Shown: one piece after another, positions 1 through 64,000 of the stretch | Layout of the letters: each line of letters begins with the position of its first letter | Numbering within the stretch: the stretch's first letter is position 1 | Source: Microbulbifer bruguierae | GTDB taxonomy: Bacteria > Pseudomonadota > Gammaproteobacteria > Pseudomonadales > Cellvibrionaceae | Assembly: GCF_029869925.1 (NCBI RefSeq) | Contig: NZ_CP118605.1 | Location: 4,306,001 to 4,370,000 of the forward strand | Direction: 5' to 3' | DNA: 64,000 nucleotides | Notes under the pieces: model-generated | What the model was told of the DNA's origin: nothing | What the model saw: the letters and a program-made list of their open reading frames with translations, nothing else | Database searches by the model: none | Position numbers and translations under genes: made by a program

Positions 1-55
1 TTCTCGCGAGCCTGGAACTGAATAAATAAAACGATAGAAAGACGGAGAGAGACGG

Positions 56-1762
56 ATGAAAAAATTGCGGAGTACACCGTTGACGTGGTGTGCGAGCTTG
101 CTGGCGATGACCGTGGGTATGGTGGGGTGTGACCAGCCGGCGGTGGAAAACAGCCAGCCGGTGAGTATAGATACACTGGCGAAAACCGCCGCTCTGTGGC
201 AGGCGGACCTGGGCAACGGCCGCTACCAGAACCCGATCCTGTACGCGGATTATTCCGACCCGGACGTAGTGGCGGTGGGTGACGATTTTTATATGACCGC
301 GTCCAGTTTCAATGCCTCCCCGGGCCTGCCGTTGCTGCACTCCACCGACATGGTGAACTGGGAACTGATCGATTACGTGGTGGACAAGAATGTGCCCGCG
401 GAAACCTTTGCCAAACCGCAACACGGCAATGGTATCTGGGCGCCGAATATCCGGTACCACGACGACAAGCTGTGGATCTTCTTCCCCGATCCGGACCACG
501 GCATTTACATGACCAACACCGTTGACCCCAAACAGGGTTGGAGCGAACCAAAACTGATTCTACCCGGCAAAGGCATTATCGATCCCACCCCACTGTGGGA
601 TGACGATGGCCAGGCCTACCTGCTGCACGGCTGGGCAAAAAGTCGTTCTGGCAAAAACAATATCCTCACGCTGCACAAAATGAACGCCGAAGGCACTGAA
701 GTGGAAGCGGAAGGCGAAGTGGTGATCAATGGCCATGAACTCGAAGGCTACCGCACGTTAGAGGGACCTAAGTTCTACAAGCGCGGCGAGTACTACTACG
801 TGTTCGCCCCTGCTGGCGGTGTGCCCGTGGGCTGGCAGTCGGTATTTCGCGCCAAAAATATTTACGGTCCCTACGAAGACCGCATCGTGATGGAGCAGGG
901 CGACAGTATCACCAACGGCCCACACCAGGGCGCCTGGGTACACACGCCCGCCGGTGAAGACTGGTTTGTGCACTTCCAGGCGCGCGGTCCCTACGGCCGT
1001 ATCGTGCATCTGCAGCCGATGCAGTGGAAAGACGGCTGGCCGGTAATCGGTGTGGATAAAGATGGCGATGGTGTGGGCAACCCGGTGACAAGTTACCGCA
1101 AGCCGGAAGTTAGTAAACCGAGCCCGGTAAAAGCCCTGCCGTTTGAAGACGACTTCTCCGCTGACGAGCTGGCGCTGCAGTGGCAGTGGAATGCCAACTA
1201 CGACAACAGCTGGTATTCGTTGAGCCAGCGGGAAGGGTATCTGCGTTTGTTCGCGCAACAGAACGTGGACCCGGATACCGATAATCTTTGGATGCAGCCG
1301 TCACTGTTGCTACAGAAACTGCCGGCACCGGAATTTATTCTGCAGACCACGTTGGAAATCCCGGAAACACTCGGCGAAGCGGAAGGTGGCCTGCTGATGT
1401 TTGGTGAAGATTACGCCTGGATTGGTTTCCGCAACCTGCCGGGTACCGGAGAGGTGGAAATCGGGGAAGTGAGCTGCCGCGATGCGCGCAAGGGCTGCAG
1501 TGAACATTTCGAGCCTCACACCCGGGTCAAAGCCGGTGCGCTGACCCTGCGCATGACCGTGGGCCAGGGCGGCCAGACGGTGTTCAGCTACCAGAAAGAA
1601 AACGGTCGCTTCCGCGGGTTGGGTGAATTGTTCCAGTCCCGTCCCGGACGCTGGGTGGGCGCCAAGGTCGGGTTGTTTGTGCGCACCGATGACGCGGCGC
1701 GGGTGAGTGCGGAAAACTATATCGACGTAAAAGATTTCCGCTTTATCCAGCCGGCGGGTTGA
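56..1762 (+). CDS. GH43 family glycoside hydrolase lipoprotein (beta-xylosidase / arabinofuranosidase type)
   Basis: This 568-residue protein most likely removes xylose or arabinose from hemicellulose fragments at the cell surface or in the periplasm. Residues 1-25 form a signal peptide ending in a lipobox (MVGC), so it should be a lipoprotein. The five-bladed propeller domain spans about residues 55-345. The catalytic triad of GH43 is visible as the Asp in YSDPDV (about D68), an Asp in IIDPTPLWDDDG, and the Glu in LEGPKFYK. The C-terminal 200 residues look like the concanavalin-like beta-sandwich common in GH43 xylosidases. A GGAGAGAG ribosome site precedes the ATG. A terminator follows directly, so it ends its transcript. 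Family call is firm; substrate is inferred. Confidence 0.9.
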   Translation: MKKLRSTPLTWCASLLAMTVGMVGCDQPAVENSQPVSIDTLAKTAALWQADLGNGRYQNPILYADYSDPDVVAVGDDFYMTASSFNASPGLPLLHSTDMVNWELIDYVVDKNVPAETFAKPQHGNGIWAPNIRYHDDKLWIFFPDPDHGIYMTNTVDPKQGWSEPKLILPGKGIIDPTPLWDDDGQAYLLHGWAKSRSGKNNILTLHKMNAEGTEVEAEGEVVINGHELEGYRTLEGPKFYKRGEYYYVFAPAGGVPVGWQSVFRAKNIYGPYEDRIVMEQGDSITNGPHQGAWVHTPAGEDWFVHFQARGPYGRIVHLQPMQWKDGWPVIGVDKDGDGVGNPVTSYRKPEVSKPSPVKALPFEDDFSADELALQWQWNANYDNSWYSLSQREGYLRLFAQQNVDPDTDNLWMQPSLLLQKLPAPEFILQTTLEIPETLGEAEGGLLMFGEDYAWIGFRNLPGTGEVEIGEVSCRDARKGCSEHFEPHTRVKAGALTLRMTVGQGGQTVFSYQKENGRFRGLGELFQSRPGRWVGAKVGLFVRTDDAARVSAENYIDVKDFRFIQPAG

Positions 1763-1777
1763 AGATCGAGGTGAGGT

Positions 1778-1807
1778 AAAAAAGGGCTCCATAGCGGAGC
1801 CCTTTTT
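1778..1807. terminator. Bidirectional rho-independent terminator
   Basis: A GGGCTCC / GGAGCCC stem with a 5-base loop is flanked by an A-run on the left and a T-run on the right. It can stop both the GH43 gene (+) and the convergent PL11 gene (-). Confidence 0.85.
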
Positions 1808-1837
1808 CGTCTGTGTTGAACAAGTTTTACCAAATCG

Positions 1838-4522
1838 TCAAGGGGTATAAATATCCGGCCACGGATAGGAAGTTACCTCACTGCCAATATAAAAACTCGG
1901 ATGCGGCGGCTGGTTGTAGGCGCTGTTCTGCCAGGCGATGGCGGCGCGGTATTGCGGGTCGTGCATCAGGGTGGGAATGCGCAGTTCCGTAACATACGGC
2001 GTGGCGTAAATACGCAGGGCGGAACTGTCGCTGGTGGCCCAGATGACTTCCTCGCGCCAGTCGCCGAACAGGTCGGCGGACAGGGACGGTGTGGCTTTGG
2101 TGCTGTTGTTGGACACCACATTGGCGCCGGTGAGCAAGCGTGCGGACGGTTCGTATTTGTCGATGTGAGTACCGTCCAGCAGTTCGCGTTCACCGTCCCC
2201 GTCCCACCAGATCAGGAAATTGGTAGAGCCGGGTTTGGAGGCGACGCTGGTACCGCTGGCATTCAGCAGTCCACTGACCCGCGAAGACCAGTATTCACCG
2301 CCGGGATTACCGGCCCACACGTTGCCGGCCACTGCGCGGCCGTTGTCGCCATTGGCCGGGGTCTGGAAAATCACCGAGCCGGTACTGCCGTCGATCAAAC
2401 GCGACGAGGGCTGGTCGCTGTGTTCGGCGGGCATGAAGACTTCCTGGCCGAGACGGCTGGGCACAAAATCGCTCACGTGCAGCGCGTCGCCATGGTACAT
2501 GCGGGTGTTCCACAGAGGTTGTCCATTGGAGCCGATGGCCATGGCGCCGAACACGATATCCTGGCGACCGTCGCCATCCAGATCGGCGATGGACAGACTG
2601 TGGGCGCCCTGTCCCTCGTATTCGTTGCCGGCCTGGTTGGAGTCGAATATCCAGCGGGTGGAGAGATTCTGGCCATCAAAATCCACCGCCCAGATCACTG
2701 TGCGGGTGTAGTAGCCGCGGGAGAAAATCAGGCTGGGCGTCGAGCCGTCCAGCCAGGCGGTGCCGGCGAGGAAACGGTCGACGCGGTTGCCGTAACTGTC
2801 GCCCCAACTGCTAACGCTACCGCGCGCCGGCTGGTAGTCGACAGTATCGATGGCGGCACCGGTGAGGCCGTCAAAAATGGTGAGGAACTCCGGGCCGGAG
2901 AGGATATAGCCGGAGGAATTGCGGTAGTCCGCGCTCGCACTGCCAATCACATTGCCGTTGCCGTCCACGGTGCCATCGGCGGTTTTCATCGCCACTTCCG
3001 CACGGCCGTCACCGTTGTAGTCGTAGGCCTGGAACTGGGTGTAGTGGGCGCCGGCGCGGATATTGCGACCGAGGTCGATGCGCCACAGGCGTTCGCCATT
3101 CAGGCGATAGGCATCGATGTAGACATTGCCGGTAATGCCGCTCTGGGAGTTGTCGCGGGAGTTGCTCGGGTCCCATTTCACGATCAACTCGTACTGGCCG
3201 TCGCCGGTGAGGTCGGCGGCGCTGGCGTCGTTGGCGGAATAGGTGTAATCGGAACCGGCCGCCGGACGCTGCAGGGGCACGTCAAAATAGCCGCTGCCGT
3301 TGAACACCACTTCTGCCGGTGCCGGCGCACCCTCGCTGCCATTGGTGATGGGACGCACCGAATACTGGGCGCTGGCAGATGCGCCGCTGTCCAGATAGTT
3401 GCTCGCCCCTGTGATGGTGGCGCTGTTGATCTTCTGGCCGTCGCGATAGAGGTTGAAGGCCACACTCGGATCGTCGTTACCGAGAATGCGCCAGCTCACC
3501 AGGTTGCCACTGCCGGTGGGCACCACCGTGACACCGCGAGTCAGGCTTTCCATCCGGTAGGTGCCACTACCACTGGATACGCATGTCCCGGCGTTGGGGG
3601 CATCGCCGGTCACGGTAAGCGCATCGATATTGGCGAGGCCGCTATCGCTGCTGGCCACTAGCTCCACGGTATTTTCCCCGGCTTGCAGGGACGCCACGGC
3701 ACTGGCCTGGCTCCAGCTGGTCCAGCCGCCGGTAGTGGGGAAGTCCACGCTGGCTAGGTCGGCGCCGTTAACGCGCACACCGGCGGGGCGAGCGGCGCTG
3801 CCGCCGTTGGCGAAGCGCCAGTCCAGCAGGTAATCGCTGCTGGAGGCCGCATTCACACTCCAGCGAATGCGCGTGCCATTGAGGTTGTCTGTGTTGGCAA
3901 AGCCGTCGCCGGTAAACCCGGCATTGTTGCTGTCGACACTGCCGTCCACACCACAGAATCCTGCAGCGTTTTCCTGCAGGGTGATCGCATTGCCACCGCT
4001 GGAAGAACTGCCGGACGAGGAACTGGCGCCACTGCTACTCGAGGAAGAGCTTGAGGAGCTGCCACCGGACGAGCTGCTTGAAGAGGACGAGCTCGAGGAA
4101 TTGCCGCCATTGCACGGTGTACCGTTGAGGGTAAAGGTGCCGGGCACCTGCGCCGGTGGCGCGGCGTCGCTCAGCTGAATGCCAAATTGATGGGTGGCAC
4201 CGGGGGCGATGGTGCCGTTCCAGTGATTCGCCGTATTGGCGGCACTGATGTGGGTGCCACTTTGGGTGATGGTGGCGTTCCAGCCGCCACTGTGCGTTTC
4301 ACCTGCACCAACGTCCCATTCCAATGCCCAGCCGGCGATGGGGCTGCTGCCGGTATTGGTGATGCCAACGTTGACCTGATAGGCGCCGTTCCAGTCGCTG
4401 ATGGGGTAATCCACATCGCAGGAGATGGTTTCCTGCGATTGCGCCTGAAGGGGTAACAGCCAGCCGCAGGCGGCAAGCGCAGCCCAGAAACGGACACGGA
4501 GAAATTCAGTTTCCTGGTTCAT
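1838..4522 (-). CDS. Rhamnogalacturonan lyase (PL11) with CBM2 and CBM35 modules
   Basis: A secreted 894-residue lyase predicted to cut the rhamnogalacturonan-I backbone of pectin by beta-elimination. Order of modules: signal peptide (about 1-30); a CBM2 cellulose-binding domain (about 33-137, one Cys near each end); a long Ser-rich linker (about 140-178); a CBM35-like domain (about 180-308); and the PL11 catalytic propeller (about 320-894). The catalytic part carries several calcium-type loops (DLTGDGQYE, DYNGDGRAE, DLDGDGRQD). The CBM2 would anchor a pectinase onto cellulose, a layout known from Cellvibrio and Saccharophagus. It lies between the GH43 and GH9 genes, converging on the former. 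Family assignment is strong; precise specificity is from family knowledge. Confidence 0.92.
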   Translation of the reverse strand: MNQETEFLRVRFWAALAACGWLLPLQAQSQETISCDVDYPISDWNGAYQVNVGITNTGSSPIAGWALEWDVGAGETHSGGWNATITQSGTHISAANTANHWNGTIAPGATHQFGIQLSDAAPPAQVPGTFTLNGTPCNGGNSSSSSSSSSSSGGSSSSSSSSSSGASSSSGSSSSGGNAITLQENAAGFCGVDGSVDSNNAGFTGDGFANTDNLNGTRIRWSVNAASSSDYLLDWRFANGGSAARPAGVRVNGADLASVDFPTTGGWTSWSQASAVASLQAGENTVELVASSDSGLANIDALTVTGDAPNAGTCVSSGSGTYRMESLTRGVTVVPTGSGNLVSWRILGNDDPSVAFNLYRDGQKINSATITGASNYLDSGASASAQYSVRPITNGSEGAPAPAEVVFNGSGYFDVPLQRPAAGSDYTYSANDASAADLTGDGQYELIVKWDPSNSRDNSQSGITGNVYIDAYRLNGERLWRIDLGRNIRAGAHYTQFQAYDYNGDGRAEVAMKTADGTVDGNGNVIGSASADYRNSSGYILSGPEFLTIFDGLTGAAIDTVDYQPARGSVSSWGDSYGNRVDRFLAGTAWLDGSTPSLIFSRGYYTRTVIWAVDFDGQNLSTRWIFDSNQAGNEYEGQGAHSLSIADLDGDGRQDIVFGAMAIGSNGQPLWNTRMYHGDALHVSDFVPSRLGQEVFMPAEHSDQPSSRLIDGSTGSVIFQTPANGDNGRAVAGNVWAGNPGGEYWSSRVSGLLNASGTSVASKPGSTNFLIWWDGDGERELLDGTHIDKYEPSARLLTGANVVSNNSTKATPSLSADLFGDWREEVIWATSDSSALRIYATPYVTELRIPTLMHDPQYRAAIAWQNSAYNQPPHPSFYIGSEVTSYPWPDIYTP

Positions 4523-4668
4523 GGTTTTTAGTCTCTCGTCATTTTGCTTTTATTCGTTTTTTTGTTTTTTGCTGCGCGTGTGCGGAGGGCAGCGGTGGTT
4601 GCGAGCCGGAACTGCGGTGAATACGACAATGTGTTCACAACAGTTCCGGCGCTAAACAACTACAACAA

Positions 4669-7506
4669 TCAGTTGCCGCTGCAGGTGGGCAGGGCGAAAT
4701 TCCCGTTGTGGCCGCCCTGGAAACCAAGCACGGTGGAACCACCCGGCTGCAGTCCGCCGTTCCAGGGCGCATTGGAAATGGTTACCACACGGCCGTCGGA
4801 GGACAGGCTGAATACGCCGCTCCAGCCGTTCACCAACGTAATCGGGTCGGCAAAGGTGAGTTCGATTTCCCAGCTCTGGATCGCTTCGCTGCCGTCGTTG
4901 GTGACGGTGATATTGTTCAGTACGAAGCCGGTATTCCAGGTGTCTGCGCTGATGGCTTCACAAGAGACTCCACCGCCTTCTCCACCACCGGTGGATACCG
5001 CCTCCACGGAAATGGAAATACTGTCACTGGCGGTAAGTTCTTCGCCGTCATCCACCGCGCGCACTTCTATTTGATGGCTGCCCACCGCAGGTGCGGGAAT
5101 GGTCAGATCCACCGCGCCGCTCGCGCTTGAAGTCAGTGCACCATCGAAATACAGGTTCACACCATCTGCGTACTGCAGGGTGTATTGCACGGTGATGTCT
5201 TCGCCCTCATCGAAGGTGCTGCCACTGGCCGGAGAGGTGATACTTACGGCAGGAATAGGTGGCGACTCCACATCGATGGTCACCGTGGCTGCGGGGGAAA
5301 CGGCACCGCTGTTATCGGTAACGGTGTAGGTGAAGCTGTCACTGCCGAAGAAGCCGGCATCGGGGGTGTACAGGCGCGAGGCGCCGCTGCCGCTCAGGCT
5401 GCCATTGGCGGGATCGCTTTCCACATTGTAGGCAGTGATACTGCCATCGCTGTCTGCACCGCTGAGGGTTACCATCACCTGGGATTCGAAGCCGGTCTGT
5501 ACGCTCACATCATTCGCCGTTGGCACACAGTTGATACCGGAATCGCCACCGCAGCCCTCGCCGGGCTCCTGTCCCCAGATCAGTTCGCCGTCGTCATACA
5601 GTGCGATCAGTGGTGCCTCCAGGCGCTCACTGCCGTAGTCATCCCATGACGGATCGTTGCTCGGGTCCCACGGCAGGCCTTCCGGCACCGCGACGCGGAA
5701 CTGGGCCTCCTTCTTGGTTTGCGACTGGCCGCCGGGATAAATATCCACACCGGCGAAGGACACTTCCACGTAGTAAATATTGTCCGCCGGGTCGCCCCAC
5801 GGATGCGGGCCGGTGAAACCGCTGGCCTGGCTGTAGGCGCTGGAGAGTTGCAGGTCGCTGGCTGAATAACCCGCGTCCACCAGTTCGGAAATATCAATCC
5901 AGTAGCGCAGGCTCAGGTTGTCGGTGAGCCGCGCCGGCCAGGCGCTGCGGTTGTGCGGCCGCGCGCTGATTTCCGTGTGGCGCGGACCAGTGGAATTCAA
6001 TTTGGCATCGACGAAAAATTCCGTATCGCGGGTTTCCGCAACCGGGAAGTTTGTATCCGCAATCGGGTTGCCGCCGAAATCCAGCCACAGCCGCGCCAGT
6101 GCGCCGGTAAAGCCCGCGTTGTAATCCGTCGCTACCTCGTTCAGTACATAATCACCGCGGTCGTTCTGGAAATTGTCCGACGTATCCGGGCCGCCGACCA
6201 AAGCGCCGACCAGCGTGTGACGACTGTCCACTGGATCGGCGAGGCTGTCGTTCCAGGAGCCGTGCGCGGTGCGATGGTGGGGCGAGGTGGGGTACACAGA
6301 GCCGTAACCGATCTGGTAACTCATGTTCATCGGGTTATCCCCGAGCAGGTATTCCATCTGGCCGACGGCAAAGTCGTAGTAGGTCTGTGCGCGGCTGTTG
6401 CCGGGATCGACCTGGTTCAGGTAGTCCGCATAGACCAGCGCGATAAAGGACGTGTTGGAGGAATAGCGCGCGGCGCCCCACTGATCCAGATGCGCAAGGC
6501 CGCCGGGGGTGTAGGTGACGCGGTTGCCGTTATAGCCGGTGGTCCAGAAATCCAGCCAGCGCTCGGCATCGGCGCGGTACTCGGCGTTGTCGGTCAGCTG
6601 CGCCATCAGCACGTAGCTGCCGTAGCTCTTGTCGTCCCAGGCGTGGGTCCACTTGTAGGACTTGATAGTGGATTGCTGTTCGGTGGAGAGATTCGCGTAG
6701 TAGCTGTTGGCCTTGTCGAGGTAGACCTGATTACCGGTTGCGCGATACAGCCACGCCGCCCCCCACACCAGCTCGTCGCTATAGCCGCTCCAGGAGTTGT
6801 AATAGCTGCCGGCGTCGGTGATGCAGTCACTATACTTGCCGCGATAATTGTCGGCAAAGCTGTACAGCTGTTCCGCGTGTTGCAGCAAATTCGCCGCATA
6901 ACTCGCATCGGTGGACTCGAACACCATCGCTATCGCCGCCAGCGCCGCCGCCGTTTCACCGGCAATATCCGACCCCGGGCAACTCGCATCGACCTTGTAG
7001 GACGGGCGCGCCATCTGCATCACTTCCGCCGAGCCCCACCAGGCGTGGTCGGTACCACCGTTACCGACCTGCCCCCAGAGTTCGTTGGGTGCGGTATGGG
7101 CCTTCACAAAATAATCCGCCACAAAGCGCAGGTTATTCTGGATATGTTCCAGCTGGCCTGTCTGCGCGTAGGCCTCGCGGTTTTCCACCACGCCCCAGGC
7201 GAGCATGGTGGCACTGGCAGCCATGGGGAAACCGAACTTCACATGGTCACCGGCGTCGTACCAGCCGCCGGTCAGGTCGACATTACTGTCGGCACCGTCC
7301 GCCATACCGGAATCACCGCGCCACTCGTTGCGGTTCCAACCGGGAATAGGACCCGACTGCTGGGCCTCGTAAAAATAAATGGATTTCTGTAGCGCTTCGC
7401 CGTAGTTGGCGGCGAGGGCACCTGCGGAAAACAGGGAGGTCGCTGCCATTGAGACTGCCGCAATGGCTACACTGAGTGGTTTGCTGACTCTGATCAATCG
7501 CTTCAT
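4669..7506 (-). CDS. GH9 cellulase with CBM3c, Ig-like modules and C-terminal CBM2
   Basis: A secreted endoglucanase of 945 residues when started at the ATG at 7506; GGAAG lies upstream, and an in-frame extension to 7593 lacks signal-peptide character. Modules: signal peptide (about 1-32); GH9 catalytic domain (about 33-475) with the Asp pair in WYDAGDHVKFGFP, the substrate-cleft SPHHRTAHGS and the acid Glu in the NRGDYVLNEVATDYNAG segment; a CBM3c-type module (about 480-650); two Ig/cadherin-like modules (about 665-845); and a CBM2 (about 855-945). CBM3c fused behind GH9 is the arrangement of processive endoglucanases. It lies upstream of PL11 on the same strand, 146 bases away, and may share regulation with it. 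Confidence 0.94.
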   Translation of the reverse strand: MKRLIRVSKPLSVAIAAVSMAATSLFSAGALAANYGEALQKSIYFYEAQQSGPIPGWNRNEWRGDSGMADGADSNVDLTGGWYDAGDHVKFGFPMAASATMLAWGVVENREAYAQTGQLEHIQNNLRFVADYFVKAHTAPNELWGQVGNGGTDHAWWGSAEVMQMARPSYKVDASCPGSDIAGETAAALAAIAMVFESTDASYAANLLQHAEQLYSFADNYRGKYSDCITDAGSYYNSWSGYSDELVWGAAWLYRATGNQVYLDKANSYYANLSTEQQSTIKSYKWTHAWDDKSYGSYVLMAQLTDNAEYRADAERWLDFWTTGYNGNRVTYTPGGLAHLDQWGAARYSSNTSFIALVYADYLNQVDPGNSRAQTYYDFAVGQMEYLLGDNPMNMSYQIGYGSVYPTSPHHRTAHGSWNDSLADPVDSRHTLVGALVGGPDTSDNFQNDRGDYVLNEVATDYNAGFTGALARLWLDFGGNPIADTNFPVAETRDTEFFVDAKLNSTGPRHTEISARPHNRSAWPARLTDNLSLRYWIDISELVDAGYSASDLQLSSAYSQASGFTGPHPWGDPADNIYYVEVSFAGVDIYPGGQSQTKKEAQFRVAVPEGLPWDPSNDPSWDDYGSERLEAPLIALYDDGELIWGQEPGEGCGGDSGINCVPTANDVSVQTGFESQVMVTLSGADSDGSITAYNVESDPANGSLSGSGASRLYTPDAGFFGSDSFTYTVTDNSGAVSPAATVTIDVESPPIPAVSITSPASGSTFDEGEDITVQYTLQYADGVNLYFDGALTSSASGAVDLTIPAPAVGSHQIEVRAVDDGEELTASDSISISVEAVSTGGGEGGGVSCEAISADTWNTGFVLNNITVTNDGSEAIQSWEIELTFADPITLVNGWSGVFSLSSDGRVVTISNAPWNGGLQPGGSTVLGFQGGHNGNFALPTCSGN

Positions 7507-7676
7507 GGAACTTCCTTTTTTGTGAATTATTTTTAATAGGAACCATCGGGGGTTCTGGGTACGGCAAAGGAAGGACGTGCGGAAAGGTTTCACTGGAACG
7601 GTTTTTCCGCCAGCTTTTACGTTTTGTGATGAGATGCAAAAAGGCTTGCTACGAGAGTAGTGAGGTTAGGAATGAA

Positions 7677-7790
7677 GGTGCCGATGCCGGGTACGGTCTT
7701 GCGAGACCTTCCGCGAGAGGGACCTCGCGGAAGAGCCCCCAGGGATGGGTGTACGGCGCGTCTCGCAAGACCGTACCCGGTAGCGGCACC
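7677..7790 (-). repeat. Intergenic inverted-repeat element, copy A
   Basis: Arms 7677-7707 and 7760-7790 pair over 31 bases with two mismatches. Inside lie a 10-bp hairpin (7708-7717 with 7724-7733) and a small CCCA-TCCC-TGGG hairpin (read on the minus strand, about 7738-7749). The minus-strand core, GAGACGCGCCGTACACCCAT continuing to GGGGGCTCTTC, matches copy D almost base for base, while the arms differ. The boundary motif CCGCCACC sits at 7790-7797. The element fills the 315-base gap between bioA and the GH9 gene; nothing else was seen there. Confidence 0.85.
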
Positions 7791-7821
7791 GCCACCGGAC
7801 TTGGAATATTTAGAGAGATAC

Positions 7822-9093
7822 TCAGAGCGAGGAAAGGGTTTCGACCATTGCACCGGTCAGACGGCTAAGGTCTTCGGAAGAAATAACATAAGGCGGCATT
7901 GCATAAACCAACTTGCCGAACGGGCGCAGCCACACACCGCGCTCGATCAGGCTTTCCTGCAGCGTCCGGTTATCCACAGGCGCTTTCATCTCCACCACGC
8001 CGATGGCACCAAGCACACGCACATCGGCCACGCCACTGGCCTCTTTCAGAGGGGCCAACTCTTTAATCAGTTGCGCCTCGATATTGTTCACCTGCTGCTG
8101 CCAGTCACGCTCCAGCAGCAGATCAACACTGGCATTGGCGACCGCACAGGCCATCGGATTGCCCATAAACGTCGGGCCGTGCATAAACACACCCGCCTCG
8201 CCCTTGCAGATCCCCTCCGCCACCTTATCGGTACACAGTGCCGCGGCCAGCGTCATGGTACCGCCGGTGAGCGCCTTGCCAAGGGTCAGAATATCGGGGC
8301 TGATACCCGCGTGTTCGCAGGCAAACATCTTGCCACTGCGGCCGAAGCCCGTGGCAATTTCATCGGCGATCAGCAGCAGGTCGTATCTGTCGCAGAGCTC
8401 ACGGACTTTGCGCAAATAGTCCGGGGAATAAAAACGCATACCGCCGGCGCCCTGGACAATGGGTTCCAGAATCACCGCGGCCAGTTGTTCGCGATTCTGT
8501 GCAATCGTTTGCTGCAGCTCGGCGATGTCGGCATCGGTGCAGGGTTCGTCGAATTTCGGTTCTGGTGCCGGCGCAAACAGGTGCTGGGTGAGCTGACTGG
8601 CGAACAGGTGGTGCATGCCGGTGACGGGATCGCAGGTGGCCATGGCACCGAAGGTGTCGCCGTGGTAGCCGTTGCGCAAGGCGAGCAGTTTGTTTTTCTC
8701 TGGCCTGCCCTGGGAGTGCCAGTATTGCAGGGCCATTTTGATGGCGACTTCGACGGAGACTGAGCCGGAGTCGGCGAGGAAGACTTTCTGCAGTGGTTCT
8801 GGGGTGAGTGCCACGAGTTTTTTGCACAGTTCGATGGCGGGCTCATGGGTGAGACCGCCGAACATGACGTGGCTCATTTTTTCCATCTGCGCCTGCATGG
8901 CGGCGTTCAGTTCGGGGACGTTATAGCCGTGCAGGGTGCTCCACCAGGAACTCATGCCGTCGATCAATCCGCGGCCGTCTTCGAGATAAATTCGTACACC
9001 TTCGGCTCTTGCGATGGGGTAGACGGGCGGGGGATTGATCAGGGAAGAGTAGGGATGCCAGATGTGGTTTTTATCGAACTCTAAATCCATCAT
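7822..9093 (-). CDS. bioA: Adenosylmethionine-8-amino-7-oxononanoate aminotransferase
   Basis: Catalyses the PLP-dependent transfer of the amino group of S-adenosylmethionine to 8-amino-7-oxononanoate, giving 7,8-diaminopelargonate in biotin synthesis. The 423-residue length matches the family. Diagnostic stretches include HIWHPYSS at the start, [10 protein letters not shown], the [16 protein letters not shown] helix, [12 protein letters not shown], and the PLP-binding Lys in [11 protein letters not shown]. It starts with two consecutive ATGs (9093 or 9090). No other bio genes are adjacent, so it stands alone here. It is flanked on both sides by copies of the intergenic inverted-repeat family (A downstream, B upstream). 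Confidence 0.95.
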
Positions 9094-9125
9094 GGTTCTG
9101 TCGAGTGGTCTTCTTAAGCAAGTGT

Positions 9126-9247
9126 GGTGGCGGTGAAGCGCCGGGTATCTGTTTTTGAAACCGGGCTAGGCGCCCCCCTTCAACCCATCCCTGGGCGCTG
9201 CGGCGCAAACATCCTGTAAGCGACGCTTTCAAAAACAGATCCCCGGC
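9126..9247 (+). repeat. Intergenic inverted-repeat element, copy B
   Basis: Arms 9140-9160 and 9227-9247 pair over 21 bases with one mismatch. The interior has a CCCA-TCCC-TGGG hairpin (9184-9195) and a second stem-loop tipped with ACATCCTGT (GCGGCGC against GCGACGC). The boundary motif GGTGGCGG is at 9126-9133. The block GGGCTAGGCGCCCCCC (9163-9178) recurs, inverted, in copy E. The element lies upstream of bioA. Confidence 0.8.
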
Positions 9248-9302
9248 ACTCCCCCTGCAATTCAAATATTTGTACTTCGTAAGCGAATAAGTCTAACTAC
9301 AT

Positions 9303-9356
9303 CGTCATTCCGGCGCGAAGAGCCTGTGCCGGACTTGATCCGGTACCGGAATCCAG
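9303..9356. repeat. REP-like palindrome (CGTCATTCCGG...CCGGAATCCAG type)
   Basis: ATTCCGG (9307-9313) pairs with CCGGAAT (9346-9352), and an inner CCGGA/TCCGG hairpin lies between. Palindromes starting CGTCATTCC and ending GGAATCCAG are widely scattered in proteobacterial intergenic DNA. It sits between the YbbP-type gene end and repeat B. Confidence 0.6.
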
Positions 9357-9383
9357 CGCTACGAAGCTGTTAACAGGCCCTAG

Positions 9384-11852
9384 TCAGGCAAGCTCACGCA
9401 AAACTTTCAATGGCGGCTCACTAACCGCACTGCGACAGGCCAGCGTCCCCGCAGTACCAACCAGTAGCGCACCAACCGCAGGGCCAAGTACCCACAGCCC
9501 AGGGTGGAAATTAAACGGTAACTCAAATACTCGCTGCGAAAGCACCGCAAGTGTCGCTTCGGTGCCAAAAGCCGCAAGCAGTCCCGCGGCAATTCCCAGC
9601 AATCCAAATTCGATGATCAGGCTGCGAATAAGTAACTGCCGGCGGCCGCCCAGTGTGCGGATGACAGCGGCCTCCTGCAAACGCTCGGCAATGCTGGCGC
9701 GCACGCCGGCAACCAGGACGAGTACGCCGGCGATCAGCATCAGGGCGAGAACGGCTTCGATGGCGAAGGCGACCTGGCTGATGGTTTCGCGGATGTTTTC
9801 CAGGATCTTGTCCAGTTCGATGATGCTGACACTGGGGAAGTTTCGCACCAGTTCGTTGACGAACAGTTTGTCTTCAGGGGGCAGGTAGAAGCTCTGAATG
9901 TAGGTTGCTGGGAAGCTGTCGAGGCTGCCGGGAGCGAAGATCATGAAAAAGTTCGGGCGCATGCTGTTCCAGTCGAGGGTGCGCAGACTGGTAACGGGCG
10001 CTTCGGTTTCAAGACCGCCGATGGAGAAACGCAGCACGTCGCCGAGGTTCAGGCCGAGGCGGGCGGCGACTTCGACTTCCACTGAAATCCCTTGGGAAGA
10101 GTCGTCTTCGCTGGTTTCTTCGTTCCACCATTTTCCTGCGACAATTTTGTTGTCGGCGGGGAGGGTGTCGGTCCAGCTCAAATTGAGCTCACGGCGGATG
10201 GCGCCGTCATTTTGTTCACGCTCGGTAACCGGGGTGCCGTTTACGGCGATAAGCCGGCCGCGGACCATGGGATAGAACTCGGTGCCTTCGAGGTGTTTGT
10301 CGGCGATGGCGCGTTTGACGGCGTCGAGCTCGTAGGGAGCGATATTGACGAGGAAGTGGTTGGGTGCATTGTCCGGCAGCTGCATTTTCCACTCGTCGAT
10401 CAATGCGGTGCGCGCGTAGAACATGGCGAGCATGGCCAGCAGGCCGGTGCCAAACGCGGCGATCAGCAGAGTGTTGAAGCCGGCACGGCGCTGCAGGCTA
10501 CCGAGGGCGATGCGCCAGCTGCCGCCGAGGGCGGCGAGCCTGCCTCTGACCAGCAGGCGGTTGACGGCAGCGGCGCCAGCCACCAGGAGCCCTAGCCCGG
10601 CGAGCAGGGCGACGGTGATGGCGAGGCTGCCGGACAGCCACCAGATCAGCAGCAGCATGGAAATGGGACCGGGTAACAGGCCGAGCCATTCGCGTCTGTC
10701 CGGGTTGCTCCAGTCCTGTCGCAGGGTCTGCATCGGGTCGGTCTGGGCGAGGCGGAACAGGGGCGGCAGGGCGAAGCCGACCACGCAGGCGAGGCCGGTG
10801 GCGATACCGACCAGCAGGGGCTGCCAACTGCTCGGGGGCGGAGTGACCGGGAAGAAACCTTGCAGCAGGTTGACAGCCTGGGACTGCACCACGGAGCCGA
10901 TGATGAGGCCGATGGCCGTGGCGATCAGGGTGAGGGCCGCCATCTGGCCGATGTAGATTCCGAGGATTTTGTGTTTACCGGCGCCCAGGCTTTTCATCAC
11001 GGCAACGTAATTCGCGTGGCGCAGGCCGTAGCGTCTGGCAGCGAGACCGACGGCAACACTGGCGAGCAGGACCGCCAGACTGGCGGCCAGATACAGGAAG
11101 CTTTCCGCGCGTTCCAGCGTCATGGCGACCCGTGGCTGTCCCTCCTTCAGGTCGGTGATGTGTTCGTGCAGGGTGAGTTTGGGGCGCAGCCATTTGAGGT
11201 AGTTGTCCAGCGCAGCGTCGTCGCCGGCGAGCAGGTAGTTGTAGTTGACGCGACTGCCGGGCTGCAGAATGTTGGTGGCGGCGAGATCGCTGGTGTGCAT
11301 CATAACCCGCGCTCCCATGGAGAACAGGTTGGCACCGCGGTCCGGTTCGTGGTCGATGATGCCGCTGATGGTGAAACTGCTGTCACCCAGTTGCAGTTGG
11401 TCGCCAATACCGAGCCGCATCAATGGCAGCAGGCGCTCTTCCAGCCAAACTGTGCCGGGTTCTGGGCCTCGCTGCACCACGCGTGACTCTTCTTCGACGG
11501 ATTGTCGTATCTCCAGGTGGCCAACCAGTGGGTAGCCGTAACTGACGGCTTTGACCGACGCGAACTGGAATTCATCGCCGGCGGCAAGCATGGAGGCGAA
11601 GGTGACGGTTTTCGCCCGCTGCAGGCCGAGGGAATTGGCCTTTTCCAGCCATTCTTGCGGTACTTCCTTGCTACTTTTCAGTACCCGTTCGGCGGCCAGA
11701 AAGCTCTGGGACTGGATGTGCATGGCACGGGTCAGGCGATCGGAGAAGTGGGCGATGGCGGTGACGCAGCTCACCGCCAGGATCAGTGCGGTGGCGATAA
11801 GTGCCAGTTCGCCGCCGCGCCAGTCGCGGCTCAGTAGTCGCAGGGGCAGCAT
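9384..11852 (-). CDS. FtsX-like ABC transporter permease (YbbP type)
   Basis: An 822-residue inner-membrane protein predicted to be the permease half of an ABC exporter of the MacB/LolC-like superfamily. A first membrane segment at about residues 17-35 is followed by a large periplasmic domain, and then by two FtsX-type blocks of about three to four helices each (about 255-420 and 690-815). Its ATG overlaps the stop of the ATPase gene by one base (TGATG), so the two are translationally coupled. The pair next to a divergent tesA gene has the same arrangement as ybbA-ybbP/tesA in Escherichia coli. The transported substrate is not established; lipid or lysophospholipid-related export is a family-level guess. 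Confidence 0.88.
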
Positions 11853-12592
11853 CAGGCGGATACCTCCGCCTGTTCACCGAAAGGGGCGTCGGGGAGGTCG
11901 GCGGTAGAAATTTCTCCGGCGGACATTCGCAGATGCGCTCCGCAGCGTTCGGCGAGGCGCTGTTCGTGGGTAACCAGTACCAGGGTGGTGCCGGTTTCTG
12001 CATTGAGTTTGAACAGCAGGTCGATGACCTTTTCGCCGTTGTGGGCGTCGAGACTGCCGGTGGGTTCATCGGCGAACAGAATGCCGTTGCGCTGGTCATT
12101 ATCTGTATTGGCGATGCTGCAAAATGCCCGCGCAATAGCCACTCGCTGCTGTTCTCCCCCGGAGAGCTGGCGCGGGTAGTGGTGCAGGCGGTGGCCGAGT
12201 CCCACCCGTTCGAGGAAGTCTTCTGCACGCTTGCCGGCGTTGCGCTCGCCGCGCAGTTCGCTGGGCAGCATGACATTTTCCCGCGCGGTCAGGCCCGGCA
12301 GCAGTTGGAAGGTCTGGAACACAAAGCCCACACAGCGGGCGCGCACGGCCGCTCGCTGTTCTTCGTCCATGGCGGTGATCTCTTCGCCGGCGAGCCAGAT
12401 CTTGCCCTCGGTGGGGCGGTCGAGGCCGGCGAGCAGGCCGAGCAGGGTGGATTTTCCCGAGCCTGAGGCGCCGGTAATGGCGAGGCTCTGGCCGGCCGGG
12501 AGCTGCAATGAAATGTCGTTGAGCAGGGTCAAAGGGCCTTCACTGGTGGTGACGCGGTGGTGAAGGTTTTCGGCTTTGAGCATCACTGACAT
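11852..12592 (-). CDS. ABC transporter ATP-binding protein (YbbA type)
   Basis: The ATPase subunit partnering the FtsX-like permease; 246 residues from the ATG at 12592, which has AGGGA eight bases upstream. An in-frame extension upstream to 13372 is antisense to tesA and has no family resemblance, so it is excluded. Walker A is [11 protein letters not shown], the Q-loop is [21 protein letters not shown], the signature is [14 protein letters not shown], Walker B is [12 protein letters not shown], and the switch His is in LVTHEQRLA. These are hallmarks of the MacB/LolD branch. A short insertion (about [11 protein letters not shown]) sits between signature and Walker B, which is unusual for the family. 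Confidence 0.92.
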
Positions 12593-12649
12593 GGCAAGTC
12601 CCTGTAATTCCTGCAAAATGCGTAATAAATATGAAGTGGAGAGTATGAC

Positions 12650-13357
12650 ATGGCGGCAGTCTTTTTCCGGTATCCAGTGCCTGCTTTTATCTTGCGTTGC
12701 CTGCGCTTTGTCGCGCTGGTCACGGTTTTTTACGCTGGTCAGGCGTTGGCGGATGACCGGGAGGAAGGGCGCAGGACGCTGCTGGTACTGGGGGATAGTA
12801 TCAGCGCGGCGTACGGGATCGATGAGCGCCAGGGCTGGGTGCAGTTGCTGCGGGAGCGGCTGGCGGAGCGCGAGCTGGATATCGCGGTGGTGAATGCGAG
12901 TGTGAGCGGGGAGACATCTGCGGGTGGCCTGGTGCGGTTGCCGCGACTGCTGTCTGAGCATTCTCCGGATTGGTTGGTGCTGGAGCTTGGGGGCAATGAC
13001 GGTTTGCGGGGATATCCGCCGCGGGCATTGCAGAATAACCTGCTGCAGATTGTGAAGCTGGCGCGGGATGGTGGTGCGGAGGTGCTGCTGCTGGGGATGC
13101 AGATGCCGCCCAATTACGGTAAGGCGTATACCCGGGCGTTTGCGGACGTCTATCCGAAGGTGGCGGAGGCGGAGCAGGTGCCGCTGGTACCATTTTTTCT
13201 GGAAACGGTGGCGCTGGAGGAGGGGGCCATGCAGTCCGATGGTATTCACCCCACGGCCAAGGCCCAGCCGGCACTGCTGGACCATGTATGGCCCTGCCTG
13301 GAAACCATACTGACAGGCAATGGGAATAGCCGGTCCGATAGCCTGTGCACTTCTTGA
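12650..13357 (+). CDS. tesA: SGNH-family acyl-CoA thioesterase I / arylesterase
   Basis: A periplasmic esterase of 235 residues that hydrolyses acyl thioesters, aryl esters and lysophospholipids. A signal peptide covers about residues 1-35 (ending QALA). SGNH blocks are clear: the nucleophile Ser in LVLGDSISAAYG, the Gly of block II, the Asn in ELGGNDGLRG, and the Asp-His pair in DGIHPTAKAQ. The C-terminal tail after the last helix (about 15 residues) is rich in Ser and Asn and not conserved in kind. It is divergent from the YbbA-type gene with 57 bases between starts, the same partnership as in enteric bacteria. Confidence 0.93.
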   Translation: MAAVFFRYPVPAFILRCLRFVALVTVFYAGQALADDREEGRRTLLVLGDSISAAYGIDERQGWVQLLRERLAERELDIAVVNASVSGETSAGGLVRLPRLLSEHSPDWLVLELGGNDGLRGYPPRALQNNLLQIVKLARDGGAEVLLLGMQMPPNYGKAYTRAFADVYPKVAEAEQVPLVPFFLETVALEEGAMQSDGIHPTAKAQPALLDHVWPCLETILTGNGNSRSDSLCTS

Positions 13358-13439
13358 TCGGAAAGCGTACAATCGCGCCCTGATTTTTACGGGGCCCGGC
13401 TAGGCGGCTCCGTAGTTGGGGCTGCTTCGTAGCGGGTTC

Positions 13440-13561
13440 GGTGGCGGCGCTGCCACCGGGCAAACCTTTGCGGGACACGCTACGAGTTCATCCCTGAACG
13501 CTCGGCTGTGGCCATCCATGGCCACAGACGGTACCGCAAAGGTTTGCCCGGCGTCAGCGCC
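13440..13561 (+). repeat. Intergenic inverted-repeat element, copy C
   Basis: Arms 13446-13473 and 13534-13561 pair over 28 bases with two mismatches. Inside are GTTCA-TCCC-TGAAC (13486-13499) and a 10-bp hairpin with loop CC (13506-13527). The boundary GGTGGCGG is at 13440-13447. Core bases GGGACACGCTACGAGTTCAT resemble the D core. A further stretch at about 13395-13411 (CCCGGCTAGGCGGCTCC) resembles the B/E core. Together these fill most of the 314-base gap between tesA and ttcA. Confidence 0.8.
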
Positions 13562-13598
13562 TTCGCATCGACGTTTGAACTTCGTAGTCAATTTTCTG

Positions 13599-13630
13599 TA
13601 GGTTGGGCAAAGCCGCAGGCGTGCCCAACA
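13599..13630. repeat. Short hairpin repeat of the TAGGTTGGGC...GCCCAACA type
   Basis: GTTGGGCA (13602-13609) pairs with TGCCCAAC (13622-13629). Repeats of this form are common between genes in many proteobacteria. It lies 42 bases upstream of ttcA. Confidence 0.6.
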
Positions 13631-13671
13631 TCGCGCTCAACAAATTGCTGTTCTGTATTTGAGATTTACCC

Positions 13672-14604
13672 ATGTCTGATCTGGAAAACCGCCGCGAGCG
13701 GCTGGAATTCAACAAGCTGCAAAAGCGCCTGCGCCGCAATGTGGGCAAGGCGATCGCCGACTTCAATATGATTGAAGAAGGCGACAAGGTGATGGTGTGT
13801 CTGTCGGGTGGTAAGGATTCCTATGCGATGCTGGAAATCCTGATGAACCTGCAGAAGACCGCGCCGGTGCATTTTGAGCTGGTGGCGGTGAATATGGATC
13901 AGAAGCAGCCGGGTTTCCCGGAGCACATTCTGCCGGAGTACCTGCAGAATGTGGGGGTGCCGTACCACATTGTGAACAAGGATACCTACAGTGTGGTGAA
14001 GGAGGTGGTGCCGGAGGGCAAGACGACGTGCGGTCTGTGTTCGCGCCTGCGCCGCGGGACCCTGTACGGTTTTGCCGAGGAGATCGGTGCAACCAAGGTG
14101 GCGCTGGGGCATCACAAGGATGATATTGTCGAGACACTGTTCCTGAATATGTTTTATGGTGGTCGCCTGAAGGCGATGCCGCCGAAGCTGCGTGCGGACG
14201 ATGGACGCAACATCGTGATTCGCCCGCTGGCTTACTGCCGCGAATCGGATCTGGTTGCGTTTGCGGATCACAAGCAGTTCCCGATTATTCCCTGCAATCT
14301 GTGCGGCAGTCAGGAAAACCTGCAGCGGCAGGCGATCAAGCAGATGCTGAATGACTGGGATCGCAAGTTTCCCGGCCGCAGTGACAATATTTTCGCAGCG
14401 CTCACCCGGGTGTCGCCGTCACAGTTGGCGGATCGGGATCTGTACGATTTTGAGAGTCTGGAACTGGACCGCTCTATGCCTGCGCCCGAGGTGGACGCGC
14501 GATCGATCGAGCAGTCTGTGGATTCCTGGATTCCCGCGGATGCTCGCGATGAGGAGCAGACTGAGGTTGCGCAGCCAATGTATATTGAGGCCCGCAATCT
14601 GTAG
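13672..14604 (+). CDS. ttcA: tRNA 2-thiocytidine biosynthesis protein TtcA
   Basis: An iron-sulfur enzyme that thiolates cytidine 32 in certain tRNAs, using ATP to activate the base. The 310-residue length fits. The PP-loop is [12 protein letters not shown] (about residues 43-54). A CxxC pair lies in [15 protein letters not shown], and the third conserved Cys in [10 protein letters not shown]. The [18 protein letters not shown] stretch is typical. The last 40 residues are acidic and poorly conserved. The 3' end overlaps, antisense, the frame of the gene on the other strand. Confidence 0.95.
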
Positions 14605-15193
14605 TGGTGGTAGTGGGTGCCTGCAGCGCATCTGTTTCACGAGCCGCGGTGTTTGCCGCGGCTTTTTTATGCTCAGGTTTGTGTCCTGAGACGGGGTTTC
14701 CTCGCTGCCTGCTTTCCAGGGGCCTGATCAGACGGCAGTAGCTGTCGACAAAATCTCGCAGGCTGGCGCTGGGGCCGTGATGGAAGTGTTTTTTCCACAA
14801 TTTGGCCATCTTCGGCAGATCTTCGCTCTCCACTTCGCCGACGCCGGCCGCGCGGTAAACCAGCCAGGCGATGGCGGTCGCGTAGCGCAGGTTGGTGGCG
14901 AGTTCGGAGTGGGGGTGTTGCAGGAAATCCCGTTGGCTGGCGAGGCCGCGTACCTTGGAGGCGAGCGCGGGGAAGTCGATCAGGTACTTGTCCCAGATCT
15001 GTCGGTGGGTACTGGGCTGTATCTGGAAAATTCCCAGACCGTGCCGGCGCCCCAGTTTCAGGTGGAAGCCGAGTTCGGATTCCTGTGCTGCGGTGCCAAG
15101 CAGCAGGGCTTCCATCCCCGGTGACCAGGCGCGCAGTTGTTTCAAGGTGGGACGAACTACCAGTAGCCGCAGTTCGTCTAAACAAATACTCAT
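14474..15193 (-). CDS. Lysozyme-like (transglycosylase-fold) protein with low-complexity tail
   Basis: A 239-residue cytoplasmic-looking protein with no signal peptide. Residues about 20-130 resemble lysozyme-fold transglycosylases of phage type: a possible catalytic Glu in the [10 protein letters not shown] segment, followed by [12 protein letters not shown], resembling the ESG...GLMQI pattern. From about residue 170 the sequence turns basic and rich in Thr, Ala and Pro. That part is read antisense through the ttcA terminator and the last 131 bases of ttcA before a stop is reached. The ancestral protein was therefore probably shorter, and the tail may be a read-through extension. Function is uncertain: peptidoglycan cleavage is possible, but export is not evident. 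Confidence 0.6.
14642..14668 (+). terminator. Rho-independent terminator of ttcA
   Basis: AGCCGCGG / CCGCGGCT stem (14642-14649, 14556 side excluded; partner 14656-14663), loop TGTTTG, followed by a T-run to 14668. It lies 37 bases after the ttcA stop and inside the antisense lysozyme-like frame. Confidence 0.85.
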
Positions 15194-15403
15194 AGCGTTT
15201 TGCTAATCCTTTACTGCCGAGCTTGAAAGTGCCTTTCCTTGGCACCGTTCAATATCTGTACTCTCACCCTTGGTTTAGTTTGCCGATTGAGTAAACGCCA
15301 GCGAATGGGTAGATTTACGCGCAATTAAGACCAATAACGACGGAATCAGCCTATTCTTTCGCCAAAATAGGCAGAATCTTCCAAATTTGACGGGGAACCT
15401 CAC

Positions 15404-16879
15404 ATGTCCGGACCGTGGCTTGTAGCACTTACGTTTATTGCCTACCTGGCTTTGATTTTCGCGATCGGCGTTTATGCGTATTTACGCACCAAAAATGCCA
15501 GCGATTATTTTCTTGGTGGTCGCTCGCTGCCGCCGGCGGTGGCGGCGTTGAGTGCTGGCGCTTCAGACATGAGCGGCTGGCTGCTATTGGGGTTGCCCGG
15601 TGCGGCCTATGCAACAGGCTTGTCCTCTGCGTGGATCGCACTGGGTCTGTTCAGTGGCATTGTGCTGAGCTGGATCACGATGGCGCGTCGGTTGCGGATA
15701 TACAGCTATGCCCTGGATGATGCCCTCACGGTACCGGCCTATTTACACCGTCGTTTCAATATGGGGCACCCATACCTGCGGACTATCTGCGCGATTTTTA
15801 TTTTGTTGTTTTTTCTTTTCTATGTCGCTTCGGGCCTGATTGCCGGTGGCAAACTATTTGAGACAGTGTTTGGCTGGGACTATCAATGGGCCGTGGTCAT
15901 CGGTGCGCTGGCGGTGATTTCCTACACCCTGTTCGGCGGGTTTCTGGCAGTGTCCTGGACCGATGTGTTTCAGGGATTGTTGATGAGCCTGGCACTGGTC
16001 ATCGTGCCGGTGATGGTGATGTCCGATGAAGGTGGCATGGGTAACGCCTGGGTGGCGATGAAGCAGCAGCATCCCGAGCTGATGCACTGGATGTCGGACA
16101 ATACCGGCAAAGCGTTGAGTGTTGCGGCAATTCTCAGCTCGCTTGCCTGGGGGCTCGGATATTTTGGCCAGCCGCATATTCTCGCGCGCTTCAAAGCCCT
16201 GCGACACCCTGACGATATGCCGGTAGCGGCGAGCGTGGCCGCTATCTGGTCGCTGGCGGGTTTTCTCGGCGCCCTCGCGGTGGGACTGTTCGGGCATCTC
16301 GAACTGAGCCAGGCCCTGCCCGATGGGGAGAGGGTGTTTATGGCACTGGTTGAGGCGCTGTTTCATCCGCTGGTTGCGGGCATCATGCTGGCGGCCATTC
16401 TCTCCGCCATCATGAGTACCGCGGACTCCCAGTTGCTGGTGTCTTCCGCGGCGCTGGCTGAGGATATTTACCACGTGTGGTTTGGCCGCAAGGTATCGTC
16501 AGAGCAACTGGTCGGGGTGGGGCGCTGGGCCGTGGTGGCGCTTTCTATGGTGGCAGTGGCGGTGGCGATGGATCCGGGATCCAAGGTACTGGATGTGGTG
16601 GCCTATGCGTGGGCCGGCCTTGGTGCTGCATTTGGTCCGGCGGTCCTGATTAGCCTGTACTGGTCGCGCATGACCGGTGCTGGAGCCATCGCCGGAGTGG
16701 TTGTGGGCGGGGTTACGGTTTTGCTATGGAAACAGTTGTCCGGTGGTGTCTTTGATATATACGAGCTGTTACCGGGCTTCGTGTTCTCCGCAGCTGCTAT
16801 TGTTTTAGTAAGTGCCGTGACGGATTGCCCCGAACAAGTATCAACGCGCCACCGTCAATTAGTGGGGCAGTCACAGTAG
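15404..16879 (+). CDS. putP: Sodium/proline symporter (PutP-type, SSS family)
   Basis: A 491-residue inner-membrane protein expected to import proline with Na+. About 13 membrane segments can be followed. Family hallmarks are YFLGGRSLPPAVAALSAGASDMSGWLLLGLPG in the first two helices (quoted in part: GASDMSGWLL is the Na+/substrate site), the ALDDALTVPAYL loop, SYTLFGGFLAVSWTDVFQG, and GLGYFGQPHILARF. The start ATG has GGGGAA six bases ahead. There is no putA next to it, so whether it serves catabolism or osmotic stress is not shown. The upstream 210 bases hold its promoter region. Confidence 0.92.
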   Translation: MSGPWLVALTFIAYLALIFAIGVYAYLRTKNASDYFLGGRSLPPAVAALSAGASDMSGWLLLGLPGAAYATGLSSAWIALGLFSGIVLSWITMARRLRIYSYALDDALTVPAYLHRRFNMGHPYLRTICAIFILLFFLFYVASGLIAGGKLFETVFGWDYQWAVVIGALAVISYTLFGGFLAVSWTDVFQGLLMSLALVIVPVMVMSDEGGMGNAWVAMKQQHPELMHWMSDNTGKALSVAAILSSLAWGLGYFGQPHILARFKALRHPDDMPVAASVAAIWSLAGFLGALAVGLFGHLELSQALPDGERVFMALVEALFHPLVAGIMLAAILSAIMSTADSQLLVSSAALAEDIYHVWFGRKVSSEQLVGVGRWAVVALSMVAVAVAMDPGSKVLDVVAYAWAGLGAAFGPAVLISLYWSRMTGAGAIAGVVVGGVTVLLWKQLSGGVFDIYELLPGFVFSAAAIVLVSAVTDCPEQVSTRHRQLVGQSQ

Positions 16880-16943
16880 TCTGAGCACGGCGCGCCGCAT
16901 AGTTGCGCGATTGATCGGTGGTGCCGCGGTTGGAGTTATTGGA

Positions 16944-17456
16944 GTGATTGAAGTACACCTCGGTGATATCACTCGGTTGCATGTAGATGTAATCGTCAAT
17001 GCAGCCAACCAGAGGCTCCTTGGTGGCGGAGGCGTTGATGGCGCCATTCACCGAGCGGCAGGGCCGCAATTGCTGGAGGCTTGTCGGCAGATCGGCGGGT
17101 GTCCGGTGGGAGAGGTGCGCGTCACGCCGGGGTTCCGGCTGCCGGTCAAGCGCATCTATCACACCGTTGGCCCTGTGTGGCGTGGCGGGAGTCTCGGTGA
17201 GCCCGAGCTGCTCGCCAGTTGTTATCGCCACTGCTTCAATCTCGCCCGCCGTGAAAATATCCATTCCATTGCCTTTCCCGCCATCAGCTGCGGTGTTTAC
17301 GATTACCCCCCTGAGCTCGCGGTTGAAATTGCGGTAGAGCAGGTGCAAAGCCACCTCGACCGCGACGGTGGTCCGCGCCATGTCGTTTTCTGTTGCTTTG
17401 ATGAAGAGATGGCCGAGCTGTACCGGATGCAGCTGGACACTGTCGTTCGCAGGTAG
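16944..17456 (+). CDS. Macro-domain protein (O-acetyl-ADP-ribose deacetylase type)
   Basis: A stand-alone macro domain of 170 residues. It would bind ADP-ribose and probably remove acetyl groups from O-acetyl-ADP-ribose or reverse ADP-ribosylation. The GTG at 16944 is preferred because GGAG lies eight bases upstream and the product then begins IEVHLGDITRL, as in YmdB proteins. A TTG at 16911 is also possible. Binding motifs seen: GDIT, VDVIVNAANQRLLGGGGVDGAIHRAAG (Asn in NAAN and the Gly run), and AFPAISCGVYDYP. The family's phosphate loop S-x-G-V-Y is intact. It lies 64 bases after putP and may be transcribed with it. Confidence 0.9.
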   Translation: MIEVHLGDITRLHVDVIVNAANQRLLGGGGVDGAIHRAAGPQLLEACRQIGGCPVGEVRVTPGFRLPVKRIYHTVGPVWRGGSLGEPELLASCYRHCFNLARRENIHSIAFPAISCGVYDYPPELAVEIAVEQVQSHLDRDGGPRHVVFCCFDEEMAELYRMQLDTVVRR

Positions 17457-17623
17457 CCGTTGTATATACGGTAGCCACTGCATAAATTGTTGCGCCCCGC
17501 GCCCTTTATGGCAGGATGTATTACCTGCCAGCTGCGATTGTTGCTCGATATGGAATCCGCAGCTGGCCTCGCCGCCGCAATTGCACAACCAACAATAATT
17601 ACCTTTGCCGGAGATATTCAGAC

Positions 17624-18088
17624 ATGCGCTCAGCAGAACAGTGGTTCAGTGAATACGGTGAGAGCCATCGGAATGCCACCAACAAGGCGATCCACTGGAT
17701 CGCAGTCCCCCTGATTTATGCGACGGTGGTGGGGCTGTTCTGGTCACTTCCACAGCCCCATTGGATGGCCGGGTTCAGTTGGCTCAATTGGGCCGTCGTG
17801 GCACTGGTGCCTACCTTGCTGTTTTATCTGGTGATGTCGCTGCCACTGGCGCTTGGGATGCTGGGACTGTCAGCGCTTTGCCTGTGGATATGCAGCGCGC
17901 TGCAGGCTGCGGGGCAGAGCGTGTTGTGGTGGTCTGTGGGGGTGTTTGTGGTGATGTGGATCTTCCAGTTCCTGGGGCATCACATCGAGGGGAAGAAGCC
18001 GTCGTTCTTTAAAGACGTGCAATTTCTACTGATCGGTCCCGCCTGGGTGATCGCATTTCTCTACCGCAAACTCGGCATCAAATACTGA
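17624..18088 (+). CDS. Mpo1-like / DUF962 membrane protein
   Basis: A 154-residue membrane protein. The ATG at 17624 is chosen over an in-frame ATG at 17516 because the product then begins MRSAEQWFSEYGESHRNATN, typical of DUF962 members. Four hydrophobic helices follow (about 25-45, 52-70, 75-92, 98-115). The family's conserved His residues appear in SHRN, IHWIAVPL and FQFLGHHIEGKKPSFFKD. Yeast Mpo1 is a dioxygenase acting on 2-hydroxy fatty acids; a similar Fe-dependent role is possible here but not shown. A terminator follows. Confidence 0.85.
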   Translation: MRSAEQWFSEYGESHRNATNKAIHWIAVPLIYATVVGLFWSLPQPHWMAGFSWLNWAVVALVPTLLFYLVMSLPLALGMLGLSALCLWICSALQAAGQSVLWWSVGVFVVMWIFQFLGHHIEGKKPSFFKDVQFLLIGPAWVIAFLYRKLGIKY

Positions 18089-18148
18089 GTTAATACTTGC
18101 CGGGTTGCTGGTTTTTCCCTTTCGGCGAACTAAATCAGCGCGAGTAAC

Positions 18149-18180
18149 AAGAGACCGGGCAATTCGCCCGGTCTCTTTTG
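18149..18180 (+). terminator. Rho-independent terminator
   Basis: Stem AAGAGACCGGGC / GCCCGGTCTCTT (loop AATTC) followed by TTG. Placed between the convergent DUF962 and PL3 genes. The T-run is better for the plus strand, but the stem could also serve the minus strand. Confidence 0.8.
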
Positions 18181-18190
18181 TTGGCGGGTG

Positions 18191-19369
18191 TTAATACTGG
18201 GTGACATCCGACGTGGAAACGTCACAGTTGGACGTGTTCCAGTAGGCGCCGTATTTGGTTGACGAGCTACCGCTCTGAACGCCCTGGTACTCTTCGCACA
18301 CCGGCGGGTTGCCGGAACTGTAGTTCAGAATGCGCAAATCCCTGATGGTAGCGCGATCGCCGAAGTTGCGGTTAACGCCGGCGATGGAGCCAATACTGGC
18401 GTTGATGTTTACATCGTAAATCAGCGCGTTGCGGGGGCCACCATTGTTGCTGCAGTTGCCGCAGGAACGCCACAATTTTCCGTGGGTACCGGTTGCGGTA
18501 AAACCACCGGAAATGATGGTGGTACTGTTCTTGGAGTTGTGCTGGAAGATTTTATCCGGCTTTCCGCCGTAGCCGCCGGTACTGTTGTAAGCACTGCCGC
18601 CCACAATCGTCATGGTGCCGCCTTCGGATTTATTGGTAGCGGCGTCTTCACAGATGTCGTTCCAGACAACGTCCGCCATGGTGCAGTTGCCGCCGGTGCA
18701 GTGGATGCCATCGGAGCCGCCGTTGGCGGCGAGTTTTACGTTGCGAATAGAGGCATTGTTCAGGGTGATTACGGGGGGTTGGCTTTCACTGTCACCGACG
18801 CAACTGAGGCCAATGGTTTTGCCACCACAGTCCACAAATCTGCCGCTGATGGATGCACCCGCATAGCATTCACTGGAGCTTCCGACCTGCTGGAAGGCCC
18901 ACAGCTGGCCTGCTCCACCCCAGTAGGTATACAGGCGAGCGTCGGCGCCGGCATACATGCTCATTCCCCACACATCGATGGCCTTGTTGCTCAGCTTCGA
19001 CGTGATCGAGTAATAGCCGCTGCCCTGATCGTCGATCCACCAGCGCTGGTTGTCGCCACCGGTGTAGGTCCACTGGCGGACTTCCGCACCGTCGTTGGTG
19101 TTCCATTCCCACACATCCAGGGACTTGCCGCTGTGTACCGGGCGGATGGAGTAACTGCCGTCGCTCAACTGGGTCACATCAAATTGCTGGTTGTTGTAAC
19201 CGAGGGTGAACCAGGTCATGACGTTGGCGCCATCGGATGTGTCGAAACTGTTCACATCCAGCGCGTTGCCGTTCAGTTTGGAGACGATGACATATCTGCC
19301 AGATGAAATGGCGGCTGCGTTGGCGCAGAACGCCAGCAGGGCCAGAGTTATGAGGATTTTTCTCATCAC
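18191..19369 (-). CDS. Secreted pectate lyase (PL3) with N-terminal ricin-type lectin domain
   Basis: A 392-residue enzyme predicted to cleave polygalacturonate outside the cell. The start is GTG at 19369 or ATG at 19366. A signal peptide covers about residues 1-20 (CANAAA). Residues about 22-160 form a beta-trefoil RICIN/CBM13-like domain with three QxW-type repeats (NNQQFDV, NQRWWI, GQLWAF). Residues about 165-385 are a PL3 right-handed beta-helix with many Cys, the SDGIHCTGGNCTMADVVWND segment, ICEDAATNKSEGG, DKIFQHNSKNS and GKLWRSCGNC. A lectin fused to PL3 would target it to plant polymers. It stands alone, separated from the 1-7.5 kb cell-wall cluster. Confidence 0.88.
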   Translation of the reverse strand: MMRKILITLALLAFCANAAAISSGRYVIVSKLNGNALDVNSFDTSDGANVMTWFTLGYNNQQFDVTQLSDGSYSIRPVHSGKSLDVWEWNTNDGAEVRQWTYTGGDNQRWWIDDQGSGYYSITSKLSNKAIDVWGMSMYAGADARLYTYWGGAGQLWAFQQVGSSSECYAGASISGRFVDCGGKTIGLSCVGDSESQPPVITLNNASIRNVKLAANGGSDGIHCTGGNCTMADVVWNDICEDAATNKSEGGTMTIVGGSAYNSTGGYGGKPDKIFQHNSKNSTTIISGGFTATGTHGKLWRSCGNCSNNGGPRNALIYDVNINASIGSIAGVNRNFGDRATIRDLRILNYSSGNPPVCEEYQGVQSGSSSTKYGAYWNTSNCDVSTSDVTQY

Positions 19370-19689
19370 TAGATTCCATGTTGTATTTCTTTATTTTTGG
19401 ATTTGAACTCTTGCGAAGATGCGAGCCAAAGCCGTCGTGAAGCCGCGGGACTTCAAACGTCAACCTGGACCAAAAAAATCGTTGGCAAAAAGAGAGGCTA
19501 CAGCGCGTTTCAGGCAGCGTGGGCCGGGGAACAGAAAGCCCCGGCGGCGGGAGTTTATCTAATATTGTATTTAAGTACTACAATTTGGCGTTAACTGGTA
19601 CGAACGCCTCACTTACCGGTGGGCTACTGGCATGAACAGGATCTTCCAGGTTAATCGTATTTTGTCGCTGCCTTTTGCTCGCGAACCTT
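19370..19689. promoter_or_regulatory. Intergenic region upstream of PL3 gene with operator-like palindrome
   Basis: No gene is seen in this 320-base stretch between two minus-strand genes. It should contain the promoter of the PL3 gene. A 21-base imperfect palindrome, ATTGTATTTAAGTACTACAAT (19563-19583, arms ATTGTA/TACAAT), could be an operator. No strong sigma-70 promoter stood out. Confidence 0.35.
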
Positions 19690-22600
19690 CTAGACATGTG
19701 GGTGATTGTCGTCGCTTTCCATATATCCATCGTTTGCATCGCTTCCAGGCTCATCATGGCGAGCGCCGGTTTCCCCTCTATGCACCTTCTCGCGCAGTCC
19801 CTGAACGAGCTTGAAAAAGATGGGTACCAGCAGCGTACCCGCGACACACGCCATAATGGTGCCACCCATGATGGCCGTTCCGAGCGATATCCGGCTGGCA
19901 GCACCAGCGCCTGAGGCGATCACGAGGGGAATGGAACCCACCACGAACGAGAGGGTTGTCATGATCACCGGGCGGAAGCGCAGTTTTGCAGCGGTCACCG
20001 TCGAATCGTGCAGGGATAGCCTTTCCACTTCGCGCTGGGTTTTTCCAAACTCGACAATAAGGATCGCGGTTTTAGCTGCCAGGGCTACCAGTAGTACCAG
20101 ACCAATCTGACCATACAAACTAAGGGGTTCCCTGGCGATTAGTAACGCAGCAATGGCGCCGACGATGGCGATCGGCACCGAAAGGATAATCGCGAACGGG
20201 GTCAGGAAGGACTCGTACAGTGCGGCGAGGAACAGGAAGGTAAAGATCAGTGACAGCACCAGGGCAATAGTGGACGCATTACCGGCTTTGCGTTCCTCGT
20301 AACTGGAATCGGACCAGTCGTACTTGAAACCATCGGGAAGTGTCTCGATCGCCACACGTTCCAGTGCGTCCATGGCGTCACCGGAACTATATCCCCCGGC
20401 GATATTCGGGCCGCCGCTGATTTTGGCTGAGTCGTAGGTGTTGTAGCGCTTGAGGGTGACGGCACCGAGGATGGGTTCAGTGCTCAAAATTGCAGGCAGC
20501 GGTATGGGTTCGCCCTTGTTGTTGGTGATATAGATTTTCTCCAGATCGGTTTCCTGCTGGCGGAATCTGGATTCGGCCTGCACCATGACCTTGAAGGTTT
20601 TGTTGTACAGGTTGAAGTCATTGACGTAGATGGCACCGAGCTGGGTTTGCAGCGTCAGGAAAATATCGCTGATTTTTACCCCCAGCGTTTTCGCTTTCAC
20701 ACGGTCAATGTCCAGGCGGATTTGCGGTGAGCCTGCCTTGAATATCGAGAAGGCGCGCGCGATTTCAGGCTGCTCTGTGGCGGCTGCGGAGAAATCCTGC
20801 ACCACTTTGAAGAGCTCCTGCGCACCGACCCCTTGGGTGTCTTCGAGCATGAACGAAAAGCCGGCCATGGCACCCAGGCCGGGAATCGCGGGTGCACCGA
20901 ATACGAGAATCTGCGCCTCCGGCAGCTGGGCGAATTGTGCCTGGTATTTTTGTTGCAAAGCCTGCTGTGACACCTCTGGTGCTTTGCGCTCGTCCCAGGG
21001 TTTGAGTTTGGCAATCACCATCCCGGCGTTGGATTGCAGCATGACGTTGAGCAGGCTGAATCCATTCACCGACAGTACTTTGTCGACGGCGGGATCCTTC
21101 ATGAGCACTTCGTTGATCTGGTCGATGACTGCGGCCGTACGCTCCAGCGCCGCGGCCTCGGGCAACTGTACGTCGATCATGAAGTAACCCTTGTCTTCAT
21201 CCGGGATAAAGCTTTTGGGTACGGACTGGAAAAGCAGGAACAGGCTGACGAACAGACCGGCAATAATCGCCAGGCTTATGATCAGGTGCCGGGCGAGCCA
21301 GTCCACGATTTTGAGGTAGCCGCTGGAAACCTTTTCAAACCCCCAGTTGAAGCCGCGGATCACCGGATTTGGTTTACTGTGACCTTCCTTCAATACCGTC
21401 GAGCACAGCGCCGGGCTCAGGGTCAGTGCGTTGATCATGGAGATCAGTACCGACACCGTAATGGTGGTGCCGAACTGACCGAACATTCGCCCGGTCATAC
21501 CGGGCAGCAACATGGTTGGACCGAATACGGCCACCAGCACCATGGAGGTCGCGACAATCGGCCCGGATACCTCCTTCATGGCTTTGGCGGTGGCAGCGCG
21601 CTTGTCCAGGCCCTCTTCGTGCATGATCCGCTCTACGTCCTCGACCACGATGATGGCATCGTCCACCACCACGCCGATGGCGAGAATCAGGCCGAACAGG
21701 GTGACCGTATTGATGGTCATGCCCATGGCATACAGAACGGCAAGTGTACCGACAATAGACACTGGTACCGCCAGGGTCGGTACCAGTGCGGCGCGCACGT
21801 TACCGAGGAACAGGTAGGTCACAATGATGACCAGAATGACCGTCGCGATCAGGGTGAAAATGGTTTCTTCCAGGGAAACAGCGATGAACTCGGTGGTATC
21901 GTGGCCGATGACTGCTTCAACGCCTTCGGGAAAATATTGTGATAATTCCTCTACCTTGGCTTTGACATTCTCGGCAACTTCCAGCGCGTTGGCGTCAGAC
22001 AGTTTGTAAATGGCCAGCAGCACACCGGGACCGTTGTTGTATTCGCCGTACCCCTTGTAAATCTGGGCGCCGAGTTCTACCCGCGCGATATCCTTGACGC
22101 GAATTACCCCGCCTTTGTCATCGGCGCGCAGCACGATATCGCCGAACTCTTCCTCTGAAGTCAGTCGGCCTTTGGTGGTGAGCACATATTGGAATTGGGT
22201 GGATTCGGGGGATGGTGGTGAACCCAGTTGGCCTACAGCTGCCTGGATATTCTGCTCCTGAATCGCCCCCAGCACTTCCGGTACGGAAATCTCCAGATTT
22301 GCCATCTTGACCGGGTCGAGCCAGATCCGCATGCCGTAATCCAGGGGGCCGATGATTTTTGCCTCGCCCACGCCGGGTACGCGCGCAAGTTCATTGAGCA
22401 GATTCAGCGAGGCAAAGTTCGACAGGAACACGCCGTCAAACCGGTTATCCGGAGAAAACAGGTTGACCACCATCAGCATGTCGGAGGAACGTTTACGCAC
22501 CTTGATACCGCGCTTCAGCACCTCCGGTGGTAGCGACGGTTCAGCCAGGGCCACCCGGTTCTGGACATCGACCTGCGCCATGTCGTCATCAGTATTCATG

Positions 22601-22893
22601 TCGAACGTCATGAATAGCGTGTAGGTGCCATCACTGCCGGAGTTGGAGGTCATGTAAACCATGCCCTCGGCACCGTTCACCTGCTCTTCAATGGGTATTG
22701 CAACCGCGTTTTTGACCGTTTCGGCATCGGCGCCCGGGTAGACGGCGACCACGGAAATTTTCGGTGCCGCGATATCCGGGTACTGGTCTACCGGCATGAC
22801 GATCGCCGCGAGTATACCCATGAAGGTGATCAATATGGCGATCACAAAGGCGAAGCGCGGGCGACGGATAAACAGGTGGGTATTTTCGCTCAC
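19690..22893 (-). CDS. RND multidrug efflux transporter, HAE1 family (AcrB/MexB-like)
   Basis: A 1067-residue inner-membrane proton-driven pump for hydrophobic or amphiphilic compounds. Starts at a GTG. Twelve membrane helices and two large periplasmic loops fit the family. The proton-relay Asp pair is present in GVVVDDAIIVVEDVERIM, and the relay Lys in LLVALAAKTAILIVEFGK. N-terminal FIRRPRFAFVIAILI and PVDQYPDIAAP are typical. The C-terminal tail (about 30 residues, rich in Asp, His and Gly) is not conserved. It lies 16 bases after the adaptor gene in the same operon. No outer-membrane channel gene is nearby, so it probably borrows a TolC-like protein. Confidence 0.94.
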   Translation of the reverse strand: MSENTHLFIRRPRFAFVIAILITFMGILAAIVMPVDQYPDIAAPKISVVAVYPGADAETVKNAVAIPIEEQVNGAEGMVYMTSNSGSDGTYTLFMTFDMNTDDDMAQVDVQNRVALAEPSLPPEVLKRGIKVRKRSSDMLMVVNLFSPDNRFDGVFLSNFASLNLLNELARVPGVGEAKIIGPLDYGMRIWLDPVKMANLEISVPEVLGAIQEQNIQAAVGQLGSPPSPESTQFQYVLTTKGRLTSEEEFGDIVLRADDKGGVIRVKDIARVELGAQIYKGYGEYNNGPGVLLAIYKLSDANALEVAENVKAKVEELSQYFPEGVEAVIGHDTTEFIAVSLEETIFTLIATVILVIIVTYLFLGNVRAALVPTLAVPVSIVGTLAVLYAMGMTINTVTLFGLILAIGVVVDDAIIVVEDVERIMHEEGLDKRAATAKAMKEVSGPIVATSMVLVAVFGPTMLLPGMTGRMFGQFGTTITVSVLISMINALTLSPALCSTVLKEGHSKPNPVIRGFNWGFEKVSSGYLKIVDWLARHLIISLAIIAGLFVSLFLLFQSVPKSFIPDEDKGYFMIDVQLPEAAALERTAAVIDQINEVLMKDPAVDKVLSVNGFSLLNVMLQSNAGMVIAKLKPWDERKAPEVSQQALQQKYQAQFAQLPEAQILVFGAPAIPGLGAMAGFSFMLEDTQGVGAQELFKVVQDFSAAATEQPEIARAFSIFKAGSPQIRLDIDRVKAKTLGVKISDIFLTLQTQLGAIYVNDFNLYNKTFKVMVQAESRFRQQETDLEKIYITNNKGEPIPLPAILSTEPILGAVTLKRYNTYDSAKISGGPNIAGGYSSGDAMDALERVAIETLPDGFKYDWSDSSYEERKAGNASTIALVLSLIFTFLFLAALYESFLTPFAIILSVPIAIVGAIAALLIAREPLSLYGQIGLVLLVALAAKTAILIVEFGKTQREVERLSLHDSTVTAAKLRFRPVIMTTLSFVVGSIPLVIASGAGAASRISLGTAIMGGTIMACVAGTLLVPIFFKLVQGLREKVHRGETGARHDEPGSDANDGYMESDDNHPHV

Positions 22894-22909
22894 AGATCAC
22901 TTTCCCGCG

Positions 22910-24223
22910 CTATTTGCCGGTTTCATAGGGGGTGTAGACATCGCCCGGCTGGTTTCGCTGTCTCGCTTCCATGGTCGATCTCTGATATTCCTGAAAAGCT
23001 TCCTGCTCTTTGCGCAACTGTTCGCGCAGGGAGTAGGGCGGTGGGCGAAGGTTGGGTGGTACTGGATCGTCGAATTGCTTGATTTCAACCGGTGTGACTT
23101 CGACAACGTCGCCCGCGCTGACTTTCTGTAGTCCCTCTACGAGTACTCTGTCGCCTACTTTGAGCCCTTTGCGCACAGCCCAGTTGGGCCCGATGCGCAT
23201 ACCGACTTCAATATTGGCCCGCTTGACCTTGTTTTCCTTGTCCAACAGGTAGACGTAATGTCCCTGCTGATCTTGGGATACCGCCTTTTGTGGAATCACG
23301 ATGCGCTGTATTTCTTCCAGTAGTTTTCCATGCAGGGTGACATTTTCCTGGGGCAGAAGCAGACCCTCTGAGTTGGGGAACAGGACGCGGGCAGCGACGG
23401 TGCCCCGGGTAGAGGCGGCAGTGGCGTCCCAGGAGAAGAACTCTCCCTTGTACGGATACACCGTACCGCCCGGCAATACGATGTAGAGCTCCATATTGGG
23501 GATAGCGAGGCCTTGCTGTCGCAGCTTTTCGACCGCGCCATAAAACTCGTTGTAGGCCTTCTGGCCAATGTGGGCGAGTACATACACCGGGTCCACTTTG
23601 ATGAGTTGTGTAATAGGCACCGAGTTGGGAAGGATGAAAAAGTCGCCCACAGCGTAGTTGGGGTGCCCCACTCGTCCGGAAAATGGCGCGACGATCGAGG
23701 TGTGAGAGAGATCCTGTCTGGCCTGGTGGAGTGAGGTCTGGGCGGTGTTGAGATGCGCTTCCGCCGCCTGCATAGCGGATTTGGCCGTATCGAAATCCTT
23801 CGCGGAAATGTATCCCTGTGGGCGCAGGTTTTGTGCGCGATTGAAGTTGGCTTTCGCTTCTTCGTAATTGGACATCGCTTCCGCGACGCTGGATTCCGCT
23901 GTGGCAACCTTGGTTTCAAAAGGGTAGGGGTCCAGTCTTACGAGTTCTTCACCCTGTTTGAAATACTTACCGGGCTCGATGTTTTGATACAGGATTCTGG
24001 AGGCGACGAGGGGAAAAATCTGTGCGGTCTCCACAGCTTCCACCACCGCGGGCACTTCAAAGCTGGGTCTGAAGCGCATGTGTTTGGCTTCGACCACTTC
24101 CACTTTTTTCGGCGGTGGGGTTGGTTTGGCGGCTTCTTTTTCTCCGCAGCCAATCGGCAGCAGACAGGCTACGAAAAAAAGATTCCGCCAATGGAGATGG
24201 TTACGTAGAGATTGGTACATCAT
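22910..24223 (-). CDS. RND periplasmic adaptor subunit (membrane fusion protein)
   Basis: A lipoprotein adaptor of about 437 residues linking the RND pump to an outer-membrane channel. The signal peptide ends in a lipobox (LPIGC). Then come a lipoyl-like half motif (VETAQIFPLVASRI), an alpha-hairpin (about 110-185, ESSVAEAMSNYEEAKANFNRAQ and its return helix), the second lipoyl half (TSIVAPFSGRVG), a beta-barrel, and the membrane-proximal domain. The start may be ATG 24223, ATG 24220 (better spacing from GGGA) or TTG 24232. It is the first gene of the pump operon, and no adjacent repressor gene was found. The 264 bases upstream hold its promoter and an inverted repeat near lrp. Confidence 0.92.
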   Translation of the reverse strand: MMYQSLRNHLHWRNLFFVACLLPIGCGEKEAAKPTPPPKKVEVVEAKHMRFRPSFEVPAVVEAVETAQIFPLVASRILYQNIEPGKYFKQGEELVRLDPYPFETKVATAESSVAEAMSNYEEAKANFNRAQNLRPQGYISAKDFDTAKSAMQAAEAHLNTAQTSLHQARQDLSHTSIVAPFSGRVGHPNYAVGDFFILPNSVPITQLIKVDPVYVLAHIGQKAYNEFYGAVEKLRQQGLAIPNMELYIVLPGGTVYPYKGEFFSWDATAASTRGTVAARVLFPNSEGLLLPQENVTLHGKLLEEIQRIVIPQKAVSQDQQGHYVYLLDKENKVKRANIEVGMRIGPNWAVRKGLKVGDRVLVEGLQKVSAGDVVEVTPVEIKQFDDPVPPNLRPPPYSLREQLRKEQEAFQEYQRSTMEARQRNQPGDVYTPYETGK

Positions 24224-24432
24224 TTCCCGCAACTTGAGTTAATAAACCTATCTCCATTAATCCTAGAGGGCGGGGCGTCAGCCGGTGAGAAGTTGATCGA
24301 TAGTTGGCGCGAATTTAATTTTTAAGCGCGTTTATCCTTGCGGTAATACGGGTGTCGCTCGGTTCTGGGGCGGCAATGGAAAGGCAAGTCGGAGCGATGA
24401 GCGTCAAGGCAGGGGGGCGGGGGATTTGATTT

Positions 24433-24468
24433 GTTGCAGCAAGGGAAGTGGCGGGGCCTTGCTGCAAC
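24433..24468. repeat. Perfect 12-bp inverted repeat downstream of the Lrp-type gene
   Basis: GTTGCAGCAAGG (24433-24444) and CCTTGCTGCAAC (24457-24468) pair perfectly around a 12-base loop. It lies 29 bases beyond the stop of the Lrp-type gene. No T-run follows on either strand, so it is not a standard terminator; it could be an mRNA 3' stabilising hairpin or an operator. Confidence 0.6.
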
Positions 24469-24496
24469 CGCAGTTTGATGACGTCTTAGCGATTTC

Positions 24497-25006
24497 TTAG
24501 CGATTGTAGTGCACCGGCACCTCCAGGGTCTCTTTGACCTGCTCCATCACCACATAACTGGTGCACTCCTGAACTTCCGGCAGGGTGAGCAGTGTTTCTC
24601 CATAGAACCTGCGATAGGCACTCATGTCCGCCACCCGGGCTTTGATCAGGTAGTCAAAGCTGCCGGATACCAGATAGCACTCCTGTACTTCCGGCAGTTC
24701 GGATACCGCATTGCGGAACGCTTCGAAGGCGTCCTGGGCAGAGCGATTCAGGCGAATCTGCACAAAGACCACCAGTGCGGCATCGAGAAATTCCGGGTTG
24801 ACCAGCGCGGTATAACCCTGGATGACACCGTCAGACTCCATTTTCTTTACCCGCTCCACACAGGGTGTTGCGGTCAGCCCTACATGACGGGCGAGTTCGG
24901 CGTAGCTGGTGCGACCATTCTTTTGCAATACCCGCAGGATATTGCGGTCGATGGTGCTGAGTTCATTGGCGCGTCTTTTCATTTTGTTGCGATTCCCACT
25001 ATGCAT
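24497..25006 (-). CDS. Lrp/AsnC family transcriptional regulator
   Basis: A 169-residue feast/famine regulator (161 if started at the second ATG, 24982). The N-terminal helix-turn-helix is LSTIDRNILRVLQKNGRTSYAELARHVGLTATPCVERVKKME (about 17-58, shown by the AELARHVGLTATPCVERVK core). The C-terminal RAM ligand domain (about 75-155) contains VQECYLVSGSFDYLIKAR, whose Gly turn forms the amino-acid site. It is divergent from alanine dehydrogenase with a palindrome-bearing 268-base gap, the usual place for a dedicated regulator responding to alanine or leucine. The closest well-known match in kind is Lrp itself, so it could be the global protein. Confidence 0.9.
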   Translation of the reverse strand: MHSGNRNKMKRRANELSTIDRNILRVLQKNGRTSYAELARHVGLTATPCVERVKKMESDGVIQGYTALVNPEFLDAALVVFVQIRLNRSAQDAFEAFRNAVSELPEVQECYLVSGSFDYLIKARVADMSAYRRFYGETLLTLPEVQECTSYVVMEQVKETLEVPVHYNR

Positions 25007-25147
25007 TTCTCATTGCTAAATCCGGCCGTTTCTCTGTTGGCCCGGTCACGACTCGCTGGGCAGACCATGGTGAACTGGCGCTTGACTTGTCTGTAGTATC
25101 TGTTCTGGTTCCGGTTGGCTAAATAACGTACTTCCCGCCATTTTTCC

Positions 25148-25210
25148 AGTGGATTCCACTAATCATATTGATAAGTTTATGAAAATCCACTTTAAAAGGG
25201 CGCCTATACT
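25148..25210 (+). promoter_or_regulatory. Candidate operator and promoter of alanine dehydrogenase
   Basis: AGTGGATTCCACT (25148-25160) is a near-perfect palindrome. AATCCACT recurs at 25184-25191, giving an 8-bp perfect inverted repeat with AGTGGATT across 28 AT-rich bases. A -10-like TATACT lies at 25205-25210 with only a weak -35 (AAAATC, 17-base spacer), as expected for an activator-dependent promoter. Binding by the divergent Lrp-type protein is an inference. Confidence 0.45.
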
Positions 25211-25274
25211 GCGGAAATCCAACAAAAAGGGGCGCGCGAGATTGCGCTCACAGAGTTAACGAGGAGAAGTCGTT

Positions 25275-26420
25275 ATGTTGATCGGTGTCCCAAAAGAGAT
25301 CAAAAACCACGAATACCGTATCGGCCTGACTCCGGCAAGCGTCCGCGAGCTGGTAAGCCATGGCCATAAGGTGGTCGTGCAAAAAGATGGTGGCTCAGCC
25401 ATCGGCTTTACCGACGAGATGTACGAACAGGCTGGCGCCACGATCATCGACAATGCGGCAGAAATTTTTGCCACTGCAGACATGATCGTTAAAGTGAAAG
25501 AGCCCCAGCCCCAAGAGTGCGAGATGCTGCGTCCCGGCCAGCTGTTGTACACCTACCTGCACCTGGCTCCCGATCCCAAGCAGACTGAACTGCTGGTGAA
25601 ATCCGGTGCTACCTGTATTGCTTATGAAACCGTAACCGACCGTTTCGGTGGCCTGCCGCTGCTGGCGCCCATGTCTGAAGTTGCCGGTCGCATGTCCGTG
25701 CAGTGCGGTGCCCATCACCTGGAAAAAGCCCAGGGTGGCCTGGGTGTGCTGTTGGGCGGCGTACCTGGTGTGGCTCCCGCCAAGGTATTGATTATCGGTG
25801 GTGGTGTGGTCGGTACCAACGCGGCCAAGATGGCGCTGGGTATGGGCGCTGATGTCACCATTCTGGATCGCTCCCTGCCGCGTCTGCGCCAGCTGGACGA
25901 TATCTTTGGCGGCGCGGTGCGTACCGAATACTCCACCAATGACGCCATCGAACAGCATGCGCTGGAAGCTGACCTGGTGATTGGCGCCGTGCTGATTCCA
26001 GGTGCTGCAGCACCGAAACTGCTGACCCGCGACATGATCAGCCGCATGAAAAAAGGTGCGGTGGTTGTGGACGTGGCCATCGACCAGGGCGGTTGCTTCG
26101 AGACCTCGAAGGCCACCACCCACACCGATCCGACTTATGTCGTAGATGGCGTGGTTCACTACTGTGTAGCGAATATGCCGGGCGGTGTAGCGCGTACTTC
26201 TACCATGGCGCTGAACAACGCCACCCTGCCGTTTGCCGTGGCTCTGGCGAACAAAGGCGCCAAACAGGCACTGATGGACGATGCCAACCTGCTGGAGGGA
26301 CTGAATGTCCACGCCGGCATGGTGACCTACAAAGCGGTGGCCGATGTGCTGGGCTACGAATACGTGGATCCCAAGCTGGCACTGCAAAAATCTGCTGTGG
26401 AGTCCGAGGTGGCTGCCTAA
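25275..26420 (+). CDS. ald: Alanine dehydrogenase
   Basis: Interconverts L-alanine and pyruvate plus ammonia with NAD+. The protein has 381 residues; family members are about 370. MLIGVPKEIKNHEYRIGLTP at the start is the family signature; the active-site Lys/His region is seen in YTYLHLAPD. The NAD-binding motif is LIIGGGVVGTNAAKMALGMGADV (GGGVVG), followed by the VDVAIDQGGCFETSKATTH signature and CVANMPGGVARTST. The start has GAGGAG at ideal spacing. It is divergent from an Lrp-type gene, a known control arrangement for ald. A chain of stem-loops and a strong terminator follow. Confidence 0.97.
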   Translation: MLIGVPKEIKNHEYRIGLTPASVRELVSHGHKVVVQKDGGSAIGFTDEMYEQAGATIIDNAAEIFATADMIVKVKEPQPQECEMLRPGQLLYTYLHLAPDPKQTELLVKSGATCIAYETVTDRFGGLPLLAPMSEVAGRMSVQCGAHHLEKAQGGLGVLLGGVPGVAPAKVLIIGGGVVGTNAAKMALGMGADVTILDRSLPRLRQLDDIFGGAVRTEYSTNDAIEQHALEADLVIGAVLIPGAAAPKLLTRDMISRMKKGAVVVDVAIDQGGCFETSKATTHTDPTYVVDGVVHYCVANMPGGVARTSTMALNNATLPFAVALANKGAKQALMDDANLLEGLNVHAGMVTYKAVADVLGYEYVDPKLALQKSAVESEVAA

Positions 26421-26538
26421 CCAGCCCCAGGAGGCTGGAGAAAAGGAGCCAGGGGATGACCCCTGGCGAATGAAAAAGGTTCTCTTCTGGGGCGTACCCC
26501 ACGCCCCGCTCTGTGAGACTTGGTAGTGTCCGACTACC
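26421..26538 (+). other. Chain of four stem-loops after ald
   Basis: Four hairpins follow in a row: CCAGCC/GGCTGG (26421-26438), CCAGGGG/CCCCTGG (26449-26466), GGGGCGT/ACGCCCC (26489-26507), and GGTAGT/ACTACC (26522-26538, followed by TTTTT, so it could itself terminate). They lead into the main terminator. They may protect the ald mRNA 3' end or belong to a small RNA. No protein gene is evident in the 309 bases before the flavodoxin. Confidence 0.5.
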
Positions 26539-26546
26539 TTTTTATA

Positions 26547-26571
26547 GCCGCGCTTTTTGCGCGGCTTTTTT
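26547..26571 (+). terminator. Rho-independent terminator of ald
   Basis: GCCGCGC (26547-26553), TTTTT loop, GCGCGGC (26559-26565), then six T. Confidence 0.88.
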
Positions 26572-26729
26572 ATTCGCGGTTTTCCGGAATGGTTAACTTG
26601 CCCCGGGATCCTTGCTGTGCCCCCCTATTACTGGGAAAATGCCCGCCCACTGGGGCTATCTATGCACAACACCCCGGGTAGCCTGCAGAAATGGGCAGGG
26701 CAGTATGCGTAGTAGTTTGAGGAGAGAAT

Positions 26730-27281
26730 GTGAGCAAGATCGGCCTGTTTTACGGCAGCGATGAAGGCAATACCCAGGGCGTTGCCCAACGCATTGCCGC
26801 CCGCCTGGGGGACGCCCGGGTCGATATCCACGATATCGCCGATGTCACTCAGCTGGAAATCGCGGACTACGACCAACTGATCTTTGGTATTCCTACCTGG
26901 GATTTCGGCCAGATTCAGTCTGACTGGGAAGACTTCTGGGAGGATGTCCAGGAAATTGATTTCACGGGAAAGACCGTGGCCCTGTTTGGTCTTGGTGACC
27001 AGTTTGGTTACGGCGACTATTTTCTCGACGCCATGGGTATGCTGCATGATGTGATTGTCGCCAATGGTGCCACCATTGTCGGATACTGGCCGACCGAAGG
27101 CTACGACTTCGAGGCCTCCAAAGCCGAAGTACCTGGGGAGAATGTATTTGTTGGTCTTGCCATTGATGAAGACCAGCAGGAAGAGCTCACCAGTGAGCGC
27201 CTCAACCGCTGGTGCCAGCAGATAGCTGATGCTTTCGATCTAGAAGGTGGTGCAGATAGCATCACTTTGCTCGAGGACTAG
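26730..27281 (+). CDS. Long-chain flavodoxin
   Basis: An FMN-binding electron carrier of 183 residues, starting at GTG 26730 with GAGGAGA upstream. The phosphate loop GSDEGNTQGVAQRIA (about 9-23) is slightly unusual because most flavodoxins have T at the start (S/TxTGxT); here the run is GSDEGNT. Flavin-stacking segments are GIPTWDFGQIQSDWEDFWEDV (Trp about 57) and FGLGDQFGYGDYFLDAMG (Tyr about 94). The 20-residue insertion of the long-chain class is present (GYWPTEGYDFEASKA region). It may donate electrons to IspG/IspH, BioB or similar enzymes. The next gene starts seven bases on and is likely co-transcribed. Confidence 0.93.
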   Translation: MSKIGLFYGSDEGNTQGVAQRIAARLGDARVDIHDIADVTQLEIADYDQLIFGIPTWDFGQIQSDWEDFWEDVQEIDFTGKTVALFGLGDQFGYGDYFLDAMGMLHDVIVANGATIVGYWPTEGYDFEASKAEVPGENVFVGLAIDEDQQEELTSERLNRWCQQIADAFDLEGGADSITLLED

Positions 27282-27288
27282 CCCACCA

Positions 27289-27678
27289 ATGCCCAGACCG
27301 CAGATAGATACCCCGCAAAGCACACACACGCTCTCGTTGGAAGAGTTCTGGCACTGGTTGATGGACCATTGCAATTGCGTTCTGCGGGTGGGAACACCGG
27401 ACTCTATTCTTTACGACGATGAGGATTATCACTGGCGTTTCACCAATGAAAATCCACGTACGCTGTTGATTCAACTGGTGCGCGGCAAGCGCCTGGTGGG
27501 GGAAGTGTTTGTCGAGCCCGAGTTTGTCAGTAGCGTCCGGGTATCCCCTGGCGACAAGGATGAAGTAATTTTTGATTTGATGGCCGAGGCGGATGGTGAA
27601 GAGCAGGTACTCTATTACTTTGTAATGTCTCACGGTGTAGAGGCCGATACGCCGTCGCAACACGACAGTCTGCACTGA
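27289..27678 (+). CDS. Conserved hypothetical protein next to flavodoxin
   Basis: A soluble acidic protein of 129 residues that I do not recognise by name. The ATG at 27289 is taken because it falls seven bases after the flavodoxin stop, while an in-frame ATG at 27247 lies inside that gene. The sequence predicts helix (LEEFWHWLMDHCNCVLRVG) followed by beta strands (DYHWRFTNE, LLIQLVRGKRLVGEVFVEPEFV). There is no signal peptide or membrane segment. Two Cys lie close together (HCNC). Tight spacing suggests it works with, or is simply co-transcribed with, the flavodoxin. A bidirectional terminator follows. Confidence 0.75.
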   Translation: MPRPQIDTPQSTHTLSLEEFWHWLMDHCNCVLRVGTPDSILYDDEDYHWRFTNENPRTLLIQLVRGKRLVGEVFVEPEFVSSVRVSPGDKDEVIFDLMAEADGEEQVLYYFVMSHGVEADTPSQHDSLH

Positions 27679-27723
27679 CGTCGTTACGCATAATTGATCT
27701 GCGGAACTAAGCTGTGGAGCAAT

Positions 27724-27760
27724 AAAAAAGCCCTCGCCGATAAGGCGGGGGCTTTTTTTT
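27724..27760. terminator. Bidirectional rho-independent terminator
   Basis: GCCCTCGCC / GGCGGGGGC stem (with one G-T pair), flanked by six A on the left and eight T on the right, between convergent genes. Confidence 0.87.
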
Positions 27761-27771
27761 GCTTACAGTTT

Positions 27772-29253
27772 TTACTCTGCGGCGGCCTCAGTTTCGGCTT
27801 CTGCCGTCAGGAAGTCATCGTAATAGATGGCGTCCGCCGCGTTCGGATCCGCGGAATTGACCGTGGTGATGATGCTATAGATTCCACCGGCGTTCAGTTC
27901 AATGGTATCGGAATAGACAATGGTGTCCGAGCCGTCGAAGGTCACTACCAGATCGTAGGTGCCAGGATTGTATTTCACCCAGCCGCTGCTTTCGCGGTAG
28001 TCCAGGGACTCTTCCGGGTAGAGAGACGAAATATTCTCATCCTGTTCTACCAGATAGTAATCAAATGCGTCGCTGGCACCATTGATCAGGCGTAGTTTTG
28101 CATGGGTCGCCAAGCGTTGCACATTGTCGGTTACCTTGACCCCGTTCCAGTCATAGGATTTGCCGACAAAGAAGTAAGTAGCTTTGTCGCCCTGGGTCAG
28201 GTCCAGTTCCTTGCGTGCGAGGTAGACACCGGGGGAAGCCGCTGGTGTTACATCAACGGACAGGTCGGTCAGCTGGCTCTTGCTGATTTCCCCGTATACG
28301 GAATCGCTGCCAAAGGCCAGGCCGCTGGTGAAGGTTTCTTCAAATTCGTTGTCGATGTAGACATCGATGTCGTCGCCTTCCGGGACTGCGTGGGCAAAAC
28401 GCAATTCGGTGGTGGCATAGCGATCCGTCAGGGTTTTACTCTGGTCACGGAACATGGTGACTTTAACTGGCGCTGTGCCGACCCCGGCACCTTGGCGAAT
28501 GGCAAAACCCACACGGGTTTGCGCGTTGAGAGTAAAGGTGTTGGAGATGAACAGAACCTCTTGCGGGTTACCGACTTCGGTTAGAGTAAGGACATACTCA
28601 CCCTCATCCACAAGACCGTCAAAGGCGTCTTTTGGTGAAACAGTACCTTTGACCTGAACCGGCGACAGATTGGTGCCGGGCGCTTCCAGATAGACGTCTA
28701 CCTGGCCCAGATCTTTTGCCAGGTGGAAGAACCAGATTTCCAGGTTTTCATCTTCGGGATCGCCGTCTTCGTCCTCGTCTTCAGTGTCGAAAACGTGGAG
28801 AGGCTTGCTGTACTGGAGAAATTCCAGATCGCCATATTGTCCATACAGTATTGCCATGTAGTCAGTGTCATTCTGCACATTGAATGACGTGCTGGCGATT
28901 TCCGTACACTCGTCGTCGTCTTTCACTCCATCTTCATCTGCGTCACCAGCGCAGGCGGTGGTGTCGTCTGTGGGCAGAATAACCTCAGCGCGGATACCCA
29001 GCTCCCCTTTGGAGACACCAGATGAGACGCTGCCGCCAAAACCCAGCGTTCCCCAGCCGTATTCATCGTCGTTATCGAACGTAAACAGCGTGACACTTTC
29101 TAGATCGGATACTGCGTTGAATGCACCAATAATCGGACTCTGGGTTGAGTCCTCATCATCGTCATCACTGCCGCTGCCGGAACAGGCGCCCAGGAATCCG
29201 GAAAGTATAAGGACTGAAGCCAGAGAAGAAATTTTCCAGCGATCGAAATGCAT
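27772..29253 (-). CDS. DUF4397 domain lipoprotein
   Basis: A very acidic lipoprotein of 493 residues. The lipobox LGAC is at about residues 21-24, followed by a Gly/Ser/Asp stretch (GSGSDDDDED). Three or so repeats of a beta-sandwich type can be followed, the clearest DUF4397 match being ELRFAHAVPEGDDIDVYIDN (about 285-305), with LRLINGASDAFDYYLVE later (about 395). Two Cys frame a calcium-like loop (DADEDGVKDDDE, about 103-114). The abundance of Asp and Glu points to Ca2+ or salt adaptation. Function is unknown; proteins of this kind are found on the surface of marine Gammaproteobacteria. Confidence 0.82.
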   Translation of the reverse strand: MHFDRWKISSLASVLILSGFLGACSGSGSDDDDEDSTQSPIIGAFNAVSDLESVTLFTFDNDDEYGWGTLGFGGSVSSGVSKGELGIRAEVILPTDDTTACAGDADEDGVKDDDECTEIASTSFNVQNDTDYMAILYGQYGDLEFLQYSKPLHVFDTEDEDEDGDPEDENLEIWFFHLAKDLGQVDVYLEAPGTNLSPVQVKGTVSPKDAFDGLVDEGEYVLTLTEVGNPQEVLFISNTFTLNAQTRVGFAIRQGAGVGTAPVKVTMFRDQSKTLTDRYATTELRFAHAVPEGDDIDVYIDNEFEETFTSGLAFGSDSVYGEISKSQLTDLSVDVTPAASPGVYLARKELDLTQGDKATYFFVGKSYDWNGVKVTDNVQRLATHAKLRLINGASDAFDYYLVEQDENISSLYPEESLDYRESSGWVKYNPGTYDLVVTFDGSDTIVYSDTIELNAGGIYSIITTVNSADPNAADAIYYDDFLTAEAETEAAAE

Positions 29254-29576
29254 GTTTACTCCGATTATTTTTGCAAAAACATCCTGTCTAACTTATCAGT
29301 CAATATGCTTTACATGGATTAAGAAATGTAAGTAAACGGTTTAGAAGTGTGTTGCTATGGGGCTGAGGTGAAGTGAGGTTTCGCTGAAGTGTGTTGAGAG
29401 GAAGGAGGATAACAAGACCGGAGTGTGGGCGGTTAGCAAGTGCTAAGTACGGGGGGAGCTATTCGCTCGTTGATTGCCAATGGTCTTTTGAAATGGTTGA
29501 GAAGATGGCCTGCCATTGAGTTTGAACAGGCCAATCTTCATTTTTCCAGCAATATGTTAATTCTTGTAATGAAGTG
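29254..29576. promoter_or_regulatory. Intergenic region upstream of DUF4397 gene
   Basis: No gene is supported in these 323 relatively AT-rich bases. On the minus strand a TTGACT hexamer (29298-29303) could be a -35 for the lipoprotein gene, and TTACAT (29310-29315) with ATGTAA (29326-29331) forms a short inverted repeat just upstream of it. The half near dapE shows nothing clear. Confidence 0.35.
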
Positions 29577-30710
29577 TTAACTATCGACGAATACACCGCA
29601 CAGGATTTCGCGGTACATATCTTTAACCAGGTCCAGATCATCGGCCTTAACACATTCATCCACTTTGTGAATGGTGGCATTGACCGGACCCAGCTCTACC
29701 ACCTGGGCGCCGGTGGGCGCGATAAAACGACCATCGGAAGTGCCGCCAGCGGTGGAAAGTTCCGTGTCGCGGCCGGTGACTTTTTTGATCGCGGTCTGTG
29801 CGGATTCAACCAGCGGGCCTTCGGCAGTGAGGAACGGCTGCCCGCTGAGATTGAAGTTGGCTTCGTACTTGAGTCCGTGTTTGTCAAAAATCGCGCGGGC
29901 GCGGCTTTCCAGTTGGTCTGCGGTTGTTTCGGTGGAGAAGCGCCAGTTGCACACGACTTTTACATCGCCGGGAATCACATTGGTCGCGCCGGTACCGCCG
30001 TTGATATTGGAAACCTGGAAGCTGGTGGCCGGGAAAAAGTCATTGCCGTGGTCCCATTCTTCCGCAGTGAGTTCTGCCAGTGCCGGTGCCAGTTTGTGTA
30101 CCGGGTTTTCCGCCAGATGCGGGTAGGCCACATGTCCCTGGATACCAAATACGGTGAGTTCCAGGCCGAGAGAGCCGCGGCGGCCGTTCTTAATGACATC
30201 GCCGGCGAGCGCTGTGCTGGAGGGTTCTCCGACCAGACACCAGTCGATTTTCTCTCCTTTACCCTCGAGCCACTCGACCACTTTGACAGTGCCGTGCTTG
30301 GCCGGGCCTTCTTCGTCGCTGGTGATCAGGAAGGCGATGCGGCCTTTGTGATCCGGATGCGCGGCAACGAATTCTTCACAGGCTACGACCATGGCAGCCA
30401 GAGAGCCTTTCATGTCTGCGGCACCGCGGCCGTAAAGCATACCGTCTACGATCTGTGGTTCGAAGGGTGGGTATTGCCAGTTTTCCTGTGGGCCGGTTGG
30501 TACCACGTCGGTGTGGCCGGCAAAGGCAAATAGCGGACCTTTTTCGCCGCGCACGGACCAGAAATTATCGGTATCGCCGAAACGCAGGCGCTCGGTTTTG
30601 AAGCCGATTTTTTCCAGACGTTCGAGCATCAGCTCCATGCAGCCGGCGTCTTCGGGGGTGACGGATTGTCTGCGGATGAGGTCGCAGGCCAGTTGTACTG
30701 TCGGGGTCAT
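29577..30710 (-). CDS. dapE: Succinyl-diaminopimelate desuccinylase
   Basis: A Zn-dependent hydrolase that removes succinate from N-succinyl-LL-diaminopimelate, giving LL-DAP for lysine and peptidoglycan. The ATG at 30710 gives [19 protein letters not shown], the canonical start and a 377-residue protein; an in-frame extension to 30809 would read through repeat D and is rejected. Metal ligands are the His in [10 protein letters not shown], the Asp in GRGAADMKG, and the Glu pair in TSDEEGPA, with Glu in VGEPSS and His in ATIHKVDE. It lies downstream of dapD on the same strand, separated by two repeat elements. Confidence 0.97.
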
Positions 30711-30760
30711 ATTTTTGGGCTCCGTGATTGTTTGTCGGAGCACTATTCCTATTGAGTAGC

Positions 30761-30872
30761 GGCCCGCCTGCCGGGGACTCTTCGCGAGACACGCCGTGAA
30801 CCCATCCATGGGGGCTCTTCTAAAACATCCCTGTTTTAGAAGGTCTCGCGAAGAGTCCCCGGCAGGCGGGCC
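30761..30872 (+). repeat. Intergenic inverted-repeat element, copy D (perfect 30-bp arms)
   Basis: Arms 30761-30790 and 30843-30872 are perfectly complementary over 30 bases. The interior holds CCCAT-CC-ATGGG (30801-30812) and an 11-bp perfect hairpin (30817-30827 with 30832-30842, loop TCCC). The folded form is a three-way junction. The core GAGACACGCCGTGAACCCAT matches minus-strand copy A. It begins 50 bases upstream of the dapE start. Confidence 0.92.
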
Positions 30873-30954
30873 TTCGCGTTGAATTTCAGACTACTTTTCA
30901 ATTTCAGTTGAAATTACTAGCTTGTAATTGTCGAAGCGCAATAGTTAGTGCGAA

Positions 30955-31059
30955 GGCGAAGCATCTGGGGGAGCTTTTCGGAACCGTCGGCGACGGGACG
31001 TATTTAAGGGGGCGCCTAGCCCGATTCCGAAATAGTCCACTTGATGCTTTGCCGCCACC
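30955..31059 (-). repeat. Intergenic inverted-repeat element, copy E (degenerate)
   Basis: The outer stem is 30955-30983 against 31025-31053, with 22 of 29 positions paired; the intact ends are GGCGAAGCATC/GATGCTTTGCC and TTTCGGAA/TTCCGAAA. Boundary motif CCGCCACC is at 31052-31059. The block GGGGGCGCCTAGCCC (31008-31022) is shared, inverted, with copy B. An ACG-TCC-CGT tip (minus strand) replaces the usual CATCC tip. It lies 42 bases after the dapD stop. Confidence 0.75.
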
Positions 31060-31100
31060 GGACCAGCTTAATGCGGACCCGGTAGCTATCCGGCTGAAAA

Positions 31101-32132
31101 TCAGTTGCTATGCAACTCAGCATTCAGTTCAACCGCACTCTTGTTGGTCAGACACTCAACAGCACCGGTGCTGGAGTTGCGGCGGAACAGCAGGTCGGAT
31201 TTGCCGGCCAGATCGCGTGCTTTCACAGATTCAACCACGGAGCCTTTGTCGTCCAGTACGGAGACCTTGGTGCCGGCGGTGATGTACAGGCCAGATTCGA
31301 CCGTGCAGCGGTCACCCAGCGGAATACCGGTGCCGGCGTTGGCACCCAGCAGGCAGCCTTCGCCCAAGGAGATCACGATGTTACCGCCACCGGACAGTGT
31401 GCCCATAGTGGAACTGCCGCCGCCGAGGTCAGAACCGGCACCGACGAATACACCTGCAGAAATGCGGCCTTCGATCATGCCCGGACCCTCGGTGCCCGCG
31501 TTAAAGTTTACGAAGCCCTCGTGCATGATGGTGGTACCTTCACCCAGGTAAGCACCGAGGCGCACGCGCGCGGTGTGTGCGATACGTACACCCGTAGGTA
31601 CAACGTAGTTGGTCATTTTCGGGAACTTGTCCACGCAGGACACTTCCAGTAACTCGCCTTTGAGGCGGGCTTCCAGCTGGCGCTGCGGCAGCTCTTGCAG
31701 ATCGATGGCGCCCTGGTTGGTCCAGGCCACATTGGCCAGCTGGCCGAAAATACCGTCCAGTTTGGTGCCGTGGGGTTTTACCAGGCGGTGAGACAGCAGG
31801 TGCAGCTTCAGATAGGACTCGGGCACAGACTGGGGAGCTTCATCGCTGTGCAGAACAACGGCGACTAGTGGGCGCTGGCTGCTGGCGAACTGGCGAAGGA
31901 TTGCGGCTTGTTCGCTGGCGCCGGCACTTTCCAGTTGATCTGCCAGCGGCTGTAATTGCGCTTGTTCCAGTGCAACGGCCACATTGCCACCGCCGATGCT
32001 GAGTGCACCGGTAACGGCGTTGGCGATGGCATCTGCCGGGTTCAGCAGGGGCTGGGGAAAGTAGACTTCCAGCCAATCGCCTTTGCTGTTTTGCGTGCCA
32101 ACGCCAAAGCCGATGCTGTAAACGTTACTCAT
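31101..32132 (-). CDS. dapD: 2,3,4,5-tetrahydropyridine-2,6-dicarboxylate N-succinyltransferase
   Basis: Transfers succinyl from succinyl-CoA to tetrahydrodipicolinate in the succinylase branch of lysine/DAP synthesis. The 343-residue protein belongs to the longer Pseudomonas-type DapD class. An N-terminal alpha/beta domain is followed by left-handed beta-helix repeats (GVRIAHTARVRLGAYLGEGT, ISAGVFVGAGSDLGGGSSTM, GCLLGANAGTGIPLGDRC). AAGGAAA lies in front of the ATG. It shares strand and pathway with dapE and dapC, but two repeat elements and two unrelated genes (the ArsC-like gene and nth) are interspersed among them. Confidence 0.96.
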   Translation of the reverse strand: MSNVYSIGFGVGTQNSKGDWLEVYFPQPLLNPADAIANAVTGALSIGGGNVAVALEQAQLQPLADQLESAGASEQAAILRQFASSQRPLVAVVLHSDEAPQSVPESYLKLHLLSHRLVKPHGTKLDGIFGQLANVAWTNQGAIDLQELPQRQLEARLKGELLEVSCVDKFPKMTNYVVPTGVRIAHTARVRLGAYLGEGTTIMHEGFVNFNAGTEGPGMIEGRISAGVFVGAGSDLGGGSSTMGTLSGGGNIVISLGEGCLLGANAGTGIPLGDRCTVESGLYITAGTKVSVLDDKGSVVESVKARDLAGKSDLLFRRNSSTGAVECLTNKSAVELNAELHSN

Positions 32133-32191
32133 GTTGGTTTCCTTTTTGTGATTCTGTACGTGTGTGCTATCTGATTTTGTTTGTGCGACGG

Positions 32192-32536
32192 CTATTTGAC
32201 GAAGCTGGTGTAGCTGTCGGCCTTGAAGCCAAACAGAGTCTCACCGCCCCTGGTGATGACCGGACGCTTGATCAGCGTTGGGGTTTCTTCAGCGAGCGTT
32301 TCCGCACTGGAATTGTCCAGAGCGTTTTTTTGGGCTTCGTCGAGGGCGCGCCAGCTGGTGGAGCGGCGGTTAAGCACCTGCTCCCAGCCGAATTCTTTCA
32401 GCCAGTCCGCCAACGGTACCTGGTCCATACCGTTTTCGCGGAAATCGTGGAAGTTGTATTCCACATTATTTTGTTCCAGCCACTTGCGGGCCTTTTTTAC
32501 GGTGTCGCAATTTTTGATGCCATAAAGGGTAATCAT
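32192..32536 (-). CDS. Spx/ArsC-like (YffB-type) protein
   Basis: A thioredoxin-fold protein of 114 residues. The ATG at 32536 has AGGA at good spacing; a TTG at 32551 is also in frame. Signature stretches are LYGIKNCDTVKKARKWLE (single Cys, no CxxC) and TLIKRPVI, as in the ArsC-related YffB/Spx family. The proteins are related to arsenate reductase but are usually of unknown role, often next to dapE or dapD in Gammaproteobacteria, as here. A role in glutathione-linked redox chemistry is possible. Confidence 0.88.
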   Translation of the reverse strand: MITLYGIKNCDTVKKARKWLEQNNVEYNFHDFRENGMDQVPLADWLKEFGWEQVLNRRSTSWRALDEAQKNALDNSSAETLAEETPTLIKRPVITRGGETLFGFKADSYTSFVK

Positions 32537-32575
32537 CGCAGTTCCTGTCAATTGTCGACGGGCCAGATCGGGAGA

Positions 32576-33259
32576 TCAGGCTTTTTTGGTTTTCTTGGGG
32601 TTTTTACGTGCGGGGTAGCAGGTGGTGCAGATTTCACAAACGGTGCCATCGCAACCGCGGGCACTGCAGTACTCCCGTCCGTAGAAAATAATTTGCAGGT
32701 GCAACTTGTTCCATTTGTCGCTAGGGAATACACGCTTCAGGTCTTTTTCCGTCTGCACTACATTCTTGCCGCTGGTAAGTCCCCAGCGCTGGGCCAGGCG
32801 GTGAATATGGGTGTCTACCGGAAACGCGGGATGACCGAAGGCCTGTGCCATCACCACGCTGGCGGTTTTGTGTCCGACACCGGGCAGGGTTTCCAGTGCC
32901 GCCATATTCTCTGGTACTTTACCGTGGTATTCGTTAACCAGAATTTCTGACAGTTTCTGGATAGCCTTGGATTTTTGCGGCGAGAGTCCACAGGGACGGA
33001 TAACCTCCTGGATCTTTTCTACCGGCACCTTCGCCATGTCGTAGGGATTGTCCGCCAGTTCCCACAATGCGGGAGTAATCTGGTTTACTCGCTCGTCGGT
33101 GCACTGTGCGGACAGCAAGACGGCCACCAGCAGCGAGTAGGCATCGAAGTGGTCAAGGGGAACCGGGGTCTCTGGATACAGTTCTTCCAGGCGGTTGAGG
33201 ATGTAATCCACTCGTTCCTGTTTTAGTAGGTTTTTTGCGCTCATGGTGTTCGCCGGCAA
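32576..33259 (-). CDS. nth: Endonuclease III
   Basis: A base-excision repair DNA glycosylase/AP lyase that removes oxidised pyrimidines. The TTG at 33259 is favoured: AGGAG sits six bases ahead of it, overlapping the dapC stop, while the ATG at 33244 lies 21 bases from that site. The helix-hairpin-helix is LPGVGHKTASVVMAQAFG with catalytic Lys, and the catalytic Asp is in FPVDTHIHRLAQRWG. The C-terminal iron-sulfur Cys run reads CSARGCDGTVCEICTTC, so spacing differs from the C-x6-C-x2-C-x5-C of Escherichia coli, with an extra Cys. The tail is Lys-rich. Confidence 0.94.
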   Translation of the reverse strand: MPANTMSAKNLLKQERVDYILNRLEELYPETPVPLDHFDAYSLLVAVLLSAQCTDERVNQITPALWELADNPYDMAKVPVEKIQEVIRPCGLSPQKSKAIQKLSEILVNEYHGKVPENMAALETLPGVGHKTASVVMAQAFGHPAFPVDTHIHRLAQRWGLTSGKNVVQTEKDLKRVFPSDKWNKLHLQIIFYGREYCSARGCDGTVCEICTTCYPARKNPKKTKKA

Positions 33260-33267
33260 GGAGGCTC

Positions 33268-34443
33268 CTACTGGCAGAAACGGCGAATGCGTTGCGCCGC
33301 TTCAATACATTCTTCGAGAGTGGCAACCAGGGCCATGCGCACATATTCCGCACCGGGGTTTATGCCATTGGCCTCACGGGCGAGGAATGCTCCGGGCAGA
33401 ACGGTGATGTTTTGCTGGCGGAACAGCTCGCGGGCGAAGTGCTCGCCATCGCCCACCTTGGGCCAGAGATAAAAGCTGGCCTGGGGTTTTTCGACATCCA
33501 GACAGCCGTCGAGGATTTCCAGCACAGCGTCGAACTTCTGCTGGTACAGCGCGCGATTTTCCATTACGTGCTGCTCGTCCTGCCAGGCGGCAATCGAGGC
33601 GAACTGGGTAGGTACCGGCATGGCGCAGCCGTGATAGGTCCGGTACAGCAGAAATTTTTCCAGGACTTCGCGATCGCCAGCGACAAAACCGGAGCGCAGT
33701 CCTGGAAGGTTGGAGCGTTTCGACAGGCTGTGAAACACCACGCAGCGACGGTAGTCGTTGCGGCCCAGGTCAGCACAGGCCTGTAGCAGGCCGAGGGGAG
33801 GGTTCTGCTCGTCGAAGTAGAGTTCCGAATAGCACTCGTCGGAGGCGATGGTGAAATTGTACTGGTCGGCGAGTGCGATCAGGCGTTTGAAATCCTCCAT
33901 CTCCAGTAGTGCGCCAGTTGGATTGCCCGGTGTGCAGATATACAGCAGCTCACAGGCCTCCCAGACGGAAGCTGGAACGGCGTCGAAATCTGGCTTGAAA
34001 CCCGTTTCCACGCTGCAATTGATAAAGTGCGGTGTGGCGCCGGCGAGAAAGGCCGCGCCCTCGTAGATCTGGTAGAAGGGGTTGGGCATCACCACTTTTG
34101 CGCCCGGGGATACGACTGCCTGGGCGAAGGCAAACAATGCTTCGCGGGTGCCGTTGACGGGAATGACCTCGGTATCGGCACAGACGGACTCGAGATTAAA
34201 CCGCTGACACAGCCACTGCGCGATGGTTTGGCGCAAGGAATCCAGCCCTTTGGTAAGCGGGTAGGAGGCCAGCTTGTCCAGGTTGTCGATCAGTTCGTCG
34301 CGTACGAAAGCGGGCGGCGCGTGTTTGGGTTCACCGATGGATAGTGCGATGTGCGCAAGATCTGCAGGGCCTTCAATTCCTTCCTTCAGTGTTGCCAGTT
34401 TGGCGAAAGGGTAGGGTTGCAGCTGTTGTAAATTCGGATTCAT
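33268..34443 (-). CDS. dapC: Succinyldiaminopimelate aminotransferase
   Basis: A PLP enzyme (391 residues) converting N-succinyl-2-amino-6-ketopimelate to N-succinyl-LL-DAP, the step between DapD and DapE. The beginning MNPNLQQLQPYPFAKLATLKEG is typical of DapC (quoted in part: NPNLQQLQPYPFAKL). The PLP Lys lies in [17 protein letters not shown], and the cofactor-binding NGTREALFAFAQ, PNPFYQIYEG and CTPGNPTGA segments are intact. Its stop codon overlaps the nth ribosome site, so nth is probably expressed with it. Neighbours dapD and dapE complete the branch. Confidence 0.94.
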   Translation of the reverse strand: MNPNLQQLQPYPFAKLATLKEGIEGPADLAHIALSIGEPKHAPPAFVRDELIDNLDKLASYPLTKGLDSLRQTIAQWLCQRFNLESVCADTEVIPVNGTREALFAFAQAVVSPGAKVVMPNPFYQIYEGAAFLAGATPHFINCSVETGFKPDFDAVPASVWEACELLYICTPGNPTGALLEMEDFKRLIALADQYNFTIASDECYSELYFDEQNPPLGLLQACADLGRNDYRRCVVFHSLSKRSNLPGLRSGFVAGDREVLEKFLLYRTYHGCAMPVPTQFASIAAWQDEQHVMENRALYQQKFDAVLEILDGCLDVEKPQASFYLWPKVGDGEHFARELFRQQNITVLPGAFLAREANGINPGAEYVRMALVATLEECIEAAQRIRRFCQ

Positions 34444-34467
34444 GGTCGCTTTAACGTTATTCCAGTT

Positions 34468-37227
34468 TTATGGCTGCGGCGGCAGGGTTGCCTGGTGGGC
34501 ATCTAGCTCCTGGCAGATGGACTGTTCCAGGATTTCGATAAGAGCCATATCCGTCAGCGGTTCGCTGTTGGCATCGGTAATATGAAAAATATCCTCCACC
34601 CGCTCTCCCAGGGTGGAGATCTTGGCATTGTGCAGGCGCAGGTCGTGGCTGATGAAAATACGCGCGATACGCGCCAGCAGACCAGGGCGGTCGGCACTGG
34701 TAATTTCAAGAGTGCTGTAACTGTCGCCGGGTTCGGTGGAAATGTGGGCCTGGCTTGGCAGGTGGAACATTTTCAGGCGACGCGGAGTGCGACGCTTGAT
34801 CACTTTGGAGTAATCCTCCACCAGTTTCAGCTCCTTTTGCAGGGTGTTGCGGATCTGCTCCAGGCGCTGCGGTTCGTCCAGCAGCGGCTGGCCGGATTCG
34901 TCCAAGACATAAAAGGTATCCAAGGTGTAACCGCCGGCGGAACTGTACAGGCGTGCGTCGTGGATATTCAGGTTCAGCATGTCGAGGCCGGTCACTACCG
35001 CCGCGAAGACGTTCGGCCTGTCCGGGGTGTACACGAATACCTCGGTGGCGCCATCGTGTTCACCGGGGCCCGAATTGCGGGTTAGCACCAGGGTATCGCT
35101 GTCGGCATTACGTGCCGGGTCTTTCTGCAGCTGGTAGATGGCGGCGGTATGCCAGGCAATATTGTCGGCGCTCTCGCGCACGAAATAGTCTTCCCCCATT
35201 TCTGACCAGATGTCTTCCACCGCGTTGCTAGGCAGTCCGATGGCGCGAAGCATGTTGCGTGCCTGAGCCTGGGTTTCCTCGTAGATTTCGTCGCGGTCGA
35301 TGGGGTTTTCCAGCCCGCGGCGCAGGGCGCGCTGGGTGTACTGGTAGAGCTGGCGCATCAGGCTGGCACGCCAGCTGTTCCACAGGTCCGGGTTGGTGGC
35401 ATTGATGTCGGCAACGGTGAGCGCGTAGAGGTAATCCAGGTGCTCGCGGTCACCCACTTCGGCGGCAAAGGCGTGGACCACTTCCGGGTCAGAAATATCC
35501 TGTTTCTGCGACACCGCGCTCATCAGCAGGTGCTTTTCTACCAGCCAGCACACCAGGCGGCGGTCGCGGGCAGAGAGGCCATGGCGGCGGCAGAAGGCAT
35601 CTGCGTCCATCACGCCGAGTTTGGAATGGTCGCCACCGCGACCTTTGGCGATATCGTGGTACAGGCCGGCGATGTAGAGCAGCTCCGGCTTGCGCATGCG
35701 CGACAGCACTTCCGCCGCGAGGGGGAACTTCTCCCAGGCGTCTTCGTCGAGGAAGCTGCGCATATTGCGCACCACCTGCAGGGTGTGGGCATCCACGGTA
35801 TAGATGTGGAACAGGTCGTGTTGCATCTGTCCGGTCACGCGGCCGAACTCAGGCAGGTAGCGACCGAGTACACCATAGCGGGTCATGCGCGTGAGTTGGG
35901 TGGAGAGCCCCTTGGGGCTGCGCAGCAGCTGCATGAACAACCGCGTATTGGCGGGGTCTGCGCGGAACTGGTCGTCGATCAGGTGGCGATGCTCACGGAT
36001 CAGGCGGATGGTGGATGCTCGCACACCCTGGATTTCCGGGTGATTGGACATCAGCACAAAGATCTCCAGCAGCGCTGGCGGGTGCTCGATGAAGGTGCGG
36101 GTTACCGCCACTTCAATGGTGTTACCGCGTAGCTGGAAGCGCTCGTTGATCGGAGTTACCGGGAGGTGCTTGCCCCGTTGCAGAATCACCTCGTCGAGGA
36201 ATTGCAGCAGCACATCATTCAGCTCCCGCAGGGCCATAACGATGCGGTAGTAATTGTGCATGAACTGTTCGACGGCGAGATTGGACTCATTGTCCCGATA
36301 GCCGAACTCCCGGGCCAGCTCGCGCTGGTAATCGAACAGCAGGCGCTCCTCCGGCCGACCGGCCAGCAAATGCAGTCCGTAGCGCACCCGCCACAGGAAA
36401 TCTTCCCCGGACTGCAGGATGGCGAACTCTTCCTCGGTAAAGAAACCTTTGCCCTGCAGCTGTTTAAGGGTGCGAACCTGGAAGTAGCGCTTCGCTACCC
36501 AGTTGATGGTCTGGATGTCTCGCAAGCCGCCGGGGGCGTTCTTGATGTTGGGTTCCAGGTTGTACTCGGCACCCTGTTGCTTGCTGTGGCGTTGCTGCTG
36601 CTCGGCGTATTTGGCGCTGAAGAACTCGTCCGCGGGCCAGATGCGGTCTGGCGTCATGCGCTCGGTCAGGGTTTCGCACAGTGCCGGGTTGCCCACTACC
36701 GTGCGGCATTCCAGCAGGTTGGTGGCGATAGTGATGTCTTCCGCGGCCATTTCCAGGCAGTGTTCGATCGTGCGAACCGAGTGGCCGATATCCAGTTTCA
36801 GGTCCCAGAGGAAGGCGACCAGGCGCTCGATATTGTCGATGGTGGCGTCGTCTGGTTTGTCCGAAGTGAGGACAAGCAGGTCAATATCGGATTTGGGGTG
36901 TAGCTCGCCGCGCCCGTAGCCGCCTACCGCCAGCAGGCTGATATTGTCGGGCCACTGGAACTGGTACCAGGCGTAGTGCAACAGGCAGTCCACAAACAGG
37001 GCGCGCTCGTAGACGAGGGTGCGCACGTCTTCGCCCTCGCGAAAACGGCGCGCCATATGGGTACTGGCAGCGCCGACCGCATCCCTGAAAATCTCCAGCG
37101 TGGATTTGGCTCCCTCCGCCAGGTCGCGGCGAAAGCGCGACTGGTCGAAGAAAAACAAGGGTTTTTCGAAGTGCGGGATATGCGCCAGTTGCATGGAATT
37201 CATCTGCTTTGATACTGGATTCGACAC
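34468..37227 (-). CDS. glnD: [Protein-PII] uridylyltransferase / uridylyl-removing enzyme
   Basis: The glutamine sensor of nitrogen control, which adds UMP to PII proteins when glutamine is low and removes it when high. It has 919 residues; the GTG at 37227 has GGAGC nearby, and ATGs at 37203 and 37194 are alternatives. The nucleotidyltransferase centre is GGYGRGELHPKSDIDLLVL (about 100-118), followed by the GlnD PII-type helical region. The HD domain has GLYHDIAKGRGGDHSKLG (about 515-532). Two ACT domains for glutamine are at about 710-790 and 820-900. Placement next to map and rpsB is conserved in Pseudomonas and relatives. Confidence 0.97.
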   Translation of the reverse strand: MSNPVSKQMNSMQLAHIPHFEKPLFFFDQSRFRRDLAEGAKSTLEIFRDAVGAASTHMARRFREGEDVRTLVYERALFVDCLLHYAWYQFQWPDNISLLAVGGYGRGELHPKSDIDLLVLTSDKPDDATIDNIERLVAFLWDLKLDIGHSVRTIEHCLEMAAEDITIATNLLECRTVVGNPALCETLTERMTPDRIWPADEFFSAKYAEQQQRHSKQQGAEYNLEPNIKNAPGGLRDIQTINWVAKRYFQVRTLKQLQGKGFFTEEEFAILQSGEDFLWRVRYGLHLLAGRPEERLLFDYQRELAREFGYRDNESNLAVEQFMHNYYRIVMALRELNDVLLQFLDEVILQRGKHLPVTPINERFQLRGNTIEVAVTRTFIEHPPALLEIFVLMSNHPEIQGVRASTIRLIREHRHLIDDQFRADPANTRLFMQLLRSPKGLSTQLTRMTRYGVLGRYLPEFGRVTGQMQHDLFHIYTVDAHTLQVVRNMRSFLDEDAWEKFPLAAEVLSRMRKPELLYIAGLYHDIAKGRGGDHSKLGVMDADAFCRRHGLSARDRRLVCWLVEKHLLMSAVSQKQDISDPEVVHAFAAEVGDREHLDYLYALTVADINATNPDLWNSWRASLMRQLYQYTQRALRRGLENPIDRDEIYEETQAQARNMLRAIGLPSNAVEDIWSEMGEDYFVRESADNIAWHTAAIYQLQKDPARNADSDTLVLTRNSGPGEHDGATEVFVYTPDRPNVFAAVVTGLDMLNLNIHDARLYSSAGGYTLDTFYVLDESGQPLLDEPQRLEQIRNTLQKELKLVEDYSKVIKRRTPRRLKMFHLPSQAHISTEPGDSYSTLEITSADRPGLLARIARIFISHDLRLHNAKISTLGERVEDIFHITDANSEPLTDMALIEILEQSICQELDAHQATLPPQP

Positions 37228-37326
37228 CGGTACTGCTCCGGGCCGGGTGTTCCTTTCCCGGCCTCATGGAGGGGCCGGCTTAACGCGCTTGTCGGGGCGA
37301 TGCCGTCGCCCCGGCAGGGCAGCCGT

Positions 37327-38097
37327 TTAAAACGATTCTTCTTTGCGGGCGGTGAGGATTTCCACGCCGTCGCTGGTAACCGCCATGGTGTGTTCCCACT
37401 GGGCGGACAGGCGGCGGTCTACGGTAACCGCGGTCCACTCGTCCCGCAGCACGCGACTGCCGGGTTTGCCGGCGTTGATCATGGGTTCGATGGTGAAGGT
37501 CATACCTTCTTCCAGCACCTGCCCGGTGCCTGGCCTGCCGTAGTGCAGAACCTGCGGATCCTCGTGGAATACATCGCCGATACCGTGGCCGCAGAAGTCT
37601 TTTACCACCGAGTAGTAATTCTTCTCCGCATGGGTCTGGATCACGTGTCCAATGTCGCCGAGGGTGGTTCCGGGGCGGACAATCTCGATCGCCTTGTACA
37701 GGCACTCCTGGGTCACTTTGACCAGGCGTTCAGCGTGCGCGGCAGGTTTGCCGACGAAGTACATCTTGGAAGTGTCACCGTACCAGCCGTCTTTGATCAC
37801 CGTGACATCGATATTGATGATGTCGCCTTTTTTCAGCACCTTGGCCTCGGAGGGGATGCCGTGACAGATCACCTCGTTGACCGAGGTGCAGATCGATTTT
37901 GGGAAGCCGCGATAACCGAGGCAAGCGGGAATGGCTTGCTGGACGTTGACGATATAGTCGTGACAGCGCCTGTCCAGTTCTTCCGTGGTGACCCCGGGAA
38001 CCACATATTCGCCAATCATTTCCAGTACTTCTGCTGCCAGGCGGCCCGCAATGCGCATTTTGGCAATCTGTTCCGGTGTCTTTACGGCGTTGGTCAT
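37327..38097 (-). CDS. map: Methionine aminopeptidase, type I
   Basis: Removes the initiator Met from new proteins whose second residue is small. The ATG at 38097 has GGAAG five bases ahead; a GTG at 38109 is in frame but less likely. The 256-residue length is that of type Ia enzymes. Metal ligands are visible: Asp in IINIDVTVIKDGWYGDTSKM, His in DFCGHGIGDVFHEDP, Glu in MTFTIEPMIN, and the final Glu in DEWTAVTVDRRLSAQWEHTMAV. It is divergent from rpsB. On the minus strand a TACAAT (38197-38202) could be its -10 box. Confidence 0.96.
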   Translation of the reverse strand: MTNAVKTPEQIAKMRIAGRLAAEVLEMIGEYVVPGVTTEELDRRCHDYIVNVQQAIPACLGYRGFPKSICTSVNEVICHGIPSEAKVLKKGDIINIDVTVIKDGWYGDTSKMYFVGKPAAHAERLVKVTQECLYKAIEIVRPGTTLGDIGHVIQTHAEKNYYSVVKDFCGHGIGDVFHEDPQVLHYGRPGTGQVLEEGMTFTIEPMINAGKPGSRVLRDEWTAVTVDRRLSAQWEHTMAVTSDGVEILTARKEESF

Positions 38098-38347
38098 GAA
38101 TCTTCCCACAGGTTGAAGTTGGTTCGGTTGCGCGAGGTGCTGGAGTGGACGATACCGTCGTCGCTGGCTGCAGTTCCGGCTTGCGCGCGGCGCGGTATTG
38201 TAGCGGAATTACAGGGCTGCGGCATTAAGCTCTCTCTATGGTGGCAATAGAAGTAGCAATGGAGTAGCGCCGCCTGGCGGGGGCTGCGGCAGACTTTTGC
38301 AGAATAGTCCGATGTGTCGGCATTCGGCCGTGTGGCGGTAGTTGCGC

Positions 38348-38376
38348 TTCCGCCATGGCGATATCTGTGGTATAAA
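38348..38376 (+). promoter_or_regulatory. Candidate rpsB-tsf promoter
   Basis: TATAAA (38371-38376) lies 17 bases after a weak -35, TTCCGC (38348-38353). The next bases, GCGCGCCGC, form a GC-rich discriminator, typical of growth-rate and ppGpp-controlled ribosomal promoters. This would give a leader of about 220 bases. Confidence 0.5.
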
Positions 38377-38599
38377 GCGCGCCGCTTTGGGCAGTGCCCG
38401 GAGTGAAACCTAATACGGGGCAGTCACTGCTCTGAACAAACGCCGCACATATACCGACACATTCGCCTGGGTGTCTCTGCAGTCACAGTTTGATTGTGAG
38501 GTGGGGATTGGTGAATGGGGTATATGGAGGATACAACCCAGGAAGTTGTCGAGCCTCTAATCTTTCGCTCGCACTTCTGTTTGAAAACTGAGGTTTACT
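38377..38599 (+). promoter_or_regulatory. Long 5' leader of rpsB
   Basis: About 220 bases between the proposed promoter and the rpsB start carry no gene. Long leaders ahead of rpsB bind ribosomal protein S2 for autoregulation in enteric bacteria, and the same is likely here. I did not verify the fold. The part from 38098 to 38347 holds the map promoter region and nothing else recognised. Confidence 0.4.
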
Positions 38600-39346
38600 A
38601 TGCCGCAAGTCAGCATGCGCGATATGCTGCAGGCTGGTGTCCATTTTGGTCACCAGACTCGCTACTGGAACCCGAAGATGGGTCAATACATCTTTGGCGC
38701 TCGCAACAAAATTCATATCATCAACCTGGAGCACACTGTTCCGGCCTTCAATGAAGCTCTGCAGATCATCAAGGGTATGGCTGCTCAGAAGAAGAAGGTT
38801 ATGTTCGTTGGCACCAAGCGCGCTGCGCAGAAAGCCATTAAAGAGCAGGCGGAACGTGCAGGTCAGCCCTACGTCAGCAACCGCTGGCTGGGTGGTATGC
38901 TCACCAACTACAAAACCATCCGCGCTTCCATCAAGCGTCTGCGTGATCTCGAAGCTCAGTCTCAGGACGGTACTTTCGAGAAGCTGACCAAGAAAGAAGC
39001 CCTGATGCGCACTCGCGCAATGGAGAAGCTGGAGCGCTCCATCGGTGGTATCAAGGAAATGGGTGGTCTGCCGGACGCGCTGTTCGTGATCGACGTTGAA
39101 CACGAGCGTATCGCCATTCAGGAAGCCAACAAGCTGGGTATTCCGGTAATTGGTATTGTTGATACCAACAGCAGCCCGGAAGGCGTTGACTACGTTATTC
39201 CAGGCAACGATGACGCCATCCGCGCAATCAAGCTGTACACCACTGCTGTTGCCGACGCTGTTGTAGCTGGTGCGGCGGTAGCTGGTGGCGCTGTTGCCCA
39301 AAGCGAATACGTTGAGGCCGGCGACGACCAAGCAGCTGCGGAATAA
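38600..39346 (+). CDS. rpsB: 30S ribosomal protein S2
   Basis: A small-subunit protein of 248 residues that binds the back of the 30S between head and body and is needed for S1 docking. The start is [24 protein letters not shown] (first part shown: [20 protein letters not shown]), and the S2 signatures are [16 protein letters not shown] and [20 protein letters not shown] (in part: [20 protein letters not shown]). GAGG lies seven bases ahead of the ATG. Codon use is visibly biased toward highly expressed choices. An attenuator-like hairpin separates it from tsf. Confidence 0.98.
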
Positions 39347-39392
39347 GTTGCAGACAACTGGCGGTGTAACAAAACTGAGTTACGCTGCAGGG

Positions 39393-39423
39393 AAAAGGGG
39401 CCTCTTATCCGGCCCCTTTTTTT
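39393..39423 (+). terminator. Terminator/attenuator between rpsB and tsf
   Basis: AAAAGGGGCC (39393-39402), loop TCTTATCC, GGCCCCTTTT (39411-39420), then T to 39423. Its place inside an operon suggests partial termination that sets the S2 to EF-Ts ratio. Confidence 0.8.
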
Positions 39424-39466
39424 CAAATCCATCAAAGAATTTGAATCTGAACCCGAGGATTGAATC

Positions 39467-40330
39467 ATGGCGATTACCGCGTCAATGGTAAAAGAACTGC
39501 GCGAGCGCACCGGTCTGCCGATGATGGAGTGCAAAAAAGCACTGACCGAAGCTGATGGCGATATCGAAAAAGCGATTGAAGATCTGCGCAAGGCATCTGG
39601 CCTGAAAGCTGCCAAGAAAGCTGGCCGCACCGCCGCTGACGGCGTTGTTGCAGCCAAAGTTGCTGAAGATGGCAGCTACGGCGTTCTGGTTGAAGTGAAC
39701 TCTGAAACCGACTTCGTTGCCCGCGATGACAACTTCCTGGCGTTTGTTGGCAAGGTTGTCGACAAAGCATTTGCTGATCGTCAGCAGGATGTTGCCGCAC
39801 TGATGGAAGGTGCGCTGGAAGCAGACCGCGAAGCACTGGTACAGAAAATCGGTGAAAACATCGGCGTGCGTCGCATTCAGGTAGTAGAAGCTCCGGTTGT
39901 TGGCGCTTACGTACACTCCAACAGCCGCATTGCGGTACTGGTTGCCCTGAGCGGCGCCAATGTGGAGACTGCGCGTGACATCGCTATGCACGTGACCGCG
40001 GTAAACCCGCAGGTTGTGAAGCCTGAAGATATGTCTCCGGAAGTGGTCGAGAAGGAGAAGGAGATCATCAAGGCGCAGCCGGATATGGAAGGCAAGCCTG
40101 CTGAAATCGTCGAGAAGATGATGGGTGGCCGTATCAACAAGTTCCTGAAAGAGAACAGCCTGGTTGAACAGCCTTTCGTCAAGAACCCGGACGTGACCGT
40201 CGGCAAGCTGGCCAAAGACGCGGGCGCGGATGTTCTCGGTTTTGTCCGCTTTGAAGTGGGCGAAGGCATCGAGAAGGAAGTGGTGGACTTTGCAGCGGAA
40301 GTGGCTGCTCAGGTAAAAACCAGTTCCTGA
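39467..40330 (+). CDS. tsf: Translation elongation factor Ts
   Basis: The guanine nucleotide exchange factor that recycles EF-Tu from its GDP form. It has 287 residues. The N-terminal UBA-like domain [24 protein letters not shown] is typical (quoted in part: [20 protein letters not shown]). The EF-Tu contact [11 protein letters not shown] (residues about 80-90) is intact. The two core repeats and the coiled-coil region ([12 protein letters not shown]) follow. RBS GAGG is in the GAACCCGAGGATTGAATC stretch before the ATG. A GCCGGCGGC/GCTGCCGGC hairpin without a T-run lies just after the stop. Confidence 0.97.
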
Positions 40331-40631
40331 TGCCTGGACTCGCCGGCGGCGTTGTGCTGCCGGCACTCGCGGGGTGCTCCCGGTGTGTTCATACGAATGC
40401 TGCCGGGGCGCCCCGTTGTAGTATCTGGCCTACGGCAAGTGCTGTTTATAAACTGATCGATTGGGCTGCCCGGGTAGCCGAAACTACCGTTTATAATTCG
40501 GCCGGATCCGCAAAGGTGTAGGTAAAACCATAGGTAAAGCGCCGGATTTGTTGTAATGTTCGGCGGGCGCGAACCGCAAGCGGGTTGCGTCTCAACACAG
40601 AATTTAGCCCATGACAGTTGAGGACCAAGGG
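40331..40631 (+). promoter_or_regulatory. tsf-pyrH intergenic region with candidate promoter
   Basis: No gene is seen. A TATAAT at 40492-40497 preceded by a GGTAG/CTACC hairpin (about 40473-40488) could be the -10 of the pyrH-frr-uppS transcript, though its -35 is poor. A GC-rich hairpin at about 40342-40364 follows tsf. Confidence 0.4.
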
Positions 40632-41369
40632 ATGCCAGGTATTAAAGACCGCAAGTACAAGAGAATCCTGTTAAAGCTCAGCGGAGAAGAGCTGATGGGC
40701 GAGCAGGGGTTTGGAATCAGCCCCAAAGTGCTGGATAAAATGGCACTGGAAATCGGGCAGTTGGTTGGGATTGGTGTACAGGTCGGCCTGGTGGTCGGCG
40801 GTGGCAACCTGTTCCGCGGGGCTGCACTTAATGCCGCAGGCCTGGACCGCGTTACCGGTGACCATATGGGCATGCTGGCGACGGTGATGAACGCATTGGC
40901 CCTGCGTGATGCGCTCGAGCGTTCGAATATTTCTTCCCGGGTCATGTCGTCGATCCAGATGAGCGGTATCGTGGATCATTACGATCGTCGCGCGGCCATC
41001 CGCTATCTTGAACGCGGTGAAGTACTGATCTTCGCTGCGGGTACCGGCAATCCCTTTTTCACCACCGACTCCGCCGCCTGTTTGCGCGGAATTGAGATCG
41101 ATGCGGAACTGGTACTCAAGGCCACAAAGGTTGACGGCGTCTACTCTGCCGATCCGAAATTGGTACCTGATGCCACCCGCTATGACCGCCTCACCTATGA
41201 CGAGGTGCTCGACAAAAAGCTCGGAGTTATGGATTTAACGGCAATCTGCCTCTGCCGCGAACACAATATGCCGGTGCGGGTTTTCCGGATGGACAAGACC
41301 GGAGCGCTGCTGAATATTGTTGTCGGCGGTGAAGAGGGCACACTTATCGAAGAGGATGTGAATCAGTGA
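40632..41369 (+). CDS. pyrH: UMP kinase
   Basis: Phosphorylates UMP to UDP, feeding UTP and CTP supply. The ATG at 40632 has GAGG eight bases upstream; an in-frame ATG at 40611 has no ribosome site. The product is 245 residues, as usual. Amino-acid-kinase motifs: [41 protein letters not shown], and the [20 protein letters not shown] segments that bind nucleotide and GTP effector. Its TGA overlaps the frr GTG by four bases (GTGA), so translation is coupled. Confidence 0.97.
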
Positions 41370-41923
41370 TCAACGACATCAAGAAAGACGCCGAAGGGCG
41401 CATGAGCAAAACCATCGACGCGTTGGGAACCAACTTCAACAAGATTCGCACCGGTCGCGCGCACCCGAGCATTCTCGATGGAATTCAGATTTCCTACTAT
41501 GGTTCAGACACGCCGCTGTCGCAGGTAGCCAATGTCAACGTCGAAGATGCGCGCACCCTGTCGGTCACGCCGTGGGAAAAGAATCTGGTTCCCGACATTG
41601 AAAAGGCAATCATGAAGTCTGATCTCGGTCTGAATCCGAGCACTGCAGGCAGTGTCATTCGTATCCCGATGCCGATGCTGACGGAAGAGACCCGCAAAAA
41701 TTTTATTCGCCAGGCAAAGAGTGAAGCGGAAAACGCCCGTGTTGCCATTCGCAATGTGCGCCGCGATGCACTGGCGGAAGTCAAGGCTTTGGAAAAAGAG
41801 AAGGAAATCTCTGAGGACGATGAGCGTCGTGCAGCGGATGATATTCAGAAGCTGACCGACAAATATATTGCTGAAGTGGAAAAAGCGCTGGCAGCAAAAG
41901 AAAAGGACTTGATGGAAATCTGA
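41366..41923 (+). CDS. frr: Ribosome recycling factor
   Basis: Splits the post-termination ribosome together with EF-G. It has 185 residues and starts at a GTG overlapping pyrH. Hallmarks are the three-helix bundle ([20 protein letters not shown], in which the Arg of the tip is kept), the [18 protein letters not shown] hinge, [21 protein letters not shown], and the long final helices. The stop overlaps the uppS start (TGATG), giving a tight pyrH-frr-uppS run. Confidence 0.97.
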
Positions 41924-42684
41924 TGTCTGTAAGCGGTACTGGTGTGGCAGTGCACGAGCTGGCGGGACCGCGACACGTCGCCATTATCATGGATGGCAAC
42001 GGCCGCTGGGCTGCGCGCAAAGGGCTGTCGCCATCTGCCGGGCACAAAGCTGGTGTTGAGCGGATCCGCGATTTGATCGAGGCCTGCAAAGACCGCGAAA
42101 TCGAAGTGCTCACGCTATTCGCATTTTCCAGTGAAAATTGGCAGCGACCGCCTAAAGAGGTGGAGTTGTTGATGAGTCTGTTCCACTCCTATTTGCGCCG
42201 CGAGGCGCGGCGTATGCAGGAGCAGGGGATTCGACTGCGTGTGATCGGCCGTCGCGACCGCTTTTCTGCACGTTTGCAGCGTGCAATTGCAGACGCAGAG
42301 GACCTCACGGTTGGCGGTACCACGGGTACACTGGTGATCGCTGCGGATTACGGTGGCCAGTGGGATATCGCGCAGGCAGCACGCTCCCTGGCGGAAGAGG
42401 TGGCCAGCGGTGCACGCGCGCCGGAGTCCATTGACGATGCCGCCCTGGGTGAGCGAGTACAGCTGGCGGATCTGCCGGCAGTGGATCTTGTGATCCGCTC
42501 CAGCGGCGAGCAACGCATCAGTAATTTTTTGCTGTGGCAGGCCGCTTATAGTGAATTTTACTTTACCGAAACGCTGTGGCCGGATTTCGGGGTTGCTGAG
42601 CTGGATGCGGCTCTGACAGCTTTTCGGCAGCGGGATCGCCGTTATGGCGGGCGCAGTGAAGATGGGGTTGAGGCGCAGGCGTGA
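41923..42684 (+). CDS. uppS: Undecaprenyl diphosphate synthase (cis-prenyltransferase)
   Basis: Builds the C55 lipid carrier for peptidoglycan and O-antigen from farnesyl diphosphate and isopentenyl diphosphate. It has 253 residues. Motifs: HVAIIMDGNGRWAARKGLSP (catalytic Asp and the diphosphate-binding RW), GHKAGVERI, LTLFAFSSENWQRP, and DLVIRSSGEQRISNFLLWQ with the final ETLWPDF. The DGNGRW and SGEQRISNFLLWQ stretches fix the family. It couples translationally with frr, and cdsA follows after 47 bases. Confidence 0.97.
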   Translation: MSVSGTGVAVHELAGPRHVAIIMDGNGRWAARKGLSPSAGHKAGVERIRDLIEACKDREIEVLTLFAFSSENWQRPPKEVELLMSLFHSYLRREARRMQEQGIRLRVIGRRDRFSARLQRAIADAEDLTVGGTTGTLVIAADYGGQWDIAQAARSLAEEVASGARAPESIDDAALGERVQLADLPAVDLVIRSSGEQRISNFLLWQAAYSEFYFTETLWPDFGVAELDAALTAFRQRDRRYGGRSEDGVEAQA

Positions 42685-42731
42685 TCGTCGGCGTTTTCGA
42701 TTACCCGGTTAAATTGATTAAGGGTTGAACG

Positions 42732-43577
42732 GTGCTAAAACAAAGAATAATTACCGCGCTGGTGTTGGTTGCCTTTTTTCTCGGGCTGCTGTTTTTTGTC
42801 CCCATGCAGTGGTTCTCCATGATCGTGGGCGCGATCATTCTTCTCGGTGGCTGGGAATGGGCCAACCTCTCCAATCTCAATCGCGCTCTGCGCTTTGTGT
42901 TTCTTGCCGCCCTGGGTGCCGCGCTCGTCGGCACTGCCCGCTATGTATTTGATTTCGACTTTTCCACCCCGGATATCGATCACGCTCGGCAAATCCTGGC
43001 GGTCGCCTGTGGTTGGTGGGCGCTTGCATTCCTGTGGGTGCAAGGTTATCCGGCCAGTGCAATGTTGTGGGGCAATCGCTGGGCGCGGGGGCTGATCGGG
43101 CTGGTTGTACTTGTGCCCGCATGGTTGTCGGTAGTGATTTTGCGTGGGCAGGAGCATGGCGCCTGGCTTGTGTTGTTTGTGGTGGCCGTCGTTGTCGCTG
43201 CAGATGTAGGTGCTTACTTTGTCGGACGTAAATTTGGCAAGCACAAGCTGGCGCGGGAAGTCAGCCCGGGTAAGTCATGGGAGGGCTTTTTCGGCGGGCT
43301 GGCTGCATGTCTGGTACTTGCTTTGGCGGTCTCTGTGGCATTTCAGTTACCGTTGAAAAACACGGTGCTGTTCTCGTTCGGCGTGCTGGTAACTGCATTG
43401 GCATCGGTTATCGGTGATCTGGTGGAGAGCATGTTCAAACGCCACCGGGGCATCAAGGACAGTAGCCGGATTCTGCCTGGTCACGGCGGCATTCTGGATC
43501 GGCTCGATAGCCTGACTGCTGCGCTGCCGGTCTTTACCATGGCCGCACTGGCCAGCGAGCTGCCCAAATATCTGTGA
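42732..43577 (+). CDS. cdsA: Phosphatidate cytidylyltransferase (CDP-diglyceride synthase)
   Basis: Makes CDP-diacylglycerol, the precursor of all phospholipids, at the inner membrane. It has 281 residues, starts at a GTG (AGGG upstream), and contains about eight membrane helices. The PS01315 family signature is KDSSRILPGHGGILDRLDSL (about 245-264). The preceding DVGAYFVGRKFGKHKLAREVSPGKSWEGFFGG segment (in part: DVGAYFVGRKFGKHKL) binds CTP and metal. The position between uppS and dxr is conserved in Gammaproteobacteria. Confidence 0.96.
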   Translation: MLKQRIITALVLVAFFLGLLFFVPMQWFSMIVGAIILLGGWEWANLSNLNRALRFVFLAALGAALVGTARYVFDFDFSTPDIDHARQILAVACGWWALAFLWVQGYPASAMLWGNRWARGLIGLVVLVPAWLSVVILRGQEHGAWLVLFVVAVVVAADVGAYFVGRKFGKHKLAREVSPGKSWEGFFGGLAACLVLALAVSVAFQLPLKNTVLFSFGVLVTALASVIGDLVESMFKRHRGIKDSSRILPGHGGILDRLDSLTAALPVFTMAALASELPKYL

Positions 43578-43741
43578 CTGGCATCGGTAACAGATATCTG
43601 TGCCAGTAGCAGTCAAACGCTGTAATTATCAGAAACGAGTAGCTTGTTCCCCTTTCATTGCGACCCGAGCGGTAGCTGAGGGTTGTGGCTTGCGGCGATA
43701 GCTGTCGCGGTCCGGACAGGCTACAGAGGTAAACGGTTTCC

Positions 43742-44929
43742 ATGTACTCCTCTCATCCACAATCAGTCTGTGTACTCGGGTCCACCGGCTCCATTGGTGT
43801 TAGCACGCTTGATGTATTGTCGCGGCACCCGCAGCAATACCGGGTATTTGCGCTGACAGCGAGAGAGCGGGTAGAGGCACTGGCGCAGCAGTGTCGTGAA
43901 TTTCGGCCCCACTATGCGGTTGTGCTGGACGAAACTCGAGCGCAGAGTCTGCGGCAGTCCCTGCGGACAGATGGCATTGAAACCGAAGTCTTGAGCGGTA
44001 TCGAAGGGCTCTGCCAGGTGGCCTCCGACGAGCGGGTCTCAGTGGTCATGGCCGCCATTGTCGGTGCTGCCGGTCTCAAGCCGACCTTGGCGGCGGTAAA
44101 GGCGGGCAAGAAAGTGTTGCTGGCCAACAAAGAATCCCTGGTAATGGCCGGCCCCCTGTTTATGGATGCGCTGGCGCGCAGCGGCGCGCAAATGCTACCT
44201 ATCGACAGTGAGCACAACGCCATTTTCCAGTGTCTGCCCTATCCCTGTGATAGCCTCGATGAAGCGGGAGTGGAGCGGATTCTGCTGACCGGTTCCGGCG
44301 GGCCATTCCGCACTACCGATCCGGCGGCGCTGGAGCGGGTGACTCCGGAAGAGGCTTGCAATCATCCCAACTGGTCCATGGGGCGCAAGATTTCCGTGGA
44401 TTCTGCCACCATGATGAACAAGGGGTTGGAGTTTATCGAAGCCTGTTATCTGTTTCGCGCAGCGCCAGCGGATATTCAGGTGGTGGTCCACCCGCAAAGT
44501 ATCGTGCACTCCATGGTCCAGTATCGAGACGGCTCGCTGCTGGCACAGATGGGCAATCCGGACATGCGCACGCCCATTGCCCATGCACTGGCGTTCCCTC
44601 AGCGTATCGACAGCGGTGTCGCCGCGCTGGATCTGATCGCCCAGGGACGCCTGGATTTCGAGGCGCCGGACGAGGTTCGCTTTCCCTGCTTGCGCCTGGC
44701 GCGGGAAGCGATGGAGGCAGGCGGCAGTGCGCCGACTACCCTGAATGCGGCGAATGAAGTGGCGGTGCAGGCGTTTCTGGATGGGGCGCTACCCTTTACC
44801 GGGATTGCCCGGGTGATAGAAAAGGTCATGAAATCCACGGCAGTGGTTGAACTGACAGACCTGGACGCAGTCGAAAAGGCTGATCAAAAGGCGCGTGAAC
44901 TGGCAGTGGAAATGCTGGCGGCGCTCTAG
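43742..44929 (+). CDS. dxr: 1-deoxy-D-xylulose 5-phosphate reductoisomerase
   Basis: Converts DXP to 2-C-methyl-D-erythritol 4-phosphate, the committed step of the MEP isoprenoid pathway; target of fosmidomycin. It has 395 residues. The NADPH motif is [15 protein letters not shown] (about 12-26). The metal and substrate residues lie in [27 protein letters not shown] (the conserved Asp and Glu), and [24 protein letters not shown] (in part: [20 protein letters not shown]). The substrate made here feeds UppS upstream. Confidence 0.97.
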
Positions 44930-44980
44930 GCGCCGGTACAGGCTCACCGCTTATCAATGAGATCAAAGTAAACTGACTTC

Positions 44981-46339
44981 ATGCTAGATATCTTACAAAC
45001 CGCAGTTTGGGCACTGGTGGCCCTCGGTGTACTTGTGAGCTTCCACGAGTTCGGCCACTTTATTGTGGCGCGCTGGTGTGGGGTAAAAGTATTGCGTTTT
45101 TCCGTGGGCTTTGGCCGCCGCCTGGTATCCCGCTACGACCGCCACGGTACCGAATTCACTGTTGCCGCTATTCCCCTGGGCGGCTATGTAAAGATGCTGG
45201 ATGAGCGGGAAGGCAATGTCGCGCCGGAAGAGCTGGACCGAGCCTTCAACCGTAAAAGTGTCTGGGCTCGTATGGCGATTGCGGCGGCGGGACCAGTAGC
45301 CAATTTTCTGCTGGCGATTGTGCTCTTCTGGGGTGTATTTCTCGGTGGAACTTCCGGCCCGGTGCCGGTGGTGGATGAAGTGGAAGCCGGCAGCCTCGCG
45401 GCCTACGCGGGGCTGGAGAAAGGCCAGGAAATCCTTGCTATCGACGATCAGCCCACTCCCACCTGGCAGGCGCTGAACTGGCAGCTTGCCAAACGCCTTG
45501 GGGAGAGTGGCGATATCAAATTTTCCGTACGCTACCCGGACTCGACCCTTGAATACCATATGTATGCGGATATCGACAGCTGGCTGTCCGGTAGGGAAGT
45601 AGCGGATCCTCTGAAGGAAATCGGCGTCAAATTGTGGGTGCCACAGGTCAGTATGACGCTGTCCCAGGTGGTGTCGGGAAGCCCCGCGGAGCGCGGTGGC
45701 TTGCAAGTGGGCGACGAAATTGTTGCCAGTGACGGACGGGACTTTACCACCTGGGATAGCTGGACAAGCTATATCAAAGCACGCCCGGAGCAGGCGGTAG
45801 CTGTTACCGTGGTCCGCGATGGTGCGGAGCGGAGCTTCACGCTTACCCCGGACGAGGTCGTTCTCGATAACGGTGAACGCATTGGCCGTATCGGTGTGTT
45901 GCCGACGGCAGCATCATGGCCTGAAGACAAGGTGCGTCGGTACCACTACGGTCTTCTTGGGGCCCTGAGTAAGGGGCTTGATGAGACCTGGAACAAAACG
46001 GCCTTTACTCTGGATAGTCTGAAGAAGCTGCTATTCGGACAGTTGTCCACCCGTAACTTGAGTGGCCCCATCACCATTGCTAAAGTGGCCGGCACCTCGG
46101 CGGACGCCGGCTGGCAATCCTTCCTCTCGTTGCTGGCTCTATTGAGTATCAGTCTCGGTGTGTTGAACCTGCTGCCCATCCCGGTGCTCGATGGTGGGCA
46201 TCTCCTTTACTACGGTATTGAGGCCATAAAAGGTTCTCCGGTATCGGAGAAGGTGCAGATGATTGGTATGCAGGTGGGGATGGCGATGGTGCTGGGGATC
46301 ATGGCCCTGGCGCTGTACAACGATATTTTGCGCCTGTAG
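44981..46339 (+). CDS. rseP: Site-2 zinc metalloprotease RseP
   Basis: An inner-membrane protease that cuts RseA within the membrane to release sigma-E and removes signal peptide remnants. It has 452 residues. The zinc site is SFHEFGHFIVARWCG (HExxH at about 22-26), and the third ligand Asp is in LLPIPVLDGGHLLYY near the C terminus. Two periplasmic PDZ domains lie at about 115-190 and 200-290 (GSPAERGGLQVGDEIVASDG). The RxxFNRK loop EELDRAFNRKSVWARM is present. It directly precedes bamA, tying stress signalling to outer-membrane protein assembly. Confidence 0.96.
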   Translation: MLDILQTAVWALVALGVLVSFHEFGHFIVARWCGVKVLRFSVGFGRRLVSRYDRHGTEFTVAAIPLGGYVKMLDEREGNVAPEELDRAFNRKSVWARMAIAAAGPVANFLLAIVLFWGVFLGGTSGPVPVVDEVEAGSLAAYAGLEKGQEILAIDDQPTPTWQALNWQLAKRLGESGDIKFSVRYPDSTLEYHMYADIDSWLSGREVADPLKEIGVKLWVPQVSMTLSQVVSGSPAERGGLQVGDEIVASDGRDFTTWDSWTSYIKARPEQAVAVTVVRDGAERSFTLTPDEVVLDNGERIGRIGVLPTAASWPEDKVRRYHYGLLGALSKGLDETWNKTAFTLDSLKKLLFGQLSTRNLSGPITIAKVAGTSADAGWQSFLSLLALLSISLGVLNLLPIPVLDGGHLLYYGIEAIKGSPVSEKVQMIGMQVGMAMVLGIMALALYNDILRL

Positions 46340-46416
46340 CCAAAATTTCGGGTGCGTTGAAATTGAACGGGCGGGTAGCCCGGCTGGAATTGCGAATAAA
46401 AACTCGGATTTAGTAG

Positions 46417-48987
46417 ATGAAAAATTTCCTGAAAGCGGCCTCGCTTGGTCTGGCTTTGCCAATCGCCGCTTACGCCCAGTCGTTTGTGGTCAATGATATC
46501 CGCGTTGAAGGTCTTCAGCGGGTTTCAGCGGGCACCGTGTTTGCCGCTTTGCCGGTGCGGGTGGGGGATCAGATCGAGAGTCTGGAAATCCAGAGTGCCA
46601 CCCGCGCACTGTTCCGAACCGGTTACTTCCAGGACATCCAGATTGGTCGTGAAAGCGGCGTGCTGGTCATTACGGTGCGCGAACGCCCGGCGATCTCGAA
46701 GATCGAGATTACCGGTAACAAAGCGATCAAAAGCGAAGATCTGCTGAAGGGCATGAGTGACAATGGTCTCGCTGAAGGTCAGATTTTCAAGCGCGCGACC
46801 CTGGAAGGACTGGCGCAGGAACTACAGCGTCAATATGTTGCGCAGGGGCGCTACGGCGCCAGCGTAAAGACCGAAGTGAAGGAGTTGCCGCGCAACCAGG
46901 TGGAACTGAAGGTTGTGGTGGATGAAGGCTCCGTCGCTGCCATCAAGCACATCAATGTTGTCGGTAACCGCGCCTTCTCTGACAGCGAGCTCGCAGAAAT
47001 CTTCGAACTGCAGACCACCGGCTGGTTGTCGTGGTTGAACAGTGACGATAAATACTCCCGGGAAAAACTGACCGGGGATCTGGAGCGCCTGGAATCCTAC
47101 TATCTTGATCGAGGTTATCTCGAGTTCAAGATTGACTCTACCCAAGTATCTCTGAGCCCTGATAAGCAAAGTGTTTTTATCACCGTGAATATCACCGAAG
47201 GTGATGTCTACACGGTTTCCGACGTGGAACTCGCCGGCGATCCAGTGGTGTCGGAAGAAGAAATCCGTCGCCTGTTGCTGGTGCGTAAAGGGCAGACATT
47301 CTCTCAGGTGCTGATGACCACCACCTCGGATTACATTACCAAGCGTCTGGGGAACGAGGGTTATACCTTTGCTGAAGTCAATGGTATGCCGGAGGCCAAT
47401 GAAGAGGATAAAACCGTAAAGGTTACTTTCTTTATCGATCCGGGTAAGCGCGCCTATGTGCGCCGCATTGATTTCCGGGGCAACACGCGTACTTCTGATG
47501 ACGTGTTGCGCCGCGAGATGCGTCAGATGGAGTCCGCATCGGCATCTTCAGCACGTATTGAGCAGTCCAAGGTACGTCTGGAGCGCCTTGGCTTTTTCAA
47601 AGAAGTGCAGGTCGAAACCACCGAAGTACCAGGTACTTCGGATCAGATTGATGTGGAATACACTGTAGAGGAGCAGCCCTCCGGTACCATTGGCGGCACT
47701 GTTGGATATGCTCAGGGCAGCGGTCTGGTACTGGGCGCTAATGTTCAGGAAAACAACTGGCTAGGTACCGGTAAGTCCGTCGGTTTTGCGGTGAATACCT
47801 CTACCTACCAGACGGTGATCAATTTTTCCTATACCGATCCGTACTTTACTCCGGATGGTGTCAGTCGTGGTTTCAACGTGTTTTACCAGGAACGCGATTA
47901 TTCCGAGATCAACCTGTCTAGCTATAACACCACTACCTATGGTGCAGGCCTGAGCTTCGGTTATCCGATTTCAGAAATCTCCCGGGTTGGGCTGAATATC
48001 GGTTTTAACCATATGGAACTGAGTACCCACAGCAGCTCAGTGCAGGAAATCAAGGATAGTCCGCTGCCCCTTGATTATGTCACCGGTGAAATTAACCGGG
48101 ATGATTTGGAGGCTATCCGGGCTGAACTGGGAGAAGCCAAAACCGACGGCGTAGCCCTTGATCTGAGCATGCCTATCGGGCCGGATTTTTTGAATAATGA
48201 TCCCGATGGTTTTGTCGATTTGTACGGGGATGAATTTGACACCTGGTCCGTGACTTCTTCCTATGCCCGGTCGACATTGAACCGCGGTATTCTTGCGACC
48301 CGTGGTGCCTCGCAGCGCGCATCTATTGAGGTGGCTCTGCCCGGTGGTGACCTCGAGTACTACAAACTCATATATACCGCCCAGTATTTTCGTCCGCTGA
48401 CCAGGGATCTCACTTTGCGTCTTCGCACCCGCCTCGGGTATGCGGAGGGGTATGGCGATATCGATGAGCTGCCATTTTTTGAAAATTTTTACGGTGGTGG
48501 TTTTGGCTCTGTGCGAGGGTTTGAGCGAAACACCCTTGGGCCGCGTTCGACTCCAGCAGTAAGTTATATCCCTGAACCATGTGCGGTGAATGCGGAGGGT
48601 GACACGTCTAAGTATTGCTACGTCCTGGATGACAGCACCGGTGAGTTTGTAACAACGGATCCCTCGCGTAGGCCGCAACCTTTTGGTGGCAATATTCTCG
48701 TTGAGGGTAGTGCGGAAGTGATTTTCCCGATTCCATTTGTAAAAGATCAGCGCTCCATGCAGTCCGCATTTTTTATTGATGCCGGTAATGTTTTCAGCAG
48801 CAACTGTGGCGAATCTCAGCTCAACTGTTACGATATCGACGTCGATTACATCAACGTGTCCGCGGGTATCGGCCTGACCTGGATTACCGGGTTTGGCCCG
48901 CTAACGTTCAGTCTTTCCAAGGCCCTGCGTGAAAATGAGGATGACGATGTGGAAGTGTTCCAGTTCTCTCTGGGTAACAGCTTCTGA
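46417..48987 (+). CDS. bamA: Outer membrane protein assembly factor BamA
   Basis: The central Omp85 channel of the BAM complex. It has 856 residues, somewhat longer than the 810 of Escherichia coli. Signal peptide about 1-20; five POTRA domains (about 24-425); 16-stranded barrel after that. The lid motif [13 protein letters not shown] lies in loop 6. Loop 6 holds a Cys pair ([15 protein letters not shown]), and a second Cys pair lies in NCGESQLNC. The last residue is Phe, as expected for the beta-signal (FSLGNSF). The extra length is mainly in extracellular loops. Confidence 0.97.
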
Positions 48988-49100
48988 TCATTGATTGCCC
49001 TTTGCTGTCCGATCGTGGCGGTATGAGGGTAGTTAGTGGACTTCATAATAACGGGCGCTCGGATGGGCGCCGGCAATTTACAGAGATACGGAGAACTAAC

Positions 49101-49616
49101 GTGTTCAAATTTGTAAAAGTAAGTGCGATTTTGCTGGCAGGTCTGCTGTTTTCTGGTGCTGCCGCGGCGCAAACCAAAGTGGCTGTCGTCAATATTCAGG
49201 CAGCCATCATGAGCACAGAAAAAGCGTCCTCCAAAATCAACGCCCTGAAAACCAGTTCCGAATACTCCCAGTTGCAGAACAGCGCTGAAGGCATTCGTTC
49301 GGAAGTGCAGAAAATGGCGGAAGACGCACAGAAAAATGGTGTGACCTGGTCTGATGAACAAAAAGCCGAGCATCAGCGCAAAATGAACTTCAAGCGCTCG
49401 GACTTTGAAACGGCAGTAAAAAAACTGCGCGCTATAGAAGGACAGGCCGTTCAGGATATCCAGAAAGATCTGTTGCCCAAGGCCAAGACCGTGCTGGAAG
49501 AAATCATTAAAGAGCGCAAACTGGACCTGGTGCTGGATGCCAATGCCGCGGTTTATGCCGGCGCTGAAGCAAGTCTTACCGAAGATCTGGTCAAGCGTCT
49601 TAACGCCGCAAAATAA
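49101..49616 (+). CDS. skp: Periplasmic chaperone Skp/OmpH
   Basis: A trimeric holding chaperone for unfolded outer-membrane proteins, working with BamA. The GTG at 49101 has GGAG eight bases upstream; an in-frame extension to 49002 is not part of the family. The 171-residue product has a signal peptide (about 1-23, GAAAAQ), [18 protein letters not shown], then a coiled-coil hairpin of the tentacle (about 60-140), rich in Lys and Gln, and a short C-terminal beta part ([17 protein letters not shown]). It sits 113 bases after bamA and ahead of lpxD. Confidence 0.95.
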
Positions 49617-49639
49617 CCTCGCTGCAAGAGACTGTCAGT

Positions 49640-50719
49640 ATGAGCGAACAGCTGACACTGGCTCAGTTGGCTGAGAAACTGGGCGCTGAGTTGCGCCTGG
49701 TGAATGGGGCCAGTGGCAATCAAATCCCCACTGGCCTCAATACTTTACAGGATGCCGGTGAAAATCAGGTCAGTTTTCTCGCCAGTGCAAATTACCGCCG
49801 CTTTTTGGCGGAGACCCGGGCGTGTGCAGTATTAGTGACAGCCGACCAGGCTGAAGCCTGTCCTGTGTCGGCACTGGTGGTCGCCAATCCTTACCTGGCC
49901 TTTGCCCAGGCGACGGCCATTTACGATGACGCTCCGCGATATGCGCCGGGTATCGACGCCACCGCGTCGGTTCATCCAACGGCGGAGGTTCACGAGAGTG
50001 CCGCTATTGGTCCCGGAACCGTCATCGAGAAGGATGTGAAGGTTGCGGCGGGCGTTGTTATTGGTCCCGGCTGTGTTGTAGGTGCCGGAAGTGAAATTGG
50101 TGCGCGCTCCAGGTTGTTTCCTGGTGTGGTTGTCTATCACGGCTGCTACATCGGCACCGACTGTATAGTGCACGCCAACACCGTTATTGGTGCGGATGGT
50201 TTCGGTTTTGCTCCCAGTGAAGGGCGGTGGAATAAAATTCATCAGCTCGGTGGTGTGGAAATCTCTGATCAAGTGGAGATAGGGGCCTGCAGCTGCATTG
50301 ATCGCGGGGCTCTCGGTAACACGGTGATCGGCCGGGGTGTCAAGATCGACAATATGGTGCAGATCGCGCACAATGTGCAGATCGGTGACTATACAGCCAT
50401 GGCTGCGTGCTCCGCGGTTGCGGGTAGTACGGTAATTGGCAAACAGTGCACCATTGCCGGTGGCGTAGGTATCGTAGGCCATCTGACCATTGCCGACCGC
50501 ACCCATGTTACTGCCCGCACGCTGGTTACCAAGTCCATTGAAAACGCCGGCTCCTATTCCAGCGGCACGCCGTTTTCGGAAAGTCGCGCTTGGCGTCGCA
50601 ATGCGGTGCGCTACGGGCAGCTGGATCAGATGGCCCGTCGCTTGAGAGAGCTGGAGACTACGCTTGCAATGCTGTCGACAGAGACTTCAACGGAGTCACA
50701 GGCATCCGGTTCCGAGTAG
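49640..50719 (+). CDS. lpxD: UDP-3-O-(3-hydroxyacyl)glucosamine N-acyltransferase
   Basis: Adds the second 3-hydroxyacyl chain to UDP-3-O-acylglucosamine in lipid A synthesis. It has 359 residues. An N-terminal uridine-binding domain (about 1-100, [13 protein letters not shown]) is followed by left-handed beta-helix hexapeptides, and the catalytic His lies in [14 protein letters not shown] (about 240). The [12 protein letters not shown] loop is diagnostic. The C-terminal helix ([11 protein letters not shown]) is normal. It starts 23 bases after skp. Confidence 0.96.
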
Positions 50720-50806
50720 CGGACCCGGTTCAAGTTAAACAATCAGATTTTATTAGTTAATTCGGGGCGTTCGGCGCCCCGAAGTGGTTTCTGGGGACAA
50801 ATCGCC

Positions 50807-51244
50807 ATGATGGACGTACAGGAAATTCGTCAATACCTGCCGCACCGCTATCCTTTCCTTCTGGTAGACCGGGTTGTCGAACTGGAGAAGGGTAAGTCGA
50901 TCACAGGCTACAAAAACATCTCGATCAACGAGGAAGTATTCAACGGTCATTTTCCTGAGATGCCGATTTTTCCCGGTGTCATGATCGTAGAAGCGCTGGC
51001 GCAGGTTTCCGGTATCCTGGGCTTCAAGACCCTTGATCAAAAGCCTGCAGACGGATATCTCTACTTGTTTGCCGGTATCGACAACGTGCGTTTCAAGCGT
51101 CAGGTGGTCCCGGGTGATCGCCTGCAGCTGGAGTCCCAGGTGATTTCAGAGCGCCGCGGTATCTGGAAATTTGCCGGGAAAGCCAGCGTCGATGGCGAGT
51201 TGGCGGCATCCGCAGATATTCTTTGTGCGGTTAAAAAAATCTGA
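50807..51244 (+). CDS. fabZ: 3-hydroxyacyl-[acyl-carrier-protein] dehydratase FabZ
   Basis: A hot-dog fold dehydratase making trans-2-enoyl-ACP in fatty acid elongation. It draws on the same hydroxyacyl-ACP pool as LpxA and LpxD. It has 145 residues; start at ATG 50807 or 50810. The active His and Glu are in [21 protein letters not shown] (in part: [20 protein letters not shown]), with [14 protein letters not shown] at the front. Being between lpxD and lpxA is the usual order. The next 176 bases before lpxA hold nothing recognised. Confidence 0.96.
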
Positions 51245-51420
51245 GGATCAACGTCGGTTGACTCCAGATGCGGCGCATGGGAAGGCGGCATCCGGTGAAG
51301 GCGAAACCTTTGCAGATTGTTGTGAACGTATTACGGATGTTGCTGGCGCAACGGGATCGGTTCGCCACCAGATTCTTTGGGGCTGGTGTGGACCGGCACC
51401 AGTGAGGAGATAGTTACAAA

Positions 51421-52200
51421 ATGCAAACCAGAATTCACCCGACCGCAATTGTTGATGATTCGGCAAAGATTGGTGATGGGGTGCAAATCGGTCCTTACAG
51501 TATTGTGGGGCCTGACGTTGAGATCGGCGATGGCTGCGAAATCGCTTCCCATGTGGTACTGAGTGGCCCGACCAAGCTGGGTAAAAACAATCGGATTTAC
51601 CAGTTTGCTTCGGTGGGTCAGGATACCCCGGATAAAAAGTACCGGGGCGAGCCCACCACCCTGGTGATCGGTGATAACAATGTTATCCGTGAAGGTGTCA
51701 CGATTCATCGCGGTACCGTTCAGGATCGCGGCGAAACTACTATCGGAAACGACAACCTGCTGATGGCCTATGCGCATATCGGCCACGATAGCGTAATTGG
51801 GAATCACACGATTCTGGTCAACAATGTTGCGCTTGCCGGCCATGTATACGTGCGCGACTGGGCGATCCTCAGTGGCTACACCCTGGTGCATCAGCACTGT
51901 ACCATCGGCGAACACGCGTTCACCGGTATGGGGGCCGGGGTTGGTAAGGACGTGCCGGCTTATGTGATGGTGGCGGGAAATCCGGCTGAGGCCAAGACGA
52001 TCAATGCCGAGGGGTTGCGCCGCAGAGGCTTTACCCGGGAAGAAATCGCCCTGATCAACAAAGCCTACAAAACGGTTTATCGCCGCGGTTTGACGGCCGA
52101 CGAAGCGCTGGAATCCCTGGCGCAGCTGCGTCAGGAGTCTGCGGTTATCCAGCCCTGGATCGATTCCCTGAACGATTCCACGCGCGGTATCGTCCGCTGA
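51421..52200 (+). CDS. lpxA: UDP-N-acetylglucosamine acyltransferase
   Basis: The first lipid A step, moving a 3-hydroxyacyl group from ACP to UDP-GlcNAc. It has 259 residues, almost all left-handed beta-helix hexapeptides. The catalytic His lies in LLMAYAHIGHDSVIGNHTIL (about H122/H125). The chain-length ruler region around GHVYVRDWAILSGYTLVHQ is present: the G of LSGYTLV favours longer acyl chains in some species, but a firm call needs alignment. The C-terminal helical part (about 195-259) binds ACP. lpxB follows after nine bases. Confidence 0.96.
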   Translation: MQTRIHPTAIVDDSAKIGDGVQIGPYSIVGPDVEIGDGCEIASHVVLSGPTKLGKNNRIYQFASVGQDTPDKKYRGEPTTLVIGDNNVIREGVTIHRGTVQDRGETTIGNDNLLMAYAHIGHDSVIGNHTILVNNVALAGHVYVRDWAILSGYTLVHQHCTIGEHAFTGMGAGVGKDVPAYVMVAGNPAEAKTINAEGLRRRGFTREEIALINKAYKTVYRRGLTADEALESLAQLRQESAVIQPWIDSLNDSTRGIVR

Positions 52201-52209
52201 GGTAGTCCC

Positions 52210-53394
52210 TTGCTTGATCAGAATGGAAATAAGGGTAACGCTGAAGCTCGAACCCTGCGCGTCGGCATGCTTGCTGGCGAAGCTTCGGGCGATATCCTCG
52301 GTGCAGGTCTGATTGCGGCCCTGCAAAAACGCTTCGCCAGAGTAGAAGTAACCGGGATCGCCGGTCCCCGTATGCAGGCACTCGGTGCCGACTCCCGGTT
52401 TCCCATGGAGCGGCTATCGGTGATGGGGCTGGTAGAGCCACTGAAGCGTTTGCCGGAGTTACTGAAAATCCGCCGTACCCTGCGGCAGCATTTTATCGCC
52501 AATCCGCCGGATATTTTTATCGGCATCGACTCCCCTGATTTCAACCTCGGCCTTGAAGAGGCATTGCGTGCGGCGGGAATTCCGACGGTGCACTACGTGA
52601 GTCCGTCGGTATGGGCATGGCGTCAGGGGCGGATCAAGAAAATAGCGCGGGCAGTGGATCACATTCTCACATTGTTGCCATTTGAAGCGGATTTTTACCG
52701 CGAACACCAGGTGCCGGTGACGTTTGTTGGTCATCCTCTTGCAGACGAAATACCGCTGGATGTGGATGTGGATGCGGCCAAGCGCGACCTCGGTTTTGCT
52801 CCTGAAGATAAGGTAGTTGCATTGCTGCCAGGCAGTCGCGGCGGTGAAGTACGCCTGCTGGGGCCACTGTTTCTGCAGGCTGCGCTCTGGTGCCATCAGC
52901 GGCGCCGAGATTTAAAATTCGTGCTTCCTGCCGCGAGTCCTGAGCGCAGGGCGCAAATCGAGCAGCAGTTGGCGCAATTGACGGGGCTGGAAGATCTTCC
53001 TTTGACCGTATTGGATGGCCAGTCCCAGAAGGCACTCGCTGCGGCGGATGCCGTATTGATCGCGTCGGGTACCGCGACACTGGAAACCATGTTGATGAAT
53101 AAGCCCATGGTGGTGGCCTATAAAATGGCCGGTCTTTCCTATGCGATTTTCTCCCGTATGCTGCACACCCCCTGGGTGTCGCTGCCGAATCTGCTGGCGC
53201 AGCGCGAGCTGGTGCCGGAAATCCTTCAGGATGATGCAACTCCGGAAGCGCTGGGTGCGGCAATTCTGAATTATTTTGATGATCCGTTGCTGGGAGACCG
53301 GCTGCGTCGGGAATTCAGCGAACTGCACCAGCAATTGCGTCGGGATGCGTCGGAAAAAGCGGCTGAAGCCGTTTGCACGTTACTCGACAAATAA
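52210..53394 (+). CDS. lpxB: Lipid-A-disaccharide synthase
   Basis: A peripheral membrane glycosyltransferase (GT19) joining lipid X to UDP-2,3-diacylglucosamine. It has 394 residues and starts at TTG 52210 with GAGG ahead. The [20 protein letters not shown] start (about 18-37) is typical, as are [48 protein letters not shown] and [21 protein letters not shown] (in part: [10 protein letters not shown]). It completes the lpxD-fabZ-lpxA-lpxB run. Confidence 0.96.
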
Positions 53395-53443
53395 GCCACG
53401 CTCTTACCCTTCTTTGAATAGTCGCTTTCCTGGTTATCTTCCC

Positions 53444-54058
53444 ATGAAATCCAAAACTGCATTGCCTGCGTACGTCTGCCCCTACACTGGAACCCTGCTG
53501 GCTGGGGTTGATGAGGTCGGCCGCGGGCCGCTGGCGGGGGATGTGGTGGCCGCAGCGGTCATCCTTGACCCGGAAAACCCGATCGAAGGCCTGGCAGATT
53601 CAAAAAAGCTCAGCGAGAAAAAGCGCGAGGCGCTATTTGACGAGATTCGCGAAAAGACGCTTGCTTATGCCATTGCGCGTGCGACGGTGGAGGAAATCGA
53701 TCAGCTCAATATTCTCCATGCCAGTTTGCTGGCAATGAAGCGGGCGGTAGAGGGGTTATCGGTGCAGCCGGAATTCGTACTGGTGGATGGAAATCGCAAG
53801 CCGATGTGGCATTACGATTGCGATACGGTGGTAAAGGGCGATGACCGTGTCGCGGCAATCGCGGCGGCATCCATTCTCGCCAAGGTTACCAGGGACCGGG
53901 AAATGGTGGATCTGGATCGGGTTTACCCGGGTTATGGCCTGGCGGGTCACAAAGGATATCCCACCAAGGTACACATGGAGGCGCTGGAGCGCCTCGGTGC
54001 AAGTCCGGTCCATCGCAAGAGCTTTGCGCCGGTGCGTCGCCAGCTGGAACTAATTTGA
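53444..54058 (+). CDS. rnhB: Ribonuclease HII
   Basis: Cuts RNA in RNA-DNA hybrids, including single misincorporated ribonucleotides. The ATG at 53444 gives 204 residues; an in-frame extension upstream overlaps lpxB and is rejected. The metal site is seen in [21 protein letters not shown] (DEVGRGPL), the [14 protein letters not shown] helix, and [29 protein letters not shown] (in part: [20 protein letters not shown]). It ends the lpx cluster. In Pseudomonas dnaE normally follows; here it does not. Confidence 0.96.
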
Positions 54059-54133
54059 CCCTGAAAATTAAGAGGCGAGGGCAGCCGTTACGAGTGGCTC
54101 GCCCGGTTTAGGGGGCTGGTGTACCCGATCGAA

Positions 54134-55405
54134 TCAGCCTCGCGCTTTGCGGATGCGTGCGCTGGTGATCATCTTGTCTGACACTGCGACAATTTCGATC
54201 AGATACTCGCCGATATAAAGGCTGATGTTGCCTTCCGGGATACTTTCCAGATGCTCCATGATCAACCCGTTAAAGGTCTTGGGGCCATCGGTGGGTAATT
54301 CCCAGTGCAGGGTGCGGTTGATGTCGCGGATGGATGTGCCTCCATCCACGAGATACCAATCATCCTCCTGGGCCACGATTTCCTCGTCATCACTGGGTAT
54401 CGGGCTCGCGGTAAAGTCGCCCACAATCTCTTCCAGCAGGTCTTCCAGGGTCACTATACCCATCACCTCGCCGTACTCGTCCACCACCAGGCCCATACGC
54501 CGCTTTTTCTGCTGGAAGTTCATCAGCAGGGTCGGTAGCGGTGTGGCCTCGGGCACAAAATAGGGTTCGTCGAGGTGTGTTTTCAGGGTGTCTGAGGTCA
54601 GCTTCTCCGTCCCGTCGCGCAGGATTTGTGCGGCGCGGCGCAGGTGCAGTATACCCACCACGTTGTTGATATCGCCGCGGTAGACGGGCAGGCGGGTATA
54701 GCTACTCTCTGCCAGCTGGTGAAGGATGGCATCTGCGGAGTTGTCCAAATCGACCCCGATGACCTCGTTGCGCGGGATCATGATGTCTTCCACGGTGGCC
54801 TGGTCCAGATCGAGCACGTTCAATAGCATGCCCTTGTGCTTGGTCGGAAGCAGGGCGCCGGATTCGAATACGACGGTGCGCAGTTCTTCCGGGGCGAGGT
54901 GTTCTGCCTCGGACTCTTTCCCGGCTTCAACCCCGACAAGGCGGGCGAGCCCGTTGGAAATACTGCCGACCAGCCAAACAAAAGGAGCTAGCAGCCACAT
55001 TAGTGGTTGTAATACCACGCTGGCGGGGAAGGCGACTTTTTCCGGGTGCAGCGCAGCAATGGTTTTTGGCGTGACTTCGGCAAAAATCAGGATTGCCAGG
55101 GTGAGGGCAATGGTCGCATAGCCGAGCCCCGCTTCGCCGTATAACCGGGTGAAGAGGATTGTAGCAATGGCAGTGGCGAGAATATTGACGAGGTTGTTGC
55201 CAATCAGAATCGCTCCGATCAGTTTGTCCGGGCGCGACAGTAGGTCCATGGCACGTTTGGCCCCGCGGTGGCCGCTTTTCGCCTGATGGCGCAGGCGGTA
55301 GCGGTTGAGCGCCATCATGCTGGTTTCAGAGCTGGAGAAAAATGCGGAAATAACTATCAGCAGGCCTATCAGTGCAAACAGAAGGCCGGGCGGTATGTCG
55401 TTCAA
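54134..55405 (-). CDS. CorB/HlyC-type CNNM transporter with CBS domains
   Basis: An inner-membrane protein of about 423 residues implicated in Mg2+ (or Co2+) efflux. No ATG exists near the start; the TTG at 55405 gives MNDIPPGLLFALIGLLIVIS, matching the family, while the TTG at 55468 would add 21 extra residues. The DUF21 domain (about 1-180) has FFSSSETSMMALNRYRLRHQ and FAEVTPKTIAALHPEKVA. Two CBS domains follow (about 195-320), with the MIPRNEVIGVDL and YGEVMGIVTLEDLLEEIVGD segments, and a CorC_HlyC domain ends it. It is downstream of ypjD on the same strand, a standard pair. Confidence 0.93.
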   Translation of the reverse strand: MNDIPPGLLFALIGLLIVISAFFSSSETSMMALNRYRLRHQAKSGHRGAKRAMDLLSRPDKLIGAILIGNNLVNILATAIATILFTRLYGEAGLGYATIALTLAILIFAEVTPKTIAALHPEKVAFPASVVLQPLMWLLAPFVWLVGSISNGLARLVGVEAGKESEAEHLAPEELRTVVFESGALLPTKHKGMLLNVLDLDQATVEDIMIPRNEVIGVDLDNSADAILHQLAESSYTRLPVYRGDINNVVGILHLRRAAQILRDGTEKLTSDTLKTHLDEPYFVPEATPLPTLLMNFQQKKRRMGLVVDEYGEVMGIVTLEDLLEEIVGDFTASPIPSDDEEIVAQEDDWYLVDGGTSIRDINRTLHWELPTDGPKTFNGLIMEHLESIPEGNISLYIGEYLIEIVAVSDKMITSARIRKARG

Positions 55406-55474
55406 GGGGGAGCTCTTTTTATTGGGACAGGGCGATATTGGAACAGAACGGCTGAGGTCGCAAGTCAAGCGGCC

Positions 55475-56278
55475 TCAGCCTCGGGGCAAAATGACTTCCA
55501 ATGCCAGTTTGCTGCCGAAAAAAGCCAGCATAAGAATGGCAAAGGCGCACAGGGTCCAGCGCACAGCGGTATTGCCGCGCCAGCCTTTTCGCCAGTGGCC
55601 CCACAGGAGAATGCTGTACAGAATCCACGCCAGAATGGATAGCGCGGTTTTGTGTACCAGATGCTGGGCAAACAGATTTTCTACAAACAGGGCTCCGGTG
55701 ATCAGGGACGCGGTCAGCAGCAGTTGTCCGAAAGCCACCAAGCCAAACAGCAGGCTCTCCATGGTCTGTAGTGGCGGTAGCAGGCGACTGATACCAGACG
55801 GCCGGTGATTGTGCAGCTGCTGGTTCAACCAGTAGAGGTAAATGGCCTGTAGCGTGGCCAATGTCAGCAGCGAGTACGCAGAGATGGATAGCAGGGCGTG
55901 GGCGGCGATACTAGGGGATATCTGTGTGCGTGGCGAAACTCCTCCCCAGGCGTGTACGGCGGCGAGTTCTGCCAGTGCCGCCAGTGGCGCTATGGCCAGG
56001 ATCAGCAGGGTAAGCCGGTGCCGCAGGGATAGAATCAAAAGCAGTAAGGCTACGGACCAGGTAACCAGGGACAGCATGGCCAACAGGTCAAAGCGAAAGC
56101 CAACGTCAGCAAACAAGATGAATTTCAGGGACAGGGCATGGGCGACGATGGCGCCGGCGAACAGTGCCAGCATTAGTGGCTGTCGGGTCGCCTGCTGGTG
56201 ACGCGACAGCGACAGGGCTGCGACCGCAGTAGTGGCCAGATAAAGTGCAATTGCCGTCCAGTGGGCTACAGCCGCCAT
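55475..56278 (-). CDS. ypjD: YpjD-type inner membrane protein (cytochrome c assembly CcsA-like fold)
   Basis: A membrane protein of 267 residues with about eight helices and the heme-handling CcsA/CcmC-like architecture. The ATG at 56278 starts a hydrophobic N terminus (MAAVAHWTAIALYLATTAVA), whereas an upstream in-frame ATG at 56407 gives a non-family basic stretch overlapping the ffh promoter region. The WGG-like signature is AVHAWGGVSPRTQISPSIAAHALLS, with conserved His residues in IAAHALLS and AQHLVHKTALS. It is divergent from ffh, and this order (ffh, ypjD, corB) is conserved in Gammaproteobacteria. Confidence 0.92.
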   Translation of the reverse strand: MAAVAHWTAIALYLATTAVAALSLSRHQQATRQPLMLALFAGAIVAHALSLKFILFADVGFRFDLLAMLSLVTWSVALLLLILSLRHRLTLLILAIAPLAALAELAAVHAWGGVSPRTQISPSIAAHALLSISAYSLLTLATLQAIYLYWLNQQLHNHRPSGISRLLPPLQTMESLLFGLVAFGQLLLTASLITGALFVENLFAQHLVHKTALSILAWILYSILLWGHWRKGWRGNTAVRWTLCAFAILMLAFFGSKLALEVILPRG

Positions 56279-56362
56279 TGGGGTTGATCCGTTGTGCTTT
56301 GTGATTATGTTTAGGGCGGGCAGTGTGTCACAGCGCGCCTGTGCTGGAAAGCCCGCCTGGGC

Positions 56363-56368
56363 TATACT
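56363..56368 (+). promoter_or_regulatory. Candidate -10 element of ffh
   Basis: TATACT followed by a GC-rich CGCCGCG-like stretch, 71 bases upstream of the ffh ATG. The -35 region is weak, so this is tentative. Confidence 0.4.
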
Positions 56369-56439
56369 GCCGCGTTTTCGGGGATCCGGTGGGAGCCGGG
56401 CCTTCACTGCTAGCCGAATTTACGATTTGAGAAAGTGAT

Positions 56440-57855
56440 ATGTTCGATAATCTGAGCGACCGTCTGTCGTCAGCACTGAAAAAAGTCACGGGTAAGGCGC
56501 GCCTGACGGATGACAATATCCGCGATACCTTGCGCGAGGTGCGCAAGGCTCTGCTGGAGGCGGATGTGGCGCTACCAGTGGTCAAGGCATTTGTTCACCA
56601 GGTGCGTATGGCCGCCGTTGGGCAGAACGTCAGCAAGGCGCTGAACCCTGGGCAGCAGTTCGTCAAGATCGTGCAGGGCGAGCTGGTCAAGGTGATGGGA
56701 GAGGCGGCGACGCCGCTGAACCTGGCAGTGCAACCCCCGGCAGTGATTCTGATGGCGGGCCTGCAGGGCGCCGGTAAGACCACCAGTGTGGCCAAGCTCT
56801 CCAAATATCTGCAGGATCGCGAAAAGAAAAAGGTAATGGTAGTCAGTGCTGACGTATACCGGCCTGCGGCGATCAAGCAGCTGGAGACGCTGGCAGGTGA
56901 GGTGGGCGCGATGTTCCATCCGTCCGCACCGGACCAGAAACCAGTGGACATAGCTCGTGGTGCGATGGAGGCGGCGCGGAAGCAGTTTGCTGACGTCCTG
57001 ATCGTGGATACCGCCGGTCGCCTGCACATCGACGAGCAGTTGATGGACGAGATTCGCGAATTGCACGGCGTGTTGAGCCCTGCGGAAACTCTGTTCGTGA
57101 TTGACGCCATGATCGGTCAGGATGCGGTGAATACCGCCAGCGCCTTCAATGACGCTCTGCCGCTGACCGGTGTGATACTGACCAAGGCCGACGGTGACGC
57201 CCGCGGCGGTGCGGCGCTGTCGGTGCGTCATGTGACCGGCAAGCCGATCAAGTTTATCGGGGTCGGTGAGAAAACCGATGCGCTGGAAACCTTCCATCCG
57301 GATCGTATTGCCTCCCGAATCCTGGGGATGGGGGATATCCTGTCCCTGATTGAGCAGGCTGAACAGACAATCGACCGCAGTAAAGCGGAAAAACTGGTCA
57401 AAAAGGTACAAAAAGGTAAAGGATTTGACCTGGAAGATCTGCGAGATCAGCTGCAACAGATGCAGAACATGGGTGGCCTGGGTGCTCTCATGGACAAGAT
57501 GCCGGGAATGGGTGGGCTGGCTCAGGCTGCACAGCAGGCGGATATGGGCAAAGAGTTTCGGCGCATGGATGCCATGATCAGCTCCATGACCCCGGAGGAG
57601 CGCCGCAACCCGGATATTCTCAGTGGTTCTCGCAAGCGTCGTATTACCGCCGGCTCCGGCACCCAGATTCAGGATCTCAACCGCCTGCTCAAACAGCACA
57701 AGCAGATGGGCAAGATGATGAAGAAGCTCAAGGGTGGTGGTATGAGCAAGATGATGCGCGGTCTCGGCGGCTTGCCGGGCATGGGTGGTGCCGGCGGCCT
57801 CGGTGGTATGGGCGGAATGCCGGGTGGTCTGCCCCCCGGGTTCCGCAAGAAGTAA
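56440..57855 (+). CDS. ffh: Signal recognition particle protein Ffh
   Basis: The SRP GTPase that carries signal-anchor proteins to the membrane together with 4.5S RNA and FtsY. It has 471 residues. The N domain starts FDNLSDRLSSALKKVTG. The G domain contains GLQGAGKTTSVAKLSKYL, DTAGRLHIDEQLMDEI and TKADGDARGGAALSVRHVTG. The Met-rich M domain runs from about 330, including QLQQMQNMGGLGALMDKMPG and the SGSRKRRITAGSGTQIQDLNRLLKQ RNA-binding segment (in part: SGSRKRRITAGSGTQIQDLN). The Gly/Met tail is as usual. Confidence 0.97.
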   Translation: MFDNLSDRLSSALKKVTGKARLTDDNIRDTLREVRKALLEADVALPVVKAFVHQVRMAAVGQNVSKALNPGQQFVKIVQGELVKVMGEAATPLNLAVQPPAVILMAGLQGAGKTTSVAKLSKYLQDREKKKVMVVSADVYRPAAIKQLETLAGEVGAMFHPSAPDQKPVDIARGAMEAARKQFADVLIVDTAGRLHIDEQLMDEIRELHGVLSPAETLFVIDAMIGQDAVNTASAFNDALPLTGVILTKADGDARGGAALSVRHVTGKPIKFIGVGEKTDALETFHPDRIASRILGMGDILSLIEQAEQTIDRSKAEKLVKKVQKGKGFDLEDLRDQLQQMQNMGGLGALMDKMPGMGGLAQAAQQADMGKEFRRMDAMISSMTPEERRNPDILSGSRKRRITAGSGTQIQDLNRLLKQHKQMGKMMKKLKGGGMSKMMRGLGGLPGMGGAGGLGGMGGMPGGLPPGFRKK

Positions 57856-58081
57856 TGATCGCCAGAGCGTGTTTTGGCGGTGCCGGTTGGCGTGCGTATT
57901 CGCCGCTATACAAATTGCAATCGGTACATTAGAATACGCCGCCTTTCAGCTGGCCCTTGGCCGCTGTTCATTGATTTGAAAGCAGATTTTTGCTTCGGCA
58001 AAGTCGCAAATACCGCCGAGAGGCGGGATGTTCTGGTCACCCAGAGGTGACCGGTTAGTGTTGAAACTACAGGATAGCTAC

Positions 58082-58321
58082 ATGGTAACCATTCGTTTGG
58101 CTCGTGGCGGTGCGAAGAAACGCCCGTTTTATCACCTGACTGTGACCGACAGCCGCAAATCTCGCGACGGTCGTTTCATTGAGCGTGTTGGCTTCTTCAA
58201 CCCGGTTGCCCGCGGTCAGGAAGAGCGTCTGCGCGTTGATCGTGATCGCGTTGAGTTCTGGGTAGGTCAGGGCGCACAGCTGTCTGACCGCGTCAGCAAG
58301 CTGCTGAAAGAAACCGCCTGA
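58082..58321 (+). CDS. rpsP: 30S ribosomal protein S16
   Basis: A small-subunit protein of 79 residues from the ATG at 58082 (AGGATAG ahead); an in-frame ATG at 58028 would add an unrelated extension. The start [19 protein letters not shown] is the S16 signature and is followed by [20 protein letters not shown]. It is first of the rpsP-rimM-trmD-rplS operon, with a 226-base gap from ffh that should hold its promoter; no clear sigma-70 pair was found there. Confidence 0.98.
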
Positions 58322-58357
58322 TTCCGTTTCTGACCGCTACGAATCCGGAGTACGTCC

Positions 58358-58912
58358 GTGGCTGAACATTCGGTTGTTAACGAAGATCTGGTCACTGTCG
58401 GGCGCCTCACTGCGGTGTACGGGGTCCGAGGCTGGGTGAAGGTGCACTCTTTTACTGAGCCGATGGAAAATATTCTGCAATTTTCCCGCTGGTGGTTGCA
58501 GGATCCCGGGGCAAAAGGTCAGGGCAAATGGCAACCTCTTGAAATTGACGCGGGCAAACGCCACGGCAAAGGCCTGGTTGTTCATATCAAGGGTGTGGAT
58601 GACCGCGATGTCGCGGCCCAGTATTGTCAGCGGGATATCGCTGTTGCCGGCAGTGAAATGCCACAACTGGACGACGGCGAATACTACTGGCACCAGCTGC
58701 AGGGCCTGCAGGTGGTGAGTCAGTTTGAAGGTCGCGAATGCCGCTTCGGTGAAGTGGTGCGACTGATGGAGACCGGAGCCAACGATGTGATGGTGGTTCG
58801 CGGCGGCGACGACGGGCGCGAGCGCCTGATTCCGTATCTGCCCGGGGAATTCATCACGGACGTGGATCTGGATGCCGGTGTGATAACCGTAATCTGGGAT
58901 CCGGAGTTCTGA
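58358..58912 (+). CDS. rimM: Ribosome maturation factor RimM
   Basis: Binds S19 and helps mature the 30S head. The protein has 184 residues and starts at GTG. An N-terminal RimM barrel is visible ([22 protein letters not shown]), then the PRC-type C-terminal half with [33 protein letters not shown] and a closing ITVIWDPEF. It is coupled to trmD by a one-base overlap (TGATG). Order in the operon is as in Escherichia coli. Confidence 0.96.
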
Positions 58913-59679
58913 TGGCGGCCAAGCGCGTGGCGCTGGTGAGCATCTTCCCCGAGATGTTCGCAGCCCTGACCGACTACGGTATTAGTGGGCGGGCAGTGAA
59001 GGATAGTCTCCTTGAGGTGCGCTGTTGGAATCCCCGGGATTTCACTGCTGACCGTCATCGCACGGTGGATGATCGCCCCTATGGCGGTGGTCCCGGTATG
59101 GTGATGCTGGCGGAACCTCTGTCGCAGGCGCTGATGGAAGCGCGCAACTGGGCGGAGGAAGCCGGGCCGACCAGATCCATTTATCTGTCACCCCAAGGGC
59201 GGCAGTTGGATCAGCAGGGTGTCGAGCAGCTCTCACAGAGTGGCAACCTGGTGCTTTTGGCCGGTCGTTACGAAGGCGTGGACGAGCGCATCGTCGAGTC
59301 ATTGATTGATGAAGAGTGGTCAATCGGTGATTACGTGCTCAGTGGCGGCGAGTTGGCGGCGATGGTAATGGTGGATGCCATTACCCGATTGATACCGGGT
59401 GCCCTGGGGCATGACCAGTCTGCGGTGGAGGATTCCTTCGCTCAAGGCTTGTTGGACTGCCCGCATTACACTCGCCCTGAAGACTATCAGGGGCAAAAGG
59501 TGCCGGAAGTATTGCTTTCCGGAAACCATGAGAGAATACGCCGCTGGCGTCTCAAGCAGGCCTTGGGGCGCACGCAGCAGCGCCGGCCGGATCTTCTTGA
59601 GAAGCTGGCGCTGACCCCGGAACAGAGCAAACTGCTGCAGGAGTTTCTGCAGGAGCTGTCGCCGGGAGAAAATGAGTAA
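58912..59679 (+). CDS. trmD: tRNA (guanine-N1)-methyltransferase
   Basis: Methylates G37 next to the anticodon of certain tRNAs, preventing frameshifts. It has 255 residues and is a SPOUT trefoil-knot enzyme: [22 protein letters not shown] at the front (in part: [20 protein letters not shown]), [26 protein letters not shown], and the knot [20 protein letters not shown]. The C-terminal helical domain ([18 protein letters not shown]) is complete. rplS follows after 78 bases. Confidence 0.97.
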
Positions 59680-59757
59680 TATCGAATTCGCCGGGAGGCG
59701 TGAGTAATTCGGTGGTCTAGCCGTGAGGCTACATAAATCCCTTTTGGAGAACTCCAA

Positions 59758-60108
59758 ATGACCAACAAAATTATCCAGCAGCTGGAACAAGAACAGCTGA
59801 AAGCTGAACTGCCTGCATTTGCCCCGGGCGACACCGTTGTCGTACAGGTAAAGGTAAAAGAAGGTAACCGCGAGCGTCTGCAGGCGTTTGAAGGTGTTGT
59901 GATCGGCAAGCGTAACCGCGGCCTGAACTCATCCTTCACTGTGCGCAAGATCTCTCACGGTGTTGGCGTTGAGCGTACTTTCCAGACGCACAGCCCGCTG
60001 GTTGACAGTGTTGCCGTGAAGCGTCGTGGTGACGTTCGTCAGGCCAAGCTGTACTACCTGCGCAACCTGACTGGTAAAGCAGCGCGTATTAAAGAAAAGC
60101 TCGGCTGA
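59758..60108 (+). CDS. rplS: 50S ribosomal protein L19
   Basis: A 116-residue large-subunit protein at the 30S-50S interface. The signature [19 protein letters not shown] is present, with [33 protein letters not shown] before it (in part: [20 protein letters not shown]). GGAG precedes the ATG. Codon use is strongly biased, as in other ribosomal genes here. A strong terminator ends the operon 18 bases later. Confidence 0.98.
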
Positions 60109-60125
60109 GTTTTCTGCGCGACACG

Positions 60126-60155
60126 AAAAACCGGAGCATGTCTCCGGTTTTTTTT
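60126..60155 (+). terminator. Rho-independent terminator of the rpsP-rplS operon
   Basis: AAAAACCGGAG (60126-60136), loop CATGT, CTCCGGTTTTT (60142-60152), T to 60155. The A-run on the left also allows use from the minus strand. Confidence 0.9.
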
Positions 60156-60407
60156 GTGCCGCGAAAATGCGACTTGCCGACCCATTCCTGGCTGCTTCCA
60201 TCGTTTGTGGCTGGCTGGGCGGTGGCAATCCGGGTGTGGGTGTAGTAAAACCTGCCGCAAGCCGTCCGGTTCATTGGTATTGCTGCCATACTGGCTATAG
60301 TCTGTGCAATTGGCGCTGTAGCGTTCCCATCTTTATGGAAATTTCGCCCTTGGAACCGGCAACGACCACCGTGGTCGAAGAGCAAATAATCTGGAGCAAA
60401 TAGAATC
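60156..60407 (+). promoter_or_regulatory. Intergenic region upstream of dsbC
   Basis: No convincing gene. A 78-residue open frame at 60167-60403 lacks a ribosome site and family features. The dsbC promoter should lie here. In Pseudomonas xerD often sits before dsbC; it is absent. Confidence 0.35.
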
Positions 60408-61157
60408 ATGACCTTTTTCAAACAGCCTCTTGTCGCTATTGCCTCGTTGTTGCTGGCCGCGGCCGGGCAGGTCGCGGTTGCGGAAGTAGATGCAGCGGTC
60501 GCTAGTCAGATCAAGGCGAAACTTGCCGCCAGCAGCCCAAATGCCCAATTTGGCGAGGTGCGGGAAAGTGCGGTGAATGGCTTGTATGAGGTCGACGTAA
60601 ACGGCGGCAATGTGCTGTTTGTCTCCAAGGATGGCGGCCACTTTATTGCCGGTGATCTGTTCCAGGTGACGCCTGAGCGAGTAGTGAACATCTCTGAACA
60701 GCGCCGTGGGCTCAGTCGCGCTGCAGTGCTGAAGGGGGTGGATCTCAAGGATATGATTGTCTATTCCCCAAAGGGTGAGACCAAGGCCCGTATATACGTA
60801 TTTACCGATGTGGATTGCGGCTACTGTCAGAAGCTGCACAACGATGTGCCGGAACTGAATCGCCGCGGCATCGAAGTGCGCTACCTCGCCTTTCCACGTG
60901 CTGGGGTGAACTCTGTAGGTTATCGAAAAATTGCTACGGCGTGGTGTGCAGATGACCCGAATAAAACGCTTACGGATCTGAAAAACCGCAAGAACGTCCC
61001 GCTCAATGTGTGCAAGGACAATCCGGTAGCGGCCCAGTACAAGCTGGGCAATGAGGCGATTGACGTGCGTGGTACCCCGACGATCGTGATGGAAGACGGC
61101 ACCGTTGTGCCGGGCTATGTACCACCGGAAACCCTGGCGAAAGCACTGGGTATCTGA
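60408..61157 (+). CDS. dsbC: Thiol:disulfide interchange protein DsbC
   Basis: A periplasmic disulfide isomerase of 249 residues that acts as a dimer and is reduced by DsbD. The signal peptide (about 1-26, GQVAVAE) is followed by the dimerisation domain (about 28-85) and a thioredoxin domain with the active site DVDCGYCQKLHND (CGYC). A second Cys pair lies in AWCADDP/LNVCKDN. The cis-Pro loop is GTPTIV. It precedes hom and thrC, the Pseudomonas order. Confidence 0.96.
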   Translation: MTFFKQPLVAIASLLLAAAGQVAVAEVDAAVASQIKAKLAASSPNAQFGEVRESAVNGLYEVDVNGGNVLFVSKDGGHFIAGDLFQVTPERVVNISEQRRGLSRAAVLKGVDLKDMIVYSPKGETKARIYVFTDVDCGYCQKLHNDVPELNRRGIEVRYLAFPRAGVNSVGYRKIATAWCADDPNKTLTDLKNRKNVPLNVCKDNPVAAQYKLGNEAIDVRGTPTIVMEDGTVVPGYVPPETLAKALGI

Positions 61158-61189
61158 CGGATACTAATTGATCCTGAGGGAGTTTTATG

Positions 61190-61211
61190 AGGCCGGCGTT
61201 TGCCGGCCTTT
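61190..61211 (+). terminator. Rho-independent terminator of dsbC
   Basis: AGGCCGGC (61190-61197), loop GTTT, GCCGGCCT (61202-61209), with only a short T-run (TTTGT). A weaker terminator than the others here. Confidence 0.6.
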
Positions 61212-61395
61212 GTCGTTGTGCGGTTTGTGCGTCGGATAGCATTCTCAGACCGGTGCACAATGCTCACAGGGTGGGTCGCCCTGCGCAATTTTATTGACAA
61301 TTTCCCTTGTCTCTCAGTATGGTTGTCGACCTTTTTTTGATTTAAACGCCAGTTATTGCGCTGTATTCCATTAGGGTCATGCGCGGAGGGAAGTT

Positions 61396-62763
61396 GTGAG
61401 CGCATTTGCCGACGAAACCACGAGAGTCTCGGAAAAACCCACTGCGGCAGGTTCAGTACCTGCGGTGCGAATTGGTATCTGTGGTCTTGGGACCGTAGGT
61501 GGCGGTACGGTCAATGTGATGGCACGCAATTCGGATGAAATTGCTGCCCGCTGTGGACGGCCGGTGGAGATCGTACAGATCGGTGCGCGCCGGGATAACC
61601 CCGTCTGCGATACCAGTCAGCTGACAGTAACCCGCGAAATTTTTGATGTGGCCAACAATCCCGATGTGGATGTACTGGTGGAGCTGATTGGCGGTACTAC
61701 TGTCGCACGCGAACTGGTATTGACAGCTATTGCCAATGGCAAACATGTGATTACCGCCAACAAGGCGCTGATCGCGGAATACGGTAATGAGCTGTTTGCG
61801 GCGGCGGCAGAGAAGGGTGTCACCATCGCCTATGAAGCGGCGGTTGCTGGTGGTATTCCTATTATCAAATCCCTGCGCGAAGGCCTTGTAGGTAATCGCA
61901 TCGAATGGCTGGCGGGTATCATCAATGGTACTGGCAATTACATTCTTACCGAGATGCGTGAAAAAGGGCGCAGTTTTGACGAAGCCCTGGCACAGGCGCA
62001 GGCACTTGGTTACGCCGAAGCGGATCCCACTTTCGATGTAGAGGGGATTGATGCTGCCCACAAACTGGTAATCATGGCTTCCCTGGCTTTTGGTATGCCG
62101 CTGGCATTCGACAAGGTGTATACCGAAGGTATCAGTGGTGTGTCCAAAGAAGATATTCGCTACGCCGATGAGCTGGGTTACCGCATCAAACATCTGGGGA
62201 TCGCTCGCCGTACCAGCGAGGGTGTCGAGTTGCGGGTGCACCCGACACTGATTCCCCAGCGCCGCCTTATCGCCAATGTAAATGGTGTGATGAATGCGGT
62301 GCTGGTGCACGGCGATGCGGTAGGACCGACACTGTATTACGGTGCGGGTGCTGGTGCCGAGGCAACTGCGTCAGCGGTGATTGCCGATATCGTCGATGTC
62401 GCACGTACCCTGAATGTGCGCCCGGATCAACGCGTGCCACTGGCAGGCGTGACCCAGGACAGTCAGGGAACCCTGGACGAAGTGCTGCCCATGGGGGACA
62501 CCGAGACCAGTTACTACATGCGTATATCCGCATTCGACAAGCCCGGAGTCATGTCCAAGGTTGCCACTATTTGCAGTGAGCAGGGCATCAGTATTGAGGC
62601 GCTGATCCAGCACGAGCCGGCCGAAGATGAAGAGCTGGTGCCGGTCGTATTGTTGACCAGTCGCGCGCGCGAGTCTCAGCTGCAGGAGGCAGTTAATCGC
62701 ATTGAGGCGCTGGATACTATTCAGGGGCCGGTTGTACGCATTCGGGTCGAGTCCCTGGGCTAA
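61396..62763 (+). CDS. hom: Homoserine dehydrogenase
   Basis: Reduces aspartate semialdehyde to homoserine, a branch point for threonine and methionine. It has 455 residues and starts at GTG with GGAGG five or six bases upstream; the first 20 residues (DETTRVSEKP) are an extension without known function. The NAD(P) motif is IGICGLGTVGGGTVNVM. The catalytic segment contains EAAVAGGIPIIKSLREGL and INGTGNYILTEM (the signature). The C-terminal ACT domain (about 370-450, SAFDKPGVMSKVATICSEQG) would take threonine feedback. thrC follows after 117 bases. Confidence 0.97.
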   Translation: MSAFADETTRVSEKPTAAGSVPAVRIGICGLGTVGGGTVNVMARNSDEIAARCGRPVEIVQIGARRDNPVCDTSQLTVTREIFDVANNPDVDVLVELIGGTTVARELVLTAIANGKHVITANKALIAEYGNELFAAAAEKGVTIAYEAAVAGGIPIIKSLREGLVGNRIEWLAGIINGTGNYILTEMREKGRSFDEALAQAQALGYAEADPTFDVEGIDAAHKLVIMASLAFGMPLAFDKVYTEGISGVSKEDIRYADELGYRIKHLGIARRTSEGVELRVHPTLIPQRRLIANVNGVMNAVLVHGDAVGPTLYYGAGAGAEATASAVIADIVDVARTLNVRPDQRVPLAGVTQDSQGTLDEVLPMGDTETSYYMRISAFDKPGVMSKVATICSEQGISIEALIQHEPAEDEELVPVVLLTSRARESQLQEAVNRIEALDTIQGPVVRIRVESLG

Positions 62764-62880
62764 TACGTAATACTGCCGATTGCGCAGAACGGTGATTGCC
62801 GGCGGGTGCAGGTGTTGTGCTCGCTGTTTCCTCTCAAGAATTTGTCAGAATCAATACCAGAAACCAATACCAGAACTACT

Positions 62881-64000
62881 GTGAAATTTATCAGCACTCG
62901 CGGCCGCGCGCCGTCTCTTAGCTTTGCAGATACCGTCCTCACTGGCCTCGCCAGTGATGGCGGCCTGTATGTACCGGAAAACTTGCCTCGTTTCAGTCGT
63001 GAGGAAATTGCCGAAATGGCCGGCCTGAGTTATCAGGAGCTCGCGTTCCGGATTATGTGGCCATTTGTTGCCGAAGATCTAAGTGAAGCGGAGATGCGCG
63101 GAATTATCGAGCGCGCCTATGCGACATTCCGGCACGACGCCATTGCGCCACTGGTACAGACCGCGCACAACGAATGGGTAATGGAGCTGTTTCAGGGGCC
63201 GACACTGGCATTCAAGGATTTCGCGCTGCAGTTCCTCGGCCAATTACTCGACCTGTTGCTGAAAAAGCGCGGAGAAAAGGTGGTCGTGCTCGGGGCTACA
63301 TCCGGGGATACCGGCTCTGCGGCCATTGAGGGCTGCCGCCACTGCGACAATATCGATATCTTCATTCTGCATCCACACAATCGCGTGTCGGAAGTGCAGC
63401 GCAAACAGATGACCACGGTGTTGTCGGATAACGTCTTCAATATCGCGCTGGAAGGCAACTTCGACGATTGTCAGAACATGGTGAAAGCCAGTTTTACAGA
63501 CCAGTCGTTTCTCCCCGATGGCCGTCGCCTGGTAGCAGTTAACTCGATCAACTGGGCGCGGATCATGGCTCAGATCGTGTACTACTTCCACGCGGCCCTG
63601 AGTCTGGGTGCACCTTATCGCGCGGTGAATTTCTCCGTGCCAACGGGTAATTTCGGGGATATCTTCGCCGGTTATCTGGCTCGTGGTATGGGGCTGCCAA
63701 TTAATCAGCTGGTGATTGCCACCAATGCCAACGATATCCTGCACCGCTGCATCAGCGCCAACGACCATACACCCAAGCCACTGGTGCACAGCCTGTCGCC
63801 CAGTATGGATATTATGGTGTCGAGTAACTTCGAGCGGTTGCTGTTCGATCTTTACGATCGCAATGGCTTGGCGATTGCCGAGTTACTGGCAGATCGCAGT
63901 GCGCCGCTGAAACTTGACGAGAGCGCACTGGATAAAGCGCGTACCCTTTTCTCCTCCGAGCGAGTGGCGGATGAGCGTACTGTGGAAGTCATTCGCGAAG
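62881..64000 (+). CDS. thrC: Threonine synthase (cut by window edge)
   Basis: Converts O-phosphohomoserine to threonine with PLP. Only the first 373 codons are inside the window. The GTG at 62881 gives MKFISTRGRAPSLSFADTVL, matching the class with an N-terminal region before the PLP domain. The PLP Lys is in FQGPTLAFKDFALQFLG, and the phosphate-binding loop is GATSGDTGSAAIEG. Also seen are NFDDCQNMVKASF, NSINWARIMAQIVYYF and SVPTGNFGDIFAGYLARGMG. It forms a Pseudomonas-like hom-thrC pair. The rest of the gene lies beyond 64000. Confidence 0.96.
   Translation, partial: MKFISTRGRAPSLSFADTVLTGLASDGGLYVPENLPRFSREEIAEMAGLSYQELAFRIMWPFVAEDLSEAEMRGIIERAYATFRHDAIAPLVQTAHNEWVMELFQGPTLAFKDFALQFLGQLLDLLLKKRGEKVVVLGATSGDTGSAAIEGCRHCDNIDIFILHPHNRVSEVQRKQMTTVLSDNVFNIALEGNFDDCQNMVKASFTDQSFLPDGRRLVAVNSINWARIMAQIVYYFHAALSLGAPYRAVNFSVPTGNFGDIFAGYLARGMGLPINQLVIATNANDILHRCISANDHTPKPLVHSLSPSMDIMVSSNFERLLFDLYDRNGLAIAELLADRSAPLKLDESALDKARTLFSSERVADERTVEVIRE

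Follow-up and report, generated by a model that had tools for sequence, protein, structure and literature searches.

A dispersed family of two-hairpin repeats with A(N)GGA tips in Microbulbifer bruguierae: candidate CsrA-binding RNA modules

Background

Control by CsrA is usually drawn as one protein opposed by a few dedicated decoy RNAs, and decoys such as CsrB, RsmX, RsmY and RsmZ are the products of few dedicated genes that carry many sites each. The CsrA site obtained by SELEX is RUACARGGAUGU, mostly in hairpins of no more than four contiguous pairs, the CsrB repeat is CAGGA(U/A/C)G, the RsmE loop is ANGGAN, and CsrA is described as bridging two sites 10–63 nt apart, with an optimum above 18 nt (PMC7652899). 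RsmU of Xanthomonas, which is derived from an mRNA 3' end, carries GGA motifs and binds RsmA, is presented as one conserved locus with four GGA motifs, found only in Xanthomonas (PMC7694677). The Rfam family TwoAYGGAY (RF01731, clan CL00106) is predicted to bind CsrA (PMC4333381) and has been reported in Gammaproteobacteria among others (PMC2864571). Among dispersed repeats, GTAG- and CGTC-tagged REPs are described as single hairpins of 20–40 bp (PMC3733652).

Results and Discussion

The window analysed here is a 64,000-nt stretch of the M. bruguierae genome, in which a first-pass annotation had described five three-way-junction palindromes. All five structures were found where they had been placed, and none of the 200 shuffles made for each copy folded as well as the copy itself (z −11.6 in copy 1 and −3.9 in copy 5). 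Copy 1 (7674..7795, R1 132.9 bits; the limits of all window copies are model-based) has its RNA strand, the one that reads GGA, on the plus strand, with the directly read tips AGGGAC (7718–7723, hairpin 2) and CAGGGATG (7740–7747, hairpin 1). For the next three copies the RNA strand is the minus strand, and their tips are given as complements: CATCCCTG (9186–9193) and CATCCTG (9210–9216), also read directly, in copy 2 (9127..9258, R1 66.3 bits, z −4.8), which has hairpin 1 in a long form; CATCCCTG (13489–13496) and CATCCATG (13513–13520) in copy 3 (13441..13564, R1 115.5 bits, z −9.1), which lies in a divergent gap; and CATCCATG (30803–30810) and CATCCCTG (30826–30833) in copy 4 (30756..30875, R1 131.6 bits, z −11.7), which lies between dapD and dapE and is sense to both. 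Copy 5 (30952..31058, RNA strand plus, R1 33.9 bits) forms an outward-pointing pair with copy 4, the two being separated by a 76-nt spacer (30876..30951, sequence read, no strand assigned).

The earlier description of five copies holds for the folds, all of which are present, but copy 5 is decayed and has no A(N)GGA tip left, and the hairpins of copy 2 are weakened. The shared end motif claimed for four copies is indeed there, with GGTGGCGG at the same end in four of the five and GTAGCGG in the fifth. All copies are intergenic, as had been stated, copy 4 only once the start of dapE is shifted from 30809 to 30710.

The five copies are members of a much larger family of about 79 copies in the 4.48-Mb genome. 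Of 26 genomes sampled from the genus, 24 yielded relatives (0 to 137 copies per genome, with at most 138 candidates scored); across the class, 64 of 369 genomes did. It had been allowed that the copies might prove to be isolated, or to be ends of a known insertion sequence or REP family; instead, further copies exist both here and in relatives, and on them every Rfam family stayed below its threshold. Several congeners have just 0–3 copies while others have more than 100, so the family is dispensable. The highest pairwise identity among copies of M. bruguierae is 0.91. Nothing in plasmid and phage collections matched copy 4 by blastn, a 26-mer core found nothing in viral contigs, and no earlier description of the family was among the matches listed in the open-licence literature. 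The matches from one of these searches look like primers and other unrelated sequences.

The strands given in the first-pass annotation are those of the TCC form, and the informative strand is the opposite one. There the tips of the hairpins are CAGGGATG, CATGGATG, CAGGATG and similar, with A(N)GGA in a loop as at published CsrA/RsmE sites, a likeness that was missed because the complementary strand had been read. The CATCC(A/C)TG-like form reported for the tips does not extend to the second tip of copy 1, which is GTCCCT. A(N)GGA stands at both tips in 64 of 70 scored copies of this genome, CAGGGATG and CAGGATG being the commonest tips and the letter after GGA variable. In other taxa, hairpin 2 played no part in selecting the copies; of 106 copies there, 82 have A(N)GGA in hairpin 2 at a clean tip, and GGA is still visible in 22 of the 24 exceptions. 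Of 96 copies from those taxa, 94 have their two GGAs at a distance of 19–21 nt. The repeat has A(N)GGA loops and at least two sites spaced within 10–63 nt, and its tips agree with the SELEX site, the CsrB repeat and the ANGGAN loop of RsmE (PMC7652899). Unlike most SELEX hairpins, hairpin 2 is often longer than four contiguous pairs. The genome has one csrA gene. In the 314 genomes with a completeness of 90% or more, a csrA match was found in 53 of the 54 that carry the element and in 227 of the 260 that do not (Fisher p 0.015). With all 369 genomes included, the counts are 59 of 64 and 254 of 305, which is not significant (p 0.084), and one of the five element-bearing genomes lacking a csrA match is 98% complete.

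The nearest Rfam family is TwoAYGGAY, with nine matches in this genome at E ≤ 1, all on the GGA strand and all below the curated threshold of 43 bits (best score 37.4). These nine copies align over the whole model, and the repeat shares with that family an outer stem enclosing two adjacent hairpins with GGA in their loops, here in a covarying fold. It differs in being dispersed at high copy number and in its tips, which are mostly A-G-GGA or AGGA rather than AYGGAY in both loops, a feature we take from the family name. At gathering level the Rfam scan of the window returned t44 only, and no family matched the elements in the window or at 18 loci of other taxa. In its hairpins tipped by A(N)GGA the family recalls CsrB (CAGGA(U/A/C)G; PMC7652899) and RsmX, RsmY and RsmZ, but it occupies many loci with two sites each. 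Compared by description only, RsmU is likewise an mRNA 3'-end RNA with GGA motifs and is set apart as a single Xanthomonas-limited locus with four of them (PMC7694677). With the tagged REPs the repeat shares high copy number, intergenic position, frequent dimers and, in some copies, a CGTC preceding hairpin 2; its copies are three-way junctions of about 120 nt with drifting stems, which differ in form from a REP or REPIN (a 20–40-bp single hairpin with an unpaired GTAG or CGTC tag). An integron attC identity was dropped on the ground of what we take to be the end motifs of such sites.

Selection on the fold, one of two causes offered earlier for stems that differ between copies yet remain complementary within each, is supported by two-sided change in 33 of 41 arm pairs, the covariation that had been proposed as a check, with 95.6% of cells paired and none of 500 shuffles as high. 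Wobbles in the arms are strand-specific. In the pattern-found copies of other taxa, G·U on the GGA strand outnumbers A·C by 150 to 17; counted per copy, the excess is of G·U in 74, reversed in 2 and tied in 30, and G·U was seen at 25 of 27 positions along the arm (3–29). Pattern-found sets are preferred for this count because the copy-finding model itself accepts G·U; model-found copies gave 78 G·U against 12 A·C after a same-sense gene and 32 against 5 when antisense to both neighbours, and another count by context gave 114 against 18 and 149 against 20. In M. bruguierae the skew is modest (26 against 11). The stem of hairpin 2 shows no significant skew in either of two counts (5 against 4; 12 against 6). 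Since G·U is far commoner on the GGA strand, selection appears to act on the RNA of that strand. Taken with the tips, this makes it probable that the repeats are RNA modules with two CsrA-binding sites each, scattered over the genome and for the most part next to the 3' ends of genes, which would serve as a titrating decoy or as a cis element. Weighing against this reading are the modest skew in M. bruguierae, the element-bearing genomes that lack a csrA match, the often longer hairpin 2, the low copy numbers of some congeners, and the copies that are antisense to the genes on both sides and show no evident promoter of their own.

Unlikely, in our judgement, is a REP/MITE-like selfish DNA whose fold is recognised by a RAYT/IS200-type or other enzyme, the GGA tips being the mark of that enzyme and CsrA irrelevant. 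High copy number, intergenic 3'-end position, copy numbers that swing widely within the genus and outward-pointing pairs (6 of 8 in this genome, 23 of 29 elsewhere) would suit such DNA, and in one other species (G296) the module is carried in an amplified MITE-like unit with terminal inverted repeats, target duplications and near-identical copies. However, a DNA fold should be as tolerant of G·T as of A·C whichever strand is read, in contrast to the one-sided G·U excess, and copies in M. bruguierae reach no more than the identity given above. The resemblance to REP/MITE families noted earlier stands for form and position but not for the linked transposase that had been proposed as a check: over 26 genomes Y1/RAYT transposase count and copy number are uncorrelated (Spearman −0.05, p 0.80), the copy-rich genomes G012 (47 copies) and G021 (43 copies) have no Y1_Tnp match, and the two Y1_Tnp places in M. 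bruguierae both lie away from the listed copies. There is no support for a dependence of the family on RAYT transposases. The ends of copies in this genome, GTGGCGG..CCTTCGC, are not inverted repeats. The check for target duplications and empty sites gave no clean empty site at the one locus compared, dapD–dapE, since genomes without the element pair have short, diverged gaps there, three of them with remnant-looking arms.

At least one gene 3' end adjoins 77 of the 79 copies, and this, together with very stable folds and the RNA-strand signature of the wobbles, is what would be expected of an mRNA 3'-end stabiliser, exonuclease block or read-through attenuator acting through its long stem, with the GGA tips serving another protein or reflecting a preference for stable loops. 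We consider such a role improbable: it needs the stem only, whereas taxa with different stems share the A(N)GGA tips and the distance between them, and 21 of the 79 copies run antisense to the genes on both sides. Between tandem genes, 29 copies are sense and 21 antisense, without clear bias. No convincing promoter signal of their own was seen upstream of the copies, either in this genome (upstream 7.22, downstream 6.86, p 0.0047; antisense control upstream 7.27) or in other taxa (upstream against downstream, p 0.67).

Arm-to-arm correction by template switching in quasipalindromes, the other cause offered earlier, may contribute, because wobbles in the inner arms of this genome are rare and unskewed (4 G·U and 7 A·C against 382 Watson-Crick pairs, several columns having all four pair types), but as the sole cause of complementarity, without selection on the fold, it is very improbable, since copying alone should neither make G·U commoner than A·C on one strand nor preserve the tips, and at dapD–dapE both G·U and mismatches occur among the orthologues (in element 1, 13 G·U against 4 A·C; in element 2, 33 against 15, with 10 of these 15 in a single fixed column at the junction).

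As CsrA-binding modules, the repeats of about 120 nt would each act as RNA, transcribed so that the tips read A(N)GGA and most often by read-through from an upstream gene. The long outer stem, nearly free in sequence, would close the three-way junction and present the two short hairpins, its letters drifting by compensatory change because mainly the pairing matters. With the GGAs some 20 nt apart, one CsrA/RsmA dimer could clamp both hairpins, and the bound protein would either be titrated by a dispersed reservoir of decoys or act in cis on the carrying mRNA.

Conclusions

If the modules bind CsrA, titration of the protein would have to be reckoned anew, with as many as 137 copies in one genome and two well-formed sites in each, and a class of bacterial palindromic repeats would have a function. 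A further, tentative possibility is that tens to more than 100 such modules at gene 3' ends form a distributed reservoir whose summed transcription couples overall gene expression to the level of free CsrA, that mobile carriers spread titrating RNA, and that stems drift freely because only the fold and the tips matter. The congeners with 0–3 copies and those with more than 100 offer a natural experiment.

Copies and anatomy of the element

The five intergenic palindromes that the first-pass annotation described in the window are present as described, with model-based limits of 7674–7795, 9127–9258, 13441–13564, 30756–30875 and 30952–31058 and folding z-scores of -11.6, -4.8, -9.1, -11.7 and -3.9, respectively, against shuffles. 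That structural observation was correct and useful; the strand on which it was read, with TCC at the hairpin tips, is the wrong way round for recognising what the tips resemble. On the opposite (GGA) strand they read A(N)GGA, as in CsrA/RsmE sites. A pattern made of one tip together with the adjoining flank (CATCCMTGNNNGCTC) occurs 25 times in the 4,481,396-base genome; read backwards, the same pattern occurs once. Leaving out one match without the outer fold (L003) and a truncated one (L013), we aligned 23 copies and built from them a covariance model, R1. At E <= 1, the genome search with R1 gave 104 rows, including many antisense shadows; after a search of the individual stretches and removal of shadows and duplicates, 79 copies remained, some of them weak or partial. 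Among the 75 copies of at least 100 nt, pairwise identity has a median of 0.64 and a maximum of 0.91; judged from their sequences, the copies in this genome are old.

Read on the GGA strand, a typical copy consists of GAAGG, a 5' arm of ~30 nt, hairpin 2 and GAGC, followed by hairpin 1 (CCCAKGGATGGG, then TTCACGGCG), the 3' arm and CCGCCAC. A longer variant of hairpin 1 carries GGCGCCTAGC. In the gap between dapD and dapE, the arms of the compared genomes G001 and G033 are almost identical, yet hairpin 1 differs in form between the two; the core can thus vary at a locus that keeps its arms.

Copy 1 adjoins a gene (4672–7593, minus strand) for a large protein of glycosyl hydrolase family 9 that also has the cellulose-binding domains CBM_2 and CBM_3; on the other side of the copy lies bioA. 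The stretches beside copy 2 (9300–9360, GTCATTCCGGCG..CCGGAATCC) and copy 3 (13600–13632, GTAGGTTGGGC..GTGCCCAAC) presumably resemble other dispersed intergenic repeats. The window also contains a t44 RNA (RF00127; 38426–38537, plus strand), which at 59.5 bits exceeds the curated threshold.

Conservation of the fold and the strand probably under selection

In the 23 aligned copies, 95.6% of cells are paired, and the covariation that the first-pass annotation had proposed to look for was found, with two-sided changes in 33 of 41 pairs. None of 500 shuffles scored as high and sliding the partner by 1–3 columns lowered pairing to 36–45%, a control that flatters the structure, since the latter was derived from the same alignment. 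The dapD–dapE locus (gene names from NCBIfam) was compared in our genome and 40 of 47 others. The dapE-proximal element is present in 19 of these 41 genomes, the other element in 17 and both in 16, with neither detected in 21 at E <= 0.01; arm letters vary between species while pairing is retained. Three genomes (G027, G026 and G008; loci L282–L284) have a short gap with element-like outer arms and no core, perhaps a remnant left by core loss.

G·U pairs in RNA, whereas its complement, A·C, does not; an excess of wobble pairs on one strand therefore points to the RNA seen by selection. In each copy, we aligned the 5' arm to the complemented 3' arm, scoring both strands symmetrically. Our pattern-found copies have 26 G·U pairs on the GGA strand versus 11 on the other (p 0.02), divided into 22 versus 4 in the outer arm and 4 versus 7 in the inner arm. 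For other taxa, copies were selected by a 26-mer core alone, and 106 of 113 were used, seven being left out for weak arms. These gave 150 G·U pairs on the GGA strand versus 17, the excess being seen at 25 of the 27 arm positions from 3 to 29. Because copies share descent, pooled p-values overstate independence and the per-copy count is safer: the majority favours the GGA strand in 74 copies and the other in two, with 30 ties. Transcription-linked deamination could add to the skew, and would likewise require transcription of the GGA strand. An RNA fold on the GGA strand is very probable.

Placement relative to genes

Neighbour orientations, taken from simple ORF calling and hence rough, were (+,+) for 29, (+,-) for 27, (-,-) for 21 and (-,+) for two of the 79 copies relative to the GGA strand. 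The copy at 30756, which the listed dapE start (30809) overlaps while homology in relatives ends near 30710, was scored (+,-) instead of (+,+) because ORF calling discarded dapE. A same-sense gene precedes 56 of the 79 copies, 21 are antisense to both neighbours, and no promoter of their own is evident. Divergent gaps are under-used (2/79 copies versus 3/22 window gaps over 100 nt, a rough yardstick; p 0.0008). Close pairs point outward on the RNA strand in six of eight cases in this genome and 23 of 29 elsewhere. Alternating arrays occur in Xanthomonas, with six matches forming three pairs in L097 (2478–3363) and four matches in L064 (805–1534).

Distribution and mobility

At E <= 1e-8, the element was found in 24 of the 26 genomes of the genus, with copy numbers from 0 to at least 137; at most 138 candidates were scored in each, so the largest counts are lower bounds. 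With nine candidates scored per genome, 64 of 369 genomes of the class (57 of 272 genera) have it, and all 27 positives among 398 genomes sampled from the phylum belong to the same class or closer. Holders of the exact core among the matches listed include Xanthomonas, Stenotrophomonas, Marinobacter, Rheinheimera, Microbulbifer, Cellvibrio and Halopseudomonas.

Copy counts do not track Y1_Tnp, the transposase domain of RAYT/IS200 type. G296, a genome from another family, has five identical elements (L325–L329) that lie within an amplified unit of MITE-like character, the inverted ends of which are AGCAATTCCCA and TGGGAATTGCT. Target-site duplications, among the features that the first-pass annotation proposed to look for, were seen around this unit as direct flanking repeats of ~9 bp, read by eye, that differ between sites. 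Matches to the unit make up 51 rows at ~40 places, and 23 of these rows span most of its length at >=91% identity; at six places an insert of ~100 bp interrupts it. The element is therefore a module able, at least in G296, to travel as MITE-like cargo.

Hairpin tips and the predicted ligand

Both tips carry A(N)GGA in 64 of 70 scored copies of this genome. For the 75 copies that reach 100 nt or more, hairpin 1 ends mostly in CAGGGATG (46) or CATGGATG (10), with no tip found in eight, and hairpin 2 in CAGGATG (19), CAGGGATG (18), CATGGATG (9) or CAGGGACG (8), with none found in five; the base 3' of GGA varies. In other taxa, where hairpin 2 played no part in selecting copies, it has a clean A(N)GGA tip in 82 of 106, and GGA is still present in the printed stretch of 22 of the 24 exceptions. 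Of the 96 such copies in which both GGAs could be placed, 94 have them at a distance of 19–21 nt. A review (PMC7652899) gives RUACARGGAUGU as the CsrA SELEX site, CAGGA(U/A/C)G as the CsrB repeat, ANGGAN as the RsmE loop, and 10–63 nt, with an optimum above 18, for two-site bridging. It describes SELEX hairpins of mostly <=4 contiguous pairs, unlike the longer hairpin-2 stems found here.

The nearest Rfam family is TwoAYGGAY (RF01731), which shares its design with the present one. It has nine matches in this genome, each coinciding with a listed copy and lying on its GGA strand, and none reaches the threshold; our family lies outside the curated model. TwoAYGGAY is reported from human gut, Gammaproteobacteria and Clostridiales (PMC2864571), and a 2014 paper predicts, as work in progress, that it binds CsrA (PMC4333381).

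A csrA match (PF02599) was found in 313 of the 369 class genomes and was absent from five of the 64 element-bearing ones (G055, G116, G147, G243 and G390), four of which are under 90% complete. The association of element and csrA is not significant over all 369 genomes (p 0.084); restricting the set to genomes of >=90% completeness gives p 0.015. CsrA is probably the ligand of the element, and the copies may, though less probably than not, serve as a decoy reservoir rather than through a cis effect alone.
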